The position numbers and the translations under genes are program-made. DNA of 64,000 nucleotides from Paenarthrobacter ureafaciens (GTDB taxonomy: Bacteria > Actinomycetota > Actinomycetes > Actinomycetales > Micrococcaceae). A model generated the notes under the pieces. That model did not search any database and was not told the origin of the DNA. It worked only from the letters and a program-made list of their open reading frames with translations. Where the stretch lies: contig NZ_SBHM01000003.1 in the NCBI RefSeq assembly GCF_004028095.1, positions 45,957 through 109,956 of the forward strand. Reading direction: 5' to 3'. Every line of letters starts with the position of its first letter. The first letter of the stretch is position 1. Of this stretch, positions 1 to 64,000 are shown piece after piece.

Positions 1-525
1 GCTTACTCGATTGCAGGGCTCGCGGCCGCGATCGTTGCCGGTTCGCAGGTTCTTGGGGGCTGGTTGGCACCGCATTTGCGAGGCATGTTCCACAGGCGCA
101 CTTCGGTGCTGATCCTGACCGGCGTCATCGGTGGGGCGATCCTGCTGGCCTTGGGGTTTACCAGCTTGTTCTGGGTTGCCTTGCTGCTGCTGGCGCTTTG
201 GGCGGTCATGGGTTCGGCGGCCCTTCCGGTGCGGCAGGCGTACGTCAATGACATGATCCCGTCCAAGCAGCGCGCTACGGTCTTGAGCTTTGATTCCCTG
301 ATGGGTTCCAGCGGAGGCGTCGTGGTCCAACCGCTCCTGGGCCGCAGCGCGGACCTTTACGGCTATCCCGCGTCGCTGGCGATTGCCGGTGTCATCGAGT
401 TGCTGGCCGTCCCGTTCCTTCTCGCCAGCCGCAAGCAAGCTCCTGCAGCCGACCGCGCCACGACGTCGCCGCCGGGCCACAGCGGACCGGAGCCCACGGG
501 TTCGGACCGGGGCGTGGTGGCCTAG
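1..525 (+). CDS. MFS transporter, C-terminal part (5' end outside window)
   Basis: An open frame runs from the first base to the stop at 523-525, so only the last 174 or so residues of the protein are present. It has hydrophobic helices interrupted by short basic loops (RGMFHRR, IPSKQRA), which is the pattern of the last transmembrane helices of a 12-helix major facilitator. The residue run MGSSGGVVVQPLLGR resembles the late-helix glycine motifs of drug or sugar exporters. The tail after the last helix is hydrophilic and probably cytoplasmic. Substrate cannot be inferred. An internal ATG at 64 is not the real start because the same hydrophobic frame continues upstream of it. Confidence 0.8.
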   Translation, partial: AYSIAGLAAAIVAGSQVLGGWLAPHLRGMFHRRTSVLILTGVIGGAILLALGFTSLFWVALLLLALWAVMGSAALPVRQAYVNDMIPSKQRATVLSFDSLMGSSGGVVVQPLLGRSADLYGYPASLAIAGVIELLAVPFLLASRKQAPAADRATTSPPGHSGPEPTGSDRGVVA

Positions 526-662
526 ATAGAGTCCGACGGCGACGCGTCGATTTAGTGCGGCCCGCGTCGGTGCAGTGCGGTACGTCGGCGGCTCAATGCA
601 GCACGTCGGTGCAGTGCAGTGAGCCAGCGCAGTGAGCCGGTGCCGTCAGCCAGCCCTGTGCG
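526..662. repeat. Short GC-rich imperfect direct repeats downstream of the MFS gene
   Basis: The 137 bases between two converging genes contain CGTCGGTGCAGTGC at 565-578 and again at 604-617, plus GCAGTGAGCC at 616-625 and 629-638. No clear hairpin terminator with a T-run was found. The repeats are short and may reflect local slippage. Confidence 0.5.
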
Positions 663-1241
663 TCAGTCCGGTGGCAGGGGCGCCAGTAGAGCGTCTTTGA
701 GCCCCGGCGACAGACCTTGGGGTACGTCCAGATCAACTGCCAAAGCCAGCAATGCCCTGCTGAAGTAGTTGCGGGCGGCCGCAGCCAGCGTAATATCGAC
801 AATCTCGCGATCGCTGAACCCTGCGTCGCGCAGGCGGAGGGTGTCGTCGTCGGACATGGCGGACGGCTCCGTGCTGAGCTTCACCGCGTAATCCATCATG
901 GCCACTTCTTCCGGTGGCAATCCCGCCGTTCGGTAGTCGCGGGCGATCGCCGCCAGTTCTTCTTCGTCGATAATCGCCAGGGTCTTCTTCCCGTGCGCGA
1001 GGCGGCAGTGGGAAGATCCGATGGCTTGGGCAGCGGCCAAGGTGACAAGCTCATAGCGCCTGAGCCCGAGGGAGGAACCTATGGCGCGCGCCAGCGACGC
1101 CCACGCCTCGTAGGCCTCGGGGTTGAGGCTTACAGCTTTGGTGTGGCTGGGAACGTAGCCCAGGGACTTGAGGTCGGATTGGTAAATGTCAGCCGTCCGG
1201 CCGGTGGCCTCAGCTTCCGAGGGTACGTTAAGGATGGACAT
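663..1241 (-). CDS. Carboxymuconolactone decarboxylase / AhpD-like protein
   Basis: The 192-residue product has the all-helical AhpD/CMD fold signature around residues 65-85 (RRYELVTLAAAQAIGSSHC followed by RLAHG). Relatives use a C-x2-C-x3-H motif for peroxide reduction. Here the first Cys is Ser, so it reads S-S-H-C-R-L-A-H and only one Cys remains. That makes a classical two-cysteine peroxidase mechanism unlikely. The ATG at 1241 is chosen because the frame further upstream (to 1391) is low-complexity arginine-rich sequence overlapping the next gene. Family assignment is good; the substrate is unknown. Confidence 0.75.
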   Translation of the reverse strand: MSILNVPSEAEATGRTADIYQSDLKSLGYVPSHTKAVSLNPEAYEAWASLARAIGSSLGLRRYELVTLAAAQAIGSSHCRLAHGKKTLAIIDEEELAAIARDYRTAGLPPEEVAMMDYAVKLSTEPSAMSDDDTLRLRDAGFSDREIVDITLAAAARNYFSRALLALAVDLDVPQGLSPGLKDALLAPLPPD

Positions 1242-1297
1242 GGCCGATATTCTGGCCCTCGACCGGACAGTTGTAAATGCCTGGATTACTGAACCGT

Positions 1298-1651
1298 TTA
1301 CCTGCGCCCCGAGGCGTGCCGGACGCAGAAGGGAGTCCAAGGGCGGGCTTCCAAGCGACCCTCGGGTATTTCCTCCCCGCAAACGGCACATCGGCCGTAG
1401 GTACCGGCGTCAATGCGGGCCAACGCCGCCTCGATTTGCTCCAATCCCCCACGGCTTTGCTCCATGAGGGCCCCGGCCTGTGACAGTTCGAACGCTATGG
1501 TGCTGCCTTCGGGGTCATGCTCGTCGTCCACATTGGAGTCCACCCGGGCGGCGCTTACCGAGCGGATGTCGCCGCGAAGGGAGTCCAGGAGGGTGAGCTT
1601 TTGCTCCTTCTCCCGGTTCAATATCGCGCGGAACCGCTCAGCATCCACCAT
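1298..1651 (-). CDS. TraR/DksA-type zinc-finger protein
   Basis: This 117-residue protein begins with a helical region likely to form a coiled coil (residues 1-75) and ends with a zinc-finger-like segment around residues 88-115 (CAVCGEEIPEGRLEA, then FCVRH). It resembles the DksA/TraR family, which binds RNA polymerase through its secondary channel. The fourth metal ligand is His instead of the usual Cys. It starts 3 bases after the stop of the flavin-binding protein gene at 1655 and is probably co-transcribed with it, suggesting a general stress role. Direct RNA polymerase binding is inferred from the family only. Confidence 0.8.
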   Translation of the reverse strand: MVDAERFRAILNREKEQKLTLLDSLRGDIRSVSAARVDSNVDDEHDPEGSTIAFELSQAGALMEQSRGGLEQIEAALARIDAGTYGRCAVCGEEIPEGRLEARPWTPFCVRHASGRR

Positions 1652-1654
1652 GGT

Positions 1655-2137
1655 TCAGAGATCTACGGTGTCGCTCTCCCCGACACTCATCCGGGAGTTC
1701 GTCACTTTGGACTTGACCCACTGCAGGACGGTCGCGGCCGTACCGCCGGGACTGGTCCAGTATTCCGCGGAGTCGGAATCCACGCGAAGCAGGCAGGCCT
1801 CGGGAGTTTCCGGTCCGTCCGGGAACCATGCTTCAGCGGCCTGGCTCCACTGCTGGCGGATCTTCGCCCGGTCCGTTACGACCTCCGCTGTTCCAGCCAC
1901 GGAGACCCACTCGGTCCTCCGGCCAAAGGATACGTTGACCCGGGCATCTGCCTTCACGTGCGCCACCTGGGATGTCCCGAGAGAAGTCAGGAACCACAGG
2001 TCGCCGTCTTCCTGGACCTCCTGAACGGCAAGGGGCCGGCTGACGAGCACTCCGGACTCATTGATGGTGGTGAGCATCCCGATTCTGGAGTCGTTGATGA
2101 TTTCCGTGACCTTGCTGATGCCGTGTTCTTCAGTCAT
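1655..2137 (-). CDS. Pyridoxamine 5'-phosphate oxidase-fold (general stress protein 26-like) flavin protein
   Basis: The 160-residue product shows the split-barrel flavin-binding pattern of the PPOX superfamily: an N-terminal strand pair (GMLTTINESGVLVSRPL), then DLWFLTSLGTSQVAHVKAD and VSVAGTAEVV. General stress protein 26 homologues have this size and bind FMN or FAD; their substrates are mostly unknown. It is the first gene of a two-gene unit with the DksA-like protein. A near-palindromic 14-bp site lies at 2187-2200, about 50 bases upstream, and a close copy is found at 35252-35265. Confidence 0.8.
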   Translation of the reverse strand: MTEEHGISKVTEIINDSRIGMLTTINESGVLVSRPLAVQEVQEDGDLWFLTSLGTSQVAHVKADARVNVSFGRRTEWVSVAGTAEVVTDRAKIRQQWSQAAEAWFPDGPETPEACLLRVDSDSAEYWTSPGGTAATVLQWVKSKVTNSRMSVGESDTVDL

Positions 2138-2186
2138 GTTCGCCTCGTTTCCTCTGGTCAGGGAAGGTCCCCACGTCAGCCTATTA

Positions 2187-2200
2187 GTAAGTTGCCTTAT
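2187..2200. promoter_or_regulatory. Near-palindromic operator-like site upstream of the PPOX gene
   Basis: On the + strand the site reads GTAAGTTGCCTTAT. It matches GTAAGGCGCCTTAT at 35252-35265 at 12 of 14 positions, in the same orientation relative to the downstream minus-strand gene. It overlaps the last codon of the upstream reductase gene (stop at 2197-2199). The binding protein is unknown. Confidence 0.4.
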
Positions 2201-2826
2201 TTTCTAGCCGGAGGTGGGCCCTCCAAGACCGTGGGGATGTACTCCAACAACTGGGACCGACCATCAAAAGTCCTGCTGTTAATCAACTCAAGGGCAACGT
2301 CCGGGTAGCCGTCATAGATCCTTTCGCTTCCGGTCCGGCCCGTGATCACGGGGAAGATAACAAGCCGGAACCGGTCCACGAGCCCGGCGGTCAGCAGGGA
2401 CCTGGACAGGCTGAGGCTGCCCAGCGTCGACAACGTCCCTGTACGGGTGCGTTTCATCTCCCGAACGGCCTCCACGGCATCGCCGCGAATCAACTCGCAA
2501 TGTGGCCAGGCAAGGGGCTCTTGCAGGGTAGAGGAGAAGACGACCTTCCGCATGTCAGCCAAGCCACCCAGGCTGGCGCCTTCATCTTCGGAGAACGCGG
2601 CAGAGTCGTCCACCGCCTGCTGGGACAGTCCAGCCATCACCCTGTAGGTATTCGCTCCCATGAGGGTGGTGAAATCCTTCTTTCCCTCTTCTTCGAGCCA
2701 GGCAAGGTATTCCGGTCCTTCAAGGCCCCACCAGCCCGGCCAACCCTCGCCGGAGGCGTAGCCGTCCAAACTGATGATCAGGTCCACCATTAACTCTGCG
2801 CCGGACTTTTCGTTTGCTTCACTCAT
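2197..2826 (-). CDS. Dihydrofolate reductase-family (RibD C-terminal-like) protein
   Basis: This 209-residue protein has the RibD_C / DHFR-like fold: an N-terminal MVDLIISLDGYASG strand, a central LMGANTYRVM motif, and GTLSTLGSLSLSRSLL near residues 140-155. Such proteins are annotated as NADPH-dependent reductases of unknown substrate and are common in actinobacteria. The start at 2826 is preferred over the upstream ATG at 2850 because AAGGAG sits six bases before it. It is divergent from the LigD polymerase gene. Confidence 0.8.
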   Translation of the reverse strand: MSEANEKSGAELMVDLIISLDGYASGEGWPGWWGLEGPEYLAWLEEEGKKDFTTLMGANTYRVMAGLSQQAVDDSAAFSEDEGASLGGLADMRKVVFSSTLQEPLAWPHCELIRGDAVEAVREMKRTRTGTLSTLGSLSLSRSLLTAGLVDRFRLVIFPVITGRTGSERIYDGYPDVALELINSRTFDGRSQLLEYIPTVLEGPPPARK

Positions 2827-3039
2827 AATTGGCTCCTTGTGCATCTGCATGTGCCGTTGCGACCCGCCTTCGCGGCGCCCGCCGATCCGCTGCGACCCGC
2901 CTTGCCGGGGCTCACCAATCCAGACGCGGCTACCATCCGGAGGCGGCCATGCTATCGCCGTGCCAACGCGTGCTCAAGGGTCACCGCCTGGTGCAGCAGG
3001 CTATGGTCCACACCGCTGATCGTTGCTAGCGTGTCGCCC
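2827..3039. other. Divergent intergenic region, reductase / LigD polymerase
   Basis: The 213 bases hold both start regions. They contain a 13-bp direct repeat TGCGACCCGCCTT at 2858-2870 and 2891-2903. No convincing promoter hexamers or operator was recognised. Confidence 0.4.
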
Positions 3040-4284
3040 ATGACTCCGTCCAAGACCCCGGCCGAGATTCTTACGATCGATGATGTGGACGTCCGCGTCT
3101 CCAGTCCGGACAAGCTGGTCTTCCCGGAGCCGGGACTCACCAAACTGGACCTTGTCCGGTACTACCTGTCGGTTGCCGAAGGCGCACTCCGTGGAGCCGG
3201 CGGGCGGCCCATGGTCCTCAAGCGCTTCCCCAAGGGCATCGACGCGGAGCCGTTCTTCCAGAAGCGCGTTCCGGAGAACCACCCACCCTTCATCGACACC
3301 GCAACACTGCATTACTCCTCCGGCACTTCGGCCGAGGAAGCCGTGATACGGGACGCCGCCGGTCTCGCGTGGGTGGTGAACCTTGGCTGCCTTGACCTCA
3401 ACCCCCATCCCGTGCGGGCCGAAGACCTCGACCACCCCGACGAACTCCGGATCGACCTTGATCCGATGCCGGGCGTGGACTGGAAACAAATAGTGGATGT
3501 CGCCTACGTGGCTCGGGAGGTGCTGGACGACGTCGGACTGGTTGGCTGGCCCAAGACCAGTGGCTCCCGCGGACTCCACATCATGGTCCGGATAGCGCCG
3601 GACCATGACTACCGGCAGGTCCGGCTGGCTGCCGAAACCCTCGCGCGCGAAGTCGGGAACCGGGCGCCCGGGCTGGCCACGGCCCGGTGGTGGAAAGAGG
3701 AACGGGGCGAGAGCGTATTTGTTGACTTCAACCAGAACGCCAAAGACCGCACCGTGGCCTCCGCCTACTCCATCAGGCCCCTGCCGGACGCCAGGGTCTC
3801 CACGCCACTGACGTGGAAAGAACTAGCAACCATCCGGCCGGACCAGTTCACAGTCCTCACCGTCCCTGGCAGGTACAAGGACATCGGCGATCCCCACGAT
3901 GGCATCGACCAAGCCCCGGGAAACCTGGAGGGCCTCCTCGCGCTCGCGGAGGAATTGGGCCCGGCGGAAAAGGCACCCAGGGCAGGCGACGGGTCCGGAC
4001 GCCGGAAATCGACCATGCCGCTCATCGAAGTAGCCCGGACCAAAACCAAGCCGGAAGCCCTCGAAGCCCTGGAGGAGTGGAAAGCCAACCACGCGGACGT
4101 CGTTCCCGAGTTGCATCCGGCGGACGTCCTGGTGGATGGGATGCGCGGCTCAAGCTCGCTCTGGTACCGCGTTCGGGTGAACCTCCAGCATGTCCCCGAG
4201 GACAAGCGGCCACAGCAGGAGAAGCTGATCGCTGACTACGATCCGTGGGCGGGCAAGGAGTGGTCCGGCGGACCGGAGAGGTAA
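3040..4284 (+). CDS. LigD-type DNA polymerase/primase domain protein
   Basis: This 414-residue product matches the primase-polymerase domain of bacterial end-joining ligase LigD. Visible hallmarks are DKLVFPEPGLTKLDLVRYY near the N-terminus, the metal-binding LRIDLDPMPG around residue 140, and SGSRGLHIMV about 35 residues later. A DFNQNAKDRTVASAYS block follows. There is no ligase or nuclease domain, so it is a stand-alone polymerase module, a common arrangement in actinobacteria. About 90 residues after the polymerase core form a separate basic C-terminal segment that I do not recognise. No Ku gene is in this window. ATG 3040 is chosen because the upstream frame is non-conserved arginine-rich sequence. 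Confidence 0.85.
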   Translation: MTPSKTPAEILTIDDVDVRVSSPDKLVFPEPGLTKLDLVRYYLSVAEGALRGAGGRPMVLKRFPKGIDAEPFFQKRVPENHPPFIDTATLHYSSGTSAEEAVIRDAAGLAWVVNLGCLDLNPHPVRAEDLDHPDELRIDLDPMPGVDWKQIVDVAYVAREVLDDVGLVGWPKTSGSRGLHIMVRIAPDHDYRQVRLAAETLAREVGNRAPGLATARWWKEERGESVFVDFNQNAKDRTVASAYSIRPLPDARVSTPLTWKELATIRPDQFTVLTVPGRYKDIGDPHDGIDQAPGNLEGLLALAEELGPAEKAPRAGDGSGRRKSTMPLIEVARTKTKPEALEALEEWKANHADVVPELHPADVLVDGMRGSSSLWYRVRVNLQHVPEDKRPQQEKLIADYDPWAGKEWSGGPER

Positions 4285-4310
4285 GCCCCCGGCCCGCCGG
4301 AACCAGGGTC

Positions 4311-6059
4311 CTAGCGGCGCGGAATGTTGCGGAGGTTGCTGCGGGCCATGCTGACGGCCTCCCCCGCTCCGCGGTTCAGCACCACCTTGGACATGGCCGT
4401 GGCGAAACCGATGACCTGCGAGCCGGAGATCTTCGGAGGGATGGACAGCGCCTGCGGATCGGTGATCAGTTCCACGAGTGCGGGGCCGGGATGTGCGAAC
4501 GCTTCCCGGTAGGCTGACTCAATGTCTGCCGGGTCCGTCACCCGCACCGCGTGAAAACCGAGTGCTTTGGCCACAGCGGCATAGTTGGCATCCGGGACGT
4601 CCACCCCGAAGTCGGGCAGGCCATCCACCAGCATCTCCAGTTTCACCATGCCCAACGTGGAGTTGTTGAACACGACCACCTTCACGGGCAACTTGTGGGC
4701 AGCCACGGTGATGAGTTCACCCAGCAGCATGGACAGTCCCCCGTCGCCGGAGACCGACACCACCTGGCGGCCCGGATAGGCCAATTGCGCTCCAATGGCG
4801 TGCGGGAGGGCATTGGCCATGGAACCGTGAAGGAACGACCCAATCAGCCGGCGGGTCCCCAAAGGGTTGATGTAGCGCGCCGTCCACACATTGCACATGC
4901 CGGTGTCCGCAGTGAAGATCGCATCCTCGGCGGCCACCTGGTCCAACAACGACGCCGCGTATTCCGGGTGGATGGGCTGTTTCTTCTCCACCTTCCGCGT
5001 GTAGGCTCCCACAGCCTTGTTCATCAAGCGGTCGTGTTTCTTGAGCATCTGGTCCAGAAAGCGGCGGCTCGACTTCGGCTTCACCAGGGGCAGGAGCGCA
5101 GTGAGGGTGGGGAGCACATCACCCTGGACGGCGATGTCGACGTCGGTCCGCCTCCCCAATCGCTGGGCGGCGCGGTCTACCTGCGCCGTGCGGGTCTCCG
5201 GAAGGAACTGGTCATAGGGAAAGTCGGTTCCCAGGAGGACCAGCAGGTCAGCGTCTTCAATGCCTTCGGCCGCGGCTCCGTAGCCGAGCAGTCCCGTCAT
5301 GCCAATGTCGAACGGGTTGTCGTACTGGACAAAATCCTTGCCGCGCAGGGAATGCCCGATCGGAGCCTTCGCCAACTCAGCCAGGGCAATCAACTCGCTG
5401 TGTGCTCCCTCGACGCCCGCGCCGGCAAAAATGGCGACCTTGCCGGCGTCGTTGATGGCATCGGCGAGTTCCTGCACGCTGGCCGGATCCGGAACCAAAC
5501 TGGCGGGGCGGAACGTCGCCGGAAGTGGCGTTGAAGCCGTGGCTTCCAGGCCCGCAATGTCACCGGGCAGAGTGACGACGGCGACGCCCCTCAACGCGAC
5601 GGCATTTTGGATGGCGCTATGCATGACGCGCGGCGCCTGGTCGGTGGTGCTCACCAGTTCGGAGTACACCGAGCATTCGTTGAAGAGCCGGTCCGGGTGG
5701 GTCTCCTGGAAGAACCCGCTGCCTATTTGCTTGCTTGGGATGTGGGAGGCAATCGCCAGCACCGGGGCGCCGGTACGGTTGGCGTCATAGAGGCCATTGA
5801 TCAGGTGGAGGTTGCCGGGGCCGCAGGAACCGGCACACACGGCCAGCTTTCCGGTGAGTTGCGCTTCGGCCGCTGCGGCGAACGCGGCAGCTTCTTCATG
5901 CCGGACGTGGATCCAATCGATACCCCCTTGGGCGGAGCCGCCGGTCTGCCGGACAGCATCGACGAGGGGGTTGAGGCTGTCGCCCACGATCCCGTAGATA
6001 CGCTGCACTCCGGCAGCTTGGAGTTGTTCGATGAGTTGGGTTGCAAGCTCTTTGGCCAT
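4311..6059 (-). CDS. poxB: Pyruvate dehydrogenase (quinone) / pyruvate oxidase
   Basis: The 582-residue product is a complete three-domain TPP enzyme. The cofactor-activating Glu lies in VRHEEA near residue 55. The TPP/Mg motif starts with GDGG at about 438 and ends with the NN pair at 465-466. The sequence GIVGDSLNPLVDAVR and the overall length match PoxB-type enzymes, which decarboxylate pyruvate to acetate and pass electrons through FAD to membrane quinone. It is followed on the right by a DUF2945 gene in the same direction. Pyruvate is inferred from family resemblance; a related acetolactate-type activity is less likely. Confidence 0.85.
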   Translation of the reverse strand: MAKELATQLIEQLQAAGVQRIYGIVGDSLNPLVDAVRQTGGSAQGGIDWIHVRHEEAAAFAAAAEAQLTGKLAVCAGSCGPGNLHLINGLYDANRTGAPVLAIASHIPSKQIGSGFFQETHPDRLFNECSVYSELVSTTDQAPRVMHSAIQNAVALRGVAVVTLPGDIAGLEATASTPLPATFRPASLVPDPASVQELADAINDAGKVAIFAGAGVEGAHSELIALAELAKAPIGHSLRGKDFVQYDNPFDIGMTGLLGYGAAAEGIEDADLLVLLGTDFPYDQFLPETRTAQVDRAAQRLGRRTDVDIAVQGDVLPTLTALLPLVKPKSSRRFLDQMLKKHDRLMNKAVGAYTRKVEKKQPIHPEYAASLLDQVAAEDAIFTADTGMCNVWTARYINPLGTRRLIGSFLHGSMANALPHAIGAQLAYPGRQVVSVSGDGGLSMLLGELITVAAHKLPVKVVVFNNSTLGMVKLEMLVDGLPDFGVDVPDANYAAVAKALGFHAVRVTDPADIESAYREAFAHPGPALVELITDPQALSIPPKISGSQVIGFATAMSKVVLNRGAGEAVSMARSNLRNIPRR

Positions 6060-6079
6060 AGTGCTCCTCCTCGCCAGCG

Positions 6080-6286
6080 CTACTTCTTCTCGGTCAGGGC
6101 CGAGGCTTTATGCGCCGCACGGGCACCGGTCTTGTCCGACTCCACGATGTATTGCGGCTCATCCTCGCTGGCCCGGTGCGTGTTGCCTTCGAGTTCGAAG
6201 TCGGACGTCTTCTTCTCGACGATTTTCCCGTGCGTCGCGCCCTGGGACGTGTTCCATTCGACGTGCGTGCCTTTGCTTAGCGTCAT
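6080..6286 (-). CDS. DUF2945 family (HVA1-like) small hypervariable protein
   Basis: The 68-residue hydrophilic protein carries the DUF2945 pattern: KGTHVEWNTSQGATHGKIVEK, then an acidic/polar stretch ending QYIVESDKTGARAAHKASAL. The family is small and of unknown function, often near stress genes. The start at 6286 is supported by AAGGAG seven bases upstream; the frame further upstream is not conserved in character. It lies 20 bases upstream of poxB and is probably co-transcribed. Confidence 0.8.
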   Translation of the reverse strand: MTLSKGTHVEWNTSQGATHGKIVEKKTSDFELEGNTHRASEDEPQYIVESDKTGARAAHKASALTEKK

Positions 6287-6394
6287 GGCTGCTCCTTGCG
6301 TCTGGAGGGCAACCGCCCTTTCAGGCGGACCCGGGTGTCCAGCCATAGTAAGCACGTTGGGCCCTTGACACCTTCCCGCAGATGAGCCAGAGTG

Positions 6395-6406
6395 ATCGTA
6401 TACGAT
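6395..6406. promoter_or_regulatory. Perfect palindrome ATCGTATACGAT, probable GntR (FCD) operator of the hpa operon
   Basis: The 12-bp perfect palindrome lies 24 bases before the first hpa start codon. FadR-subfamily GntR repressors recognise short palindromes centred on GTATAC-like cores, and such a regulator is the second gene of this operon. A TTGACA hexamer is at 6365-6370. A well-spaced -10 for it was not found; TACGAT inside the palindrome is a possible -10. Autoregulation is inferred. Confidence 0.6.
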
Positions 6407-6429
6407 TTCATACTCGATGAGGAGTGGGT

Positions 6430-7932
6430 TTGGAACAGGTCACATCGGACACCCTGGCGGCAGCGCGCAAGGTGATTGCGGTCCACATCAACTACCCCAG
6501 CCGGGCTGCGCAGCGTGGGCGGACTCCGGCGCAACCGTCGTACTTCCTGAAGCCGCCGTCGTCGTTGTCCCTGGGTTCCCCCGACGCTCCCGGCACCGTT
6601 GAACGCCCTGCCGGCTGTGAGCTGCTCGGTTACGAGGGCGAGATCGCACTGGTGATCGGCAAAGCTGCCCGCCGCGTTGGCTTGGAGGATGCGTGGAGCC
6701 ACGTTGCCGCCGTCACGGCTTCCAACGACCTCGGCGTGTACGACCTTCGCTACGCGGACAAGGGTTCCAACCTCCGCTCCAAGGGCGGTGACGGCTTCAC
6801 GCCCGTTGGCCCGGCGCTCATCCCGGCAGACGCCGTCGACCCTTCCAAACTGCGCATCCGCACGTGGCATAACGGTCAGCTGGTCCAGGACGACACCACC
6901 GAGGACCTCCTCTTCCCCTTCGCGCAGCTCGTCGCGGACCTCTCCCAGCTGCTGACGCTCGAGGAGGGCGACATCATCCTCACCGGCACCCCCGCCGGAG
7001 CTTCCGTGGCTGTCCCGGGGGACGTCGTCGAAATTGAGGTCACCGGAGGTGATTTCAGCACCGGCCGCCTCACCACCAAGGTGACGGAAGGTACGACGCC
7101 GTTCGCGGACTTTGGTGCCGGCCCCAAGACCGATGACACGCAGCGGGAAGAGGCCTACGGTTCCCGCGAAGCCGCCGGGCTGGCACCCGCGGAGCCGGCG
7201 GCTGCCGCGAGTGTGCTGACGCCGGAGTTAAAGGCGAAGCTCGAATCGGTGGCCACCGCTACCCTGTCGTCGCAGCTTCGCAAGCGCGGGTTGAACAACG
7301 TCAGCATCGACGGCTTGCAGGCCACCCGCCCGGACCGCAAGGTGGTGGGTTTGGCCCGGACGCTGCGCTATGTACCCAACCGTGAGGACCTTTTCAAGAC
7401 CCACGGCGGTGGCTTCAACGCCCAGAAACGCGCGATCGATTCGGTGAATGAAGGCGAAATCCTGGTCATGGAAGCCCGCGGAGAAAAGGGCACCGGAACA
7501 GTGGGGGACATCCTCGCACTGCGGGCCCAGGTCCGTGGAGCCGCGGCGATCATTACCGACGGCGGTGTCCGCGACTACTCTGCCGTGGCGGACCTGGACA
7601 TGCCGACATACTTCGCGAACCCGCACCCGGCCGTGCTCGGACGCCGGCACATCCCGTGGGACACCGACATCACCATTGCCTGCGGCGGCGCCACTGTGCA
7701 GCCGGGCGACATCATCGTTGCCGATTCCGACGGGATCCTGGTCATTCCCCCGGCCATCGCCGAGGAACTCGTGGACGACTGCATCGCCCAGGAAAAGGAA
7801 GAAGTCTTCATCTTTGAGATGGTCAAGCAAGGCAACAGCGTGGATGGTCTTTACCCCATGAACAAGGAGTGGCAGGCCCGCTACGCCGAATGGCTGTCCC
7901 TGCAAGCCACGGAAGGAGCCCACGGTGACTGA
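6430..7932 (+). CDS. FAH-fold isomerase/decarboxylase fused to RraA-like aldolase/decarboxylase domain (HpaG-like)
   Basis: This protein of about 500 residues joins two enzyme folds. Residues about 15-220 are a fumarylacetoacetase-fold domain with metal ligands in GYEGEIALVIG (the two Glu near 70) and SNDLGVYDLR (Asp near 100), ending in EGDIILTGTPAG. A linker of about 45 residues follows. Residues about 265-470 are RraA-like, with GTVGDILALRAQVRG and the DGGVRD Arg-Asp pair near 382. In the homoprotocatechuate pathway HpaG normally has two FAH domains that decarboxylate and isomerise the ring-cleavage product. Here the second is replaced by an RraA-like domain. The TTG at 6430 follows GAGGAG by five bases and is preferred over GTG 6424, which overlaps that Shine-Dalgarno sequence. 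Confidence 0.8.
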   Translation: MEQVTSDTLAAARKVIAVHINYPSRAAQRGRTPAQPSYFLKPPSSLSLGSPDAPGTVERPAGCELLGYEGEIALVIGKAARRVGLEDAWSHVAAVTASNDLGVYDLRYADKGSNLRSKGGDGFTPVGPALIPADAVDPSKLRIRTWHNGQLVQDDTTEDLLFPFAQLVADLSQLLTLEEGDIILTGTPAGASVAVPGDVVEIEVTGGDFSTGRLTTKVTEGTTPFADFGAGPKTDDTQREEAYGSREAAGLAPAEPAAAASVLTPELKAKLESVATATLSSQLRKRGLNNVSIDGLQATRPDRKVVGLARTLRYVPNREDLFKTHGGGFNAQKRAIDSVNEGEILVMEARGEKGTGTVGDILALRAQVRGAAAIITDGGVRDYSAVADLDMPTYFANPHPAVLGRRHIPWDTDITIACGGATVQPGDIIVADSDGILVIPPAIAEELVDDCIAQEKEEVFIFEMVKQGNSVDGLYPMNKEWQARYAEWLSLQATEGAHGD

Positions 7933-8584
7933 AACCGCCGTCGGGAGCAAATCCCAGCAAGCGTATGAGGCCGTGAAGGCCCGGATCGTCGAGGGCGCCT
8001 ACACCCCCGGCTACCGGCTGGTGCTGGCCAAGATCGCCGAAGACCTGGGCTTCAGCGTGGTCCCTGTCCGCGAAGCCATCCGCCGGCTGGAGGCCGAAGG
8101 CCTGGTGAAGTTCGAACGGAACGTCGGCGCGACGGTCTCCGGGATCGACCCCACCGAGTACCTGTACACGATGCAGACCCTGAGCATCGTGGAAGGTGCG
8201 GCCACCGCGTTGTCCGCACCGCTGATTGATCCGGCCACGATCGCCCGCGCCCGTGCAGTGAATGCCGAGATGCGCGAGTGCCTGGAACACTTTGACCCCG
8301 TCCGCTTCACCGCCCTGAACCAGGACTTCCATTCCGTCCTGTTCGAGCACTGCCCCAACCCGCACATTCTTGACCTGGTCCACCGCGGCTGGAACCGGCT
8401 GGCGTCCCTGCGCTCATCCACGTTCCGGTTCGTGCCCGGCCGGGCCCAGGAATCGGTGCGTGAACACGAGGCCCTGCTCCAACTCATCGAGTCCGGAGCA
8501 GACGCCGACACCATCGAGAAAGCTGCCCGCCAACACCGCGCCGCCACCCTCGACGCCTACCTCGCCCACGCCGTATCCAGTTAG
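7925..8584 (+). CDS. GntR family (FadR/FCD) transcriptional regulator of the hpa operon
   Basis: The 219-residue product has an N-terminal winged helix (SQQAYEAVKARIVEGAYTPG, then VVPVREAIRRLEAEGLVKF, residues 10-70) and an all-helical FCD effector domain. The latter shows ALNQDFHSVLFEHC and a later HEALL, carrying potential metal-binding Asp and His residues. It starts with GTG eight bases inside the preceding gene, so it is translationally coupled. Being inside the catabolic operon, it most likely responds to a pathway intermediate and binds the palindrome at 6395-6406. Proteobacterial hpa clusters often use a MarR-type HpaR instead. Confidence 0.85.
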   Translation: MTETAVGSKSQQAYEAVKARIVEGAYTPGYRLVLAKIAEDLGFSVVPVREAIRRLEAEGLVKFERNVGATVSGIDPTEYLYTMQTLSIVEGAATALSAPLIDPATIARARAVNAEMRECLEHFDPVRFTALNQDFHSVLFEHCPNPHILDLVHRGWNRLASLRSSTFRFVPGRAQESVREHEALLQLIESGADADTIEKAARQHRAATLDAYLAHAVSS

Positions 8585-8594
8585 GAACTCAACG

Positions 8595-10124
8595 ATGACG
8601 ACCTCCACCGAAACCACCAAGCACTACGTTCCCGAGGACCTGCCCACCCATATCCAGCACTACATCAACGGCGAGTTCGTTGACTCCGTCTCCGGGAAGA
8701 CCTTCGACGTGCTGGACCCGGTGTCCAACCAGAACTACGCCACCGCCGCCGCGGGCCAGAAGGAAGACATCGACCTCGCCGTCGCCGCAGCGCGCGAAGC
8801 GTTCGTCAACGGTCCCTGGCCGAAGATGAAGCCCCGCGAGCGTGCCCGGGTGCTGAACAAGATCGCCGACGCCGTCGAGGCGCAGGAAGCCCGCCTCGCC
8901 GAGCTCGAGACGTTCGATACCGGCCTGCCGATCACCCAGGCCAAAGGCCAGGCACTCCGGGCGGCGGAGAACTTCCGTTTCTTCGCGGACCTGATCGTGG
9001 CCCAGTTCGACGACGCGATGAAGGTCCCCGGCTCGCAGATCAACTACGTCAACCGCAAGCCGATCGGCGTCGCCGGCCTGATCACGCCGTGGAATACCCC
9101 GTTCATGCTCGAGTCGTGGAAGCTCGCTCCGGCCTTGGCCACCGGCAACACCGTGGTCCTGAAGCCAGCAGAGTTCACGCCGCTCTCGGCGTCCTTGTGG
9201 GCGCAGATTTTCAAGGACGCCGGCCTGCCCGACGGGGTGTTCAACCTGGTCAACGGCCTGGGTGAGGAAGCCGGTGATGCGTTGGTGAAGCACCCGGACG
9301 TTCCGCTGATCTCCTTTACCGGCGAGACCACCACCGGCCAGACGATCTTCCGCAACGCTGCAGAGAACCTCAAGGGCCTGTCCATGGAACTCGGCGGCAA
9401 GTCCCCGTGCGTCGTGTTCGCCGACGCCGACCTGGACGCCGCGATCGATTCGGCCCTGTTCGGCGTGTTCTCGCTCAACGGCGAACGCTGCACCGCCGGC
9501 TCCCGCATCCTGGTGGAACGCGCCATCTACGACGAATTCTGCGAAAAGTACGCCGCCCGGGCCAAAAACATCGTTGTCGGCGATCCCCACGATCCCAAGA
9601 CCCAGGTGGGTGCGCTCGTCCACCCCGAGCACTACGACAAGGTGGCCTCCTACGTGGAGATCGGCAAGTCCGAAGGCCGGCTCCTGGCCGGCGGCGGCAG
9701 GCCCGACCACCTGCCCGAAGGCAACTACATCGCACCCACCGTGTTTGCCGACGTCGCACCTGACGCGCGGATCTTCCAGGAGGAAATCTTCGGTCCCGTC
9801 GTGGCCATCACCCCGTTCGAGAACGACGACGAAGCCCTCGCCCTGGCGAACAACACCAAGTACGGCCTGGCCGCCTACATCTGGACGCAGAACCTGACCC
9901 GGGCGCACAACTTCTCCCAAAACGTCGAGGCCGGCATGGTGTGGCTCAACAGCCACAACGTCCGCGACCTGCGCACCCCGTTCGGCGGCGTCAAAGCCTC
10001 CGGCCTGGGCCACGAGGGCGGCTACCGCTCGATCGACTTCTACACCGACCAGCAAGCCGTGCACATCACCCTCGGCTCCGTCCACACCCCCAAATTCGGA
10101 GACACGCCCAAGTCCGGCGCCTAG
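8595..10124 (+). CDS. hpaE: 5-carboxymethyl-2-hydroxymuconate semialdehyde dehydrogenase
   Basis: This is a full-length 509-residue aldehyde dehydrogenase. It has the NAD-fold motif PWNTPF near 166, the general base Glu265 in SMELGGKSP and the nucleophile Cys299 in NGERCTAGS. The enzyme oxidises the semialdehyde produced by homoprotocatechuate ring cleavage. Placement between the regulator and hpaD supports the specific assignment. The ATG at 8595 lies 10 bases after the gntR stop; the frame further upstream is an out-of-frame reading of gntR. The downstream gap to hpaD contains a long hairpin. Confidence 0.9.
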   Translation: MTTSTETTKHYVPEDLPTHIQHYINGEFVDSVSGKTFDVLDPVSNQNYATAAAGQKEDIDLAVAAAREAFVNGPWPKMKPRERARVLNKIADAVEAQEARLAELETFDTGLPITQAKGQALRAAENFRFFADLIVAQFDDAMKVPGSQINYVNRKPIGVAGLITPWNTPFMLESWKLAPALATGNTVVLKPAEFTPLSASLWAQIFKDAGLPDGVFNLVNGLGEEAGDALVKHPDVPLISFTGETTTGQTIFRNAAENLKGLSMELGGKSPCVVFADADLDAAIDSALFGVFSLNGERCTAGSRILVERAIYDEFCEKYAARAKNIVVGDPHDPKTQVGALVHPEHYDKVASYVEIGKSEGRLLAGGGRPDHLPEGNYIAPTVFADVAPDARIFQEEIFGPVVAITPFENDDEALALANNTKYGLAAYIWTQNLTRAHNFSQNVEAGMVWLNSHNVRDLRTPFGGVKASGLGHEGGYRSIDFYTDQQAVHITLGSVHTPKFGDTPKSGA

Positions 10125-10125
10125 C

Positions 10126-10193
10126 ACCCAACCAGGTCGCAATAGAGCGCGTTTTCAGCCCTCAAAGCGCGCACAAATGCGACCCAGTTGGGT
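10126..10193. repeat. Long imperfect intergenic hairpin between hpaE and hpaD
   Basis: ACCCAACCAGGTCGCA (10126-10141) pairs with TGCGACCCAGTTGGGT (10178-10193), with 14 of 16 positions complementary. Inside them a second pair, GCGCGTTTT near 10147 and AAAGCGCGC near 10164, continues the stem. It sits entirely between two genes of one operon. It looks like a dispersed palindromic (REP-like) element or an mRNA processing hairpin, not a terminator, since no T-run follows. Confidence 0.6.
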
Positions 10194-10228
10194 ACCCACA
10201 ACCATCCTTTCGACGAAGAAAGACCATC

Positions 10229-11320
10229 ATGACTACTCCCTTCACCGGCCCCATCCCCACCCCGACCGTTCCGGCTCCGGACATCGTCCGCTGCGCCTAC
10301 CTCGAACTCGTGGTCACGGACCTGGAAAAGTCGCGGGCGTTCTACGTGGATCTCCTTGGCCTGCACGTCACCGAGGAAGACGAGAACACCATCTACCTCC
10401 GTTCCTTCGAGGAATTCATCCACCACAACCTCGTCCTGCGGAAGGGCCCGGTGGCCGCGGCGGCCGCGTTCGCCTACCGGGTGAAGTCCCCCGCCGAGGT
10501 GGATGCCGCCGAGGCCTACTACCGTGAACTCGGCTGCCGGGTGGAACGGCGCAAGGAAGGCTTCACCAAGGGCGTGGGCGATTCCGTCCGCGTGGAGGAT
10601 CCGCTGGGCTTCCCGTACGAGTTCTTCTTCGAGGTTGACCACGTTGAACGCCTCACCCAGCGCTACGATCTGTACTCCGCGGGCGAACTGGTCCGCCTGG
10701 ACCACTTCAACCAGGTCACCCCGGATGTTCCGCGCGGCCGCAAGTACCTCGAGGACCTGGGCTTCCGGGTCTCGGAAGACATCAAGGATTCCGACGGCGT
10801 CACGTACGCCGCGTGGATGCACCGCAAGCAGACTGTGCATGACACCGCCCTGACCGGTGGCAACGGACCCCGCCTGCACCACATCGCGTTCTCCACCCAC
10901 GAGAAACACAACATCATCCAGATCTGCGACAAAATGGGTGCCCTGCGCATCAGCGACCGCATCGAACGCGGCCCCGGACGCCACGGCGTCTCCAACGCCT
11001 TCTACCTCTACATCCTGGACCCGGACGGCCACCGGGTGGAGATCTACACCCAGGACTACTACACCGGCGACCCGGACAACCCCACCGTCACCTGGGACGT
11101 CCACGACAACCAGCGCCGTGACTGGTGGGGCAACCCCGTGGTCCCGTCCTGGTACACCGAGGCCTCCCTGGTCCTGGACCTCGACGGCAACCCCCAGCCG
11201 GTCATTGAACGTGAAGAGAAGTCTGAAATGGCAGTCACGGTTGGGGCCGATGGTTTCTCCTACACCCGCCCCGACGAGGCCACCGGAGCCGAAGGATTCA
11301 AACTGGGAGCGCAGGTCTGA
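10229..11320 (+). CDS. hpaD: 3,4-dihydroxyphenylacetate (homoprotocatechuate) 2,3-dioxygenase
   Basis: The 363-residue product is a type I extradiol dioxygenase of the vicinal oxygen chelate fold. Metal ligands His159 (LDHFNQ), His218 (LHHIAF) and Glu271 (HRVEIYTQ) can be read. They sit exactly four residues later than His155/His214/Glu267 of the Brevibacterium fuscum enzyme as I recall it. The enzyme opens the ring of homoprotocatechuate to 5-carboxymethyl-2-hydroxymuconate semialdehyde, the substrate of the upstream hpaE product. ATG 10229 follows GAAGAAAGA. The C-terminal tail matches long actinobacterial forms. Confidence 0.92.
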   Translation: MTTPFTGPIPTPTVPAPDIVRCAYLELVVTDLEKSRAFYVDLLGLHVTEEDENTIYLRSFEEFIHHNLVLRKGPVAAAAAFAYRVKSPAEVDAAEAYYRELGCRVERRKEGFTKGVGDSVRVEDPLGFPYEFFFEVDHVERLTQRYDLYSAGELVRLDHFNQVTPDVPRGRKYLEDLGFRVSEDIKDSDGVTYAAWMHRKQTVHDTALTGGNGPRLHHIAFSTHEKHNIIQICDKMGALRISDRIERGPGRHGVSNAFYLYILDPDGHRVEIYTQDYYTGDPDNPTVTWDVHDNQRRDWWGNPVVPSWYTEASLVLDLDGNPQPVIEREEKSEMAVTVGADGFSYTRPDEATGAEGFKLGAQV

Positions 11321-11322
11321 GG

Positions 11323-12108
11323 ATGTTGGATGCCCGGACAATCGAAGCCATTGCCGACGAGCTCGTCGAGGCGGGCAGGAACCGCAAACCGGTCCCACGC
11401 CTGACCGCGCGCTATCCGGAGATGACGGTTGAAGATTCCTACGCCGTGCAGAAGCTGTGGCGGCAACGTAACGAAGAAGCCGGCCGCACGCTGGTGGGGC
11501 GAAAGATCGGCCTCACGTCCAAGGCCATGCAGGCCGCCACCGGCATCACCGAACCGGACTACGGAGCGATCTTCGATGACATGGTCTTCGAAACCGGCTG
11601 CTCCGTGGAGTGGGACCGGTACACCCACCCGCGGGTGGAGGTGGAACTTGCGTTCGTGCTCAAGGACGGCCTCAAGGGACCCGGCTGCACCATCTTCGAT
11701 GTCCTCAACGCCACAGACTACGTGGTTCCTGCCCTGGAGATCCTGGACTCCAGGATAGAAATGGAGGGCCGGACCATCGTGGACACGATCTCGGACAACG
11801 CTGCCATGGGCGCCATGGTGATCGGCGGGCGCCCCGTGAAGCCCGACGCCGTCGACCTGCGCTGGGTCTCGGCCATCCTCTACAAGAACCAGACCGTGGA
11901 AGAAACCGGAGTGGCAGCCGGCGTCCTGGACCACCCGGCCAACGGGGTCCATTGGCTGGCCAACAAGATCGCCGCCCACGGCGACTCCATGAAAGCCGGC
12001 GACATCATCCTCGCCGGCTCCTTCACCCGCCCCCTGTGGGTATACAAAGGCGATACCGTCCACGCCGACTACGGACCCTTGGGAGTTGTGACATGCCACT
12101 TCAGCTAG
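11323..12108 (+). CDS. hpaH: 2-oxo-hept-3-ene-1,7-dioate hydratase
   Basis: The 261-residue protein belongs to the FAH-fold hydratases (MhpD/HpaH). Recognisable segments are VGRKIGLTSKAMQ, RVEVELAFVLKDGL with the metal-binding Glu residues, and GDIILAGSFTRPLWV at the end. It hydrates the oxoheptenedioate made by the decarboxylase/isomerase step to 4-hydroxy-2-oxoheptanedioate. It begins two bases after hpaD and overlaps hpaI by 16 bases, so the three genes are translationally coupled. Confidence 0.9.
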   Translation: MLDARTIEAIADELVEAGRNRKPVPRLTARYPEMTVEDSYAVQKLWRQRNEEAGRTLVGRKIGLTSKAMQAATGITEPDYGAIFDDMVFETGCSVEWDRYTHPRVEVELAFVLKDGLKGPGCTIFDVLNATDYVVPALEILDSRIEMEGRTIVDTISDNAAMGAMVIGGRPVKPDAVDLRWVSAILYKNQTVEETGVAAGVLDHPANGVHWLANKIAAHGDSMKAGDIILAGSFTRPLWVYKGDTVHADYGPLGVVTCHFS

Positions 12109-12866
12109 ACCCCCGGTTCTACACAGTCCTCCGGGAATCGGACCGCCCCCTGGTGGGAATGTGGGTATGCTCCGGCAGCCCGTTGGTGGCCGAAATCTGC
12201 GCCGGCTCCGGCCTGGACTGGCTCCTGATAGACGCCGAACACAGCCCCAACGGCCTCGAATCAATCCTCGCCCAGCTCCACGCCACCAGCGGCTACCCGA
12301 TCCAGGTCATGGTCCGCCCTCCCGTCAACGACACCGTGGTGATCAAGCAATATCTGGACCTCGGCGTTCAGAACCTCATGATTCCCATGGTCAACTCCGC
12401 TTTCGAAGCAGCCGCCGCGGTGGCCGCCGTCCGTTACCCGCCGCACGGGGTCCGGGGCGTCGGCTCCGCCCTGGCCCGATCGGCGCGCTGGAACCGCATC
12501 CCGGACTACCTCGCCACAGCTTCGGCGAGCATCAGCCTTACGGTCCAGATCGAATCCGAGGCGGCAGCATCTGCCGTCGAAGAAATCCTCGCCGTCGATG
12601 GTGTGGACGGGATCTTCCTTGGCCCCTCCGACCTCGCCGCCTCGATGGGCCTGCTGGGACAGCAGGAAAATCCCCTGGTGAGGGCCGTCGTCGAGCATTG
12701 CCTTGAAGCCGCCAAAGCGGCAGGCAAACCGGCCGGCGTGAACGCCTTCAACGAAGCAACAGCAAGGTCCTACCTCGACGCCGGCGCCTCGTTCGTGCTG
12801 GTAGGCGCCGACGTCTCGGTCTTGGCCCGGGCCTCGGAGGGGTTTGCGGAGAAGTTCATTAGCTAG
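12093..12866 (+). CDS. hpaI: 4-hydroxy-2-oxoheptane-1,7-dioate aldolase
   Basis: This 257-residue class II aldolase has the HpcH/HpaI barrel motifs: VGMWVCSGSPLVAEICAGSG, DWLLIDAEHSPN, VMVRPPV, then IESEAA and FLGPSDLAASMG with the metal-binding Glu and Asp. It splits hydroxy-oxoheptanedioate into pyruvate and succinic semialdehyde. It is the last gene of the operon and is followed by a GC-rich hairpin at 12873-12902. No succinic semialdehyde dehydrogenase is seen next to it. Confidence 0.9.
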   Translation: MPLQLDPRFYTVLRESDRPLVGMWVCSGSPLVAEICAGSGLDWLLIDAEHSPNGLESILAQLHATSGYPIQVMVRPPVNDTVVIKQYLDLGVQNLMIPMVNSAFEAAAAVAAVRYPPHGVRGVGSALARSARWNRIPDYLATASASISLTVQIESEAAASAVEEILAVDGVDGIFLGPSDLAASMGLLGQQENPLVRAVVEHCLEAAKAAGKPAGVNAFNEATARSYLDAGASFVLVGADVSVLARASEGFAEKFIS

Positions 12867-12872
12867 CAGCCG

Positions 12873-12902
12873 CCGGTGGCGCGGCGCATGCCCCGCCACC
12901 GG
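12873..12902 (+). terminator. Hairpin after hpaI
   Basis: CCGGTGGCG (12873-12881) is complementary to CGCCACCGG (12894-12902) with a 12-base loop, starting seven bases after the hpaI stop. No T-run follows, as is common in high-GC actinobacteria. Confidence 0.6.
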
Positions 12903-12917
12903 GCTGGATGCATAAAC

Positions 12918-13394
12918 CTAGGACCGCTGTTCGTCCGGCAAGGTCTCCGGATCAACATTTGGCCGCCACTGGCTGGGCGGGTTGATGACGAACCTGCGGC
13001 CGCTGATGTCCGACGGCGTCACCCTCACCAGGATGTCCTTGCTGCCCGGTTGCCACGGGGCAAGTCCCGAGTCCACGGCTTCCTGGATTTCGTTCGGGTC
13101 CGAGACGAACTCGGCACTGCCCTTGAGGATCACGCTCCAGGCAATGGTTCCGTAGCTGTTGAAACCGTCTGCCTCAAGTGCAACGCGTGACGCGCCCCGT
13201 AGAGCGGCCTCCTTGGTGCCTTCCCCGATGCGGAAAATGATCGTTCCGTAATTGGAGACGAAGTTAATGGGAAAGATCTCCGGATTTCCATCGATGACAA
13301 GGCCGATCCTGCAGACCGATGTGGATTGCAGATACTTCCAGCAGTCATGGACGCTGAGCTCTTTGGTGTCTTGTACTGAAGCAGTGTTCTCCAT
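12918..13394 (-). CDS. Pyridoxamine 5'-phosphate oxidase-family flavin-nucleotide-binding protein
   Basis: The 158-residue product has the split-barrel pattern of the MSMEG_3356-like PPOX group: SVHDCWKYLQSTSVCRIGLV, EIFPINFVSNYGTIIFRI and ALEADGFNSYGTIAWSVILK. Homologues bind flavin (FMN, FAD or F420); substrates are mostly unknown. The ATG at 13394 is chosen because the 19 codons upstream lack family-like sequence. It converges on hpaI and is probably monocistronic. Confidence 0.8.
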   Translation of the reverse strand: MENTASVQDTKELSVHDCWKYLQSTSVCRIGLVIDGNPEIFPINFVSNYGTIIFRIGEGTKEAALRGASRVALEADGFNSYGTIAWSVILKGSAEFVSDPNEIQEAVDSGLAPWQPGSKDILVRVTPSDISGRRFVINPPSQWRPNVDPETLPDEQRS

Positions 13395-13458
13395 GGCGTT
13401 GAGCCTAGTGCTTGAATTCCGGACTGAGTAGGGTTTGACGTCGCGATTCACCTAACGC

Positions 13459-13499
13459 CGACGGCGGATGGTCACCGATATGGCAACCACCCGCCGTCG
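13459..13499 (-). terminator. Hairpin downstream of katE
   Basis: CGACGGCGG (13459-13467) pairs with CCGCCGTCG (13491-13499), with an inner GGT/ACC pair. It lies 25 bases past the catalase stop on the minus strand. There is no clear T-run. Confidence 0.55.
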
Positions 13500-13523
13500 T
13501 GAGTCCCCTGGAAGCAGGCGACG

Positions 13524-15746
13524 CTAAGCTGACGTTCCCGCAGCCGGGAACCGCTCCCAGGCCCTGTGCGTGGACAGGAGCTCCTGGAGGGCAGGGATCA
13601 CAGCGCCCGGATCATCCCCGGCCACGATCCCCGGAGCGTCCTGGGGTATGCCCGCAGCATCGAGGCAGGAGGCTCCTGAACCCCACGCACCGATTGCCTT
13701 GCCGTGGCGGAAGGCTTCCGAGGCCATAAGCACGACGCGGGGGTCCACCGCGGCTCCGGGCTCCCCCGCCTTGGCGTCCCGACCGGGCATGGCGTCCGGA
13801 GCCGGCGAAGCCCCGCCTACCAGGACGAGGGCGTCGAACTCGGTGGACCGCGCCGTCAGATAGGTCCGCTGGACCGTCAAGGCAGGACCGTCGTCCGCTC
13901 GGAGGTGGCCACCCACCGGCGCAACAAGCAACGGTACGATGCCCTCTGATTCCAGCGCTTCACGGGCCGCAGCGACCAGCGAAAGATCGCTGCCTGCGTC
14001 GGCCACAATCCCCACTACGCGGCCTGCGACGGGCCATGTGCCGCCCAACTGGGACAGCGCCGGGCTGGGCTCGGAGTCGGGGACATCCACCGTGGCGCCG
14101 GGAACCGGCATGCCAAGGCCTTTGGCGACGGCCTCGCACAGTCCGGCGTCGATGTTGGCCAACGCCATCAACTGCCGCTCCCGGACAGCAGCTTCATAGC
14201 ATTTGCCGAGCTCGAAAGTGTAGGCCTGGATGATGTGGTCCTGCTCCACCGGTGTCATGCTCCGGAAGAACAACCGGGCCTGGCTGTAGTGGTCATCGAA
14301 GGATGCAGGGTTGCGGCGCTCCTTGATGGCCTCAGCGATTTCTTCGGGAACCTCCACGAACGCACCGACGTCCTGCCCCGCCATGAACGGGCATCCGCCA
14401 TCAAGTGAGTTCGGGTGGTAGGGAGCCACGCCGGAGTGGACCGCCGTCTGGTGCATCCCGTCACGGAGCATGTCGTTGACCGGAGCGTGCGGCCGGTTGA
14501 TGGGCAGCTGCGCGAAGTTCGGCCCGCCCAGCCTGGAGATCTGGGTGTCCAGGTAGGAGAAGAGCCGCACTTGGAGCAGCGGATCATTGGTCACATCGAT
14601 TCCGGGCACCAGGTGTCCCGGGTGGAAGGCGACCTGCTCCGTCTCGGCAAAGTAGTTGGTGGGATTGGCGTTCAGGGTCATCAGGCCGATCGGCTGGACC
14701 GGGGCGAGTTCCTCCGGGATGAACTTGGTGGGGTCCAGGAGGTCGATGCCCTCGAACATTTGGTCCTCGGTGTCCGGGAACGCCTGGATGCCCAATTCCC
14801 ACTGGGGATAGGCACCCGCCTCAATGGCATCGGCCAAGTCCCGGCGATGGAAGTCGGGGTCCATGCCGTTGATGATCTGGGCTTCCTCCCAGACCAGTGA
14901 ATGGACACCCTGCTTGGGCTTCCAGTGGAACTTGACCAGCGTGGTTTCGCCATCTGCGTTCACCAACCGGAAGGTGTGGACACCAAACCCCTCCATGGTC
15001 CGGTAGGACCGCGGAATGCCGCGGTCGGACATGTTCCACAGGGTGTGGGCCTGGGCTTCGGTGTGCAGTGAGACGAAGTCCCAGAAGGTGTCATGGGCAC
15101 TCTGGGCCTGCGGGATCTCCCGGTCCGGGTGGGGCTTGGCAGCGTGCACGATGTCCGGGAACTTGATGCCGTCCTGGATGAAGAAGACGGGGATGTTGTT
15201 GCCTACGAGGTCGTATGTGCCCTCATCCGTATAGAACTTCGTCGAGAATCCGCGGGTGTCGCGGACAGTATCCGCCGAACCCCGTGAACCCAGTACGGTG
15301 GAAAACCGCACGAAGACCGGCGTTTCGACGTCGGCCGCCAGGAAGCCGGCCTTGGTCACTTTCGAGGCCGTGCCGTAGGAACGGAAGACGCCGTGTGCGC
15401 CGGCTCCACGGGCATGGACTACGCGCTCCGGGATCCGTTCGTGGTCAAAGTGCGTGATCTTTTCGCGCAGGTGGTGGTCCTGCAGCAGGGTGGGCCCGCG
15501 CGAACCCGCTTTGAGTGAGTGGTCCGTGTCGGCGAGCCTCAGCCCCTGGGCAGTTGTCAGGTATTGGCCGGACTGGGCCCGGGCGTTTGCCGGCGCACCT
15601 GTGGGGCTACCCGTGGGCGAGACAGCCTCGGGCGCCTGCTGGTCGGGCTTGGGCGGCAAAGGTTCACGGGGACCGGTTGGCTCTTCCACGCTTGCGGGCT
15701 CACTTGACGGAGCGCCGGGAATCCGGACGTTGTCTTCGTTTGGCAC
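13524..15746 (-). CDS. katE: Large-subunit (clade 2, HPII-type) catalase with C-terminal DJ-1/PfpI-like domain
   Basis: The 740-residue product is a heme catalase. The active-site His (about 111) is in VVHARGAGAHG, the distal Asn (about 184) in LVGNNIPVFFIQDG, and the proximal Tyr in RLFSYLDTQISRLG. After the core, a flavodoxin/DJ-1-like domain (GRVVGIVADAGSDLSLVAAA onward, about 150 residues) gives the large-catalase length. It degrades hydrogen peroxide in the cytoplasm, typically under stationary or general stress control. The GTG at 15746 follows AGGAG by nine bases and precedes the first family-like residues; the longer frame to 15848 looks non-coding. Confidence 0.92.
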   Translation of the reverse strand: MPNEDNVRIPGAPSSEPASVEEPTGPREPLPPKPDQQAPEAVSPTGSPTGAPANARAQSGQYLTTAQGLRLADTDHSLKAGSRGPTLLQDHHLREKITHFDHERIPERVVHARGAGAHGVFRSYGTASKVTKAGFLAADVETPVFVRFSTVLGSRGSADTVRDTRGFSTKFYTDEGTYDLVGNNIPVFFIQDGIKFPDIVHAAKPHPDREIPQAQSAHDTFWDFVSLHTEAQAHTLWNMSDRGIPRSYRTMEGFGVHTFRLVNADGETTLVKFHWKPKQGVHSLVWEEAQIINGMDPDFHRRDLADAIEAGAYPQWELGIQAFPDTEDQMFEGIDLLDPTKFIPEELAPVQPIGLMTLNANPTNYFAETEQVAFHPGHLVPGIDVTNDPLLQVRLFSYLDTQISRLGGPNFAQLPINRPHAPVNDMLRDGMHQTAVHSGVAPYHPNSLDGGCPFMAGQDVGAFVEVPEEIAEAIKERRNPASFDDHYSQARLFFRSMTPVEQDHIIQAYTFELGKCYEAAVRERQLMALANIDAGLCEAVAKGLGMPVPGATVDVPDSEPSPALSQLGGTWPVAGRVVGIVADAGSDLSLVAAAREALESEGIVPLLVAPVGGHLRADDGPALTVQRTYLTARSTEFDALVLVGGASPAPDAMPGRDAKAGEPGAAVDPRVVLMASEAFRHGKAIGAWGSGASCLDAAGIPQDAPGIVAGDDPGAVIPALQELLSTHRAWERFPAAGTSA

Positions 15747-15931
15747 GATGGGTTCTCCTCGGGTTTGTGGCAAAGCCGGCAGCCCAGCTAAAAAGCTAAG
15801 CTTCCTTACTACCCTAGGGGTCCCCTGCCGGCACCGCAACGGAGCCACGCGGCGCGGAGCGGCCTTGGTGGCCGGTCAGCGCCCCACGTCAGCTCGCCGT
15901 GTAAGCTCCCCGACGTAAGCTCCCCGACAGA
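15747..15931. other. Intergenic region upstream of katE
   Basis: The 185 bases separate the katE start from the ppsR stop; both genes are on the minus strand. An AT-richer stretch with AAAAAGCTAAGCTTCC at 15790-15805 is the likely katE promoter region, but hexamers with good spacing were not identified. Confidence 0.4.
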
Positions 15932-16774
15932 TCAGTGATGAAGCTGCATCCGCTGGAGCACCGTGGCCGAGATTTCCTCCACCGACATCGTGGCCGAGTT
16001 CACGTACGGGATGTTGTTCGCCCGGTACATGTCCTCTGCGTTCCGGAGTTCAAAACTGCATTGCTGCAGCGAGGCATAGTTGCTGCCGGGGCGGCGCTCC
16101 TGGCGGATCTGGCTCAGCCGCACGGGTTGGGAGGTGAGGCCAAAGCACTTGTCCGCGAACGCCAGCAACGGTTTGGGCAACGACATCGTGTCGAAGTCTT
16201 CCTCCACCAGGGGGAAGTTCGCCGCGAGGATGCCGTGCTGCAATGCCAGATACATGGTGGTGGGGGTCTTGCCGCAGCGCGAAGGCGCTATGAGGATCAG
16301 CTCGGCACGCTCCAGCGCCCGCAGGGACTGGCCGTCGTCGTGCTCTATCGCGTACTCGACCGCGGCCATGCGGGACTGGTAGCGAACAGCGTCCCCGACG
16401 CCGTGCGCTTGCCCGGGAGCGCCGCTGGCGGCAGTGCCCAACGCGTCTTCCAATTGGCCGATGTGCGCGTCGAAGAGGTCGAAGAAGCGGCCTGCGCTCT
16501 GGGCGAGGACAGCACGCACCTCCGGATTGACCGTCGTCGAGAAAACCAGCGGCCGGGTGCCCGAAGCCGCCACCCGGTTGATGCCGTGGACCACCGCGCG
16601 GGCCTGTTCAACCGTGGTGATGAACGGGATGGTGCGGCGTTCCAAGCGGTGCGCCGGGAACTGCGTCAACAGCGTATTACCGAGGGTCTCGGCGGTGATG
16701 CCGGTGCTGTCGGAGAGAAAGAACACCGTGGGAGCGGGCGCGGAGCCCGCCCCCACGGCATGCGTATCCGTCAT
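15932..16774 (-). CDS. ppsR: PEP synthase regulatory protein (bifunctional kinase / pyrophosphorylase, DUF299)
   Basis: This 280-residue protein matches the DUF299 family, which phosphorylates and dephosphorylates PEP synthase (or PPDK) on a Thr next to its catalytic His. It has the start TVFFLSDSTGITAETLGN and the P-loop-like APSRCGKTPTTMYLAL near residue 165. It begins immediately after the ppsA stop (16774/16775), so the two are one operon and the target is almost certainly the adjacent enzyme. Confidence 0.9.
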   Translation of the reverse strand: MTDTHAVGAGSAPAPTVFFLSDSTGITAETLGNTLLTQFPAHRLERRTIPFITTVEQARAVVHGINRVAASGTRPLVFSTTVNPEVRAVLAQSAGRFFDLFDAHIGQLEDALGTAASGAPGQAHGVGDAVRYQSRMAAVEYAIEHDDGQSLRALERAELILIAPSRCGKTPTTMYLALQHGILAANFPLVEEDFDTMSLPKPLLAFADKCFGLTSQPVRLSQIRQERRPGSNYASLQQCSFELRNAEDMYRANNIPYVNSATMSVEEISATVLQRMQLHH

Positions 16775-19177
16775 CTACAGCGCCGCGCGGTTACCCGTGC
16801 GTGCCAAGCGCAGCCACGTTTCCGTGACGGCGTCAGGGTTCAGGGAGATCGAACTGATTCCCTGCGCCAGCAGCCACTCCGCGAAGTCCGGGTGGTCGCT
16901 GGGACCCTGGCCGCAGATGCCCACGTACCGCCCCTTGGCCCGGCAGGCGCTGATGGCCATTTCCAGAAGCTTGGTGACAGCGGGGTTCCGCTCATCGAAG
17001 CCATCGGCCACCAGGGCTGAGTCGCGGTCCAGGCCCAGGGTGAGCTGGGTGAGGTCGTTGGAACCGATGGAGAACCCGTCGAAGTACTCCAGGAACTCAT
17101 CGGCCAGCAGCGCGTTGGCGGGAAGTTCGCACATCATCACGATCTCCAGCCCGTTCTCGCCGCGGCGCAGGCCGTTCTCCGCCAGCAGGTCGATGACGCC
17201 GCGGGCTTCGTCCAGGGTCCGCACGAACGGAACCATGAGCTTGATGTTGCTCAGGCCCATCTGGTTCCGCACGTACTTGAGGGCCTCGCACTCAAGCTCG
17301 AACGCCTGCCGGAACGACTCCGACAAGTACCGGGAAGCGCCCCGGTACCCGATCATCGGGTTCTCTTCCTCGGGTTCGAACGCCGGGCCGCCGATCAGGT
17401 TGGCGTACTCGTTGGACTTGAAGTCCGAGAGCCGGATGATCACCGTTTCCGGCGCGAACGCGGCGGCAATCGTGGAGATGCCTTCGGCAAGGCGACGCAC
17501 GTAGTAGTCCCGCGGTCCGTCGTAGGCCGCGATCTTCTCGCGGATCTGCCTGACGGTGAAATCGTCCAGGGACGCCGGGCGCGGAATGTCGCCGGCAACG
17601 GCCAGCAGGGCGTTGGGGTGGATGCCGATCTGGCGGTTGATGATGAATTCCAACCGGGCCAGGCCCACTCCATGGTGCGGGAGCCTGGCGAAGCTGAACG
17701 CCTGCTCCGGGGTGCCGACGTTCATCATGATCTTCACCGGTGCCTCGGGCATGGTCTCCAGGGACGTTTCCTGGAGGGTGTACTCGAGCAGCCCCTCGTA
17801 CACCAGGCCGGCTTCACCTTCGGCGCAGGACACCGTCACCGGCGTTCCGTCCTTGAGGATCTGGGATGCGTACCCGGTTCCAACGACGGCGGGGATGCCC
17901 AGTTCGCGGGCGATGATGGCGGCGTGGCACGTGCGCCCGCCACGGTCCGTGACGATCGCGGCGGCTTTCTTCATGATCGGTTCCCAGTCAGGGTCGGTCA
18001 TGTTCGCCACCAGGACATCGCCCTCCTGGAAGGAAGCCATCTGGTCGATGGAGGACAGGACGCGCACCTGCCCGGCACCGATCCGCTGGCCAATGGCGCG
18101 GCCTTCCACCAGCACGGTGGAACGCTCGGCGAGGGTGTAACGGGAGACGGAACCGGCCGCTTTGCGGGACTCCACCGTTTCCGGGCGGGCCTGCAGGATG
18201 TAGAGCTCACCGTCCACGCCGTCCTTGCCCCACTCGATGTCCATGGGCCGGCCGTAGTGCGCCTCGATGGCCATCGCGTGCCGGGCCAACTGCTCAACTT
18301 CGGCGTCATTCAGGCTGAACTTGCTCCGCAGGTCCGGCTGGACGGGGATGAAGTCCACTGTCCTGCCAACCTCGCGGGATTCGGTGTAGACCATCTGGAT
18401 GGCCTTGTCACCCAGGCCGCGCTTCAGCACGGCCGGCCGGCCCGCAGCAAGGGCAGGCTTGTACACATAGAACTCATCCGGGTTCACGGCGCCCTGCACC
18501 ACGGCTTCGCCAAGTCCGTACGACGAGGTAACGAACACGGCGTCATTGAACCCGGATTCGGTGTCCATGGTGAACATCACGCCGGATGCTCCGACGTCCG
18601 AACGGACCATGCGCTGCACGCCGGCCGACAACGCCACTTCCGAGTGGGTGAACCCGTGGTGGACGCGGTAGGCAATCGCGCGGTCGTTGTACAGCGAAGC
18701 GAAAACATCCTTGATGGCAACCAGGATGTTCTCAATGCCCCGGATATTAAGGAAGGTTTCCTGCTGGCCGGCAAAGGAAGCATCGGGAAGGTCTTCGGCC
18801 GTGGCGGACGAGCGCACAGCCCAGGACACATCGTCGCCATGCTCTGCGGTCAGGCGGTGGTATGCGGCGCGGATTTCCTCTTCGAAACCGGCCGGGAACG
18901 GTGTTTCACGGATCAAGTCACGGATCTGCTGGCCAACGCGGGCCAAAGCGGCCACGTCGCCGCTGTCCAGCCCCGCAATGATGGCCTCGATCCTGGCATC
19001 CAGGCCGGATTCGCTGAGGAAACGCCGGTAAGCGTCCGCCGTCGTGGCAAAACCGTCCGGAACTTTTACTCCCGCCGAGGCGAGGTTGCGAACCATTTCG
19101 CCGAGGGAAGCATTTTGGCCGCCAACCTGGTCAAGGTCGGACAAGCCAAGATCAGAAAACCAGAGAACGTCAGTCAT
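16775..19177 (-). CDS. ppsA: Phosphoenolpyruvate synthase
   Basis: The 800-residue protein has the three expected domains: an N-terminal ATP-grasp domain ([15 protein letters not shown], then [18 protein letters not shown]), the phosphohistidine domain with catalytic His in [11 protein letters not shown] near residue 425, and a C-terminal PEP-binding TIM barrel ([17 protein letters not shown]-like, [18 protein letters not shown]). It converts pyruvate and ATP to PEP for gluconeogenesis, which suits growth on pathway products such as pyruvate. Met at 19177 is chosen because the family-typical start follows directly. Confidence 0.92.
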
Positions 19178-19347
19178 AAATGGTGTCCTTCGTTGGGCAC
19201 GCGCTGACAAGCGCTGAAAAATAGGGTGATGCAAGACTGTGGGGACCAGGCCCCCGGAAGCAAACTCATGTGATCAGCGCAACTTAACGCACACGTCATG
19301 AAGCGGACATGACTTGTTGCGTCGGGGGCCTGCCGGGTAAAGGGGAA
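19178..19347. promoter_or_regulatory. ppsA upstream region with repeats
   Basis: The region upstream of ppsA holds a direct repeat of GCGCTGA (19201-19207 and 19211-19217) and an inverted repeat GTCATG-N7-CATGAC at 19295-19313. Either could be a regulator site for gluconeogenic control. No promoter hexamers were assigned. Confidence 0.35.
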
Positions 19348-19391
19348 AAGCCCGACGTCGGCACCCGGGGTGGGGTGCCGACGTCGGGCTT
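19348..19391 (-). terminator. Strong intrinsic terminator of the 19418-27637 operon
   Basis: A 19-bp stem with no mismatch (19348-19366 with 19373-19391) and a six-base loop lies 27 bases after the thioesterase stop. On the minus strand it is followed by TTTTCCCC. This marks the end of the long CoA-pathway operon. Confidence 0.85.
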
Positions 19392-19417
19392 ATTGCCGGT
19401 ATTGCTTCCCGGAATTG

Positions 19418-19888
19418 TTACGCTCCGGCCCTGACCGCAGCAACGAAGTGTTCCGGCCAGGGTTGGGCCGACGTGGCGCCGGGCGGGACGTGGGCGGTGG
19501 TGACGGAGCCGAAGGCGGCAACCTCCCCCGCGTCCCTTGCCGCCCCGGCGGAATGGCCACGGACTTCGAACTCCATGGTCATGGAGGTCCGGCCCAGGGC
19601 CGCGATCCGCACTGTTGCGGTCACGCGCTGCCCGAACCACAGTTTCGCTTTGTAGTTGATGACCTGTTGGACCCGGGGTGCGCTGGGAAAGTAGTCCGGG
19701 AGGTCAAGATTCCGGAACAGCTCAGCCTCTGCGGACTCCACCCAGCGCAGGATTGCCGAATTGTGTTGGTGGCCGGAGGCATCGGTGTCCACCCATTCGA
19801 CCATGCGCTCTACCTTTGCCTCCGGTCCCCCGTCCACGTACGTGTCTTCGCGGACCAGGCGCGCGTTATCGGGCACCGATTGCGGCAT
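19418..19888 (-). CDS. 4HBT-type hotdog-fold acyl-CoA thioesterase
   Basis: The 156-residue protein shows the 4-hydroxybenzoyl-CoA thioesterase signature WVDTDASGHQHNSAILRWVE near residues 33-52, where the Asp is the catalytic residue of the family. It is the last gene of the operon and its start overlaps the transporter stop by 23 bases. In a CoA-dependent aromatic pathway it may release the free acid from a ring-modified CoA ester or rescue CoA. A second, unrelated thioesterase (25390-26262) is in the same operon. Confidence 0.8.
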   Translation of the reverse strand: MPQSVPDNARLVREDTYVDGGPEAKVERMVEWVDTDASGHQHNSAILRWVESAEAELFRNLDLPDYFPSAPRVQQVINYKAKLWFGQRVTATVRIAALGRTSMTMEFEVRGHSAGAARDAGEVAAFGSVTTAHVPPGATSAQPWPEHFVAAVRAGA

Positions 19889-21224
19889 TTCGGCCGTCCG
19901 GGTCCTCTGCGGCCACGGGCTGCTCCGGCTGCGGCTTGGGAATCAGTGCGACAGCGACCGCCGCCAGGACCGCAATACCTGCGAAGATGGCGAAGTTGGC
20001 TTCGAAGGGAAGTTTCGACCCGGCAATCCAGCCACCGATCAATGGTCCGGAGATGGCACCGAGGCGGGCGAAGCTGAGGGCCCACCCCGTGGCCGTACCG
20101 CGGACCTTCGCCGGGTAGTAGTCGGCGATGTAACCGGTGAGGACCAGCGACGTGGAGATGGAGCCTATGCCGGCGAAGGCCACGAACAGCAGGTTCACCA
20201 CCATGGTGTTGGGGAACACCAGGAGCATGATGCCCAGGCCGCCGAGGATGTAGAAGACCACCAGGATCAGCTTCTTGCCGTACTTGTCCGCAGCCCGGCC
20301 CAGGAGCAGGCCGCCGATTGCCGAGGCGAGGCTGAAGACCAGGAGGAAGGTCAGGGAGGAACCGAGGTCATAGCCGGCCTTCTTCATGATGCTCGGAAGC
20401 CAGGTGTTCAGGCCGTAGACCAAAAGCAGGCCACAGAACAGCGAAATCCAGAAGAACACCGTGGAGCGGAGGTACCGCATGGAGAACATGGTGGTGATCG
20501 TCTTCCACCACGGATCCGCAGCTTGCGCGGCAGTGGGTGCCACCGGGACGACCGGCTTGTAATCAGTGATGCCCAGCTTGGCGGCCAAGGCCTTTGCCTC
20601 GGATCCGCGACCCTTCGACTCCAAGTACTCCAGCGATTCCGGCAGGAACTTCCAGATCACCGGCAGCAGCACCACAGGGGCAGCGCCGATCGCGATGACT
20701 ATCCGCCAACCACCCATGGGGAGGACCAGGAGCGCGGCAAGCGCAGCGGCCACGATCCCCAGCGAGTAGCCCGAGTACATGAGGCCATAGTTGTAAGAGC
20801 GCTTGTTGGGCGCCGAGTATTCGATGGTCAAGGCCGCGGCAACGGGAATCACGCCACCCATGCCGAGCCCGCCGACCAGGCGGAAGAACCCGAAGAGTTC
20901 CGGAGTCGGTGCCCAGGCGGCACCTGCCTGGGTGACGGTGAAGATGATCATGGAGGCGAGCAGCATTTTCTTGCGGCCCACCAGATCGCTCAGCGTGCCG
21001 ATGAACAAGGCGCCGATCAGCATGCCGATCAGGGCGTAGGAACCCAAGCCGCCCAATGCCAGCGGGGAAAGGTTCCATTCCTTGTATTCGGCCAGTGCCG
21101 GGAGGACAGCTCCCAGCACGCCGACGTCGTAGCCTTCGGCGAGGATCGCCAGCCAGCAGCAGAAGAGCACTACGCCTGTGGTGCGCTTGGGCACGTTCCA
21201 GGTGTTGACGGGTGCGGCGGCCAT
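19866..21224 (-). CDS. MFS transporter, aromatic acid:H+ symporter (AAHS) type
   Basis: The 452-residue protein has 12 predicted helices. It carries LAEGYDVGVLGAVLP in helix 1, the inter-helix loop GTLSDLVGRKKM, and the central EYLESKGRGSEAKA loop before the second half. These features match aromatic acid/H+ symporters such as BenK/PcaK. Its place in an aryl-CoA ligase operon suggests uptake of the aromatic acid substrate (benzoate-, salicylate- or anthranilate-like). The ATG at 21224 gives a normal N-terminus; the longer frame upstream overlaps the next gene. Confidence 0.85.
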   Translation of the reverse strand: MAAAPVNTWNVPKRTTGVVLFCCWLAILAEGYDVGVLGAVLPALAEYKEWNLSPLALGGLGSYALIGMLIGALFIGTLSDLVGRKKMLLASMIIFTVTQAGAAWAPTPELFGFFRLVGGLGMGGVIPVAAALTIEYSAPNKRSYNYGLMYSGYSLGIVAAALAALLVLPMGGWRIVIAIGAAPVVLLPVIWKFLPESLEYLESKGRGSEAKALAAKLGITDYKPVVPVAPTAAQAADPWWKTITTMFSMRYLRSTVFFWISLFCGLLLVYGLNTWLPSIMKKAGYDLGSSLTFLLVFSLASAIGGLLLGRAADKYGKKLILVVFYILGGLGIMLLVFPNTMVVNLLFVAFAGIGSISTSLVLTGYIADYYPAKVRGTATGWALSFARLGAISGPLIGGWIAGSKLPFEANFAIFAGIAVLAAVAVALIPKPQPEQPVAAEDPDGRNAAIGAR

Positions 21225-21226
21225 GG

Positions 21227-23617
21227 CTACTTCACCAGGACCGATGCTGCAGCGGAAGCGGGCTTCCAGCGGAGGTGGCTGGTGGTTTCTTGGGCATCGG
21301 GCTCCTTCAAGAGGGATAGGCGGGGACGTACGGCATCGGTGCGTGAGCTCGGTGGCTTGCGGCGTCCGGCGCGGAATTGCGGAATCCACTGGGCGCCGGG
21401 GCCTTGGTATTCCTGCTCGGCTGCTGCGTGCAGGGTCCATTGGGGATCGTACAGGTGCGTGCGGCCAAGGGCGATGAGATCGGCGCGGCCTGCGAGGAGG
21501 ATCGAGTTCACGTCGTCGTAGCTGGAGATGGCGCCGACGGCGATCACTGCCACGCCTGCCGGAGCGGCTACTTCCTGGCGGATACGGTCGGCGAACGGGG
21601 TCTGGTAGCTGCGTCCGAACGCGGGCTTTTCTTCCTTGGCCACCTGGCCGGTGGAGACGTCAAGGCCGGCGGCTCCGTGCTCTACGAAAGCCTTCGCGAT
21701 CTGCAGTGAGTCGTCGGAGGTGTTGCCGCCGTCGATCCAGTCCGTGGCGGAGATGCGCACCGTCAGAGGTTTGCTTGCCGGCCACGCCGCGCGGACGGCG
21801 TCGAACACTTCCAGGGGGAACCGCAGCCGGTTTTCCAGGCTGCCGCCGTATTCGTCGGTGCGCTGGTTGGAAACGGGCGACAGGAAGGAGGAGAGCAGGT
21901 AGCCGTGGGCTGCGTGGATCTCCAGGAGGTCGAAGCCGGCTTCGTCGGCCCGCTGCGTGGCAGCGACGAACTCGGCCTTGATGGCGTCCATCCCGGCACG
22001 GTCCAGTTCCACCGGGGTCTGGTTGTCGGGGCCGTACGGCAGGGCGGAAGGCCCGACGGCGGTCCAGTTGCCGGACTCGAGCGGCTGGTCGATGCCCTCC
22101 CACATGAGCTTGGTGGAGCCCTTGCGGCCGGAGTGTCCCAGCTGGGCGCCGATTTTGGCGGTGGAGCGGGCGTGGACGAAGTCGACGATTTCCTTCCAGC
22201 TGTCCTTCTGTTCGTCGGTGTAGAGGCCGCTGCAGCCCGGGGTGATGCGGCCGGTTTCGGAGACGCACACCATTTCCGTCATGACCAGTCCGGCGCCGCC
22301 CAGGGCCTTGGAGCCGAGGTGGACCTTGTGGAAGTCACCGGGGATGCCGTCCGTGGCGGAGTACATGTCCATCGGGGAGACGACGATGCGGTTCTTCAGT
22401 TCGAGTTCGCCAATACGGAACGGCTGGAACATGGCAGGGGCGACGTCGGTGAGCCCTTGGGACTCTGCGAAGTTGCGGTCCACGGCGTCGGCAAACTCAG
22501 GATCGCGCAGGCGCAGGTTTTCCTGGGTGATGCGCCGGCTGCGGGTGAGCAGGTTGAAGGCGAACTGCGTCGGGTCCTGGTCCTTGTACTGGCCGATGCG
22601 TTCGAACCACTCCAGCGAAGCCTGCGCGGCACGCTGCGTGGAAGCGACCACGGGACGCCGCTCGGTTTCGTAGGCCTCCAGTGCCTCTGCCACCGTGGGG
22701 TGCTCGTGGAGGCAGGCAGCCAGGGCAAGGGAGTCCTCCATGGCCAGCTTGGTGCCGGAGCCAATGGAGAAGTGCGCCGTGTGGGCGGCGTCGCCCACCA
22801 GGACCACGTTGCCCTTGCGCCAGCTCTGGTTGCGGACGGTGTTGAAGTTCAGCCACTTGGAGTTGTTGGAAAGGACCTCGTAGCCGGCGAGTTCCTCGGC
22901 GAAGATCTCACGGATCTTGGCGATGGCCTTCTCATCGGAAACACCCGGAGGGAAGACTTCGTTGGCGGTCTCATCGAAGCCCGCGGCGTGCCAGACGTCC
23001 TCATGCATCTCGACAATGAACGTGGAGCCTTCGTCGGAGTACGGGTACCCGTGGATCTGCATGACGCCCCACTCGGTCTCCTTCACGAAGAACTTGAAGG
23101 CTTCAAACACTTGGTCCGTTCCGAGCCACATGTATTTGTTGGTGCGGGGGTCCAGGTCCGGGCCGAACGCGTCGGCGTACTTGGCGCGGATCTGGGAGTT
23201 AACGCCATCGGCGGCCAGGACCAGGTCGTAGTTGGCTTCGAGTTCCTCGATGGCAGGGGCCATGGTGCTGAAGCGGACGTCGACGTCGAGTTCGATGCAG
23301 CGGCGCTGGAGCAGTTCCAACAGTTCCTTGCGGCTCATGGCGGCAAAACCCTGGCCGCCGACGGTGATCATCTCGCCGCGGAAGTGGATGTCGATGTCGG
23401 ACCAGCGGGCGAACCGGCGGCTCATGTACTCGGCCACCACTGGGTCTGCGTTGCCGATTCCGCCCAGGGTTTCATCGGAAAATACGACGCCGAACCCGAA
23501 GGTGTCGGACGCGGCGTTCCGTTCCCAGAGGGTGATGTCGTGGGACGGATCCAGCTGCTTCATCAATGCTGCGAAGTACAGGCCGCCCGGGCCGCCTCCG
23601 ACGATTGCGATCTTCAT
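21227..23617 (-). CDS. Fused aryl-CoA monooxygenase / old-yellow-enzyme reductase (2-aminobenzoyl-CoA or salicylyl-CoA type)
   Basis: This 796-residue protein is a natural fusion. Residues 1-380 form a class A flavin monooxygenase with the FAD motif IVGGGPGGLYFA at 5-16 and a later VLVGDAAHTAHFSIGSGT. Residues about 395-760 form an NADH:flavin oxidoreductase of old-yellow-enzyme type (LKNRIVVSPMDMYSA, HAAHGYLLSSFLSPVSNQR). The same architecture occurs in 2-aminobenzoyl-CoA monooxygenase/reductase and in salicylyl-CoA 5-hydroxylase. The neighbouring aryl-CoA ligase supports a CoA-thioester substrate. Which of the two substrates is used cannot be told from sequence. The last 35 or so residues are basic and Ser/Ala-rich, beyond the reductase domain. 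Confidence 0.88.
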   Translation of the reverse strand: MKIAIVGGGPGGLYFAALMKQLDPSHDITLWERNAASDTFGFGVVFSDETLGGIGNADPVVAEYMSRRFARWSDIDIHFRGEMITVGGQGFAAMSRKELLELLQRRCIELDVDVRFSTMAPAIEELEANYDLVLAADGVNSQIRAKYADAFGPDLDPRTNKYMWLGTDQVFEAFKFFVKETEWGVMQIHGYPYSDEGSTFIVEMHEDVWHAAGFDETANEVFPPGVSDEKAIAKIREIFAEELAGYEVLSNNSKWLNFNTVRNQSWRKGNVVLVGDAAHTAHFSIGSGTKLAMEDSLALAACLHEHPTVAEALEAYETERRPVVASTQRAAQASLEWFERIGQYKDQDPTQFAFNLLTRSRRITQENLRLRDPEFADAVDRNFAESQGLTDVAPAMFQPFRIGELELKNRIVVSPMDMYSATDGIPGDFHKVHLGSKALGGAGLVMTEMVCVSETGRITPGCSGLYTDEQKDSWKEIVDFVHARSTAKIGAQLGHSGRKGSTKLMWEGIDQPLESGNWTAVGPSALPYGPDNQTPVELDRAGMDAIKAEFVAATQRADEAGFDLLEIHAAHGYLLSSFLSPVSNQRTDEYGGSLENRLRFPLEVFDAVRAAWPASKPLTVRISATDWIDGGNTSDDSLQIAKAFVEHGAAGLDVSTGQVAKEEKPAFGRSYQTPFADRIRQEVAAPAGVAVIAVGAISSYDDVNSILLAGRADLIALGRTHLYDPQWTLHAAAEQEYQGPGAQWIPQFRAGRRKPPSSRTDAVRPRLSLLKEPDAQETTSHLRWKPASAAASVLVK

Positions 23618-23631
23618 GGTGTTTGCTCCTT

Positions 23632-25332
23632 CTACGCCTGGCTCTGGCCTGCGGCGGTGAGTTGTTGGGTGTTCCCCGCGGTGGAAACCCCTGAGGCGTC
23701 CTCTGCACGGACGCGATCGCGCAACTTGAAGTGCTGCAGCTTTCCGCTGGGGTTCCGCGGGAGTTCGGTCACGAACCGGACGTCGCGCGGGTACTTGTAA
23801 GGGGCGATGGTGCGCTTGACGAAGTCCTGGATTTCCTTGCGCTTGCCGGCGTCGCCGGTGACGCCTTCACGCAGCACAACGAACGCGCAGACGATGCTGC
23901 CCCGTTGCTCATCCGGGATGCCGATGACTGCGTTCTCCACAACGTCGGGGTGCTGGTCAATGGCTGCTTCAACCTCGGGGCCGCCGATGTTGTACCCGGA
24001 GGAGACGATCATGTTGTCCGAGCGCGCCTGGTAGGTGAAGTACCCGTCCTCGTCCATGGAGAACGTATCCCCCGTGACGTTCCAGCCGTTGACCACGTAG
24101 TTCAGCTGCCGGGGATCGTCCAGGTACCGGCAACCCGTGGGGCCGATGATGGCAAGGCGACCGGTCTGGCCGGGGCCAAGTTCATTGCCCTCTTGGTCCA
24201 GGATGGTGGCCCGGTAGCCGGGCACGGCTTTGCCCGTGGTGCCGGGCCGGATATCGTCCCCGGCCGCGGAGATGAAAACGTGCAGCATTTCCGTGGCGCC
24301 GATTCCGTTGACCAGCCGCAGGCCGGTGGCCTCGTGGACGGCTTCCCAGGTTTCCTTGGACAGGTGCTCCCCCGCGGAGACGGCAACCCGGAGGTTCTTC
24401 AGAAGGTCGCCGCGGTTCTCCTTGAGGATGGCACGGTACGCGGTGGGGGCGGTGAACAGGACGGTGGCGCCGGCTTCTGCTGCGCGCTCGGCCAGTTCGA
24501 CGGGCCCGGCTTTCTCGGTCAGCAGGGCCGACGCGCCGAACCGCAGCGGGAAGACCACGAGTCCGCCGAGGCCGAAAGTGAAGGCCAGCGGAGGCGAGCC
24601 GGCGAACACGTCATCCTCGGTGGGCTCCAGGATGTACCGGGCGAAGGTGTCCGCGTTGGCCAGGATGTCCCGGTGGAAATGCATGGTCACCTTGGGCACG
24701 CCCGTGGTGCCGGACGTCGGTCCCAGCAGGGCAACGTCGTCCGAGGCGGTGTCCACTGCCGTGAACTCCCCGCTCTTGCGCAAGCAGCGGGAGGTGAGGT
24801 CGCCGTCGTCGTGCGTTTCCGTGTCAGCACCGTAGGTCAGGACGGTGACGTCCTCCCCTGCCGCGACCGCGAGTTCGTCCACGAACCGGTGATCGGAGAT
24901 GGCGACCACCGGTTTGGTGAGCCCGATAATCGTGGCCACCTCGGTGGAGCGCAGCATGGGCATGGTGGTGACCACCACGGCGCCGGCCTTCAAGACGCCG
25001 AGCCAGGCCGCGACGATCCACGGGTTGTTGGGTCCGCGCAGGAGCACCCGGTTGCCGGGGACCACACCGAGGTCCTCCGTGAGCACCTGGGCCACTTGGT
25101 TGGCGTGGGTCTGCAGCTCGCCGTAGGTCCAGACTTCGCCGTCGGGGGTACGGAGCGCCGGCCGCGCGGCACCGTACCGGGCGACGGCGTCGTCGATCAG
25201 TACGGCCGCGGCGTTGAGCCGGTCGGGGTAGTTCAGTTCGGGGAGGGTGAATTCGAACGCCGGCCAGGTATCGGCGGACGGCAGGTGGTCGCGGGTGAAC
25301 GTGTCCACGTGGGCCGATGGCAACATGCTCAT
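23632..25332 (-). CDS. Aryl-CoA ligase (benzoate / 2-aminobenzoate-CoA ligase family)
   Basis: The 566-residue enzyme is a full acyl-adenylate ligase. It has the AMP motif PTSGTTGVPK at 205-214, NGIGATEMLHVF around 335, DEDGYFTYQARSDNMI, and the C-terminal catalytic Lys in NPSGKLQHF. Its length and the LNAAAVLIDD start resemble benzoate- and 2-aminobenzoate-CoA ligases. It activates the aromatic acid with ATP and CoA so that the downstream fused monooxygenase/reductase can act on the thioester. It lies 14 bases upstream of that gene. Confidence 0.87.
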   Translation of the reverse strand: MSMLPSAHVDTFTRDHLPSADTWPAFEFTLPELNYPDRLNAAAVLIDDAVARYGAARPALRTPDGEVWTYGELQTHANQVAQVLTEDLGVVPGNRVLLRGPNNPWIVAAWLGVLKAGAVVVTTMPMLRSTEVATIIGLTKPVVAISDHRFVDELAVAAGEDVTVLTYGADTETHDDGDLTSRCLRKSGEFTAVDTASDDVALLGPTSGTTGVPKVTMHFHRDILANADTFARYILEPTEDDVFAGSPPLAFTFGLGGLVVFPLRFGASALLTEKAGPVELAERAAEAGATVLFTAPTAYRAILKENRGDLLKNLRVAVSAGEHLSKETWEAVHEATGLRLVNGIGATEMLHVFISAAGDDIRPGTTGKAVPGYRATILDQEGNELGPGQTGRLAIIGPTGCRYLDDPRQLNYVVNGWNVTGDTFSMDEDGYFTYQARSDNMIVSSGYNIGGPEVEAAIDQHPDVVENAVIGIPDEQRGSIVCAFVVLREGVTGDAGKRKEIQDFVKRTIAPYKYPRDVRFVTELPRNPSGKLQHFKLRDRVRAEDASGVSTAGNTQQLTAAGQSQA

Positions 25333-25389
25333 GGCCGTTCCTTTCAGTGGTGCGTCGTTGGGGCTGGGGTTGGTGGTGCCGGGGGCTGA

Positions 25390-26262
25390 CTACGCGCCTG
25401 CGCGGATCATGCCTTCCTGGGCGACGGTGGCCAGGAGCCGCCCTTGGCGGTCGAAGAACCTGCCCATCGCCAGGCCGCGGTTGCTTTGGCCGGAGACGGC
25501 TTCCTGGGCGTAGAGCACCCAGTCGTCCACGCGTCCGTCGCGGTGGAACCACATGGAGTGGTCAAGGCTGGCGGTGGCGAGTCCGGGGCTGGACCAGTTG
25601 AGGCCGTTGACCCGGAGAAGCGGTTCCAGGATGGTGTAGTCGCAGACGTACGCGAGGGCGGTGCGCTGGAGGTTCGGGTCGTCGGGCAAGGCATCGAACG
25701 CCTTCACCCAGATCGCTTGCTGCGGAGCGGTGCCGCCTTCCAGCTGGACGTACAGCGGACCGGGAATGTGCCGCATGTCGAAGCTGCGCCCGGTTGCCCA
25801 GTACTCGGCTGCCTTGCTGTCCACGCCTGCCAGCGCATCTTCGGCTGTGCGCAGCGATTCAGGCCCGACGGCGGCAGGCGCCTCGGGCTGGAACCCGGGT
25901 CCGTCTTCGGGGACCTGGAAGGATCCCATGGCGGCATAGACCGGCTTGCCGTTCTGGAAACCCCGCACGGTTCGGGTGGAGTAACCGCGGCCGTCCCGCA
26001 GCCGTTCCACCTCGTACCGGACAGTGGAACCGATATCCACGGGCCGCATGAAGTAGCTGTGCATGGAATGCAGCTGCCGGTCAGCGTCCACCGAGCGCAT
26101 CATCGCTGCTGCGGCCTGGGCAACCATGTCCCCGCCATAGGCTTTGGGCCACGGCACGTACTGGGTGGTTGCCTCGTAGGCTTCATCGAATACCTGCGCG
26201 TCCGTAGCGGTGAGGTCTACGGCGCGGAGGAAGGTTTCCGACGTCAGGGTTCCCGTGATCAT
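25390..26262 (-). CDS. Acyl-CoA thioesterase II (TesB-like, double hotdog)
   Basis: The 290-residue product has the two-hotdog TesB layout: VPWPKAYGGDMVAQAAAAM near 40, MHSYFMRPVDIGSTV near 75, and the second hotdog with ASLDHSMWFHRD and GQSNRGLAMGRFFDRQG near the C-terminus. The conserved Asp in LDHSMWFHR is the family catalytic residue. It probably hydrolyses a pathway CoA ester. It starts two bases after the cupin gene stop. The ATG at 26262 is preferred to an upstream start inside the cupin gene. Confidence 0.85.
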   Translation of the reverse strand: MITGTLTSETFLRAVDLTATDAQVFDEAYEATTQYVPWPKAYGGDMVAQAAAAMMRSVDADRQLHSMHSYFMRPVDIGSTVRYEVERLRDGRGYSTRTVRGFQNGKPVYAAMGSFQVPEDGPGFQPEAPAAVGPESLRTAEDALAGVDSKAAEYWATGRSFDMRHIPGPLYVQLEGGTAPQQAIWVKAFDALPDDPNLQRTALAYVCDYTILEPLLRVNGLNWSSPGLATASLDHSMWFHRDGRVDDWVLYAQEAVSGQSNRGLAMGRFFDRQGRLLATVAQEGMIRAGA

Positions 26263-26264
26263 GG

Positions 26265-26747
26265 TTATGCCCGGCGGTAGTCGGCGAGGGTCTCGTCCGG
26301 GACGTCGTCGAGGTTGACCACGAGGTTTTCCGGAGTGCGGGCGGTCAGCCACACGAGTTCCTCGGTGACAGACATGTTCGCCTCCACGTGGGGCATGAAC
26401 GGCGGCACGAAGACCCAGTCGCCGGCCTTCATGTCGATGAACTCTGAGTAGTTTTCGCCGAAGTAGATCCGGCCGTGGCCGCGGAGGACGTAGCCGCCAG
26501 TTTCCGCTTCGCCGTGGTGGTGCGGGAGGGAACGGTAACCGGGAACGTTGGACACCTGGCCGAACCAGATCTTGGTTGCCGGGGTGTGCTGGATGCTGAC
26601 GCCCGAAACACGGATGCAGTCACCGGACTGGGCCGTGTTGGTGTCCTCTTCTCCCGCACGGGTGACGACAGGAACTACCTTGCCGTCTGCCTGGGCGTAG
26701 ATGGAGTTGTCGCCTTCGAGGCGGTAGTCGGTGGTGGCCTGGCTCAT
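26265..26747 (-). CDS. Cupin domain protein
   Basis: This is a 160-residue single-domain cupin. The first motif is HHHGEAETGGYVLRGHGRIYF near residues 75-96 and the second is KAGDWVFVPPFMPHVEANM. Together they provide the three His and one Glu expected for a metal site. Such small cupins can be dioxygenases, isomerases or metal-binding accessory proteins. In this operon it could act on a ring-cleavage or hydroxylated intermediate. It is too short for a two-domain gentisate dioxygenase. Function remains open. Confidence 0.75.
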   Translation of the reverse strand: MSQATTDYRLEGDNSIYAQADGKVVPVVTRAGEEDTNTAQSGDCIRVSGVSIQHTPATKIWFGQVSNVPGYRSLPHHHGEAETGGYVLRGHGRIYFGENYSEFIDMKAGDWVFVPPFMPHVEANMSVTEELVWLTARTPENLVVNLDDVPDETLADYRRA

Positions 26748-26800
26748 GGAGTTCTCCTTCTGGGTTTTTTACAAGCTTCTGGGGTTCAGGCTGTTGGGGT

Positions 26801-27637
26801 TCACGCTGTCGCAGGGACGGGCGCATGGATGCGGAACGTGTTCTCCAGCCGTCCGATCCCGCCGATTTCGGTGACCAGGATGTCCCCGTCCTGCAGGAAG
26901 CGCGGCGGGTTCATGCCCATGCCCACTCCCCCGGGTGTCCCGGTGAGGACGAGGTCGCCGGGGCGCAGGACGGTGAATTGGGAAATGTAGGACAGCAGCT
27001 GCGCGGGACTGAAGACGAGCGTCCGGGTGTTGCCGTCCTGCACCAGCTCTCCGTTGACGTACCCGCGGACTTGGAATTCTTCGCCGGCCTCGTCCGGGGT
27101 GACCATCACGGGCCCCACGGGAGTGGTGGCGTCCCAGGCCTTGCCTTGGAACCACTGCAGCGTCCGGCTCTGCCAATCGCGCATGGACACGTCGTTGGCC
27201 ACCGTGTACCCGGCGATCGCTTCGCGTGCCTGGTCAACGTCGGCCTGGTACAGCTCCGAACCGACGACGACGGCGAGCTCGGCTTCCCAGTCGACGCGGC
27301 CGCTGCCGCGGATCTCCACGGCGTCGTTTGCACCCAGGAGCGTGTCCGCGTACTTGGCGAAGAGCGTGGGGTACTCGGGAAGCTCCCGGCCCATCTCCCG
27401 GATGTGGTCGCCATAGTTCAGTCCGCAGCAGATCACCTTGCCGGCATGGGGAAGCAGCGCTGCGAAATCGGGTGCCGTCAGGGCTTCCCCTTCCGCGGAT
27501 TCCGCTAGGGCCCGCCAGTTTTCGAGGCCAAGGAATGCACCGACGTCACTGGCCGGAAGCGCCACGTAGGTGTCGTCGCCCGTAGCGAGTGCCGCCGTCG
27601 TACGTCCGCCGGAGGTTCGCAGGGTGGCAAGTTTCAT
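26801..27637 (-). CDS. Fumarylacetoacetate hydrolase-family protein
   Basis: The 278-residue protein has the FAH fold: KVICCGLNYGDHIREMG, KYADTLLGANDAVEIRGSG, the metal ligands in VDWEAELAVVVG, and LRPGDLVLTGTPGGVGMGM. The family includes acylpyruvases and decarboxylases that act on ring-cleavage products. It is the first gene of the seven-gene operon running down to 19418. Its start faces ridA across a 142-base region with a likely regulator site. An acylpyruvate hydrolase role is plausible. Confidence 0.85.
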   Translation of the reverse strand: MKLATLRTSGGRTTAALATGDDTYVALPASDVGAFLGLENWRALAESAEGEALTAPDFAALLPHAGKVICCGLNYGDHIREMGRELPEYPTLFAKYADTLLGANDAVEIRGSGRVDWEAELAVVVGSELYQADVDQAREAIAGYTVANDVSMRDWQSRTLQWFQGKAWDATTPVGPVMVTPDEAGEEFQVRGYVNGELVQDGNTRTLVFSPAQLLSYISQFTVLRPGDLVLTGTPGGVGMGMNPPRFLQDGDILVTEIGGIGRLENTFRIHAPVPATA

Positions 27638-27669
27638 GGAATGTGTCCCTTCGGGGTTTCGAGACTTGA

Positions 27670-27694
27670 TGTGTCGACTTTTTTACGATCGTCA
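27670..27694. promoter_or_regulatory. Candidate PaaX-regulon site 1
   Basis: In the divergent region between the FAH gene and ridA lie TGTGTCGA (27670-27677) and TTTTTTACGATCGTCA (27679-27694), containing the perfect palindrome ACGATCGT. The 16-mer recurs with one mismatch at 31063-31078, and TCGACACA recurs there as the reverse complement of the 8-mer. The regulator is inferred to be the local PaaX protein. Confidence 0.5.
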
Positions 27695-27779
27695 CATATG
27701 CTCAACGTAGCACGGCGGAATTGATCTGCACAGGGGCTTTTCAGAATTTTTTGCGGCTGCCACAACGAGGAGGAACAGC

Positions 27780-28178
27780 ATGGCGCACAAGACCATCAAT
27801 CCGGAGTCATTGCCCAAACCATCGGGCTTCGCCCACGGCATTCTCGCCGGGAACGCCGTCTTCCTGGGCGGCCAGACCGCCTTGGACAAGGACATGAACA
27901 TCGTCCCCGGCGGCATCGTCGAACAGTTCACCCAGGCGTTTTCGAACGTCCTCACTACCCTGCGGGAAGCCGGAGGACAGCCCGAGGACCTGGTCAACGT
28001 CACCATCTACCTCACGGACGTGGACGACTACATGGCCAATGGCCGGGAGATCGGGCGCATTTGGCGGGAAATGGCCGGCTCGCAGTACCCTGCCATGGCA
28101 GGCATCGGCGTCACGCGCCTTTGGCAGAAAGAAGCCATGATCGAGATCCAGGCCATCGCCGTCATCGCCGACCGCTGA
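27780..28178 (+). CDS. RidA family (YjgF/YER057c) protein
   Basis: The 132-residue product is a RidA-type protein: NAVFLGGQTALDKDMNIVPGG, FSNVLTTLREAGGQPEDLVN and MIEIQAIAVI at the end. RidA proteins hydrolyse reactive enamine/imine intermediates; some relatives deaminate aminomuconate. Here the usual Arg before VEI-type sequence is not obvious (TRLWQKEAMIEIQ), so deaminase activity is uncertain. It is divergent from the FAH-led operon and likely under the same control. It fits a pathway with an amino-substituted aromatic acid, such as 2-aminobenzoate. Confidence 0.82.
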   Translation: MAHKTINPESLPKPSGFAHGILAGNAVFLGGQTALDKDMNIVPGGIVEQFTQAFSNVLTTLREAGGQPEDLVNVTIYLTDVDDYMANGREIGRIWREMAGSQYPAMAGIGVTRLWQKEAMIEIQAIAVIADR

Positions 28179-28187
28179 GGCACTGTA

Positions 28188-28221
28188 CGGAAGATCCGGC
28201 ACGACGGAAGATCCCGCACGA
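28188..28221. repeat. Two tandem 17-bp copies after ridA
   Basis: CGGAAGATCCGGCACGA at 28188-28204 is repeated with one change at 28205-28221. The second copy overlaps the left arm of the terminator. They look like partial duplications of the terminator arm. Confidence 0.6.
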
Positions 28222-28270
28222 CAAAGAGGATCCGGCAAGCCCTAAGGCTTACCGGATCCTCTTTGTCGTG
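28217..28270. terminator. Bidirectional intrinsic terminator between ridA and paaX-like gene
   Basis: A 19-bp stem without mismatch (28217-28235 with 28252-28270) is capped by an inner AAGCC/GGCTT pair and a CTAA loop. The arms start or end with AAAGAGG/CCTCTTT, so either strand gives a T-containing tail. It separates two converging genes. Confidence 0.85.
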
Positions 28271-28272
28271 AT

Positions 28273-29193
28273 TCAGGCCGCTTCCGCTTCTTCCACGAGG
28301 GACATCGCGTAGCTCTCGGCCATTGGCCCGATGAGGCGGTGAACACCGAAGAAGATCCTGCGCGCCTCGGGACCCTGCCATCCAACCGGCAGGTACTCAA
28401 GGGGAAGCCCGGGATCCCGGTAGGGCAACCGCCGCCACAAGGTGAGCATCGGCACGTAGTAACGGAAGGCATTCCGGCGCAGCTCCGGCGACGACGCAGC
28501 GAACGCCGCTCCGGGATCCTCGCCCACCAGCGCGGTCCATTCCTCCAGCGAACCGCCAAAGGTGTCCATGAACTGCGAAATCTGACTGCCCAAGGCCTCA
28601 AGATCCCACCATTGGGCCACCTTGGCCCTCATGTCCGATTCCGAGGAGTAGTCACCGGTGAAGAACTCCACATACTTGTCCAGCCCGCGGGCCTCGAGGC
28701 GCTGCTGCGCGCTTTCGCGCACCCCGGAAGGAGCAATCCACACTCCGGCTCCCATGGAGCCAAAACCGAGCCTGGTGAGCTCCGCACGCAATTGGTGGCG
28801 CCGTTCCCGTTTCGACTCCGGGACGGAGAATATGGCCAGGACCCACGGTGCGCCGGGATTGGCCCGGGCTGGCGCGAAGATGCGCTCGTCGCCTTCGCTG
28901 ATCAGCTTCAGGGACGCGTCCGACAGCTCGTAACGGGCCAATCCCCCGCCCTTGACGCTGGCCAGCACGCCCTTGGCCTTGAGGCGGGAAACAGCAGAAC
29001 GGACCGCAGGTGCGTCATGGCCGAGGTCGCCCAGCATCTGGATCAGGACGGAGATTGGCAGTTGCCCGTCTGCGCGGCGCCCGTAGAGACCATAAATGGT
29101 CAGGATGAGCTGCTGCTGGGGCAGCGCAGGTGCGGGAACCTCAATCACCGGAGTAGCTTTCGATTCTGTTGGGGCCGTGGTCCTCACCAGCAT
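28273..29193 (-). CDS. PaaX family transcriptional regulator
   Basis: The 306-residue protein has a PaaX-type N-terminal winged helix (LILTIYGLYGRR, LGDLGHDAPAVRSAVSRLKAKG) followed by the PaaX C-terminal region (WVLAIFSVPESKRERRHQLRAELTRLGFGSMGAGVWIAP, cited in pieces). PaaX proteins repress CoA-dependent aromatic degradation and are released by aryl-CoA effectors such as phenylacetyl-CoA. It lies 26 bases downstream of the TPP-enzyme gene in one operon. It is the natural regulator of the neighbouring aryl-CoA pathway, by family knowledge and position. Confidence 0.88.
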   Translation of the reverse strand: MLVRTTAPTESKATPVIEVPAPALPQQQLILTIYGLYGRRADGQLPISVLIQMLGDLGHDAPAVRSAVSRLKAKGVLASVKGGGLARYELSDASLKLISEGDERIFAPARANPGAPWVLAIFSVPESKRERRHQLRAELTRLGFGSMGAGVWIAPSGVRESAQQRLEARGLDKYVEFFTGDYSSESDMRAKVAQWWDLEALGSQISQFMDTFGGSLEEWTALVGEDPGAAFAASSPELRRNAFRYYVPMLTLWRRLPYRDPGLPLEYLPVGWQGPEARRIFFGVHRLIGPMAESYAMSLVEEAEAA

Positions 29194-29218
29194 ATTTCAC
29201 ACGCGCCGCTCTTGATGT

Positions 29219-30934
29219 TCAGTGGCCTTTGAACGCTTCCGCCAACCACCAGGCGCCTCCATCGGAAGCAATTTTGGCGTCGATCACCAAGGGCACATCC
29301 CGCGGCCCTGAAAGCCATTCCTCAACGCCGGCAAGATCTCCGACGGTCCGGACCGTGATCGCTGCGGCGCCGTAGCCGCGGGCGATCGATGCAATGTCCA
29401 CCGGCGGAAAACGCACGACGTCAAGGTCAGCGTCGTCCGCATCGAAGTGGTGCACCTCGGCGCCGTAGGCCGAATCGTTGTACACGACTGCCACGAGGGG
29501 AATGCGTTCCCTGACCAGGGTCTCCAGTTCGGAGATTGCCATGAGGAACCCGCCATCTCCCGCGCCGAGGACCGGCAAGCGGTCCGGCCGGGCTTTGGCT
29601 GCTCCGATAGCCGTGTAGAGGCCCAACCCGATCGACTGGAAGGCCTGCGTGAAGCAGAATCCGAACTCGTCCGGGACGGCGAGGTAAGCGCTGGGATAGC
29701 CCATGAAGTTGCCGGAGTCTACCGACACGATCCTGTCCGCGGGGAGGATTCCGTCCAACGCCCGGCTCAACACCCTCGGGTCAAGGGCATCCGGCGTGGA
29801 AAGGTCCTCCGTGCGTTCGGTGTTCCAGCGGGAGCGCTCGGCAATCTGCCGGGCCATGTCCGGAGTGCGCAGGCCAACCGCGTGGTATTGAGCCGACTGC
29901 AGCGTTGCAAGTACCGCAGCTGCGGTATCCCCGCAGTCGCCGAGCACGCCAAGGTGGATGGGGCGGTTGGCGCCGAGGGCCCGGTCTTCCACGTCTACCT
30001 GGACCACCGTGGCCGCATCCCCGATCAAGGACCCGTGCCGCATGGTCCACATGTTCAAGGCACACCCCCAGCCGACAATCAGGTCGGCGCCCGAAATGGT
30101 TTCGGCCGTGAACGGCGACGAAAAACCGCCGGAAATACCCAGGTTGTAAGGGTCTCCATGGAAGAGGCCATGCGCGACGGCGGATGTCGCCACGAGCGCC
30201 CCTGACGCCTCCGCGAGGGCGGCAATTTCGGGACCGGCTCCACGGGCGCCCCGCCCGGCGACGAACACGGGCCGCTTTGCTTTACGGATGAGCGCGGCGA
30301 GTTCCCCGGCGGCTGCCGCCGAGGGGGCAATGCGCTGGGGAAGGGGCAAGGGATCGACCTCTGCCAGTCCGTCCGGAACGGGTGCGGCCTGGATGTCCGT
30401 GGGAAGGGACAGGACCACCGTGCGGCGTTCATTGACGGCGGTCCTATAGGCGCGGACGGTGTCCGCGACAGCGCTGGCGGGTGAATGGATCCGCTCCGGC
30501 ACAGCACCGACGCTCCGGGCCAACGCGTCCTGGTCAATCCTGAAGTTCGAGCCAATGGCGGAGCCCGCTGTGTCTGCCGTGACCACGATCATTGGCGTTC
30601 GGCTCTTGGCCGCCTCTCCGATGCCGGTGGTGGCGTTGGTCAAACCGCACCCTTGGTGCGTGGAAACGACTCCTACCTTGCCGGACATGCGTCCATAGGC
30701 GTCGGCCATGGTTGCAGCGCCGCCCTCATGGCGGGCGGCGGTGTACGGGACACCCGCCCGGCGCAGCGCATTGGTCACCACGAAGTTTCCGCTGCCCACT
30801 ACTCCAAAGACATGCCCGGCCCCAAGCCGTGCGAGCGTGTAGCCAACAAGCTCACTGACGTTCCGGGGTGCGGCCACTGGAAGGCCCACTGCTTGTGCGC
30901 CGTTCTCTTCCGGCCTGCTGGTCACAACAGTCAT
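29219..30934 (-). CDS. Thiamine-pyrophosphate-dependent enzyme (acetolactate synthase / benzoylformate decarboxylase-like)
   Basis: The 571-residue protein has all three TPP-enzyme domains: Glu70 in AARHEGGAATMADAYGRMSG, a central FAD/DHS-like fold, and the GDGG motif near 455 followed by YNDSAYG. It is not an obvious anabolic acetolactate synthase because of its catabolic setting. It may decarboxylate or cleave a 2-oxo acid of the pathway. The start at 30934 follows AAGGAG by eight bases; an ATG at 30958 is less likely. It leads the operon that ends with paaX. Confidence 0.8.
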   Translation of the reverse strand: MTVVTSRPEENGAQAVGLPVAAPRNVSELVGYTLARLGAGHVFGVVGSGNFVVTNALRRAGVPYTAARHEGGAATMADAYGRMSGKVGVVSTHQGCGLTNATTGIGEAAKSRTPMIVVTADTAGSAIGSNFRIDQDALARSVGAVPERIHSPASAVADTVRAYRTAVNERRTVVLSLPTDIQAAPVPDGLAEVDPLPLPQRIAPSAAAAGELAALIRKAKRPVFVAGRGARGAGPEIAALAEASGALVATSAVAHGLFHGDPYNLGISGGFSSPFTAETISGADLIVGWGCALNMWTMRHGSLIGDAATVVQVDVEDRALGANRPIHLGVLGDCGDTAAAVLATLQSAQYHAVGLRTPDMARQIAERSRWNTERTEDLSTPDALDPRVLSRALDGILPADRIVSVDSGNFMGYPSAYLAVPDEFGFCFTQAFQSIGLGLYTAIGAAKARPDRLPVLGAGDGGFLMAISELETLVRERIPLVAVVYNDSAYGAEVHHFDADDADLDVVRFPPVDIASIARGYGAAAITVRTVGDLAGVEEWLSGPRDVPLVIDAKIASDGGAWWLAEAFKGH

Positions 30935-31051
30935 GGACTTTTCTCCTTTGAATAGCATGTGAAACTGGACAGCAAGTGGACTCCGGACAGGCGCCGGTCC
31001 GTGAAAGTCACCTCGGGCTGCGGCGCTGGCCCCTGATACGTGTTCAATCAG

Positions 31052-31091
31052 GTTATAGTGTATTTTTTACGAGCGTCAATAGATCGACACA
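31052..31091 (-). promoter_or_regulatory. Promoter and candidate PaaX-regulon site 2, upstream of the TPP-enzyme/paaX operon
   Basis: On the minus strand TTGACG (31079-31074) and TATAAC (31057-31052) are spaced by 16 bases. The sequence shared with 27679-27694 occupies 31063-31078, i.e. the -35 edge and spacer, and TCGACACA follows at 31084-31091. This position suits a repressor that competes with RNA polymerase. Confidence 0.6.
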
Positions 31092-31146
31092 TTCCGGATG
31101 TGGAGTTTGACCCGGAACACCCGGAGCCCTCCGATAATGTGAACCC

Positions 31147-31896
31147 ATGTTGATCAATGTTCCTGCCGCTGACGGCAGCGCCGAGGCCTTTGTCGCCCGA
31201 CCGGTAACCGGGGACGGAGAATTTCCCGGCGTCATCTTCTACATGGACGCGTTCGGGCTGCGCCCGCGCATCGAGGAAATGGCCCAACGCATTGCCGACT
31301 GGGGTTATGTTGTGCTGGCGCCGAATGTCTTCTACCGCGAAGGGACCATAGCCGACCTCGCGCCGGCCGGAGACATGAGGACCGACGAAGGCAGGACCGC
31401 CGCCGGCAAAGTCGCGTTCCCCCGGGTTGGCCGCTTGACATCGGCCAAGGCCGAGCCGGACATCGATGCATGGGTCTCCGCGCTGGCCGGATTGGACGGC
31501 GTCAAGCCCGGGCCTATCGGAACCACGGGATACTGCATGGGCGCCAGGTTAGCCGTGCGTACTGCCAACCTGCACCCACAAAGAGTGGCCGCCTGCGGTG
31601 GTTTCCATGGTGGCGGCCTGGCCACTGACGAGGCGGACAGTCCGCATTTGGGGCTGGTCAACGCCCGCGCCCGATTCGTTTTCGGCCACGCCGACAAGGA
31701 CCCCGGCATGGCTCCCGACGCTGTGGCCCTCCTTGGGAAAGCCTTGGCGGATTCCGGACTTAAGGCGTCGAACGAGATCTATCAAGGGGCGCCGCACGGC
31801 TACACGATGGCGGACACTTCGGCCTTCCATGACGAGGCAACCGAGCGGCACTTCCAGGAATTGCGGGCCCTCCTCGACAGCGCCCTCAAGCGCTAA
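31147..31896 (+). CDS. Dienelactone hydrolase-family protein
   Basis: This 249-residue alpha/beta-hydrolase has the DLH-type nucleophile motif GTTGYCMGARLAV (Cys near residue 131), FGHADKDPG for the acid residue and QGAPHGYTM for the catalytic His. Dienelactone hydrolases use Cys instead of Ser and open lactones in halo-aromatic or ortho-cleavage pathways, though many homologues have other carboxylesterase roles. It is divergent from the TPP-enzyme operon and overlaps none of it; a kinase gene follows after three bases. Confidence 0.82.
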   Translation: MLINVPAADGSAEAFVARPVTGDGEFPGVIFYMDAFGLRPRIEEMAQRIADWGYVVLAPNVFYREGTIADLAPAGDMRTDEGRTAAGKVAFPRVGRLTSAKAEPDIDAWVSALAGLDGVKPGPIGTTGYCMGARLAVRTANLHPQRVAACGGFHGGGLATDEADSPHLGLVNARARFVFGHADKDPGMAPDAVALLGKALADSGLKASNEIYQGAPHGYTMADTSAFHDEATERHFQELRALLDSALKR

Positions 31897-31899
31897 GCC

Positions 31900-32529
31900 G
31901 TGCAGACCAAGGTCTTGGATACCGCGGCAGGCCTCGCGGACCGAATCCGTAGCCGTTCCGCCGATCGCCAAATCATCGGGATCGCCGGTCCTCCCGGGAC
32001 CGGCAAATCCACACTGGCCGGACGCCTCAGCGAACAGTTGGGCGACGAAAGTGTGGTCGTCCCCATGGACGGCTTCCACCTCGCGACCCCGATCATCGAC
32101 GGCACTCCGCTCCGCGACCGCAAAGGAGCCATCGACACTTTCGACGTCGGCGGCTTCCTTTCGCTCCTCGAGCGTCTCCGCCGCAACGACGAGGACGTCA
32201 TCTATGCGCCGGCCTATCGCAGGGGGCTGGAGGAACCGATCGCCGCATCGATAGCCATAGCAAGCTCCGTCAAATACGTCCTTGTTGAGGGCAATTACCT
32301 CCTGGCCACCGAAGGCCGATGGAGCAAGGTACGCACCTGCCTTGATGTGGCCTGGTTCGTCGAGACAGCTCCAGAGACCCGAATCCCGCGGCTCATCGAA
32401 CGGCACATAGCGTCCGGCATGGACCCTGCCGCCGCTGAAGCGTGGGCCAATGGGCCCGACGAAACCAATGCGAGGTTCATCGAATCGACCAAGGCCGGCG
32501 CCGACCTGATCATTCACTGGTCAGCATGA
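31900..32529 (+). CDS. Nucleoside/nucleotide kinase family (uridine kinase-like) P-loop protein
   Basis: The 209-residue product has a Walker A motif GIAGPPGTGKSTLAGRL at residues 24-40, a VVVPMDGFHLATPIIDG substrate-binding segment and EGNYLL, all typical of the PRK/uridine kinase/PanK-like group. Actinobacterial members are annotated as nucleoside/nucleotide kinases without known substrate (fructose kinase-like YggC relatives exist). It starts with GTG three bases after the dienelactone hydrolase gene and is probably co-transcribed. Confidence 0.8.
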   Translation: MQTKVLDTAAGLADRIRSRSADRQIIGIAGPPGTGKSTLAGRLSEQLGDESVVVPMDGFHLATPIIDGTPLRDRKGAIDTFDVGGFLSLLERLRRNDEDVIYAPAYRRGLEEPIAASIAIASSVKYVLVEGNYLLATEGRWSKVRTCLDVAWFVETAPETRIPRLIERHIASGMDPAAAEAWANGPDETNARFIESTKAGADLIIHWSA

Positions 32530-32547
32530 TCTCCAGGGGGCGGATTG

Positions 32548-33714
32548 CTACTGGCAGAGCCGATCCATGGTCTCGAGCAAAGCTGACCTCATTTGGTCGC
32601 TCCAGAGTGCCCGCTCCCTTTCCACGTCAGGATCTTCGAAGGGCGTGGGGGCAGGCGGGGAAGCCACGGTCATCGTCGCTTGGTAGCGCCCGTCGGCGGA
32701 GCTAAGGGCAACGGTCTGGAAGTCGAAGAAGTCGCCGCGTGCGAAATAGCGCGGAGCGTCCGTACAGTCCTCAGACCATTCGAACAACCCCAGACCGTAG
32801 GGGCCCACAACCGGCCTCTTCATCTCCGCCAAGGCGCCGGCTGAGATCAGGCGGCCCGTGAAAAGCCCGGCAAGGAAATCGTTGACGTCGGGTACGGACG
32901 AAACTACGCCATGCGACGGCGAACCCAGTTGTTCCTGGGTGACCCCCGCTTCCTCCCGATGACCCTTAATGGTGACGTACCCCTTCACGAGGTCCGGGGC
33001 TGCGACCAGGGGGTCGTCCACCGTGGTTTTAACCAGACCCAACGGCTCAACGACGTCGTTCCTCAGGACTTCGGCGAAAGGCTTGCCGCGCAGTTTTTCC
33101 AGGATAAGTCCCAGCGCGGCGTAGTTGGAATCCGAATAGCGGAACGAGCCCACCATCCTCGCTTCCCACGGCAAAGTGCTGGTGAGTTCCATGACGCGGT
33201 GCAGGGACAACCGCTGGTTGGACACCGGGACCAGGTCGTCAATGCCTTTGTACAAAGCCTCTCCGTACGACGGCATGCCCGAGGTATGGGAGAGCAGTTG
33301 CCGCAGGGTGATCGGGCCGGGCGGCTTCAGCCCGGCTTGAAAGGCTTCCAGCATGCCGTTGACCGGGTCCTCCAACCCGATGAGCCCTTCATCGACCAGT
33401 TTCAGCACCGATACGGCGGTCATGGTCTTCGTCACGCTGGCTACAGGAACCCTGTCGTCGGGCCGGGCGGGTTCTTTGCTGTCCAGGTCACGTACTCCGT
33501 ACGATTTTGACCACTCCCCGCCCGGCCACCGGACCTCAGCCAGAACGGCTACGGCATCCTCATTCATGAAGGACGTCATGGCGTAGTCCAACGTATCCGT
33601 TGCCATGAGTGAACTCTGCGAGGGGGCCGGCTCCGGCTCGGAGCCCGTACACCCGGAAAGTATCAGCGCCATCAGAATGGCGGGAAGGACCAGCAAACGG
33701 GTCGGCGGTTTCAT
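32548..33714 (-). CDS. Serine hydrolase of the beta-lactamase / penicillin-binding-protein-like family, predicted lipoprotein
   Basis: The 388-residue protein starts with a lipoprotein signal (LLVLPAILMALILSGCTGS), with the lipid-attachment Cys near 22, so it is predicted to be anchored outside the membrane. The catalytic pattern is that of class C beta-lactamase/D-Ala-D-Ala carboxypeptidase relatives: SVTK in VPVASVTKTMTAV near residue 92 and FRYSDSNYAALG as the Y-x-N-like motif. Likely substrates are peptidoglycan peptides or esters; resistance activity cannot be inferred. Confidence 0.85.
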   Translation of the reverse strand: MKPPTRLLVLPAILMALILSGCTGSEPEPAPSQSSLMATDTLDYAMTSFMNEDAVAVLAEVRWPGGEWSKSYGVRDLDSKEPARPDDRVPVASVTKTMTAVSVLKLVDEGLIGLEDPVNGMLEAFQAGLKPPGPITLRQLLSHTSGMPSYGEALYKGIDDLVPVSNQRLSLHRVMELTSTLPWEARMVGSFRYSDSNYAALGLILEKLRGKPFAEVLRNDVVEPLGLVKTTVDDPLVAAPDLVKGYVTIKGHREEAGVTQEQLGSPSHGVVSSVPDVNDFLAGLFTGRLISAGALAEMKRPVVGPYGLGLFEWSEDCTDAPRYFARGDFFDFQTVALSSADGRYQATMTVASPPAPTPFEDPDVERERALWSDQMRSALLETMDRLCQ

Positions 33715-33828
33715 TGAATGACCAGCCGTTCGAATAACCAGTAATCAAAGTAGTGCCAGGGCTCGACCCAGCGCCCATGGGCCTAGTATCGCGCACGCCC
33801 GGGCTGTTGTCAGTACCCTCACACAAAC

Positions 33829-34587
33829 TCAGGTGCGGCTGCTTCCCACGCCGGATTCCCGGCACCTGACAGCAGAAGAGTTAGCCCTCCGGAGGATCTC
33901 CTCAGCCACGAGGCGAAGTTTCTTGTTGCGTGCGCTTGATGCTCGTTGGAGCGTTCTGAACGCTTCCTCCTGGGTGCAGCGCTCCTGCATCATGATCATC
34001 CCGCACGCGGTGTCGATGACGGATCTGCTCCGCATGGCGGCATGCAGATCACTGATCAGGTCCGAGCCGGCGGCCGTCTTCAAGGCGATCTGCAGAGCTT
34101 GGTGGGCGGTGTGGTTGAATCTGTCGATGACCGGCGTAGCGTCTTCGGTGAAGGCGCCCGGCGTCGCCGCCAGGAAGACGATCAGAGCGCAGGCCCCGTC
34201 CCGGAAGGCGAAAGGGACAAGTAATGCATTTGCGTAGCCGGCCAAGGCCAAGGTCTTGCTGTGCAACGGCCAGCGTTGCTCCATCGCATCAGCCCCCACC
34301 AGGACGCGCGATCCCGTTGCCCACGCTTCCAGGCAGGGACCCTCGTCCAGAGTGTCGTGCTCTCCATCCATGAGCTGTGCAGCGATGGTGGTGCTGCCCG
34401 CCACGGCGGACGGACGTTTGGGGCGGCTTAGGGAAATCCCGCAGTCAACCGCAATGCCGGTTTCCCGGGAGGCGACCTGCGCAGCCACGTCGCATAGCCC
34501 CTGCACGAAGTCCTGCAGGCCGTTGGCAGCAACCAGGAGGTCTTCGATCAGTTCCAAATCATCGACGCGCGGTTTATCGGCAGGCAT
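33829..34587 (-). CDS. GAF-ANTAR domain RNA-binding regulator
   Basis: The roughly 252-residue protein has an N-terminal GAF domain (VASRETGIAVDCGISLSR, then LVPFAFRDGACALIVFLA) and a C-terminal ANTAR domain (SRSVIDTACGMIMMQERCT, EEAFRTLQRASS). ANTAR domains bind paired hairpins in nascent RNA and prevent termination. Such GAF-ANTAR proteins are frequent in actinobacteria. No nearby ANTAR-type twin hairpin target was recognised. The start is uncertain: ATG 34587, ATG 34608 or GTG 34629 are all possible. Confidence 0.85.
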   Translation of the reverse strand: MPADKPRVDDLELIEDLLVAANGLQDFVQGLCDVAAQVASRETGIAVDCGISLSRPKRPSAVAGSTTIAAQLMDGEHDTLDEGPCLEAWATGSRVLVGADAMEQRWPLHSKTLALAGYANALLVPFAFRDGACALIVFLAATPGAFTEDATPVIDRFNHTAHQALQIALKTAAGSDLISDLHAAMRSRSVIDTACGMIMMQERCTQEEAFRTLQRASSARNKKLRLVAEEILRRANSSAVRCRESGVGSSRT

Positions 34588-34749
34588 GGAACCAATGTAG
34601 GAAAGCATCACCAGCTCTTCAATCAGCACCCTTGCTACCTGGCACCGTTACGTGGAACAGCTACGTGGCACCGCTACCGCCCACTGCTTCTTCTCACCGG
34701 CACTTGATGCTGGTTACCCGACGTCCGTGCCGTGCCTGAGACGCCTCAC

Positions 34750-35172
34750 CTAGTTGGGCAGCTCCAAACGGAACCCGCAGCGGCACCTCAGGACCCTGGT
34801 ACCCACGCTGACGCCATCGTCCAGTTCCGGTTCCCTGGCGGGCAACGGGGCATGGATGTTCCTGACCCCGGTTCCCTCGACACGCATAGCCTCACCACAG
34901 TGGAAGTACTCCCCCGCAAACCGGAACAGTCCCTCCAAGGTCTTGGTGCGGTTCAGGATGGCAGCGACGTCGCGGAAGCGCGCCCTGTGCTGATAGCTCC
35001 CCTGGCAACGACGGCAGGCGTACTCCACCTCGACGTGTAGTTCACCCGGATGCGGAGGCAGGGAATCTATTGATTCGATCGCAACGTACTCGTTGGATCC
35101 ACAGTGCAGGCATCCCAAGGCCCGGGTTTCCTGGGTGAGCCGGTGAAGGCTCGGGCCGCTAATCCCATACAT
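34750..35172 (-). CDS. Conserved hypothetical Cys-rich (zinc-ribbon-like) protein
   Basis: The 140-residue product contains four cysteine pairs or singles arranged as CLHCG (near residue 30), CRRCQ (near 60), a single C in YFHCGEA and CRCG at the end. This suggests two zinc ribbons. I do not recognise a family. Between the ribbons is RHRARF-type basic sequence with RFRDVAAILNRTKTLEGLF. ATG 35172 has GGAG six bases upstream. An upstream in-frame ATG at 35241 would add 23 residues with little character. A 12-bp perfect palindrome lies 80 bases upstream. Confidence 0.55.
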   Translation of the reverse strand: MYGISGPSLHRLTQETRALGCLHCGSNEYVAIESIDSLPPHPGELHVEVEYACRRCQGSYQHRARFRDVAAILNRTKTLEGLFRFAGEYFHCGEAMRVEGTGVRNIHAPLPAREPELDDGVSVGTRVLRCRCGFRLELPN

Positions 35173-35251
35173 GATGGCTCCGTTGCTCGGCGGGTAACTG
35201 GTTGATCCGGCAGGAAGGCAAACTATATATTCCAATACCATGACACCATTT

Positions 35252-35265
35252 GTAAGGCGCCTTAT
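35252..35265. promoter_or_regulatory. Perfect palindrome TAAGGCGCCTTA, operator-like
   Basis: TAAGGCGCCTTA (35253-35264) is a perfect 12-bp palindrome inside GTAAGGCGCCTTAT, found upstream of the Cys-rich protein gene in an AT-rich stretch. It matches 12 of 14 bases of the site at 2187-2200. One regulator may serve both genes. Confidence 0.5.
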
Positions 35266-35308
35266 CAATAGGTAGCCGTACGAAAATCGATTTTTGTTCG
35301 CGAGGCTC

Positions 35309-36343
35309 TCAGACGAGCCTACGCCACCAGCGCGGCCGCTCCGGTTCCGGTGTGCATTCCGGCTCCGGTTCCTCGCCCAACGCCAGCGCCGCCTCAACAA
35401 TGTCATCCGAGGTGAGGGTGACCACGGCCTCACGGCCAAGCGCATCCAGGCTGTGCTCCGCGTCGAGTGACAGCCGCAGCGCCTGCCGATTGAGTGCCTG
35501 TTCAAAGAGGGTGCGGGCGAACCGCGCGTTGCCGGACTCCTCCCCCGTGCGGAGTCCGGAGAAAATCCGCCGAAGCATCTGGTCCGCGCCTGGTTCCAGC
35601 ATGTACTCGTGGTGCTCAAGCATCCGGTGGAAGATCATCTCCAGTTCATCGACGGAGTAATCAGGGAAGGTGATTTCGCGGGCGAACCGGGAGCGCAGCC
35701 CGGGGTTGGAGATCAGGAAGGATTCCATGAGCCGGGGATATCCGGCCACGATCACTACCAGCCGGTGGCGGTGGTCTTCCATCCGTTTGAGCAGCACTTC
35801 GATGGCCTCCGGCCCGAAATCCATCCGGCCGTCCTCCGGGGCGAGCGCATATGCCTCGTCGATAAACAGGACCCCGTCCAGCGCCCGCCGAATCACCCGG
35901 TCCGTCTTGATGGCAGTCTCCCCGACGTATTGCCCTACCAGGCCGGAACGGTCCACCTCCACCAAATGGCCTTTCTGCAGCAGCCCCACCGCACGGTACA
36001 TCTCGGCCAGGAGCCGGGCGACCGTCGTTTTACCTGTTCCGGGATTGCCGAGGAACACCAGGTGCTGGGATGTGGCCACTTCAGGCAGTCCGTGGGCTTT
36101 GCGGCGGGCCTGGACCTGGAGCAGCGCGACGAGGGCCCGCACCTGCTCCTTCACCGTCTCCAGCCCGATCAGGGCGTCCAACTCCGCCTGCACTTCCGAG
36201 AGCGGACGGGCAGGACCAGACCGTGGGCCGATGAGGTCCCCCATCAGGTCATCGACGCGTTCGGAACCGGTCAGCTTAAGCTGACTGGCCAAATGACCAA
36301 TGGTCTCCCGCAGGTCATCAAGCGGGTTGCGGCTGGTAGCCAT
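35309..36343 (-). CDS. CbxX/CfxQ-type AAA+ ATPase
   Basis: The 344-residue protein has a short helical N-terminus and one AAA+ module. The Walker A is GNPGTGKTTVARLLAEM near residue 130 and the Walker B is GVLFIDEAYAL. A pore-like VGQYVGETA segment lies between them, and NPGLRSRFAREITFPDY provides the arginine finger. It resembles CbbX rubisco activase and the ATPase domain of EccA. The ending RPRWWRRLV is basic and aromatic. No rubisco or ESX genes are present, so the target is unknown. The start at 36343 gives a normal N-terminus. Confidence 0.82.
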   Translation of the reverse strand: MATSRNPLDDLRETIGHLASQLKLTGSERVDDLMGDLIGPRSGPARPLSEVQAELDALIGLETVKEQVRALVALLQVQARRKAHGLPEVATSQHLVFLGNPGTGKTTVARLLAEMYRAVGLLQKGHLVEVDRSGLVGQYVGETAIKTDRVIRRALDGVLFIDEAYALAPEDGRMDFGPEAIEVLLKRMEDHRHRLVVIVAGYPRLMESFLISNPGLRSRFAREITFPDYSVDELEMIFHRMLEHHEYMLEPGADQMLRRIFSGLRTGEESGNARFARTLFEQALNRQALRLSLDAEHSLDALGREAVVTLTSDDIVEAALALGEEPEPECTPEPERPRWWRRLV

Positions 36344-36459
36344 AGCTCCACTGTAGCCCCAGGGGTTCCGGCCTCTCCGTCGCGGCGGGTCCGCGGGGTG
36401 AACGCAAGGCGTCCTCACCTGCGTCGGCCCGGGGCTCCGTTTCTGGCTAGGCTGGGCAG

Positions 36460-37152
36460 ATGGCGACAGTTATCCTCGTGCGGCACGGCCGCACCACGGC
36501 CAATGCCACCGGATTGTTGGCCGGCCGCGCAGCCGGTGTTGACTTGGACGAGATCGGACGCGGGCAGGCTGCCCTGACCGGGGAACGGCTCGCGGCGGTT
36601 CCGGTGGTGGGAGTGGTATCCAGCCCCCTTGAACGCTGCCTGCAAACAGCCCGGTTCATTCTTGACCGGCAAACAAGCAGTCCGTACGCACCGGTCGAGT
36701 CCGACCTGACGGAGTGCGATTACGGTCAATGGCAGGGCCGGGCCCTGTCCGACCTGGCCACCGAGAAACTGTGGCCCGTGGTGCAGACGCAACCATCCGC
36801 CGTCGTATTTCCCGGCGGTGAGGCCATGGCGGCCATGCAGGCCCGCTCAGTGGCGGCCATCCGGCGCCATGATGCAGCGTTCGAAGCCGAGCACGGGCCC
36901 GGAGCAGTATGGGTGGCGGTGAGCCACGGCGACGTCATCAAGTCCATCCTCGCCGACGCGTTGGGCATGCACCTTGACCTTTTTCAGCGGATCAGCGTGG
37001 GTCCGGCTTCCGTGTCGATAGTCACCTACGGTGCAAACCGGCCGAGCGTCCACGCGACCAACACGGAAGCCGGCGACCTGTCCTGGCTCTCGAGCGGCCT
37101 CCGTTCGGGCGACGCACCGGTGGGCGGCGGCGCAGGTGGGCAGACGCCCTGA
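36460..37152 (+). CDS. Histidine phosphatase, MSMEG_4193 family
   Basis: The 230-residue product has the histidine phosphatase motif ILVRHGRTTAN with the nucleophile His at residue 9, a second motif VVSSPLERCLQTA, and WVAVSHGDVIKSIL near the C-terminal half. Actinobacterial members of the MSMEG_4193 family occur next to DUF3090 and SCO1664-type genes, exactly as here, and often near the mycothiol ligase gene mshC (not seen in this window). The physiological substrate is unknown. Confidence 0.88.
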   Translation: MATVILVRHGRTTANATGLLAGRAAGVDLDEIGRGQAALTGERLAAVPVVGVVSSPLERCLQTARFILDRQTSSPYAPVESDLTECDYGQWQGRALSDLATEKLWPVVQTQPSAVVFPGGEAMAAMQARSVAAIRRHDAAFEAEHGPGAVWVAVSHGDVIKSILADALGMHLDLFQRISVGPASVSIVTYGANRPSVHATNTEAGDLSWLSSGLRSGDAPVGGGAGGQTP

Positions 37153-37175
37153 GCCCGTGTGCCTAGAATACTGAC

Positions 37176-37721
37176 ATGCCTACGCGCGTTCACGAGTTTG
37201 CCTGGCCCGACCGGGTTGTCATCGGCACCATAGGACAACCCGGAGACCGCACGTTCTACCTGCAGGTGCGCGCAGGAACGCAGATTGTCAGCATTGCCCT
37301 CGAGAAGCAGCAGTCAGCCCAGCTTGCGGAGAAGATCGACGAGATCCTCGACCAGCTCCTCACGATCGATAGCAACCCCTTCAGCGTTCCCACCAGCACG
37401 CCGGTCGAACTGGTGGACAATGACCCGCTTGAGGACCCCCTGGAGCAATTCCGCACCGGCGCGATGAGCCTGGGGTGGGATCCGACCACGGCCCAGATAG
37501 TCCTGGAGGCTTACCCGATCAGTGATGTCGACGGCGATGAGCCCTTTGACCTGGACGGCGCCGACGAACCGGAAATGCTGCTGGTGCGCATGCCTGTAGG
37601 CACCGCCCGCGCCTTCACCAAGCGCACCCGGGAAATCGTGGCGGCCGGACGTCCCTTGTGCACTATCTGCGGCTACCCCATTGATCCCGACGGGCACACC
37701 TGCACGCTTCCCGAGGCCTGA
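37176..37721 (+). CDS. DUF3090 family protein
   Basis: The 181-residue protein begins VHEFAWPDRVVIGTIGQPG and ends with a small zinc-binding-like motif CTICGYPIDPDGHTC. It is the middle member of the conserved three-gene actinobacterial cluster. The function is unknown. It overlaps the next gene by one base, showing tight coupling. Confidence 0.85.
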   Translation: MPTRVHEFAWPDRVVIGTIGQPGDRTFYLQVRAGTQIVSIALEKQQSAQLAEKIDEILDQLLTIDSNPFSVPTSTPVELVDNDPLEDPLEQFRTGAMSLGWDPTTAQIVLEAYPISDVDGDEPFDLDGADEPEMLLVRMPVGTARAFTKRTREIVAAGRPLCTICGYPIDPDGHTCTLPEA

Positions 37722-38488
37722 TGCCAACACCGGACCTGGTCGCCGCAGAGCTGACGCTGACCGGCCGCATTACAGCGGCCTCAAATGCCACCTTCCTGGG
37801 CAGCATCGACGACGTTGCCGTGGTCTATAAGCCGATAGCCGGCGAAAGCCCCCTCTGGGACTTTCCGCACGGCACCCTGGCCCACCGCGAGATGGCGTCC
37901 TTCCTGGTCTCCCAGGCCATGGGTTGGGACATCGTGCCGCGCACCTGGCTGCGCGACGGACCACTGGGCCGCGGGATGGTGCAGCTCTGGCAAGAGCAGG
38001 ACCCCTCCCAGGATCCGGTGGACCTGAGGCCAAGCGATGACGTTCCGGAGGCCGGTTGGAAACAGGTCCTCGAGGGGCAGGACGACGACGGGCGGATAGT
38101 CGCCCTGGTCCACGAAGACTCACCTGCGCTCAGGCGCATGGCCGTGTTCGACGTCGTCGTCAACAACGCCGACCGCAAGGGAAACCACATTCTTGCCATG
38201 GCGAACGGGCATCGCCACGGCGTGGACCACGGACTGACGTTCCATACGGACCACAAGCTGCGCACCGTGCTTTGGGGGTGGCTCGGCCAGGCCTTGTCTG
38301 CCGAAGAACGGGAAGGCGTAGAGCGCGTCAGCGAAGGATTGCGCGGCGGGCTGGGCCGGGAGCTGGCAGAGCTGTTGAGCCCCGAAGAAGTCTCAGCCCT
38401 CGCGCTCCGTTGCGAACGCCTGCGTTCGGCTGGAAGGTTTCCGGCGCCGCGGGGCGGCATGCCGGCCGTGCCCTGGCCTTTGTTCTAA
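37721..38488 (+). CDS. SCO1664 family protein (PI3/4-kinase-like fold)
   Basis: The 255-residue product matches the SCO1664 family: VVYKPIAGESPLWDFPHGTL near residue 40, then AVFDVVVNNADRKGNHIL and VDHGLTFH, which resemble catalytic and metal-binding loops of phosphatidylinositol-kinase-like proteins (NNADRKGNH like HRxxN; DHG like DFG). No substrate is known. It is the third member of the cluster. Confidence 0.85.
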   Translation: MPTPDLVAAELTLTGRITAASNATFLGSIDDVAVVYKPIAGESPLWDFPHGTLAHREMASFLVSQAMGWDIVPRTWLRDGPLGRGMVQLWQEQDPSQDPVDLRPSDDVPEAGWKQVLEGQDDDGRIVALVHEDSPALRRMAVFDVVVNNADRKGNHILAMANGHRHGVDHGLTFHTDHKLRTVLWGWLGQALSAEEREGVERVSEGLRGGLGRELAELLSPEEVSALALRCERLRSAGRFPAPRGGMPAVPWPLF

Positions 38489-38561
38489 GGCCCGCTCCAC
38501 TTTCATTCGTGGCTAGACTGGCCGGAAGCGGAGATTGTCGATTGCAGCACTGGAGGGGAAA

Positions 38562-39059
38562 ATGTTCAGGCCGGATGCGCCCATCGAAGAAATCGAGCAG
38601 GACGTCGAGTCGATGATTGTTGAACTCGTGCATGAGCTGGGGAGGGTCGCGGAGGCTGACCCCAATCCGGTGGGTGCCGAAGAGCGTGCCTATATCCAGG
38701 CATTCTCTGACGCGCGGGCCAACAGTGACCGGAACCAGGCGGCTCTTTTGGCCACTGCCATATCCCGGCCAAACCTGGCCGAATCCCTTCTGTACTTGAA
38801 CCGCCGGCTTGACCGGGAAGACCTGGCCCCGGACGAACCGGTGGGGATCATCGGGATCATCGTGCGCCTGGCCATGGACGGGCTCTGGGTCAGTGACATC
38901 CTCGATGACACACGCTTCAACCAACGGGAGCGCGAAAAGATTACGTCCCTTCTGACGGGCATGACCTACCTGACCGATGATCGCTTGAATGCTGTCCTGG
39001 CTGACATCGCCCCAGGCGGCGATGCCGCCCGGGGCGGCTCCCAGGGGCAGAAGCGCTGA
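38562..39059 (+). CDS. TetR C-terminal ligand-domain-like protein lacking the DNA-binding domain
   Basis: The 165-residue helical protein resembles the C-terminal effector domain of TetR-family regulators, especially VGIIGIIVRLAMDGLWVSDILD followed by REREKITSLLTGM (cited in pieces), a common ending of that domain. No helix-turn-helix precedes it. The previous gene ends at 38488, and the short gap encodes none. ATG 38562 follows GGAGGGG. It may be a decayed regulator or a free-standing sensor domain. Confidence 0.55.
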   Translation: MFRPDAPIEEIEQDVESMIVELVHELGRVAEADPNPVGAEERAYIQAFSDARANSDRNQAALLATAISRPNLAESLLYLNRRLDREDLAPDEPVGIIGIIVRLAMDGLWVSDILDDTRFNQREREKITSLLTGMTYLTDDRLNAVLADIAPGGDAARGGSQGQKR

Positions 39060-39311
39060 CTATTCCTGTTCCGGAATCCAGTAGGGAGCATCCACACCGG
39101 TGCCCGTGAGGACATCGCAGCGAACCAGTTGCGTGCCTATGCGCTCCAAGGGGCAGTTGCTGTAGGTGAAGTAGTCGGTGGCTTGCTGTGTGCCTGCTTG
39201 CGCAGTGCCGGCTTGCTCAGTGCCGGCGTTTGCCGGAGCTGCCGGCAGGAAGAGGAAGGGCAGCAATATCGCGATGCCCATGATTCTTGAATGGCTGGCT
39301 GGATTGAACAT
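39060..39311 (-). CDS. Small secreted protein, hypothetical
   Basis: The 83-residue product starts with a signal peptide (SRIMGIAILLPFLFLPAAPANA, a hydrophobic core ending at an A-N-A cleavage-like site near residue 28). A short repeat AGTEQAGTAQAGTQQA comes next. The mature part contains two Cys (NCPLERIG, VRCDVLTG), perhaps a disulfide. No family recognised. It is tail-to-tail with the preceding gene with no space between the stop codons. Confidence 0.55.
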   Translation of the reverse strand: MFNPASHSRIMGIAILLPFLFLPAAPANAGTEQAGTAQAGTQQATDYFTYSNCPLERIGTQLVRCDVLTGTGVDAPYWIPEQE

Positions 39312-39472
39312 GGTGATCCTCGGGTGACAGTGGGTGTCTATTGACTCCTTCACAGTGCGCTCCGGACCCCTCGGGGAACATCCGGAAGGTGTCCTGAGAT
39401 TTGGCGCCGGGACCCTGACATTTCACGTCGCCGGCTCTTTTCCGGCCCGGCGCTCGGTGCCACCCTTGAAAA

Positions 39473-42373
39473 ATGACGGGCATCATCGATTCGGGTTCCC
39501 CTCCTTTGGTGGGCAGGATGAAGGAATTGTCGCGGCTCGGTGACGCACTGCAGCAAGTCCGCAGCGGCCGGCAAAGAACCGTTTTGGTCACTGGCGACGC
39601 CGGCATCGGGAAGACCGCTCTGATCTACGAAGCCATTGCGGGACTCCCGGGGGACGTTATTGTCCTGTCCGGTGCTGCCCTTCCCCTTCACAGTATCGAG
39701 ATCCCGTACCAACCCTTGCGCGCGGCCTTCAGGGGCACTGCCGGCATCAGAACGCCGGAACCATTTAGTGAGGACAGCGCGGCCGGGCATCCGGCAAGCA
39801 CTCCCCTCTTCCTGGATGAATGGTTGAGTGCGGTCACAGCCGCGCATCCGGTGCTCCTCGCGATCGATGACCTGCACTGGGCGGACCAGGGCACGTTGGA
39901 TACGTTGATGTTTCTGATTGCGGGACCGTCCGATCGGCGGCTGGGGCTCGTAGCAACAGTCAGGGCGGATGCGGTGACGGAGGGTTCACTTCTGGAGGGG
40001 TGGCTTGCCGATGTGCGGCGGATCCCCGGTGTGAGCATTGAACGCCTTGGCCCCTTGGACCGCCCGGCCACGTCCGCATTGATCGCATCGCTGCTGGGTC
40101 GCGAACCGCATCAGTCCCTGATTACGGAAGTGTACGGGCGCGCGAATGGAAACCCGTACTTCACCAAACTCCTGGTGGAGCCACTGGATCCGGCCGCGTC
40201 GTCCCTTCCGCCCGGACTCCCGCCCGACCTGCGGACCGCAGTGCTGCGTTCCTGGCGGGCCCTGCCGCAGTCTGCCCGACGGGTTACCCAGGTCCTGGCT
40301 GTTGGCGGCAAGAATGCTCCGGTTGAAGTGTTCACGGTGGTCGTGAAGCGGGCGCTACCCGGGGAGGATGCCCTTTCTGTTCTCCTGGCTGCGTCGACAG
40401 CCGGGATCCTCGACCGCCAACCCGACGGCAGCTACTGGTTCCACCACCCGCTCATCGCCGAGACCCTGGCATCCGAAACACCTCCCGAGGACCGGATCCA
40501 GTGGCACCGGCTGTTCGCCGAGGCCTACTCGACAGTTCCGGGTTCAGGCGAGCTCCACCACCGGGCGGCCGCCGATCTTGCCCAACACTTCTACGGCTCC
40601 GGGAACTACGAGGAGGCCTACCGGTGGGCGCTTGAGGCGGCACGTCAGGAATCGGCCTCGCGGGACTGGAACAAGGCCCTTGCCCAGTACCACCGGGTCC
40701 TGGAGTTACGGCCCAAGGTGGTCGCTGCCGGGGAATGGCTTGACCTGTGGCAGGAAGTGCGCCGGAGCGCTTTCAATGCAGGCGCTTTCGAGGCGGAACT
40801 CGACGCTATCGAGGCCCTGCTTCGACTCCTCAACGAGCGCCTCCAGCCACTCGAGGTGGCTGCACTGATCATCAGGCGCATGCACTTGCGAATGTCCCTG
40901 GGTCTCTCCTTCCTGGATCCGGCAGAGGCCGAACGCGCCGTGCAGCTTTCGTCCGTGGAGCCTGACAGCTGGCAGCATGCCTTGGCGATGGCCGAGCTGG
41001 TTCATGCCAAACTCTGGATGGACCAATACAAGGGCTCTCCGGACTGCGCGAAGGTTGTTGAGGCGGCCCGCAAGACTGGGCATCACCGGGCTTTGAGTTT
41101 CGCGCTCACTGCCTCGGCCATGGCGGCAGTGTTCAGCGGCGACTCCGGCGCGGCCAGGGAAGCCGCCCGTGAGGGTGCCTCGGAAGCGGCCCTGGCGCAG
41201 GACTTCTGGGCCTTTTGCCATGCCTTGGCGTGGCTGGCAAATGCCACGGAAGGGTGGATCAGCGAACAGTACGGCGCCATCATGAGCTCCGGCAGGGAGG
41301 AACTTTCCCGGCTGGGCGCTCCGCATTCCTTCATGTCGAAAGTAGCTGCCGACGAGGCCGCCAGCTTCCTGGCCATTGGGTCATGGGAGAAGGCTCGAAC
41401 AGCTTTACGAACAGCCATCAGTTTTGACCCCGGGCCCATGGGAGACGTCAGTGCCCGGCTCACCCTGGCCCGGCTGGATGCGTTGCAAGGCAGGACCAAC
41501 GACGCCTTGGCGCACCTCGCTCGCGCCGAAGAGGTGAACCGTGAATCCGATGCCTTCGTTAACCTGAATTTCGCTGCCATTCGTTCCGAACTCAACATCA
41601 TGGCGGGAAACCCCAAGGCAGGATTCGAAACAGCCGTGGCCGCTGCATCCCGGGCCGGTCATGCACCCACCATGTGCGAGTGGCTCCTGCCCTTGGCCAT
41701 GAGGGCCGCCGCCGACATGATCATGCAAGCCAGGGATACCGGTGGGCCGCTGTCCGGGCTGGAAGCCGCAGTGCGGGATGTGCGGAAACGTTTCCCGGCC
41801 GCGCTCCACGAACCCGGACAGGCAACCCCCCTTTACCAACGCCAGATCAAGGCCTTCGACATGCTGTATACCGCCGAGACCGGACGGGCACTGGCGGATA
41901 AGCGGAACGACGCAATGTGGATCGCTGCCGCCGACGCATGCAAAGAAGCCAACCTGGCATGGGAAGAGGCGTACGCCTGCCAACGCGCAGGTGAAGCCAT
42001 GCTCTTCCATACCCATCATGGCCAAACGAACGCAGCAGGGATACTGCGCCGCGGGCTGGAACTGGCAACCACACTGCAGGCCGCGCCCGTGCGGACGGCG
42101 ATACTGGGGTTGGCGGACCATGGACGGATACGACTCGACGCTGAACCACCCACGACGCGGAGGAGCACCGGACCGTTCCCGGGCCTGACCACCCGCGAAA
42201 CCGACGTTCTCGAACAACTAATCGCCGGCAGTACCTATAAGGAGATCGCCGCAGACCTTTTCATCAGCGAGAAAACCGTCAGCACGCACGTCTCCCACCT
42301 CCTGCGGAAAACTGGCTCGACAAATCGAAGGGACCTGGCGCGCAAAGCCAGTGGGCGGCGCAGGGAGGACTAG
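39473..42373 (+). CDS. Large ATP-binding LuxR family (LAL) transcriptional regulator
   Basis: The 966-residue protein has an N-terminal STAND/AAA ATPase domain with Walker A GDAGIGKT at 41-48 and Walker B VLLAIDDLHWAD near 130. A long helical repeat middle region and a C-terminal LuxR helix-turn-helix (LTTRETDVLEQLIAGSTYKEIAADLF) follow at about 900-960. LAL regulators are usually activators of nearby sugar, lipid or secondary metabolic genes. Its 3' end overlaps the convergent aspartate-dehydrogenase-like gene by four bases. The target genes are unknown. Confidence 0.87.
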   Translation: MTGIIDSGSPPLVGRMKELSRLGDALQQVRSGRQRTVLVTGDAGIGKTALIYEAIAGLPGDVIVLSGAALPLHSIEIPYQPLRAAFRGTAGIRTPEPFSEDSAAGHPASTPLFLDEWLSAVTAAHPVLLAIDDLHWADQGTLDTLMFLIAGPSDRRLGLVATVRADAVTEGSLLEGWLADVRRIPGVSIERLGPLDRPATSALIASLLGREPHQSLITEVYGRANGNPYFTKLLVEPLDPAASSLPPGLPPDLRTAVLRSWRALPQSARRVTQVLAVGGKNAPVEVFTVVVKRALPGEDALSVLLAASTAGILDRQPDGSYWFHHPLIAETLASETPPEDRIQWHRLFAEAYSTVPGSGELHHRAAADLAQHFYGSGNYEEAYRWALEAARQESASRDWNKALAQYHRVLELRPKVVAAGEWLDLWQEVRRSAFNAGAFEAELDAIEALLRLLNERLQPLEVAALIIRRMHLRMSLGLSFLDPAEAERAVQLSSVEPDSWQHALAMAELVHAKLWMDQYKGSPDCAKVVEAARKTGHHRALSFALTASAMAAVFSGDSGAAREAAREGASEAALAQDFWAFCHALAWLANATEGWISEQYGAIMSSGREELSRLGAPHSFMSKVAADEAASFLAIGSWEKARTALRTAISFDPGPMGDVSARLTLARLDALQGRTNDALAHLARAEEVNRESDAFVNLNFAAIRSELNIMAGNPKAGFETAVAAASRAGHAPTMCEWLLPLAMRAAADMIMQARDTGGPLSGLEAAVRDVRKRFPAALHEPGQATPLYQRQIKAFDMLYTAETGRALADKRNDAMWIAAADACKEANLAWEEAYACQRAGEAMLFHTHHGQTNAAGILRRGLELATTLQAAPVRTAILGLADHGRIRLDAEPPTTRRSTGPFPGLTTRETDVLEQLIAGSTYKEIAADLFISEKTVSTHVSHLLRKTGSTNRRDLARKASGRRRED

Positions 42374-43164
42374 ATAATTCCGCCCCGCGCGCCAACGATC
42401 AGTTCCAGTGAGCGCAGCACGGCAAACGGCACAATGCCGCTGGTACGCGGGTTTTGCGGCGATACCTGATTGCAGATTTCGAAGCGGTAGGTCCCGCTGT
42501 TCCCGGCGGCCTCGATCACGTGCGTCGTCAGCCGGGCAGCCGGGTCCACCCGCACGGACACATCCACGCCCCAGTCCGCTACGGCCAGGGCGACCGCCGC
42601 GGCCACATTGAGCGATTTCGGGAACAAGCGCGTGGCCTGGTCAGCAGGGCCTTGGTAGATTTCGAGCGGAACAGCGGTGTTCCGGATTCGATCTTCTTCC
42701 TTCTCATCCATCCACGGCTGCACCAGGGAAGCGGGCAGCTTGGTCGTCGTGATTTTGACGGCGTCATAACCCGTTGCCCGGGCTCCCGACGCCAACAGGT
42801 CCAAGCCACCGATGGAGCCGGACGTCAGGAAGAGCCTGCCCGGACCGGCTGCGGACAAGCGGCCCGAAAGATCAGGGTCCGCCAGGGCTCCCAGCGATGT
42901 GGCCAGCAGATCGACACCCGCAGACAGCACTGCCTCGCCGTGTTCGGCAAGGGCTTCCTGGCCCGCGCATTCGACCAGCACATCGCAACGCTCCAACGCC
43001 TCAGCCATGTCCAGGCGGGCCGCCGGAGCGTTTGGAACGGGACTGCGGCTGACGATGCCCTCCAGAGAGGCACCTGCCACTTTCCCTGCGGCAACATCCG
43101 CAGCCACCCGGGCCCCGATGGCCCCGTGTCCGATGATTCCAATTTTGCGGGCTACTGGCTTCAT
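42370..43164 (-). CDS. Aspartate dehydrogenase homologue (amino acid dehydrogenase, DUF108 family)
   Basis: The 264-residue protein has an N-terminal Rossmann motif KIGIIGHGAIGARVA and the family C-terminal domain. The latter shows FPKSLNVAAAVALA, the catalytic His segment LTTHVIEAAGNSG, and NPRTSGIVPFAVL. NadX-type L-aspartate dehydrogenases feed NAD synthesis, but no nadA or nadC is adjacent. It lies 47 bases downstream of marR, probably in one transcript. A catabolic role on an amino acid or iminium intermediate of the neighbouring pathway is more likely. The substrate is not proven to be aspartate. Confidence 0.75.
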   Translation of the reverse strand: MKPVARKIGIIGHGAIGARVAADVAAGKVAGASLEGIVSRSPVPNAPAARLDMAEALERCDVLVECAGQEALAEHGEAVLSAGVDLLATSLGALADPDLSGRLSAAGPGRLFLTSGSIGGLDLLASGARATGYDAVKITTTKLPASLVQPWMDEKEEDRIRNTAVPLEIYQGPADQATRLFPKSLNVAAAVALAVADWGVDVSVRVDPAARLTTHVIEAAGNSGTYRFEICNQVSPQNPRTSGIVPFAVLRSLELIVGARGGII

Positions 43165-43211
43165 GCGTTTCCTTACTAGTGGGTTAGGTGGACATTCCGC
43201 CCCAGGACCGC

Positions 43212-43769
43212 CTAGGCATTGGAAGGGATCTTGTCCTGGGAGGAAGCCTTGGGGTCATAGGCGACGATGGAGGCTTCGGCCTTCTTGAGCAAGAGGGCCA
43301 GTTGTTCAATCTCTTCGGCTGTGAGGCCGGAGAGCATGTTGCGCTGCGTTTCCAGATGCTTGGAAATCACCTCATCGATGAGCTTCTTGCCGTGCTCGGT
43401 GATCTGGGCGTAGACGACGCGACGGTCCTCTTTTGATCGAACACGCTCGATGAGGTTCTGCTCCTCCATGCGGTCCAGGCGGAACGTGATCCCTCCCGTT
43501 GTCAGCATGGACGAACTTGCGAGCTCACCAGCGGTTTTGCGGTGGGGAGGCCCTGATCGGCGCAAATTTGCCAGGACGTCAAAGGAAGCCAACGTGAGCC
43601 CATGCTCCTCGTAGTTCGCGTCCTGCACGGCGCGCTGCCGTGCAACGAGGCTTTGCAGGCGGCCAAAAACTCCAATGGTCCTGGCATCGAGTTCGGGACG
43701 TTCGCGACGCCAGTCCTCGATGATCGCATCTACGGCATCCGGGTCGGTGTTTTGGGGCTCGGTGGTCAT
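43212..43769 (-). CDS. MarR family transcriptional regulator
   Basis: The 185-residue protein contains a winged helix typical of MarR: LASFDVLANLRRSGPP near residue 75, AGELASSSMLTTGGITFRLDRME, and SKEDRRVVYAQITEHGKKLIDEV, where the Asp-Arg pair of the wing is visible. It probably represses its own transcription: a palindrome at 43872-43889 lies within its promoter. The same sequence type occurs in the promoter of the 11-gene operon starting at 54888. A pathway aromatic acid is a likely effector. Confidence 0.88.
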   Translation of the reverse strand: MTTEPQNTDPDAVDAIIEDWRRERPELDARTIGVFGRLQSLVARQRAVQDANYEEHGLTLASFDVLANLRRSGPPHRKTAGELASSSMLTTGGITFRLDRMEEQNLIERVRSKEDRRVVYAQITEHGKKLIDEVISKHLETQRNMLSGLTAEEIEQLALLLKKAEASIVAYDPKASSQDKIPSNA

Positions 43770-43867
43770 GTGCTCTCTCCTTAATTTCGTCCAAGCATCT
43801 TAACACTGAGCTTTCCAGTACCCCGGTGAACCGCGCCCGTTCCCGCAAGTGTCTTGCAGCGCTTTCC

Positions 43868-43896
43868 ATTATATCTTAGTCTTGAGATAGTTAGGA
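43868..43896 (-). promoter_or_regulatory. marR promoter with MarR operator in the -35/-10 spacer
   Basis: On the minus strand a perfect -10 TATAAT lies at 43873-43868, and a weak -35 (TCCTAA) is 17 bases upstream. Between them is the imperfect palindrome TATCTTAGTCTTGAGATA (43872-43889). It also lies 77 bases before the divergent cupin start. Autorepression and co-control of the cupin gene are inferred. Confidence 0.6.
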
Positions 43897-43965
43897 CCGA
43901 GGAAGATTCACTTCCTGCAAGGCCCTTACGAAATCCGGCAATTTACCACCAGAGAGAGGTCCATC

Positions 43966-44484
43966 ATGGGCGACGTTATCGCAAGCAAAATTCCGGAACT
44001 TGAGGAGCTGATTGACTCGTCCATCGCCTCCCGTGACAGTCGGGTAGTTGACTTCAATACGCTCAAGTTCCAGACCAAAATGGGTGAGAAGTTCCGTCGC
44101 GGCCAGGTCCGCTACATCGGGTCCGGGGCAACCGGTGACCACTCCAACGACAACAACATTCTCCAGGCAGAGCACTTCACCTTCTCCAACATGGTGCTGC
44201 CGGCCGGATGCGTTGGACCCGAACATACGCACCCGGACGTTGAAGAGGTGTTCTTCGTGCTCGAGGGGCAGGTCGAGTTCAGCGTGCACGACGTTGAAGA
44301 CGGGAACAAGAAAGCAAGCCGCGTGCTTGGCTACCGCGACCTGATCCGCGTTCCGGCCGGTGTCCCCCGGAGTTTGCGGACCGTCAGCGATGACGACGCA
44401 CTCATCTGCGTCATCATCGGCGCAAAGAAGCCGGAGATCCCCTTCTACCCGCCGACGTCGGAGATGTATGGCGTGACCCGTTAG
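43966..44484 (+). CDS. Cupin domain protein lacking the second-motif His
   Basis: The 172-residue protein has a cupin barrel. Motif 1 is complete: His87, His89 and Glu94 in EHTHPDVEEVFFVLEG. In motif 2 (RVPAGVPRSLRT) the usual His is Arg135, so only three of the four standard ligands remain. It may still bind metal with three ligands or act as a non-catalytic binder. It is divergent from marR, has an operator upstream, and ends before a strong terminator. An enzymatic role such as ring-product isomerisation is possible but unproven. Confidence 0.75.
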   Translation: MGDVIASKIPELEELIDSSIASRDSRVVDFNTLKFQTKMGEKFRRGQVRYIGSGATGDHSNDNNILQAEHFTFSNMVLPAGCVGPEHTHPDVEEVFFVLEGQVEFSVHDVEDGNKKASRVLGYRDLIRVPAGVPRSLRTVSDDDALICVIIGAKKPEIPFYPPTSEMYGVTR

Positions 44485-44493
44485 CCCCCTGGG

Positions 44494-44527
44494 AGCCCGG
44501 GTACCGGCGATGGCCGGTACCCGGGCT
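44494..44527 (+). terminator. Intrinsic terminator of the cupin gene
   Basis: A 15-bp stem without mismatch (44494-44508 with 44513-44527) has a GATG loop and a TCTTCTT tail, starting 10 bases after the cupin stop. Confidence 0.85.
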
Positions 44528-44611
44528 TCTTCTTGCCGGAAAACTGCAGCATCGGGAAACGTCTGCCCCGGGCGCCGGGCCAACAAAAGACCAAACGAAA
44601 AGAGCACAGGA

Positions 44612-44651
44612 AAGAGCCTGCAGCCCGGACTTGGTCGGACTGCAGGCTCTT
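44612..44651 (-). terminator. Intrinsic terminator of the 54888-44700 operon
   Basis: AAGAGCCTGCAG (44612-44623) pairs with CTGCAGGCTCTT (44640-44651). It is 48 bases after the Rieske gene stop on the minus strand, and T-rich sequence follows at 44605-44580 when read on that strand. Confidence 0.8.
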
Positions 44652-44699
44652 GCTCACTGCATCAATTGCGCGGTGGTGGAACCACGCGCTCCACAGGCG

Positions 44700-45791
44700 C
44701 TATGCGGTTCCCTCTGCGAGAGTGGCTGCCTGCTTCTGTGCATCGGCGTCGTGGATGCGCCTGATCCTGGCCACGCCAAGATCGTGCTGGTACAGGTGCT
44801 CGTCCCTGTCGGCGTCGGCCGCCAGAGCCTCCAACAGCGCGCGGTCCTGTTCCAGGACCACCCAGTGCTTTTCCTCCAGTGTTGTCTTGTACATGAACCG
44901 CCAGACGTCACGCTCCCAATCGGAGACGGTCCGGGTACGCCAGTGGAACACAGCGGAGGTAACCGCATCTATGGGCGTGGACATCCCGACGATGCCGAAG
45001 GAGCCGCCGGGACCGGCTGAATCGGCGTAAGGGATCTCCAGGTCCACGTAGTCCATGGCCTCACGGCAGTACTCCACCCAGTCGAAGTTCTTGCCGCGCT
45101 GGTCCGTCTTCTCGAAGAAGAATCCGCGGTCCGTTTCGCGGATGCGGAAGCGGGCGCTCGTGTCTCCGCCAAACATTGAATGCGATTCACGGTGCAGGAA
45201 CGCCCCGTGCATGGGATCCAGGACGTTGTCCATGTAGAACCGCCACGGACTGTTCCACTCCGCGTAATTGGAGAACCACGAAATATCGGGGTTGTCCAGA
45301 CGATCAGGCAACTTGAAGGGGGTTACCTCCGAGTCCGCGGTCAGTGGCATGAAAGCGAAGATCATGTCCGCGCCCTCCTCCACGGCCAGGGACGCAGTGA
45401 CTGTTTTCCCCTCCAGCGCACAGCCGGGCATGCCGGGAACCGACACCACCGTTCCGTGTCCGTCCACCTGAACTCCGTGGTACTTGCATGCCACCCGGTC
45501 ACCCAGGTGCTGGCCTACGGACAGGGGCGCGCTGCGGTGGGGGCAGCGATCCTCCAGCATCCGGATTTGTCCCCGGGCATCACGGAACAGCAGCCAATCC
45601 ACGCCCAACCGCCGGACCTTGACCATATCCCCCTGGCCAACGAACCGGGAGGGATAGATGGCGTACCAGCGGTCCCGCAGTCCTGTGGCAGCCAGTTCTG
45701 CGGCATCGAGCTGACGCCGGGTACCGACCACCGTTTTCGGCATGGCCCTGCCGGCCCTTGCCCCGGTTGAAGTTGCAGTTGCAGTTGTCAT
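44700..45791 (-). CDS. Rieske non-heme iron oxygenase, VanA-like alpha subunit
   Basis: The 363-residue protein has a Rieske cluster site, Cys83-x-His85 and Cys102-x2-His105 (RCPHRSAPL and ACKYHG). The mononuclear iron motif is NVLDPMHGAFLHRES, with His195 and His200. Its length and single-subunit form match the vanillate demethylase / ring-hydroxylating VanA group, which use a VanB-type reductase. Such a reductase is encoded in the same operon (51880-52938). Likely chemistry is hydroxylation or O/N-demethylation of an aromatic acid. It is the last gene of the operon. Confidence 0.87.
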   Translation of the reverse strand: MTTATATSTGARAGRAMPKTVVGTRRQLDAAELAATGLRDRWYAIYPSRFVGQGDMVKVRRLGVDWLLFRDARGQIRMLEDRCPHRSAPLSVGQHLGDRVACKYHGVQVDGHGTVVSVPGMPGCALEGKTVTASLAVEEGADMIFAFMPLTADSEVTPFKLPDRLDNPDISWFSNYAEWNSPWRFYMDNVLDPMHGAFLHRESHSMFGGDTSARFRIRETDRGFFFEKTDQRGKNFDWVEYCREAMDYVDLEIPYADSAGPGGSFGIVGMSTPIDAVTSAVFHWRTRTVSDWERDVWRFMYKTTLEEKHWVVLEQDRALLEALAADADRDEHLYQHDLGVARIRRIHDADAQKQAATLAEGTA

Positions 45792-45794
45792 TTC

Positions 45795-46013
45795 CTACTC
45801 TCCCAGTCGTCGCATTTCGGAACGGAATCGGGCTTCATCCCACGGCTGGCCGTCCGGGGCATTAAGCCCCAGGTTGTTCAACCCCGAAATGACCGCCGGA
45901 AGTTCGTGGCTGCCGCTGGCGAAAATTTCGGACAGGGCGCCGGCGAGCTTCAGCTCATAGGGGTTCGGCGGACCGACACGGGACTGGTTGGCATCCAGGT
46001 ATTGCTCAGGCAC
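45795..46013 (-). CDS. 72-residue protein in the Rieske operon, unknown
   Basis: This short protein lies three bases upstream of the Rieske gene and overlaps the preceding hydrolase-like gene by eight bases, so its translation is coupled to both. It is mixed polar with segments NPYELKLAGALSEIFASG and PWDEARFRSEMRRLGE, probably helical. I recall similar small proteins annotated as recombinase-like helix-turn-helix next to Rieske genes, but cannot confirm that here. A small subunit or assembly factor for the oxygenase is possible. Confidence 0.65.
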   Translation of the reverse strand: MPEQYLDANQSRVGPPNPYELKLAGALSEIFASGSHELPAVISGLNNLGLNAPDGQPWDEARFRSEMRRLGE

Positions 46014-46647
46014 GGGGTTCCTCCTGTAATTGGGTGGGGAGTGATTGCGAGACGGTGTGCAGGCCTTCAGCGATCTTCATGAACGACCTGCTCCACTCGT
46101 TGAACGAGGTGGATCGGCTTTGATGTGCCGGCACGGTGGCGTTGTCGATGATGACGAAAACACCGTTGCCGATGCCGCCTGCGATGCATTGGGCTATGGA
46201 AACATCGGCGTCGATGTCGGGTGCGGCGGCAATGACCAGGGACGGTGCGCGAACCTGCCGGAGCGCTGCCACGAATCCGTCAGTGGACGTGTCCACCAGC
46301 GGGTCGCCAAGGATCATGCTCTTGACCTGTTCAGGATGCCGCGCAGCGAGGAGTATGGCACCGTAGGCGGCTGCGCCGTTGGCCAGGACATGCGCCGGGC
46401 CGGCCGTAGACTCCCGGAGCGCCTCAGAGGCCGCTTGAACCCAGGCGTCCAGTTGGCCAGGTGGTCCCCCGACGTCCAGGGCAAGACCCGTTTCAGGTTC
46501 CCAGGCACGGGCTCCCAACGTGTCCAGTTGATGCTCATCCCACTCTCCGGTCCCTGCGCCGCCGCGCAGACACACCACGTCATGCCGCGGCTCGGCCGCG
46601 TCGGGCCCAGGGCCGGCGTACGGGTCCGGATCAGTACTTGGGTTCAT
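46006..46647 (-). CDS. Alpha/beta-hydrolase-like protein lacking the nucleophile Ser
   Basis: The 213-residue protein aligns with alpha/beta-hydrolases through LLAARHPEQVKSMILGDP, which follows the nucleophile elbow in active enzymes. The elbow itself reads NGAAAYG (residues 90-96), so G-x-S-x-G is gone and an Ala takes the Ser place. The N-terminal 20 residues are Pro/Asp-rich. The ATG at 46647 has AGGTGA just upstream; the longer frame to 47022 is a shadow of the TPP gene. It may be a structural partner or bind ligand without hydrolysis. Confidence 0.65.
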   Translation of the reverse strand: MNPSTDPDPYAGPGPDAAEPRHDVVCLRGGAGTGEWDEHQLDTLGARAWEPETGLALDVGGPPGQLDAWVQAASEALRESTAGPAHVLANGAAAYGAILLAARHPEQVKSMILGDPLVDTSTDGFVAALRQVRAPSLVIAAAPDIDADVSIAQCIAGGIGNGVFVIIDNATVPAHQSRSTSFNEWSRSFMKIAEGLHTVSQSLPTQLQEEPRA

Positions 46648-46663
46648 GTGCTCACCTGCTCTA

Positions 46664-48334
46664 CTAGTGATCTGCGGTTGGAACGTGCACCGGAGGGACG
46701 AAGGCTCCGGGAGCAGGTTCCAAGGCATTGACATCAATTTCGATGACCGCCGGCCCCCTGAGGGCCAGCGCCTCGGCCAGGGCCGGATCGAAGGTTCCCG
46801 GCCCGCCCACCCGCCGGAACGGCAAGTCCAATGACCGGGCCAACAAGGCGAAGTCCGGTGTATGCAGGTCGACTCCTGCCTCCGCGAAACCGTTGGCCCT
46901 CTGCATGTTGCGCAGCACCCCGTAGCCGGCGTCGTTGAAGACCAACACCACGCACCAGGCGCCGGAGCCGGCCAGGGAGGCAAGCTCGCCCAGGTGAACG
47001 GCAAGACCGCCGTCCCCGGCAATGACTACCGTGGGAACCTCCGGGCGGGCGCAGGCAGCACCTATCCCCATGGCGAGTCCTTGGCCTATGCCGCCGCCGA
47101 GGGGAAAGATGTTGGTTTCGCGTGAGTACATTTCCAAGAGGCGGTTACCCCACTGGCTGGAGGGGATGGTGACGTCGCGGGCCACGACGGACCTGCGGTC
47201 CAGGCGTTCCCGGAGGCTGTGGCAGATCTCCGCGTAACCGCCAATGTAGGTGGTCAGCGCATCGCGTACCTCGCGGCGTACGTCGTGAACCTTTTGCGCC
47301 CAGCCGGGGTCCGGGGACTGGCTCGGCAACTGCTGGACGAGCGCATCCAGAATGGCGCGGGAGTCGCCCACCAGGGAGACGGTGGCCGGGTATACCCGTC
47401 CGACGGCGTCAGGGTTCAGGTCCAGCTGGATGTGGGTGGAGGGAATCTTCAATGAGTAATGCTGCGTCTCGTTGGAACGGAAATGCGTTCCAATACTGAG
47501 CAACAGGTCGGATTCCCCGAGCAGCCGGGCGCCGGCCGGAGTGGTCGCGAAGTTCCCGATGACAAGGTGGTCATCCTCCGGAACGACGCCCCGCCCTGAA
47601 TTGCTGGTGAGCAGTCCTGCGCCAAGCCCGTGCAACAGGGCAGCAAGTTCCTTACCGGCTCCGGCTGCTCCTCCCCCGGCCCAAATCAGGGGCCGCTTGG
47701 CACCTGCCAGGAGACGGGCGGCTTCCGCGACGGCCCGGGTGTCGTACGCGGGGGCGGGCTTCACCCGGGCATCGACGGGGCGCTGATCGTCCGGATGGGC
47801 CAGGTACTGCAGGTCCGTGGGCCACTCGATGCTGGCCGGTGTGTGCGGGGCGGAAAGGAGGTGCGCGATCGCCTCCTCAAGGTCAGCCTCAGCATCCTTC
47901 CCGTTGAAGATGGTCCGGGCATACCCGGACACGGCGTGGAGCATTTGGAGCTGGCGTGGTACCTCGTGAATCACTCCGCGGTTGCTGCCCATGAATTCAC
48001 TGTCGATCTGGCCGGTAATGTGCAGGACGCGGCTTCCCGCAGTGAGCGCCTCCACCATGGAACCAGCGGCGTTGCCGGCTCCCGTGCCCGTGCTGGTCAG
48101 GGCAACGCCGAACTTGCCGGACGCGCGGGCGTACCCGTCAGCGGCGTTGACGACCGCGGCCTCATGGCGCATGGCGACGAAGTTCAGTTCCCTGTCCACA
48201 GCTTCAACGAGGGGCAGGTTGTGAATGCTGATAACGCCGAAGACGGTGTCGATGCCGTGGCGGCGCAGCACACGGACCAGGACATCGCCTCCTGTTGGCC
48301 CCCTCGGGACGGTTGCTTCTTGTGTCAGTAACAT
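46664..48334 (-). CDS. Thiamine-pyrophosphate-dependent enzyme, 2-oxo acid decarboxylase-like
   Basis: The 556-residue protein has a complete set of TPP motifs: Glu58 in MRHEAAVVNAADGYARASG, a central domain with IWAGGGAAGAG, and GDGG at 440-443 followed by FNDAGYG. The family includes acetolactate synthase, benzoylformate decarboxylase and oxalyl-CoA decarboxylase. In this operon it could decarboxylate a 2-oxo acid to an aldehyde that the aldehyde dehydrogenase (53329-54888) then oxidises. The substrate cannot be assigned. Confidence 0.8.
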   Translation of the reverse strand: MLLTQEATVPRGPTGGDVLVRVLRRHGIDTVFGVISIHNLPLVEAVDRELNFVAMRHEAAVVNAADGYARASGKFGVALTSTGTGAGNAAGSMVEALTAGSRVLHITGQIDSEFMGSNRGVIHEVPRQLQMLHAVSGYARTIFNGKDAEADLEEAIAHLLSAPHTPASIEWPTDLQYLAHPDDQRPVDARVKPAPAYDTRAVAEAARLLAGAKRPLIWAGGGAAGAGKELAALLHGLGAGLLTSNSGRGVVPEDDHLVIGNFATTPAGARLLGESDLLLSIGTHFRSNETQHYSLKIPSTHIQLDLNPDAVGRVYPATVSLVGDSRAILDALVQQLPSQSPDPGWAQKVHDVRREVRDALTTYIGGYAEICHSLRERLDRRSVVARDVTIPSSQWGNRLLEMYSRETNIFPLGGGIGQGLAMGIGAACARPEVPTVVIAGDGGLAVHLGELASLAGSGAWCVVLVFNDAGYGVLRNMQRANGFAEAGVDLHTPDFALLARSLDLPFRRVGGPGTFDPALAEALALRGPAVIEIDVNALEPAPGAFVPPVHVPTADH

Positions 48335-48415
48335 TTCCGGTTCTCTTTCGTGGTGAACTTCCGTGGGCCGATGGGTTTCCGTTGAGGTGCAGGAGGTGTT
48401 TTCCCTGCGCCCTGC

Positions 48416-49204
48416 CTAGACATAGCGCCCAACGCCACCGCCGACGTCGATGGTCGCCCCAGTGGTGTAGCCGCTGTTGGGCGAGAGGAGACAGACAATA
48501 TGGAACGCAACCTCCTCCGCTGTGCCGAAACGGCCCAGCTTGATGCCGCGGTCACCGGCGATTTCCGCACTCCAGGCCTCGTAGTCGAGATCGGTGCCGG
48601 CATTTTCGAAGCGTCGCCGCCACTGTCCCGTGTCCACCAGTCCCAGCAGGACCGAGTTCACGCGCGTGCCGTCCTTTGCCAGGTCTTCGGCAAGGGAATG
48701 GGTCAGGTTCAACAGCGCGGCGCGGGCGGCGGAGGTAGCGGCCAGGCGCAGCTCGGGCTGCCGGGCAAGAATGGCGTTGACATTGACCACGGACCCGTGG
48801 GCGGAGGCGCTCAAGGCGATCCTGGCCGACCGCACCATGTTGAGGACGCCGAAGATCTTCAGCTCGAACTCATCGCGCAGTTGCTGGTCCGTGGTTTCCT
48901 GGAGAGTGGCCATGAGCGATCGTCCGGCGTTGCAGACCAGCCCGTCCATGGCGCCGAACCGATCCAGCGTTCCGGCGATGAAGGCGTTGGTGGCTTCCTG
49001 GTCCGTGACGTCGCACGAGGCAAGGTGGATGGAGTCCTTGTCCGCCCAGGAAAACTCGTCGAACGCCGCGGTGAGCCGGCCGAGGTCACGGGCACAGGCG
49101 GCAACCCGCGCGCCTTCACTGAGCAAATAGCGTGCGGTGGCAAGGCCGACGCCGGAACTCGCCCCGGTGACCACCACCGTGCGGTCCTTCAGTTGCAGGT
49201 CCAT
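48416..49204 (-). CDS. SDR-fold protein with substituted catalytic residues
   Basis: The 262-residue protein keeps the cofactor motif TGASSGVGLATARYL (13-27) and CNAG near 92-95, so a Rossmann fold is clear. The active site is not: aligned to VVNVSSI...Y-S-A-S-K-A, it reads VVNVNAI and TSAARA, giving Ala144 for Ser, Thr157 for Tyr and Arg161 for Lys. The Asn of the usual tetrad also appears to be Lys116. Normal hydride-transfer catalysis is unlikely. ATG 49204 follows AAGGAG. A second, intact SDR gene lies 72 bases upstream. Confidence 0.8.
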   Translation of the reverse strand: MDLQLKDRTVVVTGASSGVGLATARYLLSEGARVAACARDLGRLTAAFDEFSWADKDSIHLASCDVTDQEATNAFIAGTLDRFGAMDGLVCNAGRSLMATLQETTDQQLRDEFELKIFGVLNMVRSARIALSASAHGSVVNVNAILARQPELRLAATSAARAALLNLTHSLAEDLAKDGTRVNSVLLGLVDTGQWRRRFENAGTDLDYEAWSAEIAGDRGIKLGRFGTAEEVAFHIVCLLSPNSGYTTGATIDVGGGVGRYV

Positions 49205-49276
49205 GTGTGGGACTCCTTGTCTAATGGCCGGCATAGTGTGCGTTGGCCGGTTTTGTTGTGGCCGTGGTTGAGCTCA

Positions 49277-50020
49277 TCAGTGGCCCATCACGAAGCCGCC
49301 ATCCACCACGATGGTCTGGCCGGTGACGAACCCCGCGGCGTCGGAGAGCAGGAACTGGACCACTCCCGATACATCGTTGGGTTGTTGGTCCCTGGGCAGC
49401 ACCCGGTTGTCTTCATAGAGCCGGTAGCGTGAGGCGGGCACCGATTCAGTGGCTTCCACCCGGGTCAACCCCGGGGCCACCGCGTTGACACGGACTCCCG
49501 ATGGCCCTGCGTCGCGGGCCATGGACCGGGTCATGGCGAGCACGGCCCCTTTTGATCCAACGTAGTGGACCAGCCGTGGGCTTCCGTAGAGCGCTGCGTC
49601 AGAGGCGATGTTCACGATCGCGCCCGCCGGGGACTGGGCAAGCTGGGGGAAGAGGTGCTTGCTGACCAGCCAGGTCCCGTAGGCATTGACCGTCATCACC
49701 CTTTGGAAGAATCCTTCCTCCAGTTCCCAGAAAGTATCGCCGCCTACGCCGTCGGCCAGTGCCGCGTTGTTGACCAGCGCATCCGCGCCGCCCAGCTGCC
49801 GGACCGCCGTCGCCAGGGCCTCCACCGAAGCCTTGTCAGCTATGTCGGTGACCACCGCCGTGACATCCAGGCCGCGTTCATGGAGTGTTGCGGCGGCCCG
49901 TTCCGCGAGGTCCGCGTTCTTCTCCGCGATGACTATCCGGTCGCCGGCACGTGCCAGTCGTTCGGCAATGTCGAAGCCCAGGCCACGCCCGGATCCCGTC
50001 ACTACCACCAGGCGCGTCAC
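49277..50020 (-). CDS. Short-chain dehydrogenase/reductase
   Basis: The 247-residue protein is a canonical SDR: VVTGSGRGLGFDIAERLA cofactor motif, NNAALADG, Ser in VNIASDAALYG, and Tyr/Lys in HYVGSKGAV. It ends with TIVVDGGFVMGH. A cis-dihydrodiol dehydrogenase role would suit a Rieske oxygenase operon, although VanA-type oxygenases usually make phenols directly. It overlaps the preceding hydrolase gene by four bases and is therefore translated with it. Confidence 0.85.
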   Translation of the reverse strand: MTRLVVVTGSGRGLGFDIAERLARAGDRIVIAEKNADLAERAAATLHERGLDVTAVVTDIADKASVEALATAVRQLGGADALVNNAALADGVGGDTFWELEEGFFQRVMTVNAYGTWLVSKHLFPQLAQSPAGAIVNIASDAALYGSPRLVHYVGSKGAVLAMTRSMARDAGPSGVRVNAVAPGLTRVEATESVPASRYRLYEDNRVLPRDQQPNDVSGVVQFLLSDAAGFVTGQTIVVDGGFVMGH

Positions 50021-50844
50021 TGGATGCCGTCCCAGAAAGCGAGGATGGCCGCCGACATCTCAAGGGGCTTCTCCTGCACTGCCGCGTGGCCCGCATTGGG
50101 GATAATGCACAGTTCGGCGCCTGGAATCTTCTCGGCGAGGATCCTCGATTCGGGCACGCCGGTGATCACATCGTCCTGTCCGGCCAGCACGAGCGCCGGA
50201 ACCCGCAACCCGGGCAGCAGGTCCGTCGTATCACACTGCGCCATCATGGTGGCCGCCGACGCGAACCCGGACAGGCGGACGGAGGCCATGTCCGCCCGGA
50301 CAGCTTCGGCCACCCAGGCGGGGGCGGATGGAGAGACCAGCTTCGAGGCGCGCCGGGCTGCAATACTTTCAGGCCCGACGGCGGCCAGTTCAGGAACGCG
50401 GGCCAGCATGCGTTGCGCTGTGTCGTGCGTGGTTCCCGAACCCCGCGTGCTGTCGGCCAGGACAATGGACCGTACTGCCTCCGGCGCCCTCGCGGCTACC
50501 GTGGTGGCAATGACCCCGCCCCACGATGTGCCAAAGAGGTGTGCCGGCCCAACGCCGAGGGTGGCCAGGATGTCCAGTACCAACGACGGATGATCCAGTC
50601 CGTCCGTTGGAGCGGCGGACTCGCCGTAACCGGGCGCATCCCAGCAGAAGGTCTGGTAGCCGTGGGCGCTCAACAGTTGGGCCAGCGCACCACAGGACGA
50701 CGCGGCTCCCCCGATGCCGTGCATCAGGAAGACGGGAATCCCTTCACCGCGAACCACGAGGGAGACTCCGTGAACGGACTTTCTACGCTCGGCAACAGCG
50801 GGGGTCGAAGGGGCGGTGGGCGCCGGCAACGAGCCGCTACGCAT
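50017..50844 (-). CDS. Alpha/beta-hydrolase, candidate meta-cleavage C-C hydrolase
   Basis: The 275-residue enzyme has a complete catalytic triad: Ser107 in LFGTSWGG, Asp224 or Asp225 in LAGQDDVI, and His253 in NAGHAAVQE. The oxyanion HGIGG motif is near 43. This layout fits 2-hydroxymuconate-type C-C hydrolases, which follow extradiol ring cleavage. The ring-cleavage dioxygenase gene ends eight bases inside this gene. The ATG at 50844 sits just inside the upstream gene's 18-bp repeat. Esterase activity is an alternative. Confidence 0.82.
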   Translation of the reverse strand: MRSGSLPAPTAPSTPAVAERRKSVHGVSLVVRGEGIPVFLMHGIGGAASSCGALAQLLSAHGYQTFCWDAPGYGESAAPTDGLDHPSLVLDILATLGVGPAHLFGTSWGGVIATTVAARAPEAVRSIVLADSTRGSGTTHDTAQRMLARVPELAAVGPESIAARRASKLVSPSAPAWVAEAVRADMASVRLSGFASAATMMAQCDTTDLLPGLRVPALVLAGQDDVITGVPESRILAEKIPGAELCIIPNAGHAAVQEKPLEMSAAILAFWDGIQ

Positions 50845-51847
50845 GGGCTTTTTCTGTGGCAGGGGCTTTTTCAGTGGCAGGGGCCTTAGCCGGGGAGAAA
50901 TAGTCCTCACGGCCGGGGACCACCAGGGACCGGTAGCCGCTGTCCGGAACGCCCGCCATGGCGCTTCGCACCGCGGTGGTCGGCGGACCTGCGGTGCCCC
51001 ACTGGTCGGACAGTTCGGGCGTTCGCTCCCACGTACGGCAGAGCCAACTGTCCTCATCCACCTGGGCAACTTCGGAGGTGTATTCGCAGACCAGTCCCGC
51101 GGGGTCCGTGAAGTAGGAGAAAGTGTTGTCGCCCGGACCGTGCCGGCCCGGACCCCACTGCGGGGCAATGTTGTGCTGTTTCAGGTTGCCGATGCCGCGC
51201 ATGAAGTGGTCAATGCTCTGCATCTCATAGGCCACGTGGTTGACCGAGGTCCAGGGCGCCTGGTTGAACGCGATTGCGTGGTGCTCGCTGTTGCACCGGA
51301 GGAAGGCCATCTGGTGCTCGGACCAGTCGGATATCCGCATCCCCAGCACTTGGGTGTAGAACGCGGTGGCGCGGTCGATGTCCACGGTGTTGAGGACCAC
51401 GTGGGCGATCTTGCGGGGAAGGGCGCGCCGGCCGGCCGGCTCCTGGCTGACCACCGCATGGACGTTCGCGGAAAGTTCCACGAGCCTGCCTTCGGGATCC
51501 ACCAGTTGCACGCCATATCCACCGGCAGCATCATCCAGGGGTCCGGGCTCACGGAAAAGCGGTATTCCCAGGGCAACGAGCTTGGTAGCCGCGGAATCGA
51601 CGTCCTGCGGCGTGGCCAGTGCGAAGGAGACCCCGCCCAGGGCATTCTGCTCACCCGTTTCCAGCCTCAGGATGTGGTGTTCGGATCCGGTACCGCGGAG
51701 CCAGAATTTGTCTGTGTCCTCTTCTACCGTGGAGAGACCCCAGACTTGGTCATAGAAGTCCTTGGCCGGCTTGGTATCGGGTACTTTCAAGGACACGGAA
51801 CGCAGCGAACGCAGATTGCAGACAGGCTCGCTTGAGAAAAAGTTCAT
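50837..51847 (-). CDS. Type I extradiol ring-cleavage dioxygenase (VOC family)
   Basis: The 336-residue protein has the two-domain vicinal oxygen chelate architecture. Iron ligands are His149 (KIAHVVLN), His204 (VNHVAYE) and Glu255 (LVCEYTS), the standard spacing for catechol 2,3-type dioxygenases such as BphC/HsaC. The C-terminus carries the tail APATEKAPATEKA, encoded by a tandem 18-bp repeat. It would cleave a catechol made by the Rieske oxygenase and SDR. The ATG at 51847 begins MNFFSSEPV with the expected domain directly after. Confidence 0.87.
   Translation of the reverse strand: MNFFSSEPVCNLRSLRSVSLKVPDTKPAKDFYDQVWGLSTVEEDTDKFWLRGTGSEHHILRLETGEQNALGGVSFALATPQDVDSAATKLVALGIPLFREPGPLDDAAGGYGVQLVDPEGRLVELSANVHAVVSQEPAGRRALPRKIAHVVLNTVDIDRATAFYTQVLGMRISDWSEHQMAFLRCNSEHHAIAFNQAPWTSVNHVAYEMQSIDHFMRGIGNLKQHNIAPQWGPGRHGPGDNTFSYFTDPAGLVCEYTSEVAQVDEDSWLCRTWERTPELSDQWGTAGPPTTAVRSAMAGVPDSGYRSLVVPGREDYFSPAKAPATEKAPATEKAHA
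50845..50880. repeat. Tandem 18-bp repeat at the dioxygenase/hydrolase junction
   Basis: GGGCTTTTTCTGTGGCAG (50845-50862) is followed by a copy with one change (50863-50880). It encodes the ATEKAP tail of the dioxygenase and lies immediately upstream of the hydrolase start codon at 50844, so copy-number change would lengthen or shorten the tail in frame. Confidence 0.8.
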
Positions 51848-51879
51848 GGGAATCAGCCTTCAGTCGGGTGGTGTTCGTA

Positions 51880-52938
51880 CTAGAGATCCAAAATCAGTTC
51901 CCGGGACCGGCAACGCGAGACACAGACGAACATCGTCTTGTTCTCTGCCTGTTCAGCCGGGGAGAGCAGGAAGTCGCGGTGCTCGACGTCGCCGGCTATG
52001 ACGCCGGTCTCACAGGTTCCGCAGATGCCCTCCGCGCATGAACTGGGCACGAAGATGCCGGCGCCGTTCAGGGCGTCCAGGACTGAGATGTCAGGCCCAA
52101 CAGCAACGCGCTGGCTCGACCGTTGGCAGATGACGTCAAAGCTTGTGGCCTCGGTTTCCGGACCGGACACGACCTCCGGCGCTTTGAACCGCTCTATCCT
52201 CAATTGCGAATCGTCCGCCATGGCGCCGGCCACTGCCTGCATCAACGATTCAGGGCCGCAGGCATAAACCAATGCTTTTGGGGGCAGGGCACCAACTGCT
52301 TTGGGGAGATCCGCGTAGGCTCCCCCGGCTTCGTCCATGGCGTGGATGCTGATCCGGTGTGCGGGAAAGCCGGAAATTTCCGGGAGGAATGCCATGGTGG
52401 ACCGGGACCGTCCCGTATAGAGGAGGGACCAGTCAGCGCCGGCTGCTTCCAGGCGCCTCGCCATGGAAATGATCGGGGTGATGCCAATGCCTCCGGCCAC
52501 CAACGCATACCGCTGCGCCTGCTCGAGTTCAAAGTTGTTGCGGGGACCTTCGACTGTGAGGAGCGTGCCCACCGGCAGTTCGTCATGGATCAGCCTGCTG
52601 CCACCGCGGGAATCGGTGGTCCGCAGCACTGCCACGGTCCAGGCGGAGGAATCGTTGGGGTCCGAGCACAGGGAGTATTCGCGCGTCAGCCCGTTGGGCA
52701 AGTGGAGGCTCAGGTGGGAGCCTGGTAGCCACTGCGGGAGAGCCGCCCCCTGCGGATCAACGAAGGTGATGCTGACGACGCCGTCCGCTTCCCACCGTTT
52801 CTGCTGCACCCTCAGCGTCAGTGCTTTGGGTTCCGCAGCGATGGTCGCGGCCTGGTCTCCTGTGCCAGGACCCGACGTCAGATCGTCTGCGGTGTCCTCG
52901 GGGATGGTCGTCCCACGGTTCTGAATGTCCACGCTCAT
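51880..52938 (-). CDS. PDR/VanB-type oxidoreductase (FMN, NAD, 2Fe-2S)
   Basis: The 352-residue protein has an N-terminal flavin domain (TREYSLCSDPND near residue 90), a NAD-binding domain (ALVAGGIGITPIISMARRL near 145-165), and a C-terminal plant-type ferredoxin domain with Cys301, Cys306, Cys309 and Cys339 (CAEGICGTCE, MFVCVSR). This is the phthalate-dioxygenase reductase/VanB layout. It is the natural electron donor of the Rieske oxygenase at the end of the same operon. It sits five bases after the RidA gene. Confidence 0.9.
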   Translation of the reverse strand: MSVDIQNRGTTIPEDTADDLTSGPGTGDQAATIAAEPKALTLRVQQKRWEADGVVSITFVDPQGAALPQWLPGSHLSLHLPNGLTREYSLCSDPNDSSAWTVAVLRTTDSRGGSRLIHDELPVGTLLTVEGPRNNFELEQAQRYALVAGGIGITPIISMARRLEAAGADWSLLYTGRSRSTMAFLPEISGFPAHRISIHAMDEAGGAYADLPKAVGALPPKALVYACGPESLMQAVAGAMADDSQLRIERFKAPEVVSGPETEATSFDVICQRSSQRVAVGPDISVLDALNGAGIFVPSSCAEGICGTCETGVIAGDVEHRDFLLSPAEQAENKTMFVCVSRCRSRELILDL

Positions 52939-52943
52939 GGTCC

Positions 52944-53288
52944 TTAACTCCTCCGATGCGCGATTGCTTCGATCTCCCCCGACGCGCCGTAGGGCAGTGC
53001 GGCAACTTCAACGAATGAGCGTGCCGGGCGGGGATTCTCGAACAGCAGCTCGTAGTGCAGGTTTGCTTCGTCCCGCAGCGTTACGTCTGTGACGAAATAG
53101 GTGGTCTTGACGACGTCCGCCAGGGACATGCCGACTGATTCCAAACGTTCGGCCAGCCTCGCGCCTGCTGCGACGAGCGCCTCCGAGCGGCCCGGTACGG
53201 CCGTGCCGTTCTCATCCACCGACAAGGCGCCGGAGACGAAGCCGAATCCGCCGGCCACGAAGGCCGGACTGTAGGGGTGGGCATTCAT
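52944..53288 (-). CDS. RidA family protein
   Basis: The 114-residue product has AGGFGFVSGALSVDENG, MSLADVVKTTYFVTD and the ending PARSFVEVAALPYGASGEIEA. The last holds the conserved Arg (near residue 91) and Glu of active imine/enamine deaminases. It is second in the operon, between the aldehyde dehydrogenase and the reductase. Together with the aspartate-dehydrogenase homologue it suggests that an amino or imino group is handled in this pathway. Confidence 0.85.
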   Translation of the reverse strand: MNAHPYSPAFVAGGFGFVSGALSVDENGTAVPGRSEALVAAGARLAERLESVGMSLADVVKTTYFVTDVTLRDEANLHYELLFENPRPARSFVEVAALPYGASGEIEAIAHRRS

Positions 53289-53328
53289 TGATCTACCTTT
53301 CGGAAGCTGGTGATGCGGGCCGGTTCGC

Positions 53329-54888
53329 TTAAAGGCCGGCCCATGGGATGGGTGCACCCGAGAGGTCCATATAGATGCTCTTCTGGCGCATGTAGGAACG
53401 AATGCCGTCGCGGCCCTTTTCGGTACCCAGACCGCTTTCCTTAAGCCCGCTGAAGGGGGTCGAAATGCTGAATTGCTTATAGGTGTTGATCCACACGGTG
53501 CCGGCGGCAATGGCCCGCGCCAACCGCCAGGCCCGGCGGTAGTCGGCAGTCCAGATGCCACAGGCCAAGCCAAAGACGCTGTCGTTCGCCTGGGCGATGA
53601 GGTCCGCTTCGTCGTCGAACGGCAGGATGACGGCCACGGGACCAAAAATTTCCTGCTGGCAGATGGCGTCCGAGTTACTGACACCGGCAAGGATGGTGGG
53701 CTCATAGAACGCCCCGCCCTGCAACCGGGACTCCGTGGGGACAGCGCCTCCGCACAAAACCTGCGCACCGGCCGACTTCGCTGCTTCGACCATGCCCGCA
53801 ACGGTGTCGCGGTGTGCGAAGGCCACCAGGGGCCCGACCTGCGTAGCCGGGTCTGTGCCCGGTCCGATCCGCAACGCTTTTGCCCCTTTCACGAGCCTTT
53901 CCACCACGTCGTCGTACACGGCGCGCTGGATGAAGACACGCGACCCGGCGATGCAGCTCTGACCGCTTGAGGAGAAGATGCCGTAGAGCACTCCGGCCAC
54001 AGCCTGGTCCACGTCGGCATCGGCGAAAATAACCGTGGGTGATTTTCCTCCCAGTTCCAACGTGATGGGCATGATTTTTTCGGCTGCGATGTGGGCAAGT
54101 TGACGCCCCGTGGAAGTCCCGCCCGTGAAGGAGATCTTCCCAACATCCGGATGTTTGGCGACGGCGTCGCCAACTACCCGGCCAGGGCCCGGCAGCACCG
54201 ACAGCAAACCGGCAGGAAGACCGGCCTGCTCACAAAGGCGGGCCAGCAGCAGCGAGACCCAGGGGGCCCACACCGGCGGCTTCACCACGACGGCGTTTCC
54301 TGCCGCGAGTGCCGGAGCCACCTTTTGCGCGTCACTGGCTATGGGTGAATTCCACGGCGTGATGGCCCCCACCACCCCGATCGGCTCATAGGTGGACATG
54401 CTGAGGTAGTTGCCCCGCGGCGGCGTCAGGGCATCTTCCATGGTCTCCAAGGCAGCTGCCGTGAAGCGGAAGGTTGCCGCCGCGCTCATGGCCAATGCCT
54501 TCGTTTCCACGAGGCTTTTGCCCGTATCAAGCGTCTGCAGCTCCGCGATCCTGTCAGCGTTGGCTTCAATCGCGGAGCTGATGCGGTGAAGGACTGCGGC
54601 GCGTTCGTGCGGGAGCCTCCTTGCCCACCCCGACGCTTTGACGGCCTCCAGGCCGGCGGCCACTGCGGCGTCCACATCGGCCGCCGTTGCTGCGTGGAGG
54701 GTGGCAAAAACTTCTGCCGTAGCGGGATTCACCGACTCGATCAGCGCACCACTACCCCGGGTCCACACTCCGCCAACAAAGATCTCGTCCCGCGTATCAG
54801 GTCCGTTGCGAAGACCGGCCGCGCCGGGTGCCCGGGTTTCTTCCCGAGCAGACCGGGAGGGGTTCTCTGTAAGGCTGTCCGTACTCAT
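53329..54888 (-). CDS. NAD(P)-dependent aldehyde dehydrogenase
   Basis: The 519-residue enzyme is full length. It has ITPWNSPIASDAQKVAPALA near 177-196, general base Glu278 in LELGGKSP and nucleophile Cys312 in GQSCIAGS. It resembles semialdehyde or betaine aldehyde dehydrogenase families (HpaE, BetB relatives). As first gene of the 11-gene operon it probably oxidises an aldehyde released by the TPP enzyme or by ring cleavage. The N-terminal 35 residues are hydrophilic and unrelated to the fold. A promoter with an operator lies about 100 bases upstream. Confidence 0.88.
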   Translation of the reverse strand: MSTDSLTENPSRSAREETRAPGAAGLRNGPDTRDEIFVGGVWTRGSGALIESVNPATAEVFATLHAATAADVDAAVAAGLEAVKASGWARRLPHERAAVLHRISSAIEANADRIAELQTLDTGKSLVETKALAMSAAATFRFTAAALETMEDALTPPRGNYLSMSTYEPIGVVGAITPWNSPIASDAQKVAPALAAGNAVVVKPPVWAPWVSLLLARLCEQAGLPAGLLSVLPGPGRVVGDAVAKHPDVGKISFTGGTSTGRQLAHIAAEKIMPITLELGGKSPTVIFADADVDQAVAGVLYGIFSSSGQSCIAGSRVFIQRAVYDDVVERLVKGAKALRIGPGTDPATQVGPLVAFAHRDTVAGMVEAAKSAGAQVLCGGAVPTESRLQGGAFYEPTILAGVSNSDAICQQEIFGPVAVILPFDDEADLIAQANDSVFGLACGIWTADYRRAWRLARAIAAGTVWINTYKQFSISTPFSGLKESGLGTEKGRDGIRSYMRQKSIYMDLSGAPIPWAGL

Positions 54889-54990
54889 CTTCGGGTTCCG
54901 TCCATTTGTGTGTAGTGCCCACGGAGGGGTTTCAAGCGGGATGCCGCGAGCGGCTTTGCGCGAGTTACGTGAACTGCGTCATAGAAAAAG

Positions 54991-55019
54991 AATATCAGTC
55001 CTAAGATACTTTATGTCAA
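54991..55019 (-). promoter_or_regulatory. Promoter of the 11-gene operon with MarR-like operator in the spacer
   Basis: On the minus strand a perfect -35 TTGACA (55019-55014) and -10 GATATT (54996-54991) are 17 bases apart. The segment at 54991-55008 matches the palindrome of the marR promoter at 13 of 18 positions (shared CTAAGATA end). A further AAGATA half-site is at 55018-55023. The -35 overlaps the end of xdhC. Confidence 0.65.
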
Positions 55020-56261
55020 GATATTTTCGTTCTGATTGTTGCGTAGCGGCGGGAGCTGCAGTTCCTGCCCCACGCCGCAGGTAGGGGACGACGACGGCTG
55101 GCCGCCCGGGTGCGGCGCGAGGGCTGCGCGCTCCCCCAAACCCTTGTGGATGGGGTCGGACGTGAACGCCAAGGGCAGGGCGGAAGCCTGGTGCCGGGCC
55201 GCAATGACCTCCGCCATGATGGAGATCGCCGTTTCTTCCGGGGTGGAAGCCGAAAGGTCCAAGCCGATCGGCGAGCGGAGCCGCGCCAGCGACCGTTCCG
55301 TGTGGCCCAATGCCAGGAGCCTGCCCCTGCGGTCACTGGCAGTCCGGCGCGAACCCATCGCCCCGATGTACGCAAAACCTTCCCGAAGCGCCACATCGAG
55401 GACCGGAACATCGAATTTCGCATCGTGCGTCAGGACACAGATAGCAGCATCGGGCCCCAGCCGTCTCAGTGCGATTTCCTTTTGTAAGTAGCGTGCCGGT
55501 TGATCCACCACGACGTCGTGGGCTGATGGCAGCCGCTCGGGCGTGGCGAAAACGGCCCGGGCATCGCACACCGTGACGTGAAAGCCAAGAAAGGCGCCTA
55601 ACCGGGCCAGGGAGGCGGAGAAGTCAACCGCCCCGAAAATCACCAGCCGGCGCGCAGGGCGGAAGACATCGATCAGCAAGGACAGGCGTTCGTCGCTGCC
55701 GGTCACGGCAGGAAGAGTGACCGACGTCGATCTTCCGGACGCTATGGCCTCCTGAACGGCACTGTCTGCGGCCTGAACAACATCCCACGCAAAGCCTGCA
55801 CCGGCGAACAGTGGTGTAATGGCAGAACCCTGATGGACCAGCCCGGAGCGACCCAGCAGTTCAGGTGCGCCCTCAAAAATGGTGACCATGGCGCACGGTA
55901 AATTTTCCACCAACGCCTTCTGCAAGGACGCAAAACCAGGGCACGTGGCACGCTCGAATGCTTGCACGAAAATATCCACGCTGCCGCCGCACGTGAGGCC
56001 GATACTGAACCCGTCGTCGTCGGACATAGCAAAATGAAGCAGCTCCGGGACCCCGGTGGCGAGCACTGTGGCAGCCTGTTCGATCACGCTGGCCTCGATG
56101 CAGCCACCCGAAACCGAGCCGATCGGCGACCCCTCGCCGGTGACCAGCATGGACGTACCGACTGCCCGCGGCGCAGATCCCTGGGTTCGGACCACCGTGG
56201 CCATCGCGACGCGCCGTCCGTCGGAAAACGCCTCGTTGAGCGCTTCCATCACTTCACGCAT
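55011..56261 (-). CDS. XdhC/CoxI family molybdenum hydroxylase accessory protein
   Basis: The 416-residue protein has an N-terminal XdhC/CoxI domain with VRTQGSAPRAVGTSMLVT near 24-41 and SGGCIEASVIEQ near 51-62. A Rossmann XdhC_C domain (LVIFGAVDFSASLARLGAFLGF) follows. It inserts or sulfurates the molybdenum cofactor of the matching hydroxylase. It overlaps the large-subunit gene by eight bases and is the last gene of that unit. Its 3' end holds the promoter of the next operon. Confidence 0.88.
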   Translation of the reverse strand: MREVMEALNEAFSDGRRVAMATVVRTQGSAPRAVGTSMLVTGEGSPIGSVSGGCIEASVIEQAATVLATGVPELLHFAMSDDDGFSIGLTCGGSVDIFVQAFERATCPGFASLQKALVENLPCAMVTIFEGAPELLGRSGLVHQGSAITPLFAGAGFAWDVVQAADSAVQEAIASGRSTSVTLPAVTGSDERLSLLIDVFRPARRLVIFGAVDFSASLARLGAFLGFHVTVCDARAVFATPERLPSAHDVVVDQPARYLQKEIALRRLGPDAAICVLTHDAKFDVPVLDVALREGFAYIGAMGSRRTASDRRGRLLALGHTERSLARLRSPIGLDLSASTPEETAISIMAEVIAARHQASALPLAFTSDPIHKGLGERAALAPHPGGQPSSSPTCGVGQELQLPPLRNNQNENILT

Positions 56262-58593
56262 CGGCCCCGACCCTGCCTTGACGCGATTGCGCAGCCCGGA
56301 TGCCGTTGTAGACCCGTTCCGGCGTCATGGGCAGCGACGTGAGCTGCGCCCCGGTGGCGTCGGCAATTGCCTGGGCAATTGCAGGGGCGATAGGCAGCAT
56401 CCCTCCCTCGCCCATGCCCTTGGTTCCGAAGGGCCCAGCGCCATGGCCCTGTTCCTGGGTGATGGAGAAGAAGCGCTGCGGGATGTCCTCGGCCAACGGG
56501 ACGCGGTAGAGGAGTGCTTCACCATTCAGCAGCTGGCCGTCGTCGTTATACCGCAGTTCCTCAAAGAGTGCCTGCGCGAGTCCGAAGACCGCTGCGCCTT
56601 CGTCCTGGCCCCGGCAACCAAGCTTGTTCACCACCTTGCCGGCGTCGCCACTGACGACCAGCTGCAGGACTTCCACCCGCCCGGTTTCGGGATCCACCTC
56701 AACTTCGGCAGCTGCCCAGCCGATCTCCCAAAACATGCACGGCGCCTCCAGCGGGGCGCGGCTGGAATTACGTACCTTGAAGTATCCGTCCCCGGTGAAC
56801 TCGTAGCCTGTCCCGCCGAACCTGTCCATGATCAACGGCGGAAGATCATGCGTGGCACCGTCGGCATCAATGATGTGCCAGTCCTGAAGGCGGATCGATT
56901 CGCGATCCAACCGCAGCTGCTCGGCCGCTACGTCCAGCACTGAGCACTTCACGCGTTCAGCAGCCTGCAGGACCGCGTGACCCATGACGGCGATGCCCGA
57001 TGAGGCATTGGTTCCTTGGTCGAAGGGGGTGTTATCGGTGTCGATGGCCGCATATTTAACACGCTTCGGATCGCACGCCAGAGTCTCCGCCACAATCTGG
57101 CACAGCGCCGAATGGCCGCCCTGGCCCATTTCCACCAGGCCACAATTGAGGAAGACATCGCCGTTGGTGGCCACTTTGACCCGGGCCTGGGCGGGCTTGT
57201 TGACGCCGCCACCGTCCTTGATTCCCATGGCGACACCCATGCCACGGTTGGGTAAGCGGCTCCGGTCGCGATAGCTGATGGCGTCCGCTACGAGGTTCAA
57301 ACCGTGCCGCAGGTCCGAGTCGATGGGCGTTTCGCCCGGGACGAATTCCTCGCCCAGGCCCTTGGCATTTTTCAGCCGCAGTTCCAGAGGGTCGAATCCC
57401 AGCCGCTCAGCGATCAGGTCCACTTGGCGTTCACTGGCCCAGGTGGCCTGGGTCGCGCCAAAACCACGGTATGCGCCTGCCGGCACTGTATTGGTGATGA
57501 CCGCCTGGCACACCGAATCGATCCGCTTCCAGCGGTAGGCCCCCGGCATCCGGTAACCGGCTTTTTCGGCCACCAACGGACTTGCATCCGCATAGGCACC
57601 GCCGTTGAGCAACACCTTGGACTGGCGGGCCACGAACTCCCCATCAGCCTTGAGTCCCGACTTGACCGTGAGGATGGCATCATGCTGGCTCAAGGTCAGG
57701 AAGACTTCCTCGGTGCTCATGCAGTAGCGCACGGGTTGGCCGCCGGACAACTGCGACAGGCGGACGGCGATAGCCTCGGTTTTTGGGCCGTTCTTGGCCC
57801 CGAAGCCGCCGCCCAGCAACGGGACGTTCACCCGGACATCGTTCTCCGGCACGCCAAAGACCCGCGCCAGCTCCCTCCGCATGGGGAACGGGCTCTGGGT
57901 GGAGGTCCACACCTCGATCTGCCCGGAGGTCGCTTCGGCCACTGTGACAAAGGGTTCCAGGTGCAGATGGTTCATCCGGGAGAACGTAAACGTGTCTTCA
58001 AAAACGTAGTCGCACTCTGCCCAGACGCCCTCGTCCCCCGTTTCGTAGCGGAACTCGTAACTCACGTTGTGCGCGGTATGTGGCGCCCCGAACGCGCCGT
58101 CCCCGTACGCTGGAGAGACGGCGTACGGCTGCTCCGGGAAAATGGCAGGTGCTGCGGGGTCCGTTGCTTCCTTGGCACCGAAAACAGCCGGCAACTGCTG
58201 GTACTCCACCTGAATCAAATCCAGGGCCGCGATGGCTGTGCGTTCATCCACGGCAGCAACTGCCGCAACGACGTCGCCAACGTAGCGGACCGAGTCCGTA
58301 GCGACGATGGGCTGGTCCTTGACGTAGGTACCGTAGGGCTTCAAACCACCGATCTCCTCACGCGTGAGGACCGCAGTGACTCCCGCCAGCGAGCGGGCCG
58401 CCGAGGCGTCGATGCCCAGGATCCGGGCATGTGCATGCGGGCTTCTGAGGACCTTGGCATGGAGCATTCCGGCCTTCTTGATGTCCACCGTGTAGAGGGC
58501 GCGTCCGGTGACCTTGGCGGTGCTGTCCAGGCGCGGGCGGTCGCGTCCCACGATCGGCTCCCCGGCCTCGCCGGGAGTGGCTGTCCCGTTCAT
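56254..58593 (-). CDS. Molybdenum hydroxylase large subunit (xanthine dehydrogenase family)
   Basis: The 779-residue protein carries the Mo-MCD-binding domains: KVTGRALYTVDIK at the start, LLGGGFGAKNGPKTEA near 240, PAGAYRGFGATQATW near 355, GLVEMGQGGHSALCQI near 475 and the catalytic Glu in GTKGMGEGGM near the C-terminus. The AYRGFG loop is that of hydroxylases of N-heterocycles, aldehydes or aromatic acids, not the AYRCSFR of form I CO dehydrogenase. It hydroxylates an unknown substrate with water-derived oxygen. It overlaps the iron-sulfur subunit gene by four bases. Confidence 0.9.
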   Translation of the reverse strand: MNGTATPGEAGEPIVGRDRPRLDSTAKVTGRALYTVDIKKAGMLHAKVLRSPHAHARILGIDASAARSLAGVTAVLTREEIGGLKPYGTYVKDQPIVATDSVRYVGDVVAAVAAVDERTAIAALDLIQVEYQQLPAVFGAKEATDPAAPAIFPEQPYAVSPAYGDGAFGAPHTAHNVSYEFRYETGDEGVWAECDYVFEDTFTFSRMNHLHLEPFVTVAEATSGQIEVWTSTQSPFPMRRELARVFGVPENDVRVNVPLLGGGFGAKNGPKTEAIAVRLSQLSGGQPVRYCMSTEEVFLTLSQHDAILTVKSGLKADGEFVARQSKVLLNGGAYADASPLVAEKAGYRMPGAYRWKRIDSVCQAVITNTVPAGAYRGFGATQATWASERQVDLIAERLGFDPLELRLKNAKGLGEEFVPGETPIDSDLRHGLNLVADAISYRDRSRLPNRGMGVAMGIKDGGGVNKPAQARVKVATNGDVFLNCGLVEMGQGGHSALCQIVAETLACDPKRVKYAAIDTDNTPFDQGTNASSGIAVMGHAVLQAAERVKCSVLDVAAEQLRLDRESIRLQDWHIIDADGATHDLPPLIMDRFGGTGYEFTGDGYFKVRNSSRAPLEAPCMFWEIGWAAAEVEVDPETGRVEVLQLVVSGDAGKVVNKLGCRGQDEGAAVFGLAQALFEELRYNDDGQLLNGEALLYRVPLAEDIPQRFFSITQEQGHGAGPFGTKGMGEGGMLPIAPAIAQAIADATGAQLTSLPMTPERVYNGIRAAQSRQGRVGADA

Positions 58594-59123
58594 TCCGACG
58601 CCCGTTCCTGCTGCTCCGCGGCGGAGAGCTCTGCGGCACGTTCCACGGATTCCAGGATCATTTCGTATCCTGTGCACCTGCAGGTATTCGAACTGATCCA
58701 TTCCCGGATCCGGTCCCTGTCCGGTTGCGGATCCTGCCGCAGCAGGCCAGTGGTCAGCATCAGCATGCCCGACGTACAGAACCCGCACTGGAAGCCGCCA
58801 CATTCCCTGAATGCCTGCTGCTGGGCACTCAACGTGCCATCTTGGCGGGCCAGGCCCTCCACCGTTTCAACCCGGGCACCCTCGACGTCGAAGGCAAACG
58901 TGGAACAGGCGGCTACCGGAAGGTCATTCACCAGGACAGTGCAGGCACCACAGACACTGCGCTCGCACGAGGCACGAACCCCTTGCTTTCCGCAGGTGTT
59001 GCGCAACACGTCCAGGACGGTCGCGCTGGTAGGAACACGATGCCTCTCGGGGCTTCCGTTCAGTTCGAATTCGAGATCGTGGGTAACGGGTTCGTGGCCG
59101 GGCACCGGCGATTCAAGGCTCAT
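58590..59123 (-). CDS. Molybdenum hydroxylase 2Fe-2S subunit
   Basis: The 177-residue protein has two iron-sulfur sites: the ferredoxin-like CERSVCGACTVLVND with an upstream/downstream Cys set (near residues 50-75) and the helical CGFCTSGM and CRCTGYE sites near 110-145. This is the small subunit of the xanthine dehydrogenase/CO dehydrogenase family. It passes electrons from the Mo centre to FAD. It overlaps both neighbouring genes by four bases. A frame start at 59177 is less likely than ATG 59123. Confidence 0.92.
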   Translation of the reverse strand: MSLESPVPGHEPVTHDLEFELNGSPERHRVPTSATVLDVLRNTCGKQGVRASCERSVCGACTVLVNDLPVAACSTFAFDVEGARVETVEGLARQDGTLSAQQQAFRECGGFQCGFCTSGMLMLTTGLLRQDPQPDRDRIREWISSNTCRCTGYEMILESVERAAELSAAEQQERASE

Positions 59124-60013
59124 GGCTGGCTTCCTTTCCTTTGTTTTCCGGTTGCTTGGACGAGAAGACGGCGGCAAAGCACAGACGCCAGGTGCCGGCG
59201 GTAACTGATGGATCCGGCGTAGTCGGCCGCCTCCTCCGGGAGCTGCGCTGCAAGAATCTCTGCGACAGAGGCAGGGTCGAGGTCAGCTGTTGCAGTTCCA
59301 CCGGCGGGATGGGAGAGGACGGTGTGGGAGAGGACATAGGGCCGCCTGTATTCACTCCCGCAGACGGCCGTTACCGTAACGTCGCCACTGGCGTTGCTTC
59401 GCACGGCCATGGCCACTGTGCTGACCGGGCGCATGGTGCGTTCGTATCCGAACCACAGCAGGGATGCGGTGTCCACGCTGACGGCTGTCATGACACCAGG
59501 GCTCCTGCGCTCCCCCTCCCAGAGCTTCGCAACCGGGAGGGTTGCAAGGTCTCCGCCCTGAAAGTGCATGCGAGCCTGGAGGGCGGACAAAATGACCGGC
59601 ATTTCATAGCGATACCGACGCGCAAGGAGGTTGCCTCCCAGGGTGCCGCGGTAACGGATCCGAACTGTTGCAATCGATCCCCAGGCCGCAGCCAGGGCCG
59701 GGAGGGAAGACAGGATTTCCGGACTCCTGCTGCCTTCGTAGTGGCTGACCAAGGAACCGATGCGCAGAGTTCCGGCGTCGTTCGAGACAGCCCGCAGTTC
59801 CTTGATTCCCTGCAGGGAAATCAGCACCTGTGGCTCCAATCCTTCGCGGATTTGGGCCATGAGGTCCGAGCAGCCCGCCGCGATCACAGCGTGTGGGTGC
59901 TGCCGGACCAGTGCCTCAGCTTCTCCCAGTGAAGCAGGCCGATGCAGAACAAACGGCGGGAGGGCGGACTGGCTCTGGGCTATCAGGCCCGCCCCTAATT
60001 TCTGGCCTCGCAT
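59120..60013 (-). CDS. Molybdenum hydroxylase FAD-binding subunit
   Basis: The 297-residue protein has the FAD-domain motifs of CoxM/HcrB: AAGCSDLMAQIREGL near 45 (instead of the usual AGGTDL) and RYRGTLGGNLLAR near 120. It accepts electrons and reduces the final acceptor. The motif AAGCSD departs from the A-G-G-T/S form, so the isoalloxazine contacts may differ slightly. It is the first gene of the M-S-L-XdhC unit. Confidence 0.85.
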   Translation of the reverse strand: MRGQKLGAGLIAQSQSALPPFVLHRPASLGEAEALVRQHPHAVIAAGCSDLMAQIREGLEPQVLISLQGIKELRAVSNDAGTLRIGSLVSHYEGSRSPEILSSLPALAAAWGSIATVRIRYRGTLGGNLLARRYRYEMPVILSALQARMHFQGGDLATLPVAKLWEGERRSPGVMTAVSVDTASLLWFGYERTMRPVSTVAMAVRSNASGDVTVTAVCGSEYRRPYVLSHTVLSHPAGGTATADLDPASVAEILAAQLPEEAADYAGSISYRRHLASVLCRRLLVQATGKQRKGSQP

Positions 60014-60098
60014 TGGTCAGCCTTCTTTCACTCTCGCCATGTAGGCGCTTTCCACGGACTACCGCCGTGGTTGATTCCTGGTTTCGCAAACAACCGTC
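60014..60098 (-). promoter_or_regulatory. Upstream region of the molybdenum hydroxylase operon
   Basis: Between the operon start and the terminator of the next unit, an inverted repeat CCACGG-N7-CCGTGG lies at 60052-60070. No clear promoter hexamers were found. The repeat could be an operator. Confidence 0.35.
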
Positions 60099-60124
60099 CC
60101 GGGTGGCCCGTTCGGGCCACCCGG
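60099..60124 (-). terminator. Terminator of the dioxygenase/transporter operon
   Basis: CCGGGTGGCCC (60099-60109) pairs perfectly with GGGCCACCCGG (60114-60124), loop GTTC, located 15 bases after the dioxygenase stop on the minus strand. Confidence 0.75.
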
Positions 60125-60138
60125 AGCGGGCAGTTTCA

Positions 60139-60993
60139 CTAGGCCGGGCGGTCGCCCTTCAGCGTGACCCGGTGCATCAGCCTGTAATGCGGGTGGTAGT
60201 CGCCCACTGCGTAATGCTGGGTGGAACGGTTATCCCAGATCACCAGGGAGTTGGGCTCCCACCGGAACCGGACCTGGTACTCGGGGGTCCGGGCGAGGTC
60301 CGTGAGCATGTTCCGCAGCGAGTCGCCCAGCTGCGTGGAAATACCCGTGAGGCGGGTGGTGAACAACGCATTGACGTACACGAGCTTGCGGCCCGTTTCC
60401 GGATGCTTGCGCACCACGGGGTGGGTCATGGGCGGGTATTTGCGTCGCGTTTCCTCATAGCGCGCCTCGCCATCCGGGCCTTGCCGGACGACGCCGGTCA
60501 GTTCCTTTTCCCAGTCGTGCACTCCTTCAAGCCCGTCGATGACGTTTTTTACGTTCTCCGGCAGGGCGTCATAAGCCGCGGTCATACTTGCCCAGAGGGT
60601 GTCGCCGCCGCACGGGGGAATTTCCTGCGCATGGAGGCAGGTGGCGGAGTTCGGCGTAGCCTGCCACGTCAGGTCGGAGTGCCACACGTCGGTTCCAGCA
60701 GCCCGGCCCCGGGACTCCAACACCTCAATGTGCGGATAGCCCGGAAGCGATGGGAAGAATGCGCTGACTTCCTGGGGATCGCCGAAGACCTTGGCGAACT
60801 CAATCTGGTCGTCCGGGGTAATTTGCTGGTCGCGGAGAAACAGCACTTGGTATTCAAGGAATGCTTCCCGGAGTTCCCGCCGGCACTCAGGAGTGATGCC
60901 CTCACGCAGATCCAGCCCGTGGATGTAGGCTCCGATAGTCGGTGTCGCACGTTCCACAGTGAATGTCTTGAACTCTTGATCATTGCCGCTCAT
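60139..60993 (-). CDS. TauD/TfdA-family Fe(II)/2-oxoglutarate-dependent dioxygenase
   Basis: The 284-residue enzyme has the full 2-His-1-carboxylate site: His105 and Asp107 in DVWHSDLTW, His260 in STQHYAVGDY, and Arg275 in HRVTLKGD for 2-oxoglutarate. The family oxidises taurine, 2,4-D, alkyl sulfates and related compounds. The specific substrate is not visible. It lies in an operon with an MHS transporter that probably imports it. ATG 60993 follows AAGGAAGGA; an ATG at 61098 would overlap the transporter stop. Confidence 0.88.
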   Translation of the reverse strand: MSGNDQEFKTFTVERATPTIGAYIHGLDLREGITPECRRELREAFLEYQVLFLRDQQITPDDQIEFAKVFGDPQEVSAFFPSLPGYPHIEVLESRGRAAGTDVWHSDLTWQATPNSATCLHAQEIPPCGGDTLWASMTAAYDALPENVKNVIDGLEGVHDWEKELTGVVRQGPDGEARYEETRRKYPPMTHPVVRKHPETGRKLVYVNALFTTRLTGISTQLGDSLRNMLTDLARTPEYQVRFRWEPNSLVIWDNRSTQHYAVGDYHPHYRLMHRVTLKGDRPA

Positions 60994-61094
60994 GGTCGTT
61001 CCTTCCTTTTGTTTGGTCTGTTGCATTGAGCCCGTGTCCGTCAACGCTGACTGATCAGACGGGCTGCTTTTGTTGGGAATCCTTTGGTGTCGAC

Positions 61095-62447
61095 TCATTC
61101 CGAATAGGTGGGGGCAGCAAATTCCTGCACATTGCCGTCGCTGCCCTTCCCGGCCCGCAAGGCCTTGTTTCGGATGACGCGCCCCAGCGCCAACGCACAG
61201 GTGATCGAAACCGCACCGGCGACGAAGACGTAAATGGAGGTGGAGACCGACGCTTTCGTCGCAGCAAACAAGGCGCCGGCAATAAGGGGTGCAATGGCGC
61301 TGCCGAGGAGGTTGCCAAGCGTGGTTGCCAGGGACAACCCGCTGTAACGGACCTTGGCGTCAAAGGCCGTGGAGAAGTACGCAGGCGACAATGCCCACGG
61401 GATGTACACGGCGATGGTTGCGGCGAAGTAGCAAACGGCGATCAAGCCGTACGAGCCGCCGTCGAGGGCGAAGTAGAGCGGAAAGGCAACCACCACGATG
61501 AGTACAAGGCCCCACAGGTAAACCCGCTGTGCGCCGTATTTATCCGCCATGGCACCTGCTGCGGGATTGACGAAGAAACCAACGGCCGAGGTGATGATCA
61601 CCAGCACCAGCATGGAGGTCGAATCGAACTCTTCCGACTTACCGGCGTAGACGAAGTTGTACACGGTGATGAGGTAGAAGAAGATGCCCGGCACCAGGCT
61701 TGCGCCGGCTACAAGGAACACCTGCTTCGGGTGGGTTCGAAGTACCTCGATGACGGGCATGCGCACAACGCTGTGGTTAGCCTTGACTCGATCGAACTCC
61801 GGGCTTTCTGCCACCTTTACGCGGATGACTAGGCCGGTGATGACCAACACGGCACTCAGCATGAACGGAACCCGCCAGCCCCAGGCCATGAAGGCGTCCG
61901 GCGACATGGATTCCAGCGGGATGTACAAGGTCATGGCAAGGATGAGTCCCACAGCCACGCCTGCTTGCGGCCAGCTGCCAAAGAAGGCGCGCCGGCCCTG
62001 CGGGGAGTGCTCGGTAGCCATCAGCACGGCCCCGCCCCACTCTCCGCCGAGGGCAAACCCTTGGCAAAGCCGCAGGATCACCAGCAAGACGGGGGCAAAC
62101 ACACCTATGACGTCATAGGTAGGCAACAATCCGATGGCGACCGTGGCTATGCCCATGATCAGGATGGTGAGGACCATCATCGGCTTCCGGCCCGCCCTGT
62201 CACCGAAGTGGCCGAAGACTATGGCTCCTACGGGGCGGGCGACGAAGCCGGCGGCGAAGGTCGAGAACGCGAGCAGCGTGCCGGTTGTGGGGTCGAAGCC
62301 CGGAAAGAAGAGCTGGTTGAAAACAAGCACCGCTGCGGTGCTGTAGATAAAGAAGTCGTACCACTCGATGGTTGTGCCGATGAGGCTCGCGATGGCGACC
62401 TTTCTCGGAGAGCTGCCGCCCGATGGTTGTGGGACCACTGCACTCAT
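61095..62447 (-). CDS. MHS-type (metabolite:H+ symporter) MFS transporter
   Basis: The 450-residue protein has 12 predicted helices. It starts with the MHS signature IGTTIEWYDFFIYSTAAVL and has FGDRAGRKPMMV in the loop between helices 2 and 3, and EHSPQGRRAFFGSWPQAG. Characterised MHS members import organic acids such as shikimate, alpha-ketoglutarate and osmolytes. With the adjacent dioxygenase it likely imports that enzyme's organic acid or sulfonate substrate. Its promoter region carries two candidate operators. Confidence 0.88.
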   Translation of the reverse strand: MSAVVPQPSGGSSPRKVAIASLIGTTIEWYDFFIYSTAAVLVFNQLFFPGFDPTTGTLLAFSTFAAGFVARPVGAIVFGHFGDRAGRKPMMVLTILIMGIATVAIGLLPTYDVIGVFAPVLLVILRLCQGFALGGEWGGAVLMATEHSPQGRRAFFGSWPQAGVAVGLILAMTLYIPLESMSPDAFMAWGWRVPFMLSAVLVITGLVIRVKVAESPEFDRVKANHSVVRMPVIEVLRTHPKQVFLVAGASLVPGIFFYLITVYNFVYAGKSEEFDSTSMLVLVIITSAVGFFVNPAAGAMADKYGAQRVYLWGLVLIVVVAFPLYFALDGGSYGLIAVCYFAATIAVYIPWALSPAYFSTAFDAKVRYSGLSLATTLGNLLGSAIAPLIAGALFAATKASVSTSIYVFVAGAVSITCALALGRVIRNKALRAGKGSDGNVQEFAAPTYSE

Positions 62448-62540
62448 ATTGTGCCTCCAGGTAATTTTGCAAACAGTCGGCCCCGCTTTGCGTGGGCCCT
62501 GGTGATCAGGGCAGCCAAGGCACCTGTCTGAGAATGAGAT

Positions 62541-62564
62541 CTGAAGTGATGCAAATTACTTCAG
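62541..62564. promoter_or_regulatory. Inverted repeat at the transport-gene transcription start
   Basis: CTGAAGT (62541-62547) and ACTTCAG (62558-62564) form a perfect inverted repeat with a 10-base spacer. It lies directly downstream of the predicted -10 at 62573-62578, so it would cover the first bases of the transcript. Probable second operator. Confidence 0.5.
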
Positions 62565-62572
62565 TGTTGATT

Positions 62573-62602
62573 ATCTTATTGCTGAGATGTCTTGTGCGCA
62601 AG
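62573..62602 (-). promoter_or_regulatory. Promoter of the MHS transporter/dioxygenase operon with TetR-like site
   Basis: On the minus strand TTGCGC (62601-62596) and TAAGAT (62578-62573) are 17 bases apart. CTTGTGCGCAAG (62591-62602) overlaps the -35. Its TGCGCAA core is shared with the perfect palindrome upstream of the TetR gene at 63910-63921. Confidence 0.55.
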
Positions 62603-62694
62603 ATCTCATCTTGGCAGTGGTGGAGCCCCCGAGGGGCTTCCGGCGTGGTGCGAACTGGAACTGTTTGCTATGGGCTAGTCCCTTCGGCAGATGC

Positions 62695-63885
62695 TCATGA
62701 CGTGGCGCCTTGATCGGCAGCGGGCACCATAATTCCCCACGCGAGGTCCTCGAGGATGTCCTGAATGCCGCGGATGTCCCGCAGGAACGGCGTACGGACA
62801 ACGCTGCTGATCACATGCAAAGCTGCTTTCACGCGGACTCTGACTACTTCTTGATCCGTACCCGGGTAAGCGTCCTGGACCAGTGAGGCGACGTCGGCGA
62901 CATAGTCGTTCTGCGCCTCCAAAAGGTTCTGCAGCTCCCGTTCGGGAACGTGCTGGCGCTCGGAGACGGCCAGTTGCAGGAATTCCGGGCAGGACAGCGA
63001 GAAGGAAATTTGCGACGACAGGATGCGCTGGAGCGCCGCGGATGAATCCGCGGCTTCAGAGAGGGCGCGCGACAAGTCCATCCAACGGACCTCCGTGGCC
63101 CGGTAAAGCGCGGCAGCGAGCATTTCTGCCTTATTGCTGAAGTGACGGTAGATGCCGGGGCCGGCTATCCCGACGTCGGCGCCGATATCGTCAAGGCTGA
63201 CCGCATCAAAACCGGACCTAGCGAACTGCCGGATTGCAGCAGCCAACAGAGCCTCGCGGCGGCTGCGCGGCACGGAGAGTGCCGCACCGGCCCGACGGTC
63301 CGATTCCTTGATCGGCGGCAACGGCATATCGATCACAGTGCGGGCAAGCGTGGCGAGGTGGGTTTCCTCGTCCGCTTTCGAGAGCCGGTTCGGATGCCAC
63401 GACACACTGACCATCACAGCGAACATCGCCCACGCCCGCAGATCGGCCTCTGCTGCGGGAAGCGCAGCAGTGCCGGACTGGAGCTTGCTGCTGATGGCGA
63501 ACTTGGCGCCGCTGGCTATTTCGAAGCGGACCGCAGGCGGCAGGTGGCGGGATTCCCGCTCCCACAGCACGCCGTTCCCGCGATGCTCCAAAAGCGCCCG
63601 GCCGAGTGACAAGACCAACTGGTCAAGATCGCCGTCGGGCGCCTGGATGACGCTCTCCACAACAGGCTGGAGGTTCGCCGCCACGGCCTCCCGGAGCAGT
63701 TCGCCTTTGCCTGGGAAATGCCGGTACAGGGCCGACGGCTGCACAGAGACCGCCTTGGCCACATCGGTCATGCTGACTTGCGGATACCCCCGTTGCGCGA
63801 AGAGGTCCGCCGCCGCAGCGAGTATGAGGGCTCGGCGGTTGCGGGGCCGTGTACCGCGTTCCGGGGCTGTGGACGCTTTCTCCAT
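62695..63885 (-). CDS. Double-domain TetR/AcrR family regulator
   Basis: The 396-residue protein has two complete TetR units in tandem. The first helix-turn-helix is at about residues 18-64 (MTDVAKAVSVQPSALYRHF) and the second at about 209-256 (LDDIGADVGIAGPGIYRHF), each followed by a helical effector domain. Most TetR proteins have one unit and work as dimers; a tandem protein could bind as a built-in dimer. It lies upstream of, and in the same direction as, the transporter/dioxygenase operon, which it probably represses. A perfect palindrome lies upstream of its start. Confidence 0.85.
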   Translation of the reverse strand: MEKASTAPERGTRPRNRRALILAAAADLFAQRGYPQVSMTDVAKAVSVQPSALYRHFPGKGELLREAVAANLQPVVESVIQAPDGDLDQLVLSLGRALLEHRGNGVLWERESRHLPPAVRFEIASGAKFAISSKLQSGTAALPAAEADLRAWAMFAVMVSVSWHPNRLSKADEETHLATLARTVIDMPLPPIKESDRRAGAALSVPRSRREALLAAAIRQFARSGFDAVSLDDIGADVGIAGPGIYRHFSNKAEMLAAALYRATEVRWMDLSRALSEAADSSAALQRILSSQISFSLSCPEFLQLAVSERQHVPERELQNLLEAQNDYVADVASLVQDAYPGTDQEVVRVRVKAALHVISSVVRTPFLRDIRGIQDILEDLAWGIMVPAADQGATS

Positions 63886-63909
63886 ATCTCAAGATTAATC
63901 AGATTCACT

Positions 63910-63921
63910 TATTGCGCAATA
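63910..63921. promoter_or_regulatory. Perfect palindrome TATTGCGCAATA upstream of the double-TetR gene
   Basis: The 12-bp perfect palindrome is 25 bases upstream of the TetR start codon and contains TTGCGC on the minus strand, a possible -35. The transcript would be nearly leaderless. Likely autoregulatory operator. Confidence 0.5.
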
Positions 63922-64000
63922 GCCCGCCGCGTGCCAAAGTTGAAGAACAAGCCACAGGAACTCATCTGCATCCATGAATGCGGGTTAGTAAGCGGGCTTA
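63922..64000. other. Window end, no gene recognised
   Basis: The final 79 bases hold no supported coding start and no clear hairpin. They are probably the upstream region of a gene outside the window. Confidence 0.5.

What the first reader, a model, noticed from the sequence alone, without database searches (positions are those of the whole stretch)
42370..54888. A catabolic regulon with an unassigned aromatic pathway
The genes marR-aspDH homologue, cupin, and an 11-gene operon (ALDH, RidA, VanB-type reductase, extradiol dioxygenase, C-C hydrolase, SDR, degenerate SDR, TPP enzyme, serine-less hydrolase, 72-residue protein, VanA-type Rieske oxygenase) form a logical sequence: hydroxylate, cleave the ring, hydrolyse, decarboxylate, oxidise. 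The presence of an amino acid dehydrogenase homologue plus an active-looking RidA suggests a nitrogen-bearing aromatic or amino acid intermediate. I could not match the full set to a named pathway. Gene families are clear; the pathway is inference.
Basis: partly seen in the sequence, partly recalled or inferred. Interest (0 to 1): 0.75.

Follow-up and report, generated by a model that had tools for sequence, protein, structure and literature searches.

The report
Likely kynurenate degradation gene cluster
This soil actinobacterium carries a version of a widespread, so far unassigned gene cluster that most likely breaks down kynurenate-type quinoline acids made from the amino acid tryptophan, which would supply genes for a degradation route described biochemically decades ago.

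Summary
In detail: an 11-gene minus-strand operon (54888-44700) with marR, aspDH and a divergent cupin, tied together by a shared MarR operator. It is a variant of a conserved cluster found in Enterobacterales, Acinetobacter, Burkholderiales, marine gammaproteobacteria, alphaproteobacteria and Streptomyces: HTH_62 protein, Rieske oxygenase, SDR1, extradiol dioxygenase, atypical SDR2, TPP enzyme, aldehyde dehydrogenase, aspartate dehydrogenase, alpha/beta hydrolase, cupin. It is rare in sampled actinobacteria. A molybdenum hydroxylase (upstream here) recurs beside it in eight genomes, a NicC-like flavin hydroxylase in eleven; on one Vibrio plasmid the latter accompanies the lower genes with no Rieske or SDR1 found nearby. 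The cluster's aspartate dehydrogenase is the only one in 14 of 14 genomes tested, and the Klebsiella copy matches, at both termini, an enzyme with published, specific activity. Best reading (0.55): catabolism of quinoline-2-carboxylates (kynurenate; quinaldate and xanthurenate as feeders): dihydroxylate, rearomatise, cleave, reduce, decarboxylate, oxidise, open the pyridone, release iminosuccinate. Apart from that assayed enzyme, steps are inferred from families and gene order; no substrate was tested, and some clusters lack single genes. No gene assignment appeared in the open papers searched; paywalled work could not be searched.

The parts
53329..54888 (-). aldehyde dehydrogenase (519 aa), first gene of the operon
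   Evidence: Pfam Aldedh; NCBIfam HpaE/BADH-like but below cut-offs; GQSC and ELGG motifs present; cluster relatives 52-76% identical
52944..53288 (-). RidA-family imine/enamine deaminase (114 aa)
   Evidence: Pfam Ribonuc_L-PSP on the longer frame; start set; RPAR motif; 73% in G168; a RidA-family gene, as annotated, also in Caballeronia M1242
51880..52938 (-). VanB/PaaE-type FAD + [2Fe-2S] reductase for the Rieske oxygenase
   Evidence: none within 10 kb in the 80 named loci, where ferredoxin (78 of 80) and FAD reductase (59 of 80) stand instead
50837..51847 (-). VOC-fold extradiol dioxygenase
   Evidence: H149, H204, E255, H189/H190 and Y245 conserved in 82 of 82 aligned rows; closest solved chain 3b59
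50017..50757 (-). alpha/beta hydrolase, PcaD-like, intact catalytic residues (start uncertain; longest frame starts 50889)
   Evidence: Pfam Abhydrolase_1; G.S.G; S122, D240, H268 conserved in 84 of 84 rows
49277..50020 (-). SDR1, YxxxK intact; proposed cis-dihydrodiol dehydrogenase
   Evidence: follows the Rieske gene in most of the 80 named loci
48416..49204 (-). SDR2, atypical TSAAR centre; proposed reductase of the side-chain C=C
   Evidence: NF005468 above cut-off; signature in 82 of 88 rows; closest solved chain 3lf1 shares it
46664..48334 (-). TPP-dependent 2-oxoacid decarboxylase/lyase
   Evidence: NF005470 above cut-off; HE and GDG motifs
46006..46647 (-). serine-less alpha/beta-hydrolase-like protein (start uncertain)
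   Evidence: no Pfam hit, weak PcaCD similarity, no GxSxG; among the loci compared a relative was seen only in G168, 49%
45795..46013 (-). 72-aa HTH_62 (PF20552) protein, three-helix fold
   Evidence: directly upstream of the Rieske gene in 79 of 80 named loci; model pLDDT 85.1; no PDB fold match at E<=0.001
44700..45791 (-). VanA-type Rieske oxygenase, last gene of the operon
   Evidence: Pfam Rieske + VanA_C; CxH, CxxH and NxxDxxH....H motifs; 80% in G168, 59-61% in Streptomyces, 41-50% in proteobacterial plasmid records
43966..44484 (+). cupin, HxH....E metal motif
   Evidence: H87, H89, E94 in 84 of 84 rows
43212..43769 (-). MarR regulator
   Evidence: 74% in G168, 48-51% in five of six... 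Streptomyces loci with a marR label next to the cluster
42370..43164 (-). aspartate dehydrogenase homologue (divergent)
   Evidence: Pfam Asp_DH_C; only family member in its genome; H215 conserved in 82 of 82 rows; below NCBIfam cut-offs
43796..43812 (+). MarR operator-like box, 2 mismatches
43872..43888 (+). MarR operator, marR/cupin divergent promoter
   Evidence: 0 mismatches
54992..55008 (-). MarR operator over the operon promoter-like site (TTGACA-17-GATATT, 55019-54991)
   Evidence: promoter-like sites in the region are not above chance in number (2 found, 2.8 in shuffles)
55011..56261 (-). XdhC-type Mo-cofactor maturation protein
56254..58593 (-). molybdenum hydroxylase large subunit (XDH family)
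   Evidence: 70% beside TPP/VOC2/AspDH in G168; nearest plasmid relative in what I read as a nicotinate-type cluster
58590..59123 (-). molybdenum hydroxylase [2Fe-2S] subunit
   Evidence: 71% in G168
59120..60013 (-). molybdenum hydroxylase FAD subunit
   Evidence: 54% in G168
60139..61098 (-). TauD-family dioxygenase (possible regulon member)
61095..62447 (-). MFS transporter, metabolite/H+ symporter type (possible regulon member)
   Evidence: MarR operator upstream
62572..62588 (+). MarR operator upstream of the MFS-TauD pair
   Evidence: 0 mismatches

Best explanation
The cluster encodes catabolism of quinoline-2-carboxylic acids, kynurenate first of all. Proposed steps: (1) Rieske oxygenase + VanB reductase: 7,8-dioxygenation of kynurenate. 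(2) SDR1: dihydrodiol to 7,8-dihydroxykynurenate. (3) VOC dioxygenase: 8,8a-cleavage to a 4,6-dihydroxypicolinate with a 3-carboxy-3-oxopropenyl chain. (4) Atypical SDR2: reduction of the chain. (5) TPP enzyme: decarboxylation of the 2-oxo acid. (6) ALDH: oxidation to 5-(2-carboxyethyl)-4,6-dihydroxypicolinate. (7) Alpha/beta hydrolase, perhaps with the cupin: lactam opening and retro-Claisen cleavage to glutarate and iminosuccinate. (8) AspDH reduces iminosuccinate to aspartate; RidA hydrolyses it to oxaloacetate and ammonia. The molybdenum hydroxylase feeds in quinaldate (4-hydroxylation); elsewhere a NicC-like flavin hydroxylase feeds in xanthurenate. MarR represses. Shown: gene set, conservation, motifs, operator-like sites; and, in print, aspartate dehydrogenase activity of the protein that matches the Klebsiella orthologue at both termini. 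Inferred: substrate, every other step, and induction.
For: Conserved gene set: 69 of 80 named loci hold all nine core genes within 10 kb; in 6 of the other 11, SDR2 and its neighbours lie further downstream, SDR2 12-22 kb from the Rieske gene. The triplet enone reduction + 2-oxoacid decarboxylation + aldehyde oxidation after extradiol cleavage is, as far as I recall, the mark of the kynurenate route. AspDH is the only family member in 14 of 14 cluster genomes tested, each time inside the cluster. The K. pneumoniae cluster AspDH has both termini and the length of published KpnAspDH, which is specific for oxaloacetate/aspartate (pyruvate 3.9%, 2-oxoglutarate 3.5%) with Km for ammonium 52.6 mM (PMC5554190, parts 1 and 2 of 3 read), fitting a preformed imine with a carboxyl next to N. 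A molybdenum hydroxylase lies with the cluster in 8 genomes: window, G168, Caballeronia NK8, Billgrantia, G794, G832, G710, G971 (in G794 and G710 the contig ends after the large subunit); its nearest plasmid relative lies in what I read as a nicotinate-type cluster. The recurring flavin hydroxylase (11 genomes) is closest in the PDB to 6-hydroxynicotinate 3-monooxygenase (340 of 383 residues given). In Vibrio nigripulchritudo it accompanies the lower genes with no Rieske, SDR1 or HTH_62 match in 37 kb. Two entry routes, unhydroxylated and mono-hydroxylated ring, fit kynurenate and xanthurenate. G790, a probable Delftia relative, has the cluster and, on another contig, a TDO gene overlapping an aromatic transaminase gene. 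The window's own genome has TDO and a kynureninase-like gene about 74 kb away.
Against: No substrate was tested. TDO was found within 10 kb in 2 of 80 named loci, both Marinobacterium and about 6 kb from the cluster beyond unrelated genes. TDO occurs in 13 of 25 and 12 of 13 cluster genomes without a matched background. Not every cluster is complete: of 13 further Burkholderiales genomes, 5 hold all ten genes in the stretch read; G1013 lacks AspDH, G837 SDR2 and ALDH, G832 SDR2 and hydrolase, G790 cupin and hydrolase; the other 4 have short contigs. The VOC differs strongly between groups (24-30% window versus gammaproteobacteria), and its wider family also serves phenylpropionate-type clusters. 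The window AspDH is divergent: below all NCBIfam cut-offs (147 bits against 177) and unlike the family at many conserved columns. The molybdenum hydroxylase is seen in 1 of the 80 named loci. The rest of the Vibrio genome was not searched. Cupin and hydrolase roles are guesses. From memory, old extract work reported glutamate and alanine as products, which fits the proposed split less directly.
Confidence: 0.55

Rival explanations
1. Same architecture, another N-heteroaromatic acid: a different quinoline, indole or fused pyridine carboxylate is dihydroxylated, ring-cleaved and split to an imino acid. Kynurenate is not the main substrate.
For: The N evidence (AspDH, RidA, molybdenum hydroxylase, NicC-like hydroxylase) does not by itself single out kynurenate. 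Variable transporters and feeders (MFS, ABC, TRAP, sulfatase, GH3) and missing single genes suggest several substrates.
Against: The reduction/decarboxylation/oxidation triplet plus an aspartate end product fits 4-oxygenated quinoline-2-carboxylate best. A pathway common in animal-, insect- and plant-associated bacteria suggests an abundant natural substrate.
Confidence: 0.27
2. A carbocyclic aromatic pathway (arylpropionate or substituted benzoate). AspDH and RidA only protect against reactive imines or rebalance aspartate and do not act on pathway intermediates.
For: The VOC family and TPP enzyme also suit carbocyclic substrates; VOC relatives at about 39-40% lie near genes annotated as phenylpropionate-type hydroxylases. 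One otherwise complete cluster (G1013) has no AspDH on its contig.
Against: AspDH is in nearly every cluster that could be read in full and is the genome's only copy in 14 of 14. Molybdenum hydroxylase and NicC-like partners point to N-heterocycles.
Confidence: 0.1
3. An aminophenol-type route: ring cleavage to 2-aminomuconate semialdehyde, with ALDH and RidA as semialdehyde dehydrogenase and 2-aminomuconate deaminase.
For: ALDH and RidA are adjacent in the window and in G168, as I recall for amn genes.
Against: A RidA match was found in 1 of 80 named loci while the rest is largely constant; the dioxygenase is VOC type, not the two-subunit type I recall for aminophenol; no 4-oxalocrotonate decarboxylase or hydratase was found among the scanned genes 42370-62447.
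Confidence: 0.04

Closest known systems
Kynurenate (quinoline) branch of tryptophan degradation in Pseudomonas: kynurenate 7,8-hydroxylase, dihydrodiol dehydrogenase, 7,8-dihydroxykynurenate 8,8a-dioxygenase (EC 1.14.99.2, 1.3.1.18, 1.13.11.10; all recalled, from no call)
   Same: Order and type of reactions match the enzyme families of the cluster one to one through the carboxyethyl-dihydroxypicolinate
   Different: To my recollection no genes are assigned; activity not tested here; end products reported then differ from the iminosuccinate proposal
Characterised aspartate dehydrogenases KpnAspDH and DelAspDH (PMC5554190)
   Same: KpnAspDH has the termini and length of the K. pneumoniae cluster AspDH; DelAspDH has the C-terminus and nearly the N-terminus of the G790 cluster AspDH
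   Different: Studied as free biocatalysts; the parts read (1 and 2 of 3) name no pathway context; only the ends, not the whole sequences, could be compared; the window copy is a divergent orthologue
Short-chain oxidoreductase Q9HYA2 (PDB 3lf1, 3lf2; Pseudomonas aeruginosa PAO1 and its atypical catalytic centre recalled)
   Same: Closest solved relative of SDR2, E 3e-58, shares the ATSAARA stretch
   Different: Substrate unknown as far as I recall; the paper is not held
Nicotinate/6-hydroxynicotinate pathway (NicC; cluster of Variovorax SRS16 that I read as nic-type)
   Same: Relatives of the recurring flavin hydroxylase and of the window molybdenum hydroxylase
   Different: No Rieske, extradiol VOC, TPP or AspDH genes in the annotated stretch shown
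iad auxin degradation locus of Variovorax
   Same: MarR control and a Rieske oxygenase
   Different: iad uses a two-subunit Rieske IadDE and ends at anthranilate (passages of PMC12633357); here a single VanA-type subunit and ring cleavage

Membership tests
Kynurenate 7,8-dioxygenase pathway | Rieske-type oxygenase with NAD(P)H reductase | tested here: met
Kynurenate 7,8-dioxygenase pathway | dihydrodiol dehydrogenase and extradiol dioxygenase with intact active sites | tested here: met
   SDR1 YxxxK; VOC H149/H204/E255 in 82 of 82 rows; families only, not activity
Kynurenate 7,8-dioxygenase pathway | C=C reductase, 2-oxoacid decarboxylase and aldehyde dehydrogenase downstream | tested here: met
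   SDR2, TPP and ALDH all in the window; families only. Elsewhere mostly constant but SDR2 was not found in the stretches read of G832 and G837
Kynurenate 7,8-dioxygenase pathway | turnover of kynurenate | not testable with these tools
   needs purified enzymes or growth tests
Kynurenate 7,8-dioxygenase pathway | genetic link to tryptophan-to-kynurenate genes | tested here: inconclusive
   TDO within 10 kb in 2 of 80 named loci; TDO in 13 of 25 and 12 of 13 genomes without matched background
L-aspartate dehydrogenase (EC 1.4.1.21) | reductive amination of oxaloacetate | tested here: inconclusive
   Shown in PMC5554190 for the protein with the termini of the K. pneumoniae cluster AspDH; window copy only homologous and below NCBIfam cut-offs
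iad auxin degradation | two-subunit Rieske oxygenase IadDE | tested here: not met
   single VanA-type subunit; iad features
Homoprotocatechuate meta-cleavage (hpa) | HpaD/HpaE equivalogs | tested here: not met
   103 bits against cut-off 321 and 444 against 638
2-Aminophenol (amn) pathway | two-subunit 2-aminophenol 1,6-dioxygenase (recalled) and 4-oxalocrotonate enzymes | tested here: not met
   single VOC dioxygenase; no such genes among those scanned in 42370-62447
Molybdenum hydroxylase (xanthine dehydrogenase family) | three subunits with MoCo, FAD and [2Fe-2S] domains plus XdhC | tested here: met
Naringenin (fde) pathway of Herbaspirillum | fde gene set | not tested
   considered from memory; only a search listing seen

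The most novel reading that the evidence does not exclude
The cluster holds the long-missing genes of bacterial kynurenate catabolism, widened to quinaldate (molybdenum hydroxylase) and xanthurenate (NicC-like hydroxylase, with sulfatase or GH3 to free conjugates). It ends in a new kind of ring opening that releases iminosuccinate, captured directly by a pathway-dedicated aspartate dehydrogenase. Klebsiella, Acinetobacter, Serratia and Burkholderia would then carry a system that destroys a host immune metabolite.
Probability: 0.45. Interest if true: 0.85.

Novelty: new variant of a known kind. Interest (0 to 1): 0.62.

Why it matters
If right, it gives genes to three enzyme activities known since the 1960s but, to my recollection, without sequences. 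It also explains why many bacteria keep a single aspartate dehydrogenase inside a catabolic cluster, and it makes microbial removal of kynurenate, a tryptophan metabolite active in immunity and the nervous system (recalled), testable by genetics. Even if the substrate is another N-heteroaromatic acid, a pathway conserved from Streptomyces to Klebsiella with no substrate found in the papers searched is worth one growth screen.

Tried and rejected
Rejected: iad auxin degradation; hpa meta-cleavage; 2-aminophenol route (dioxygenase type; RidA in few clusters). Naringenin fde was considered, not tested (listing only). Literature leads that gave nothing on the cluster: locus-tag search PA3504-PA3509 (0 papers), kynurenate gene-cluster searches, general enzyme-set search. 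A search of viral contigs for the VOC gave nothing. A VOC search in 396 genomes of the phylum found 3 including its own, with at most 5 candidates scored per genome, while one search listed VOC relatives at 72-77% in Gordonia, Nocardia and Rhodococcus among others; their neighbourhoods were not seen. The HTH_62 model had no PDB fold match at E<=0.001, so subunit versus DNA-binding role stays open. A transaminase-like stretch behind the second NK8 cluster looks interrupted and is not used as evidence.
Full report
Observation. The operon is as described. ORF and profile scans place eleven minus-strand genes from 54888 to 44700, then marR and aspDH, with a cupin on the plus strand between the operon and marR. 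Two hydrolase starts (abh1, abh2) are uncertain. Gaps inside the operon are at most 81 bp (TPP-SDR2) and several genes overlap.

Regulation. An imperfect palindrome TATCTTANNNNTGAGAT (at most 2 mismatches) occurs at four places in the 64-kb window (5 matches, one place read on both strands; 0.14 expected, none of 100 shuffles reached 5): two in the marR/cupin intergenic region, one over the -10 of a promoter-like site before the operon (54992, where promoter-like sites are not above chance in number) and one upstream of MFS-TauD (62572). In a related Micrococcaceae genome, G168, boxes with at most 2 mismatches stand before the ALDH operon, between marR and cupin, before VOC2-TPP, before the molybdenum hydroxylase operon and before a binding-protein gene (5 places in 39 kb; 0.07 and 0.11 matches expected for the two pieces). 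This supports one MarR regulon and ties the molybdenum hydroxylase to it in G168. In the window itself no box was found directly before the molybdenum hydroxylase genes.

Distribution. Rieske homologues in plasmid records led to annotated clusters in Caballeronia, Acinetobacter, Klebsiella, Novosphingobium, Nitratireductor, Pseudosulfitobacter and Paracoccus and an unannotated one in Streptomyces. All 80 have an HTH_62 and an SDR1-family gene within 10 kb, HTH_62 directly upstream of the Rieske gene in 79 of 80. All nine core genes lie within 10 kb in 69 of 80. Of the other 11, six marine halophiles have SDR2 12-22 kb downstream with VOC, cupin, hydrolase, AspDH and ALDH around it (TPP lay beyond the piece read for Billgrantia). 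L021 and L074 are short loci at contig ends. L060 and L045 lack some labels, not followed up. L035 has no SDR2 match in its genome. TPP lies within the 10-kb flank in 18 of 80; it was read directly in K. pneumoniae and Marinobacterium. In actinobacteria the Rieske is rare: 2 of 245 Micrococcaceae genomes including its own, 7 of 394 of the class including its own; few candidates per genome were scored, so these are lower bounds. In Burkholderiales 15 of 399 at E<=1e-90. The window is thus an accessory, probably horizontally moved version, closest to G168 (Rieske 80%, VOC 87%, cupin 90%), while its Rieske is 41-50% identical to those of the proteobacterial plasmid records.

Exceptions. Thirteen of the fifteen Burkholderiales genomes (the other two are already among the named loci) were read for up to 34 kb around the Rieske gene and recounted. 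Five hold all ten genes, TPP included: G912, G942, G815, G971, G1007. G837 lacks SDR2 and ALDH, G832 lacks SDR2 and the hydrolase, G790 lacks cupin and hydrolase in the stretch read, G1013 lacks AspDH on its 22-kb contig; G660, G668, G794 and G710 end early. So the set is strongly but not strictly conserved. AspDH was matched in all 12 plasmid-record cluster loci, in G168, in the six other actinobacterial regions fetched and in Vibrio.

Variable parts. Electron supply is VanB in the window, G168, Streptomyces, Caballeronia M1242 and some Burkholderiales, ferredoxin in 78 and FAD reductase in 59 of the 80 named loci, and an FAD oxidoreductase with a flavodoxin-type gene in three alphaproteobacterial records. 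A molybdenum hydroxylase lies in or next to the cluster in eight genomes among all contexts read: window, G168, Caballeronia NK8, Billgrantia, G794, G832, G710, G971 (in G794 and G710 only the large subunit before the contig ends; more distant members near G815 and G837 are not counted). It is seen in 1 of the 80 named loci. The nearest plasmid relative of its large subunit (38.9%, Variovorax SRS16) sits among genes annotated FAD monooxygenase, isochorismatase, alpha/beta hydrolase and leucyl aminopeptidase, which I read from memory as a nicotinate-type set. A flavin hydroxylase recurs in eleven genomes: Caballeronia M1242, Nitratireductor, five marine halophiles among the 80, Billgrantia, G168, G1007 and Vibrio. 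Its closest solved relative is 6-hydroxynicotinate 3-monooxygenase (E 3e-75; 340 of 383 residues of the G168 copy given). After seeing cupin-hydrolase-VOC-SDR2-TPP-AspDH-ALDH on a Vibrio nigripulchritudo plasmid with no Rieske or SDR1 annotated, I expected this hydroxylase nearby; it was there beside a TRAP transporter, with no Rieske, SDR1 or HTH_62 match at E<=1e-5 in the 37 kb read. The rest of that genome was not searched, and that hydroxylase and the TPP gene look interrupted in that record.

Active sites. Across aligned rows the VOC metal ligands, the cupin metal motif, the hydrolase catalytic residues and an AspDH histidine are constant (82 of 82, 84 of 84, 84 of 84, 82 of 82). SDR2 has TS[S/A]AR instead of YxxxK in 82 of 88 rows; five of the rest carry Y..SK and look like unrelated SDRs, one has SSAAR. 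Its nearest solved structure, Q9HYA2 (3lf1), shares the motif; an atypical centre described for that protein is recalled, the paper is not held. SDR2 is therefore a specialised enzyme, not a decaying one. The second hydrolase (abh2) lacks the serine and was seen only here and in G168.

Nitrogen end. The cluster AspDH is the sole Asp_DH_C protein in 14 of 14 cluster genomes tested. Published KpnAspDH (primer-derived MKKVMLIGY at the N-terminus, CRELA at the C-terminus, 254 aa) matches the K. pneumoniae cluster AspDH at both ends and in length; the middle could not be compared. It makes aspartate from oxaloacetate at 26.5 U/mg, prefers NADPH, hardly uses pyruvate or 2-oxoglutarate, and has Km for ammonium 52.6 mM (PMC5554190, parts 1 and 2 of 3 read). 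Such poor ammonium affinity suggests the physiological partner is a ready-made imine or the reverse reaction. If a pyridone with a carboxyl next to nitrogen is opened and split, iminosuccinate is what would be released. This points to a 2-carboxylated N-heterocycle.

Assignment. The sequence Rieske, diol dehydrogenase, extradiol dioxygenase, reductase, TPP decarboxylase, aldehyde dehydrogenase reproduces the kynurenate route as I recall it from 1960s work and from metabolic maps. Kynurenate enters by the Rieske step, xanthurenate would enter by the flavin hydroxylase, quinaldate by the molybdenum hydroxylase. A sulfatase in four marine clusters and a GH3 enzyme in Novosphingobium could free conjugates; this is speculation.

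Links to tryptophan. Tryptophan dioxygenase was found within 10 kb of the cluster in 2 of 80 named loci, both Marinobacterium, one with a gene that I read as kynureninase-like (not scanned), with unrelated genes between. TDO occurs in 13 of 25 and 12 of 13 cluster genomes against 2 of 14 control genomes, which are not matched in taxonomy. The window's genome has TDO (above cut-off) and a kynureninase-like gene (242 bits against 246) about 74 kb from the cluster. G790, probably Delftia or close kin by AspDH termini and size, has on another contig a TDO gene overlapping an aromatic amino acid transaminase gene. These are compatible, not decisive.

Prior reports. A. baumannii A1S_0956-0958, named L-aspartate dehydrogenase, betaine-aldehyde dehydrogenase and acetolactate synthase, rise about 2.2-2.4 fold with mucin (passages of PMC5757984), and A1S_0945, 0946 and 0956 appear in a list of genes expressed only in biofilm (passages of PMC3758355). 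Neither passage names a pathway for them; the match of tags to this cluster is inferred from names and order. Searches for kynurenate or quinaldate degradation genes found none; subscription journals are not covered. Passages of PMC11343714 were seen and did not bear on the question.

Verdict. A real, conserved, regulated catabolic cluster; nitrogen-bearing heteroaromatic acid likely; kynurenate-type quinoline acid the best single guess at about 0.55.

Noticed in passing
window 8595-12866 (+): Genes that look like a homoprotocatechuate operon: ALDH, VOC dioxygenase, hydratase and aldolase, read from the sequence without a family scan.
   Followed up: no
window 21227-27637 (-): Large flavin monooxygenase (796 aa), AMP-forming ligase, thioesterase-like protein, cupin and FAH-type hydrolase: looks like a salicylyl- or aminobenzoyl-CoA pathway, not scanned.
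   Followed up: no
window 62695-63885 (-): 396-aa regulator with two TetR_N stretches in one protein.
   Followed up: no
L005, L015 and other enterobacterial loci: The cluster lies at one chromosomal place in many Enterobacterales, next to genes annotated speA, speB and metK in K. pneumoniae.
   Followed up: partly
L035 (Candidatus Symbiopectobacterium): HTH_62 and Rieske genes without the lower genes nearby; SDR2 has no match in the genome: looks like a relic.
   Followed up: partly
L002 14326-25093 (Caballeronia NK8): A second cluster with its own Rieske, TPP, VOC, molybdenum hydroxylase and SRPBCC protein, and an interrupted transaminase-like stretch behind it.
   Followed up: partly
L103 16004-16312 and L183 (G668): A small conserved protein (102-118 aa) beside Rieske, RidA and HTH_62 genes, family unknown.
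   Followed up: no
P0031-P0126: VOC relatives at about 66-78% identity in many actinobacterial genera, although the Rieske is rare in that class; their gene neighbourhoods were not seen.
   Followed up: no
G832 and G837: Burkholderiales clusters without an SDR2 match in the stretch read; in G832 the molybdenum hydroxylase follows the Rieske gene directly. They may handle a related substrate.
   Followed up: no
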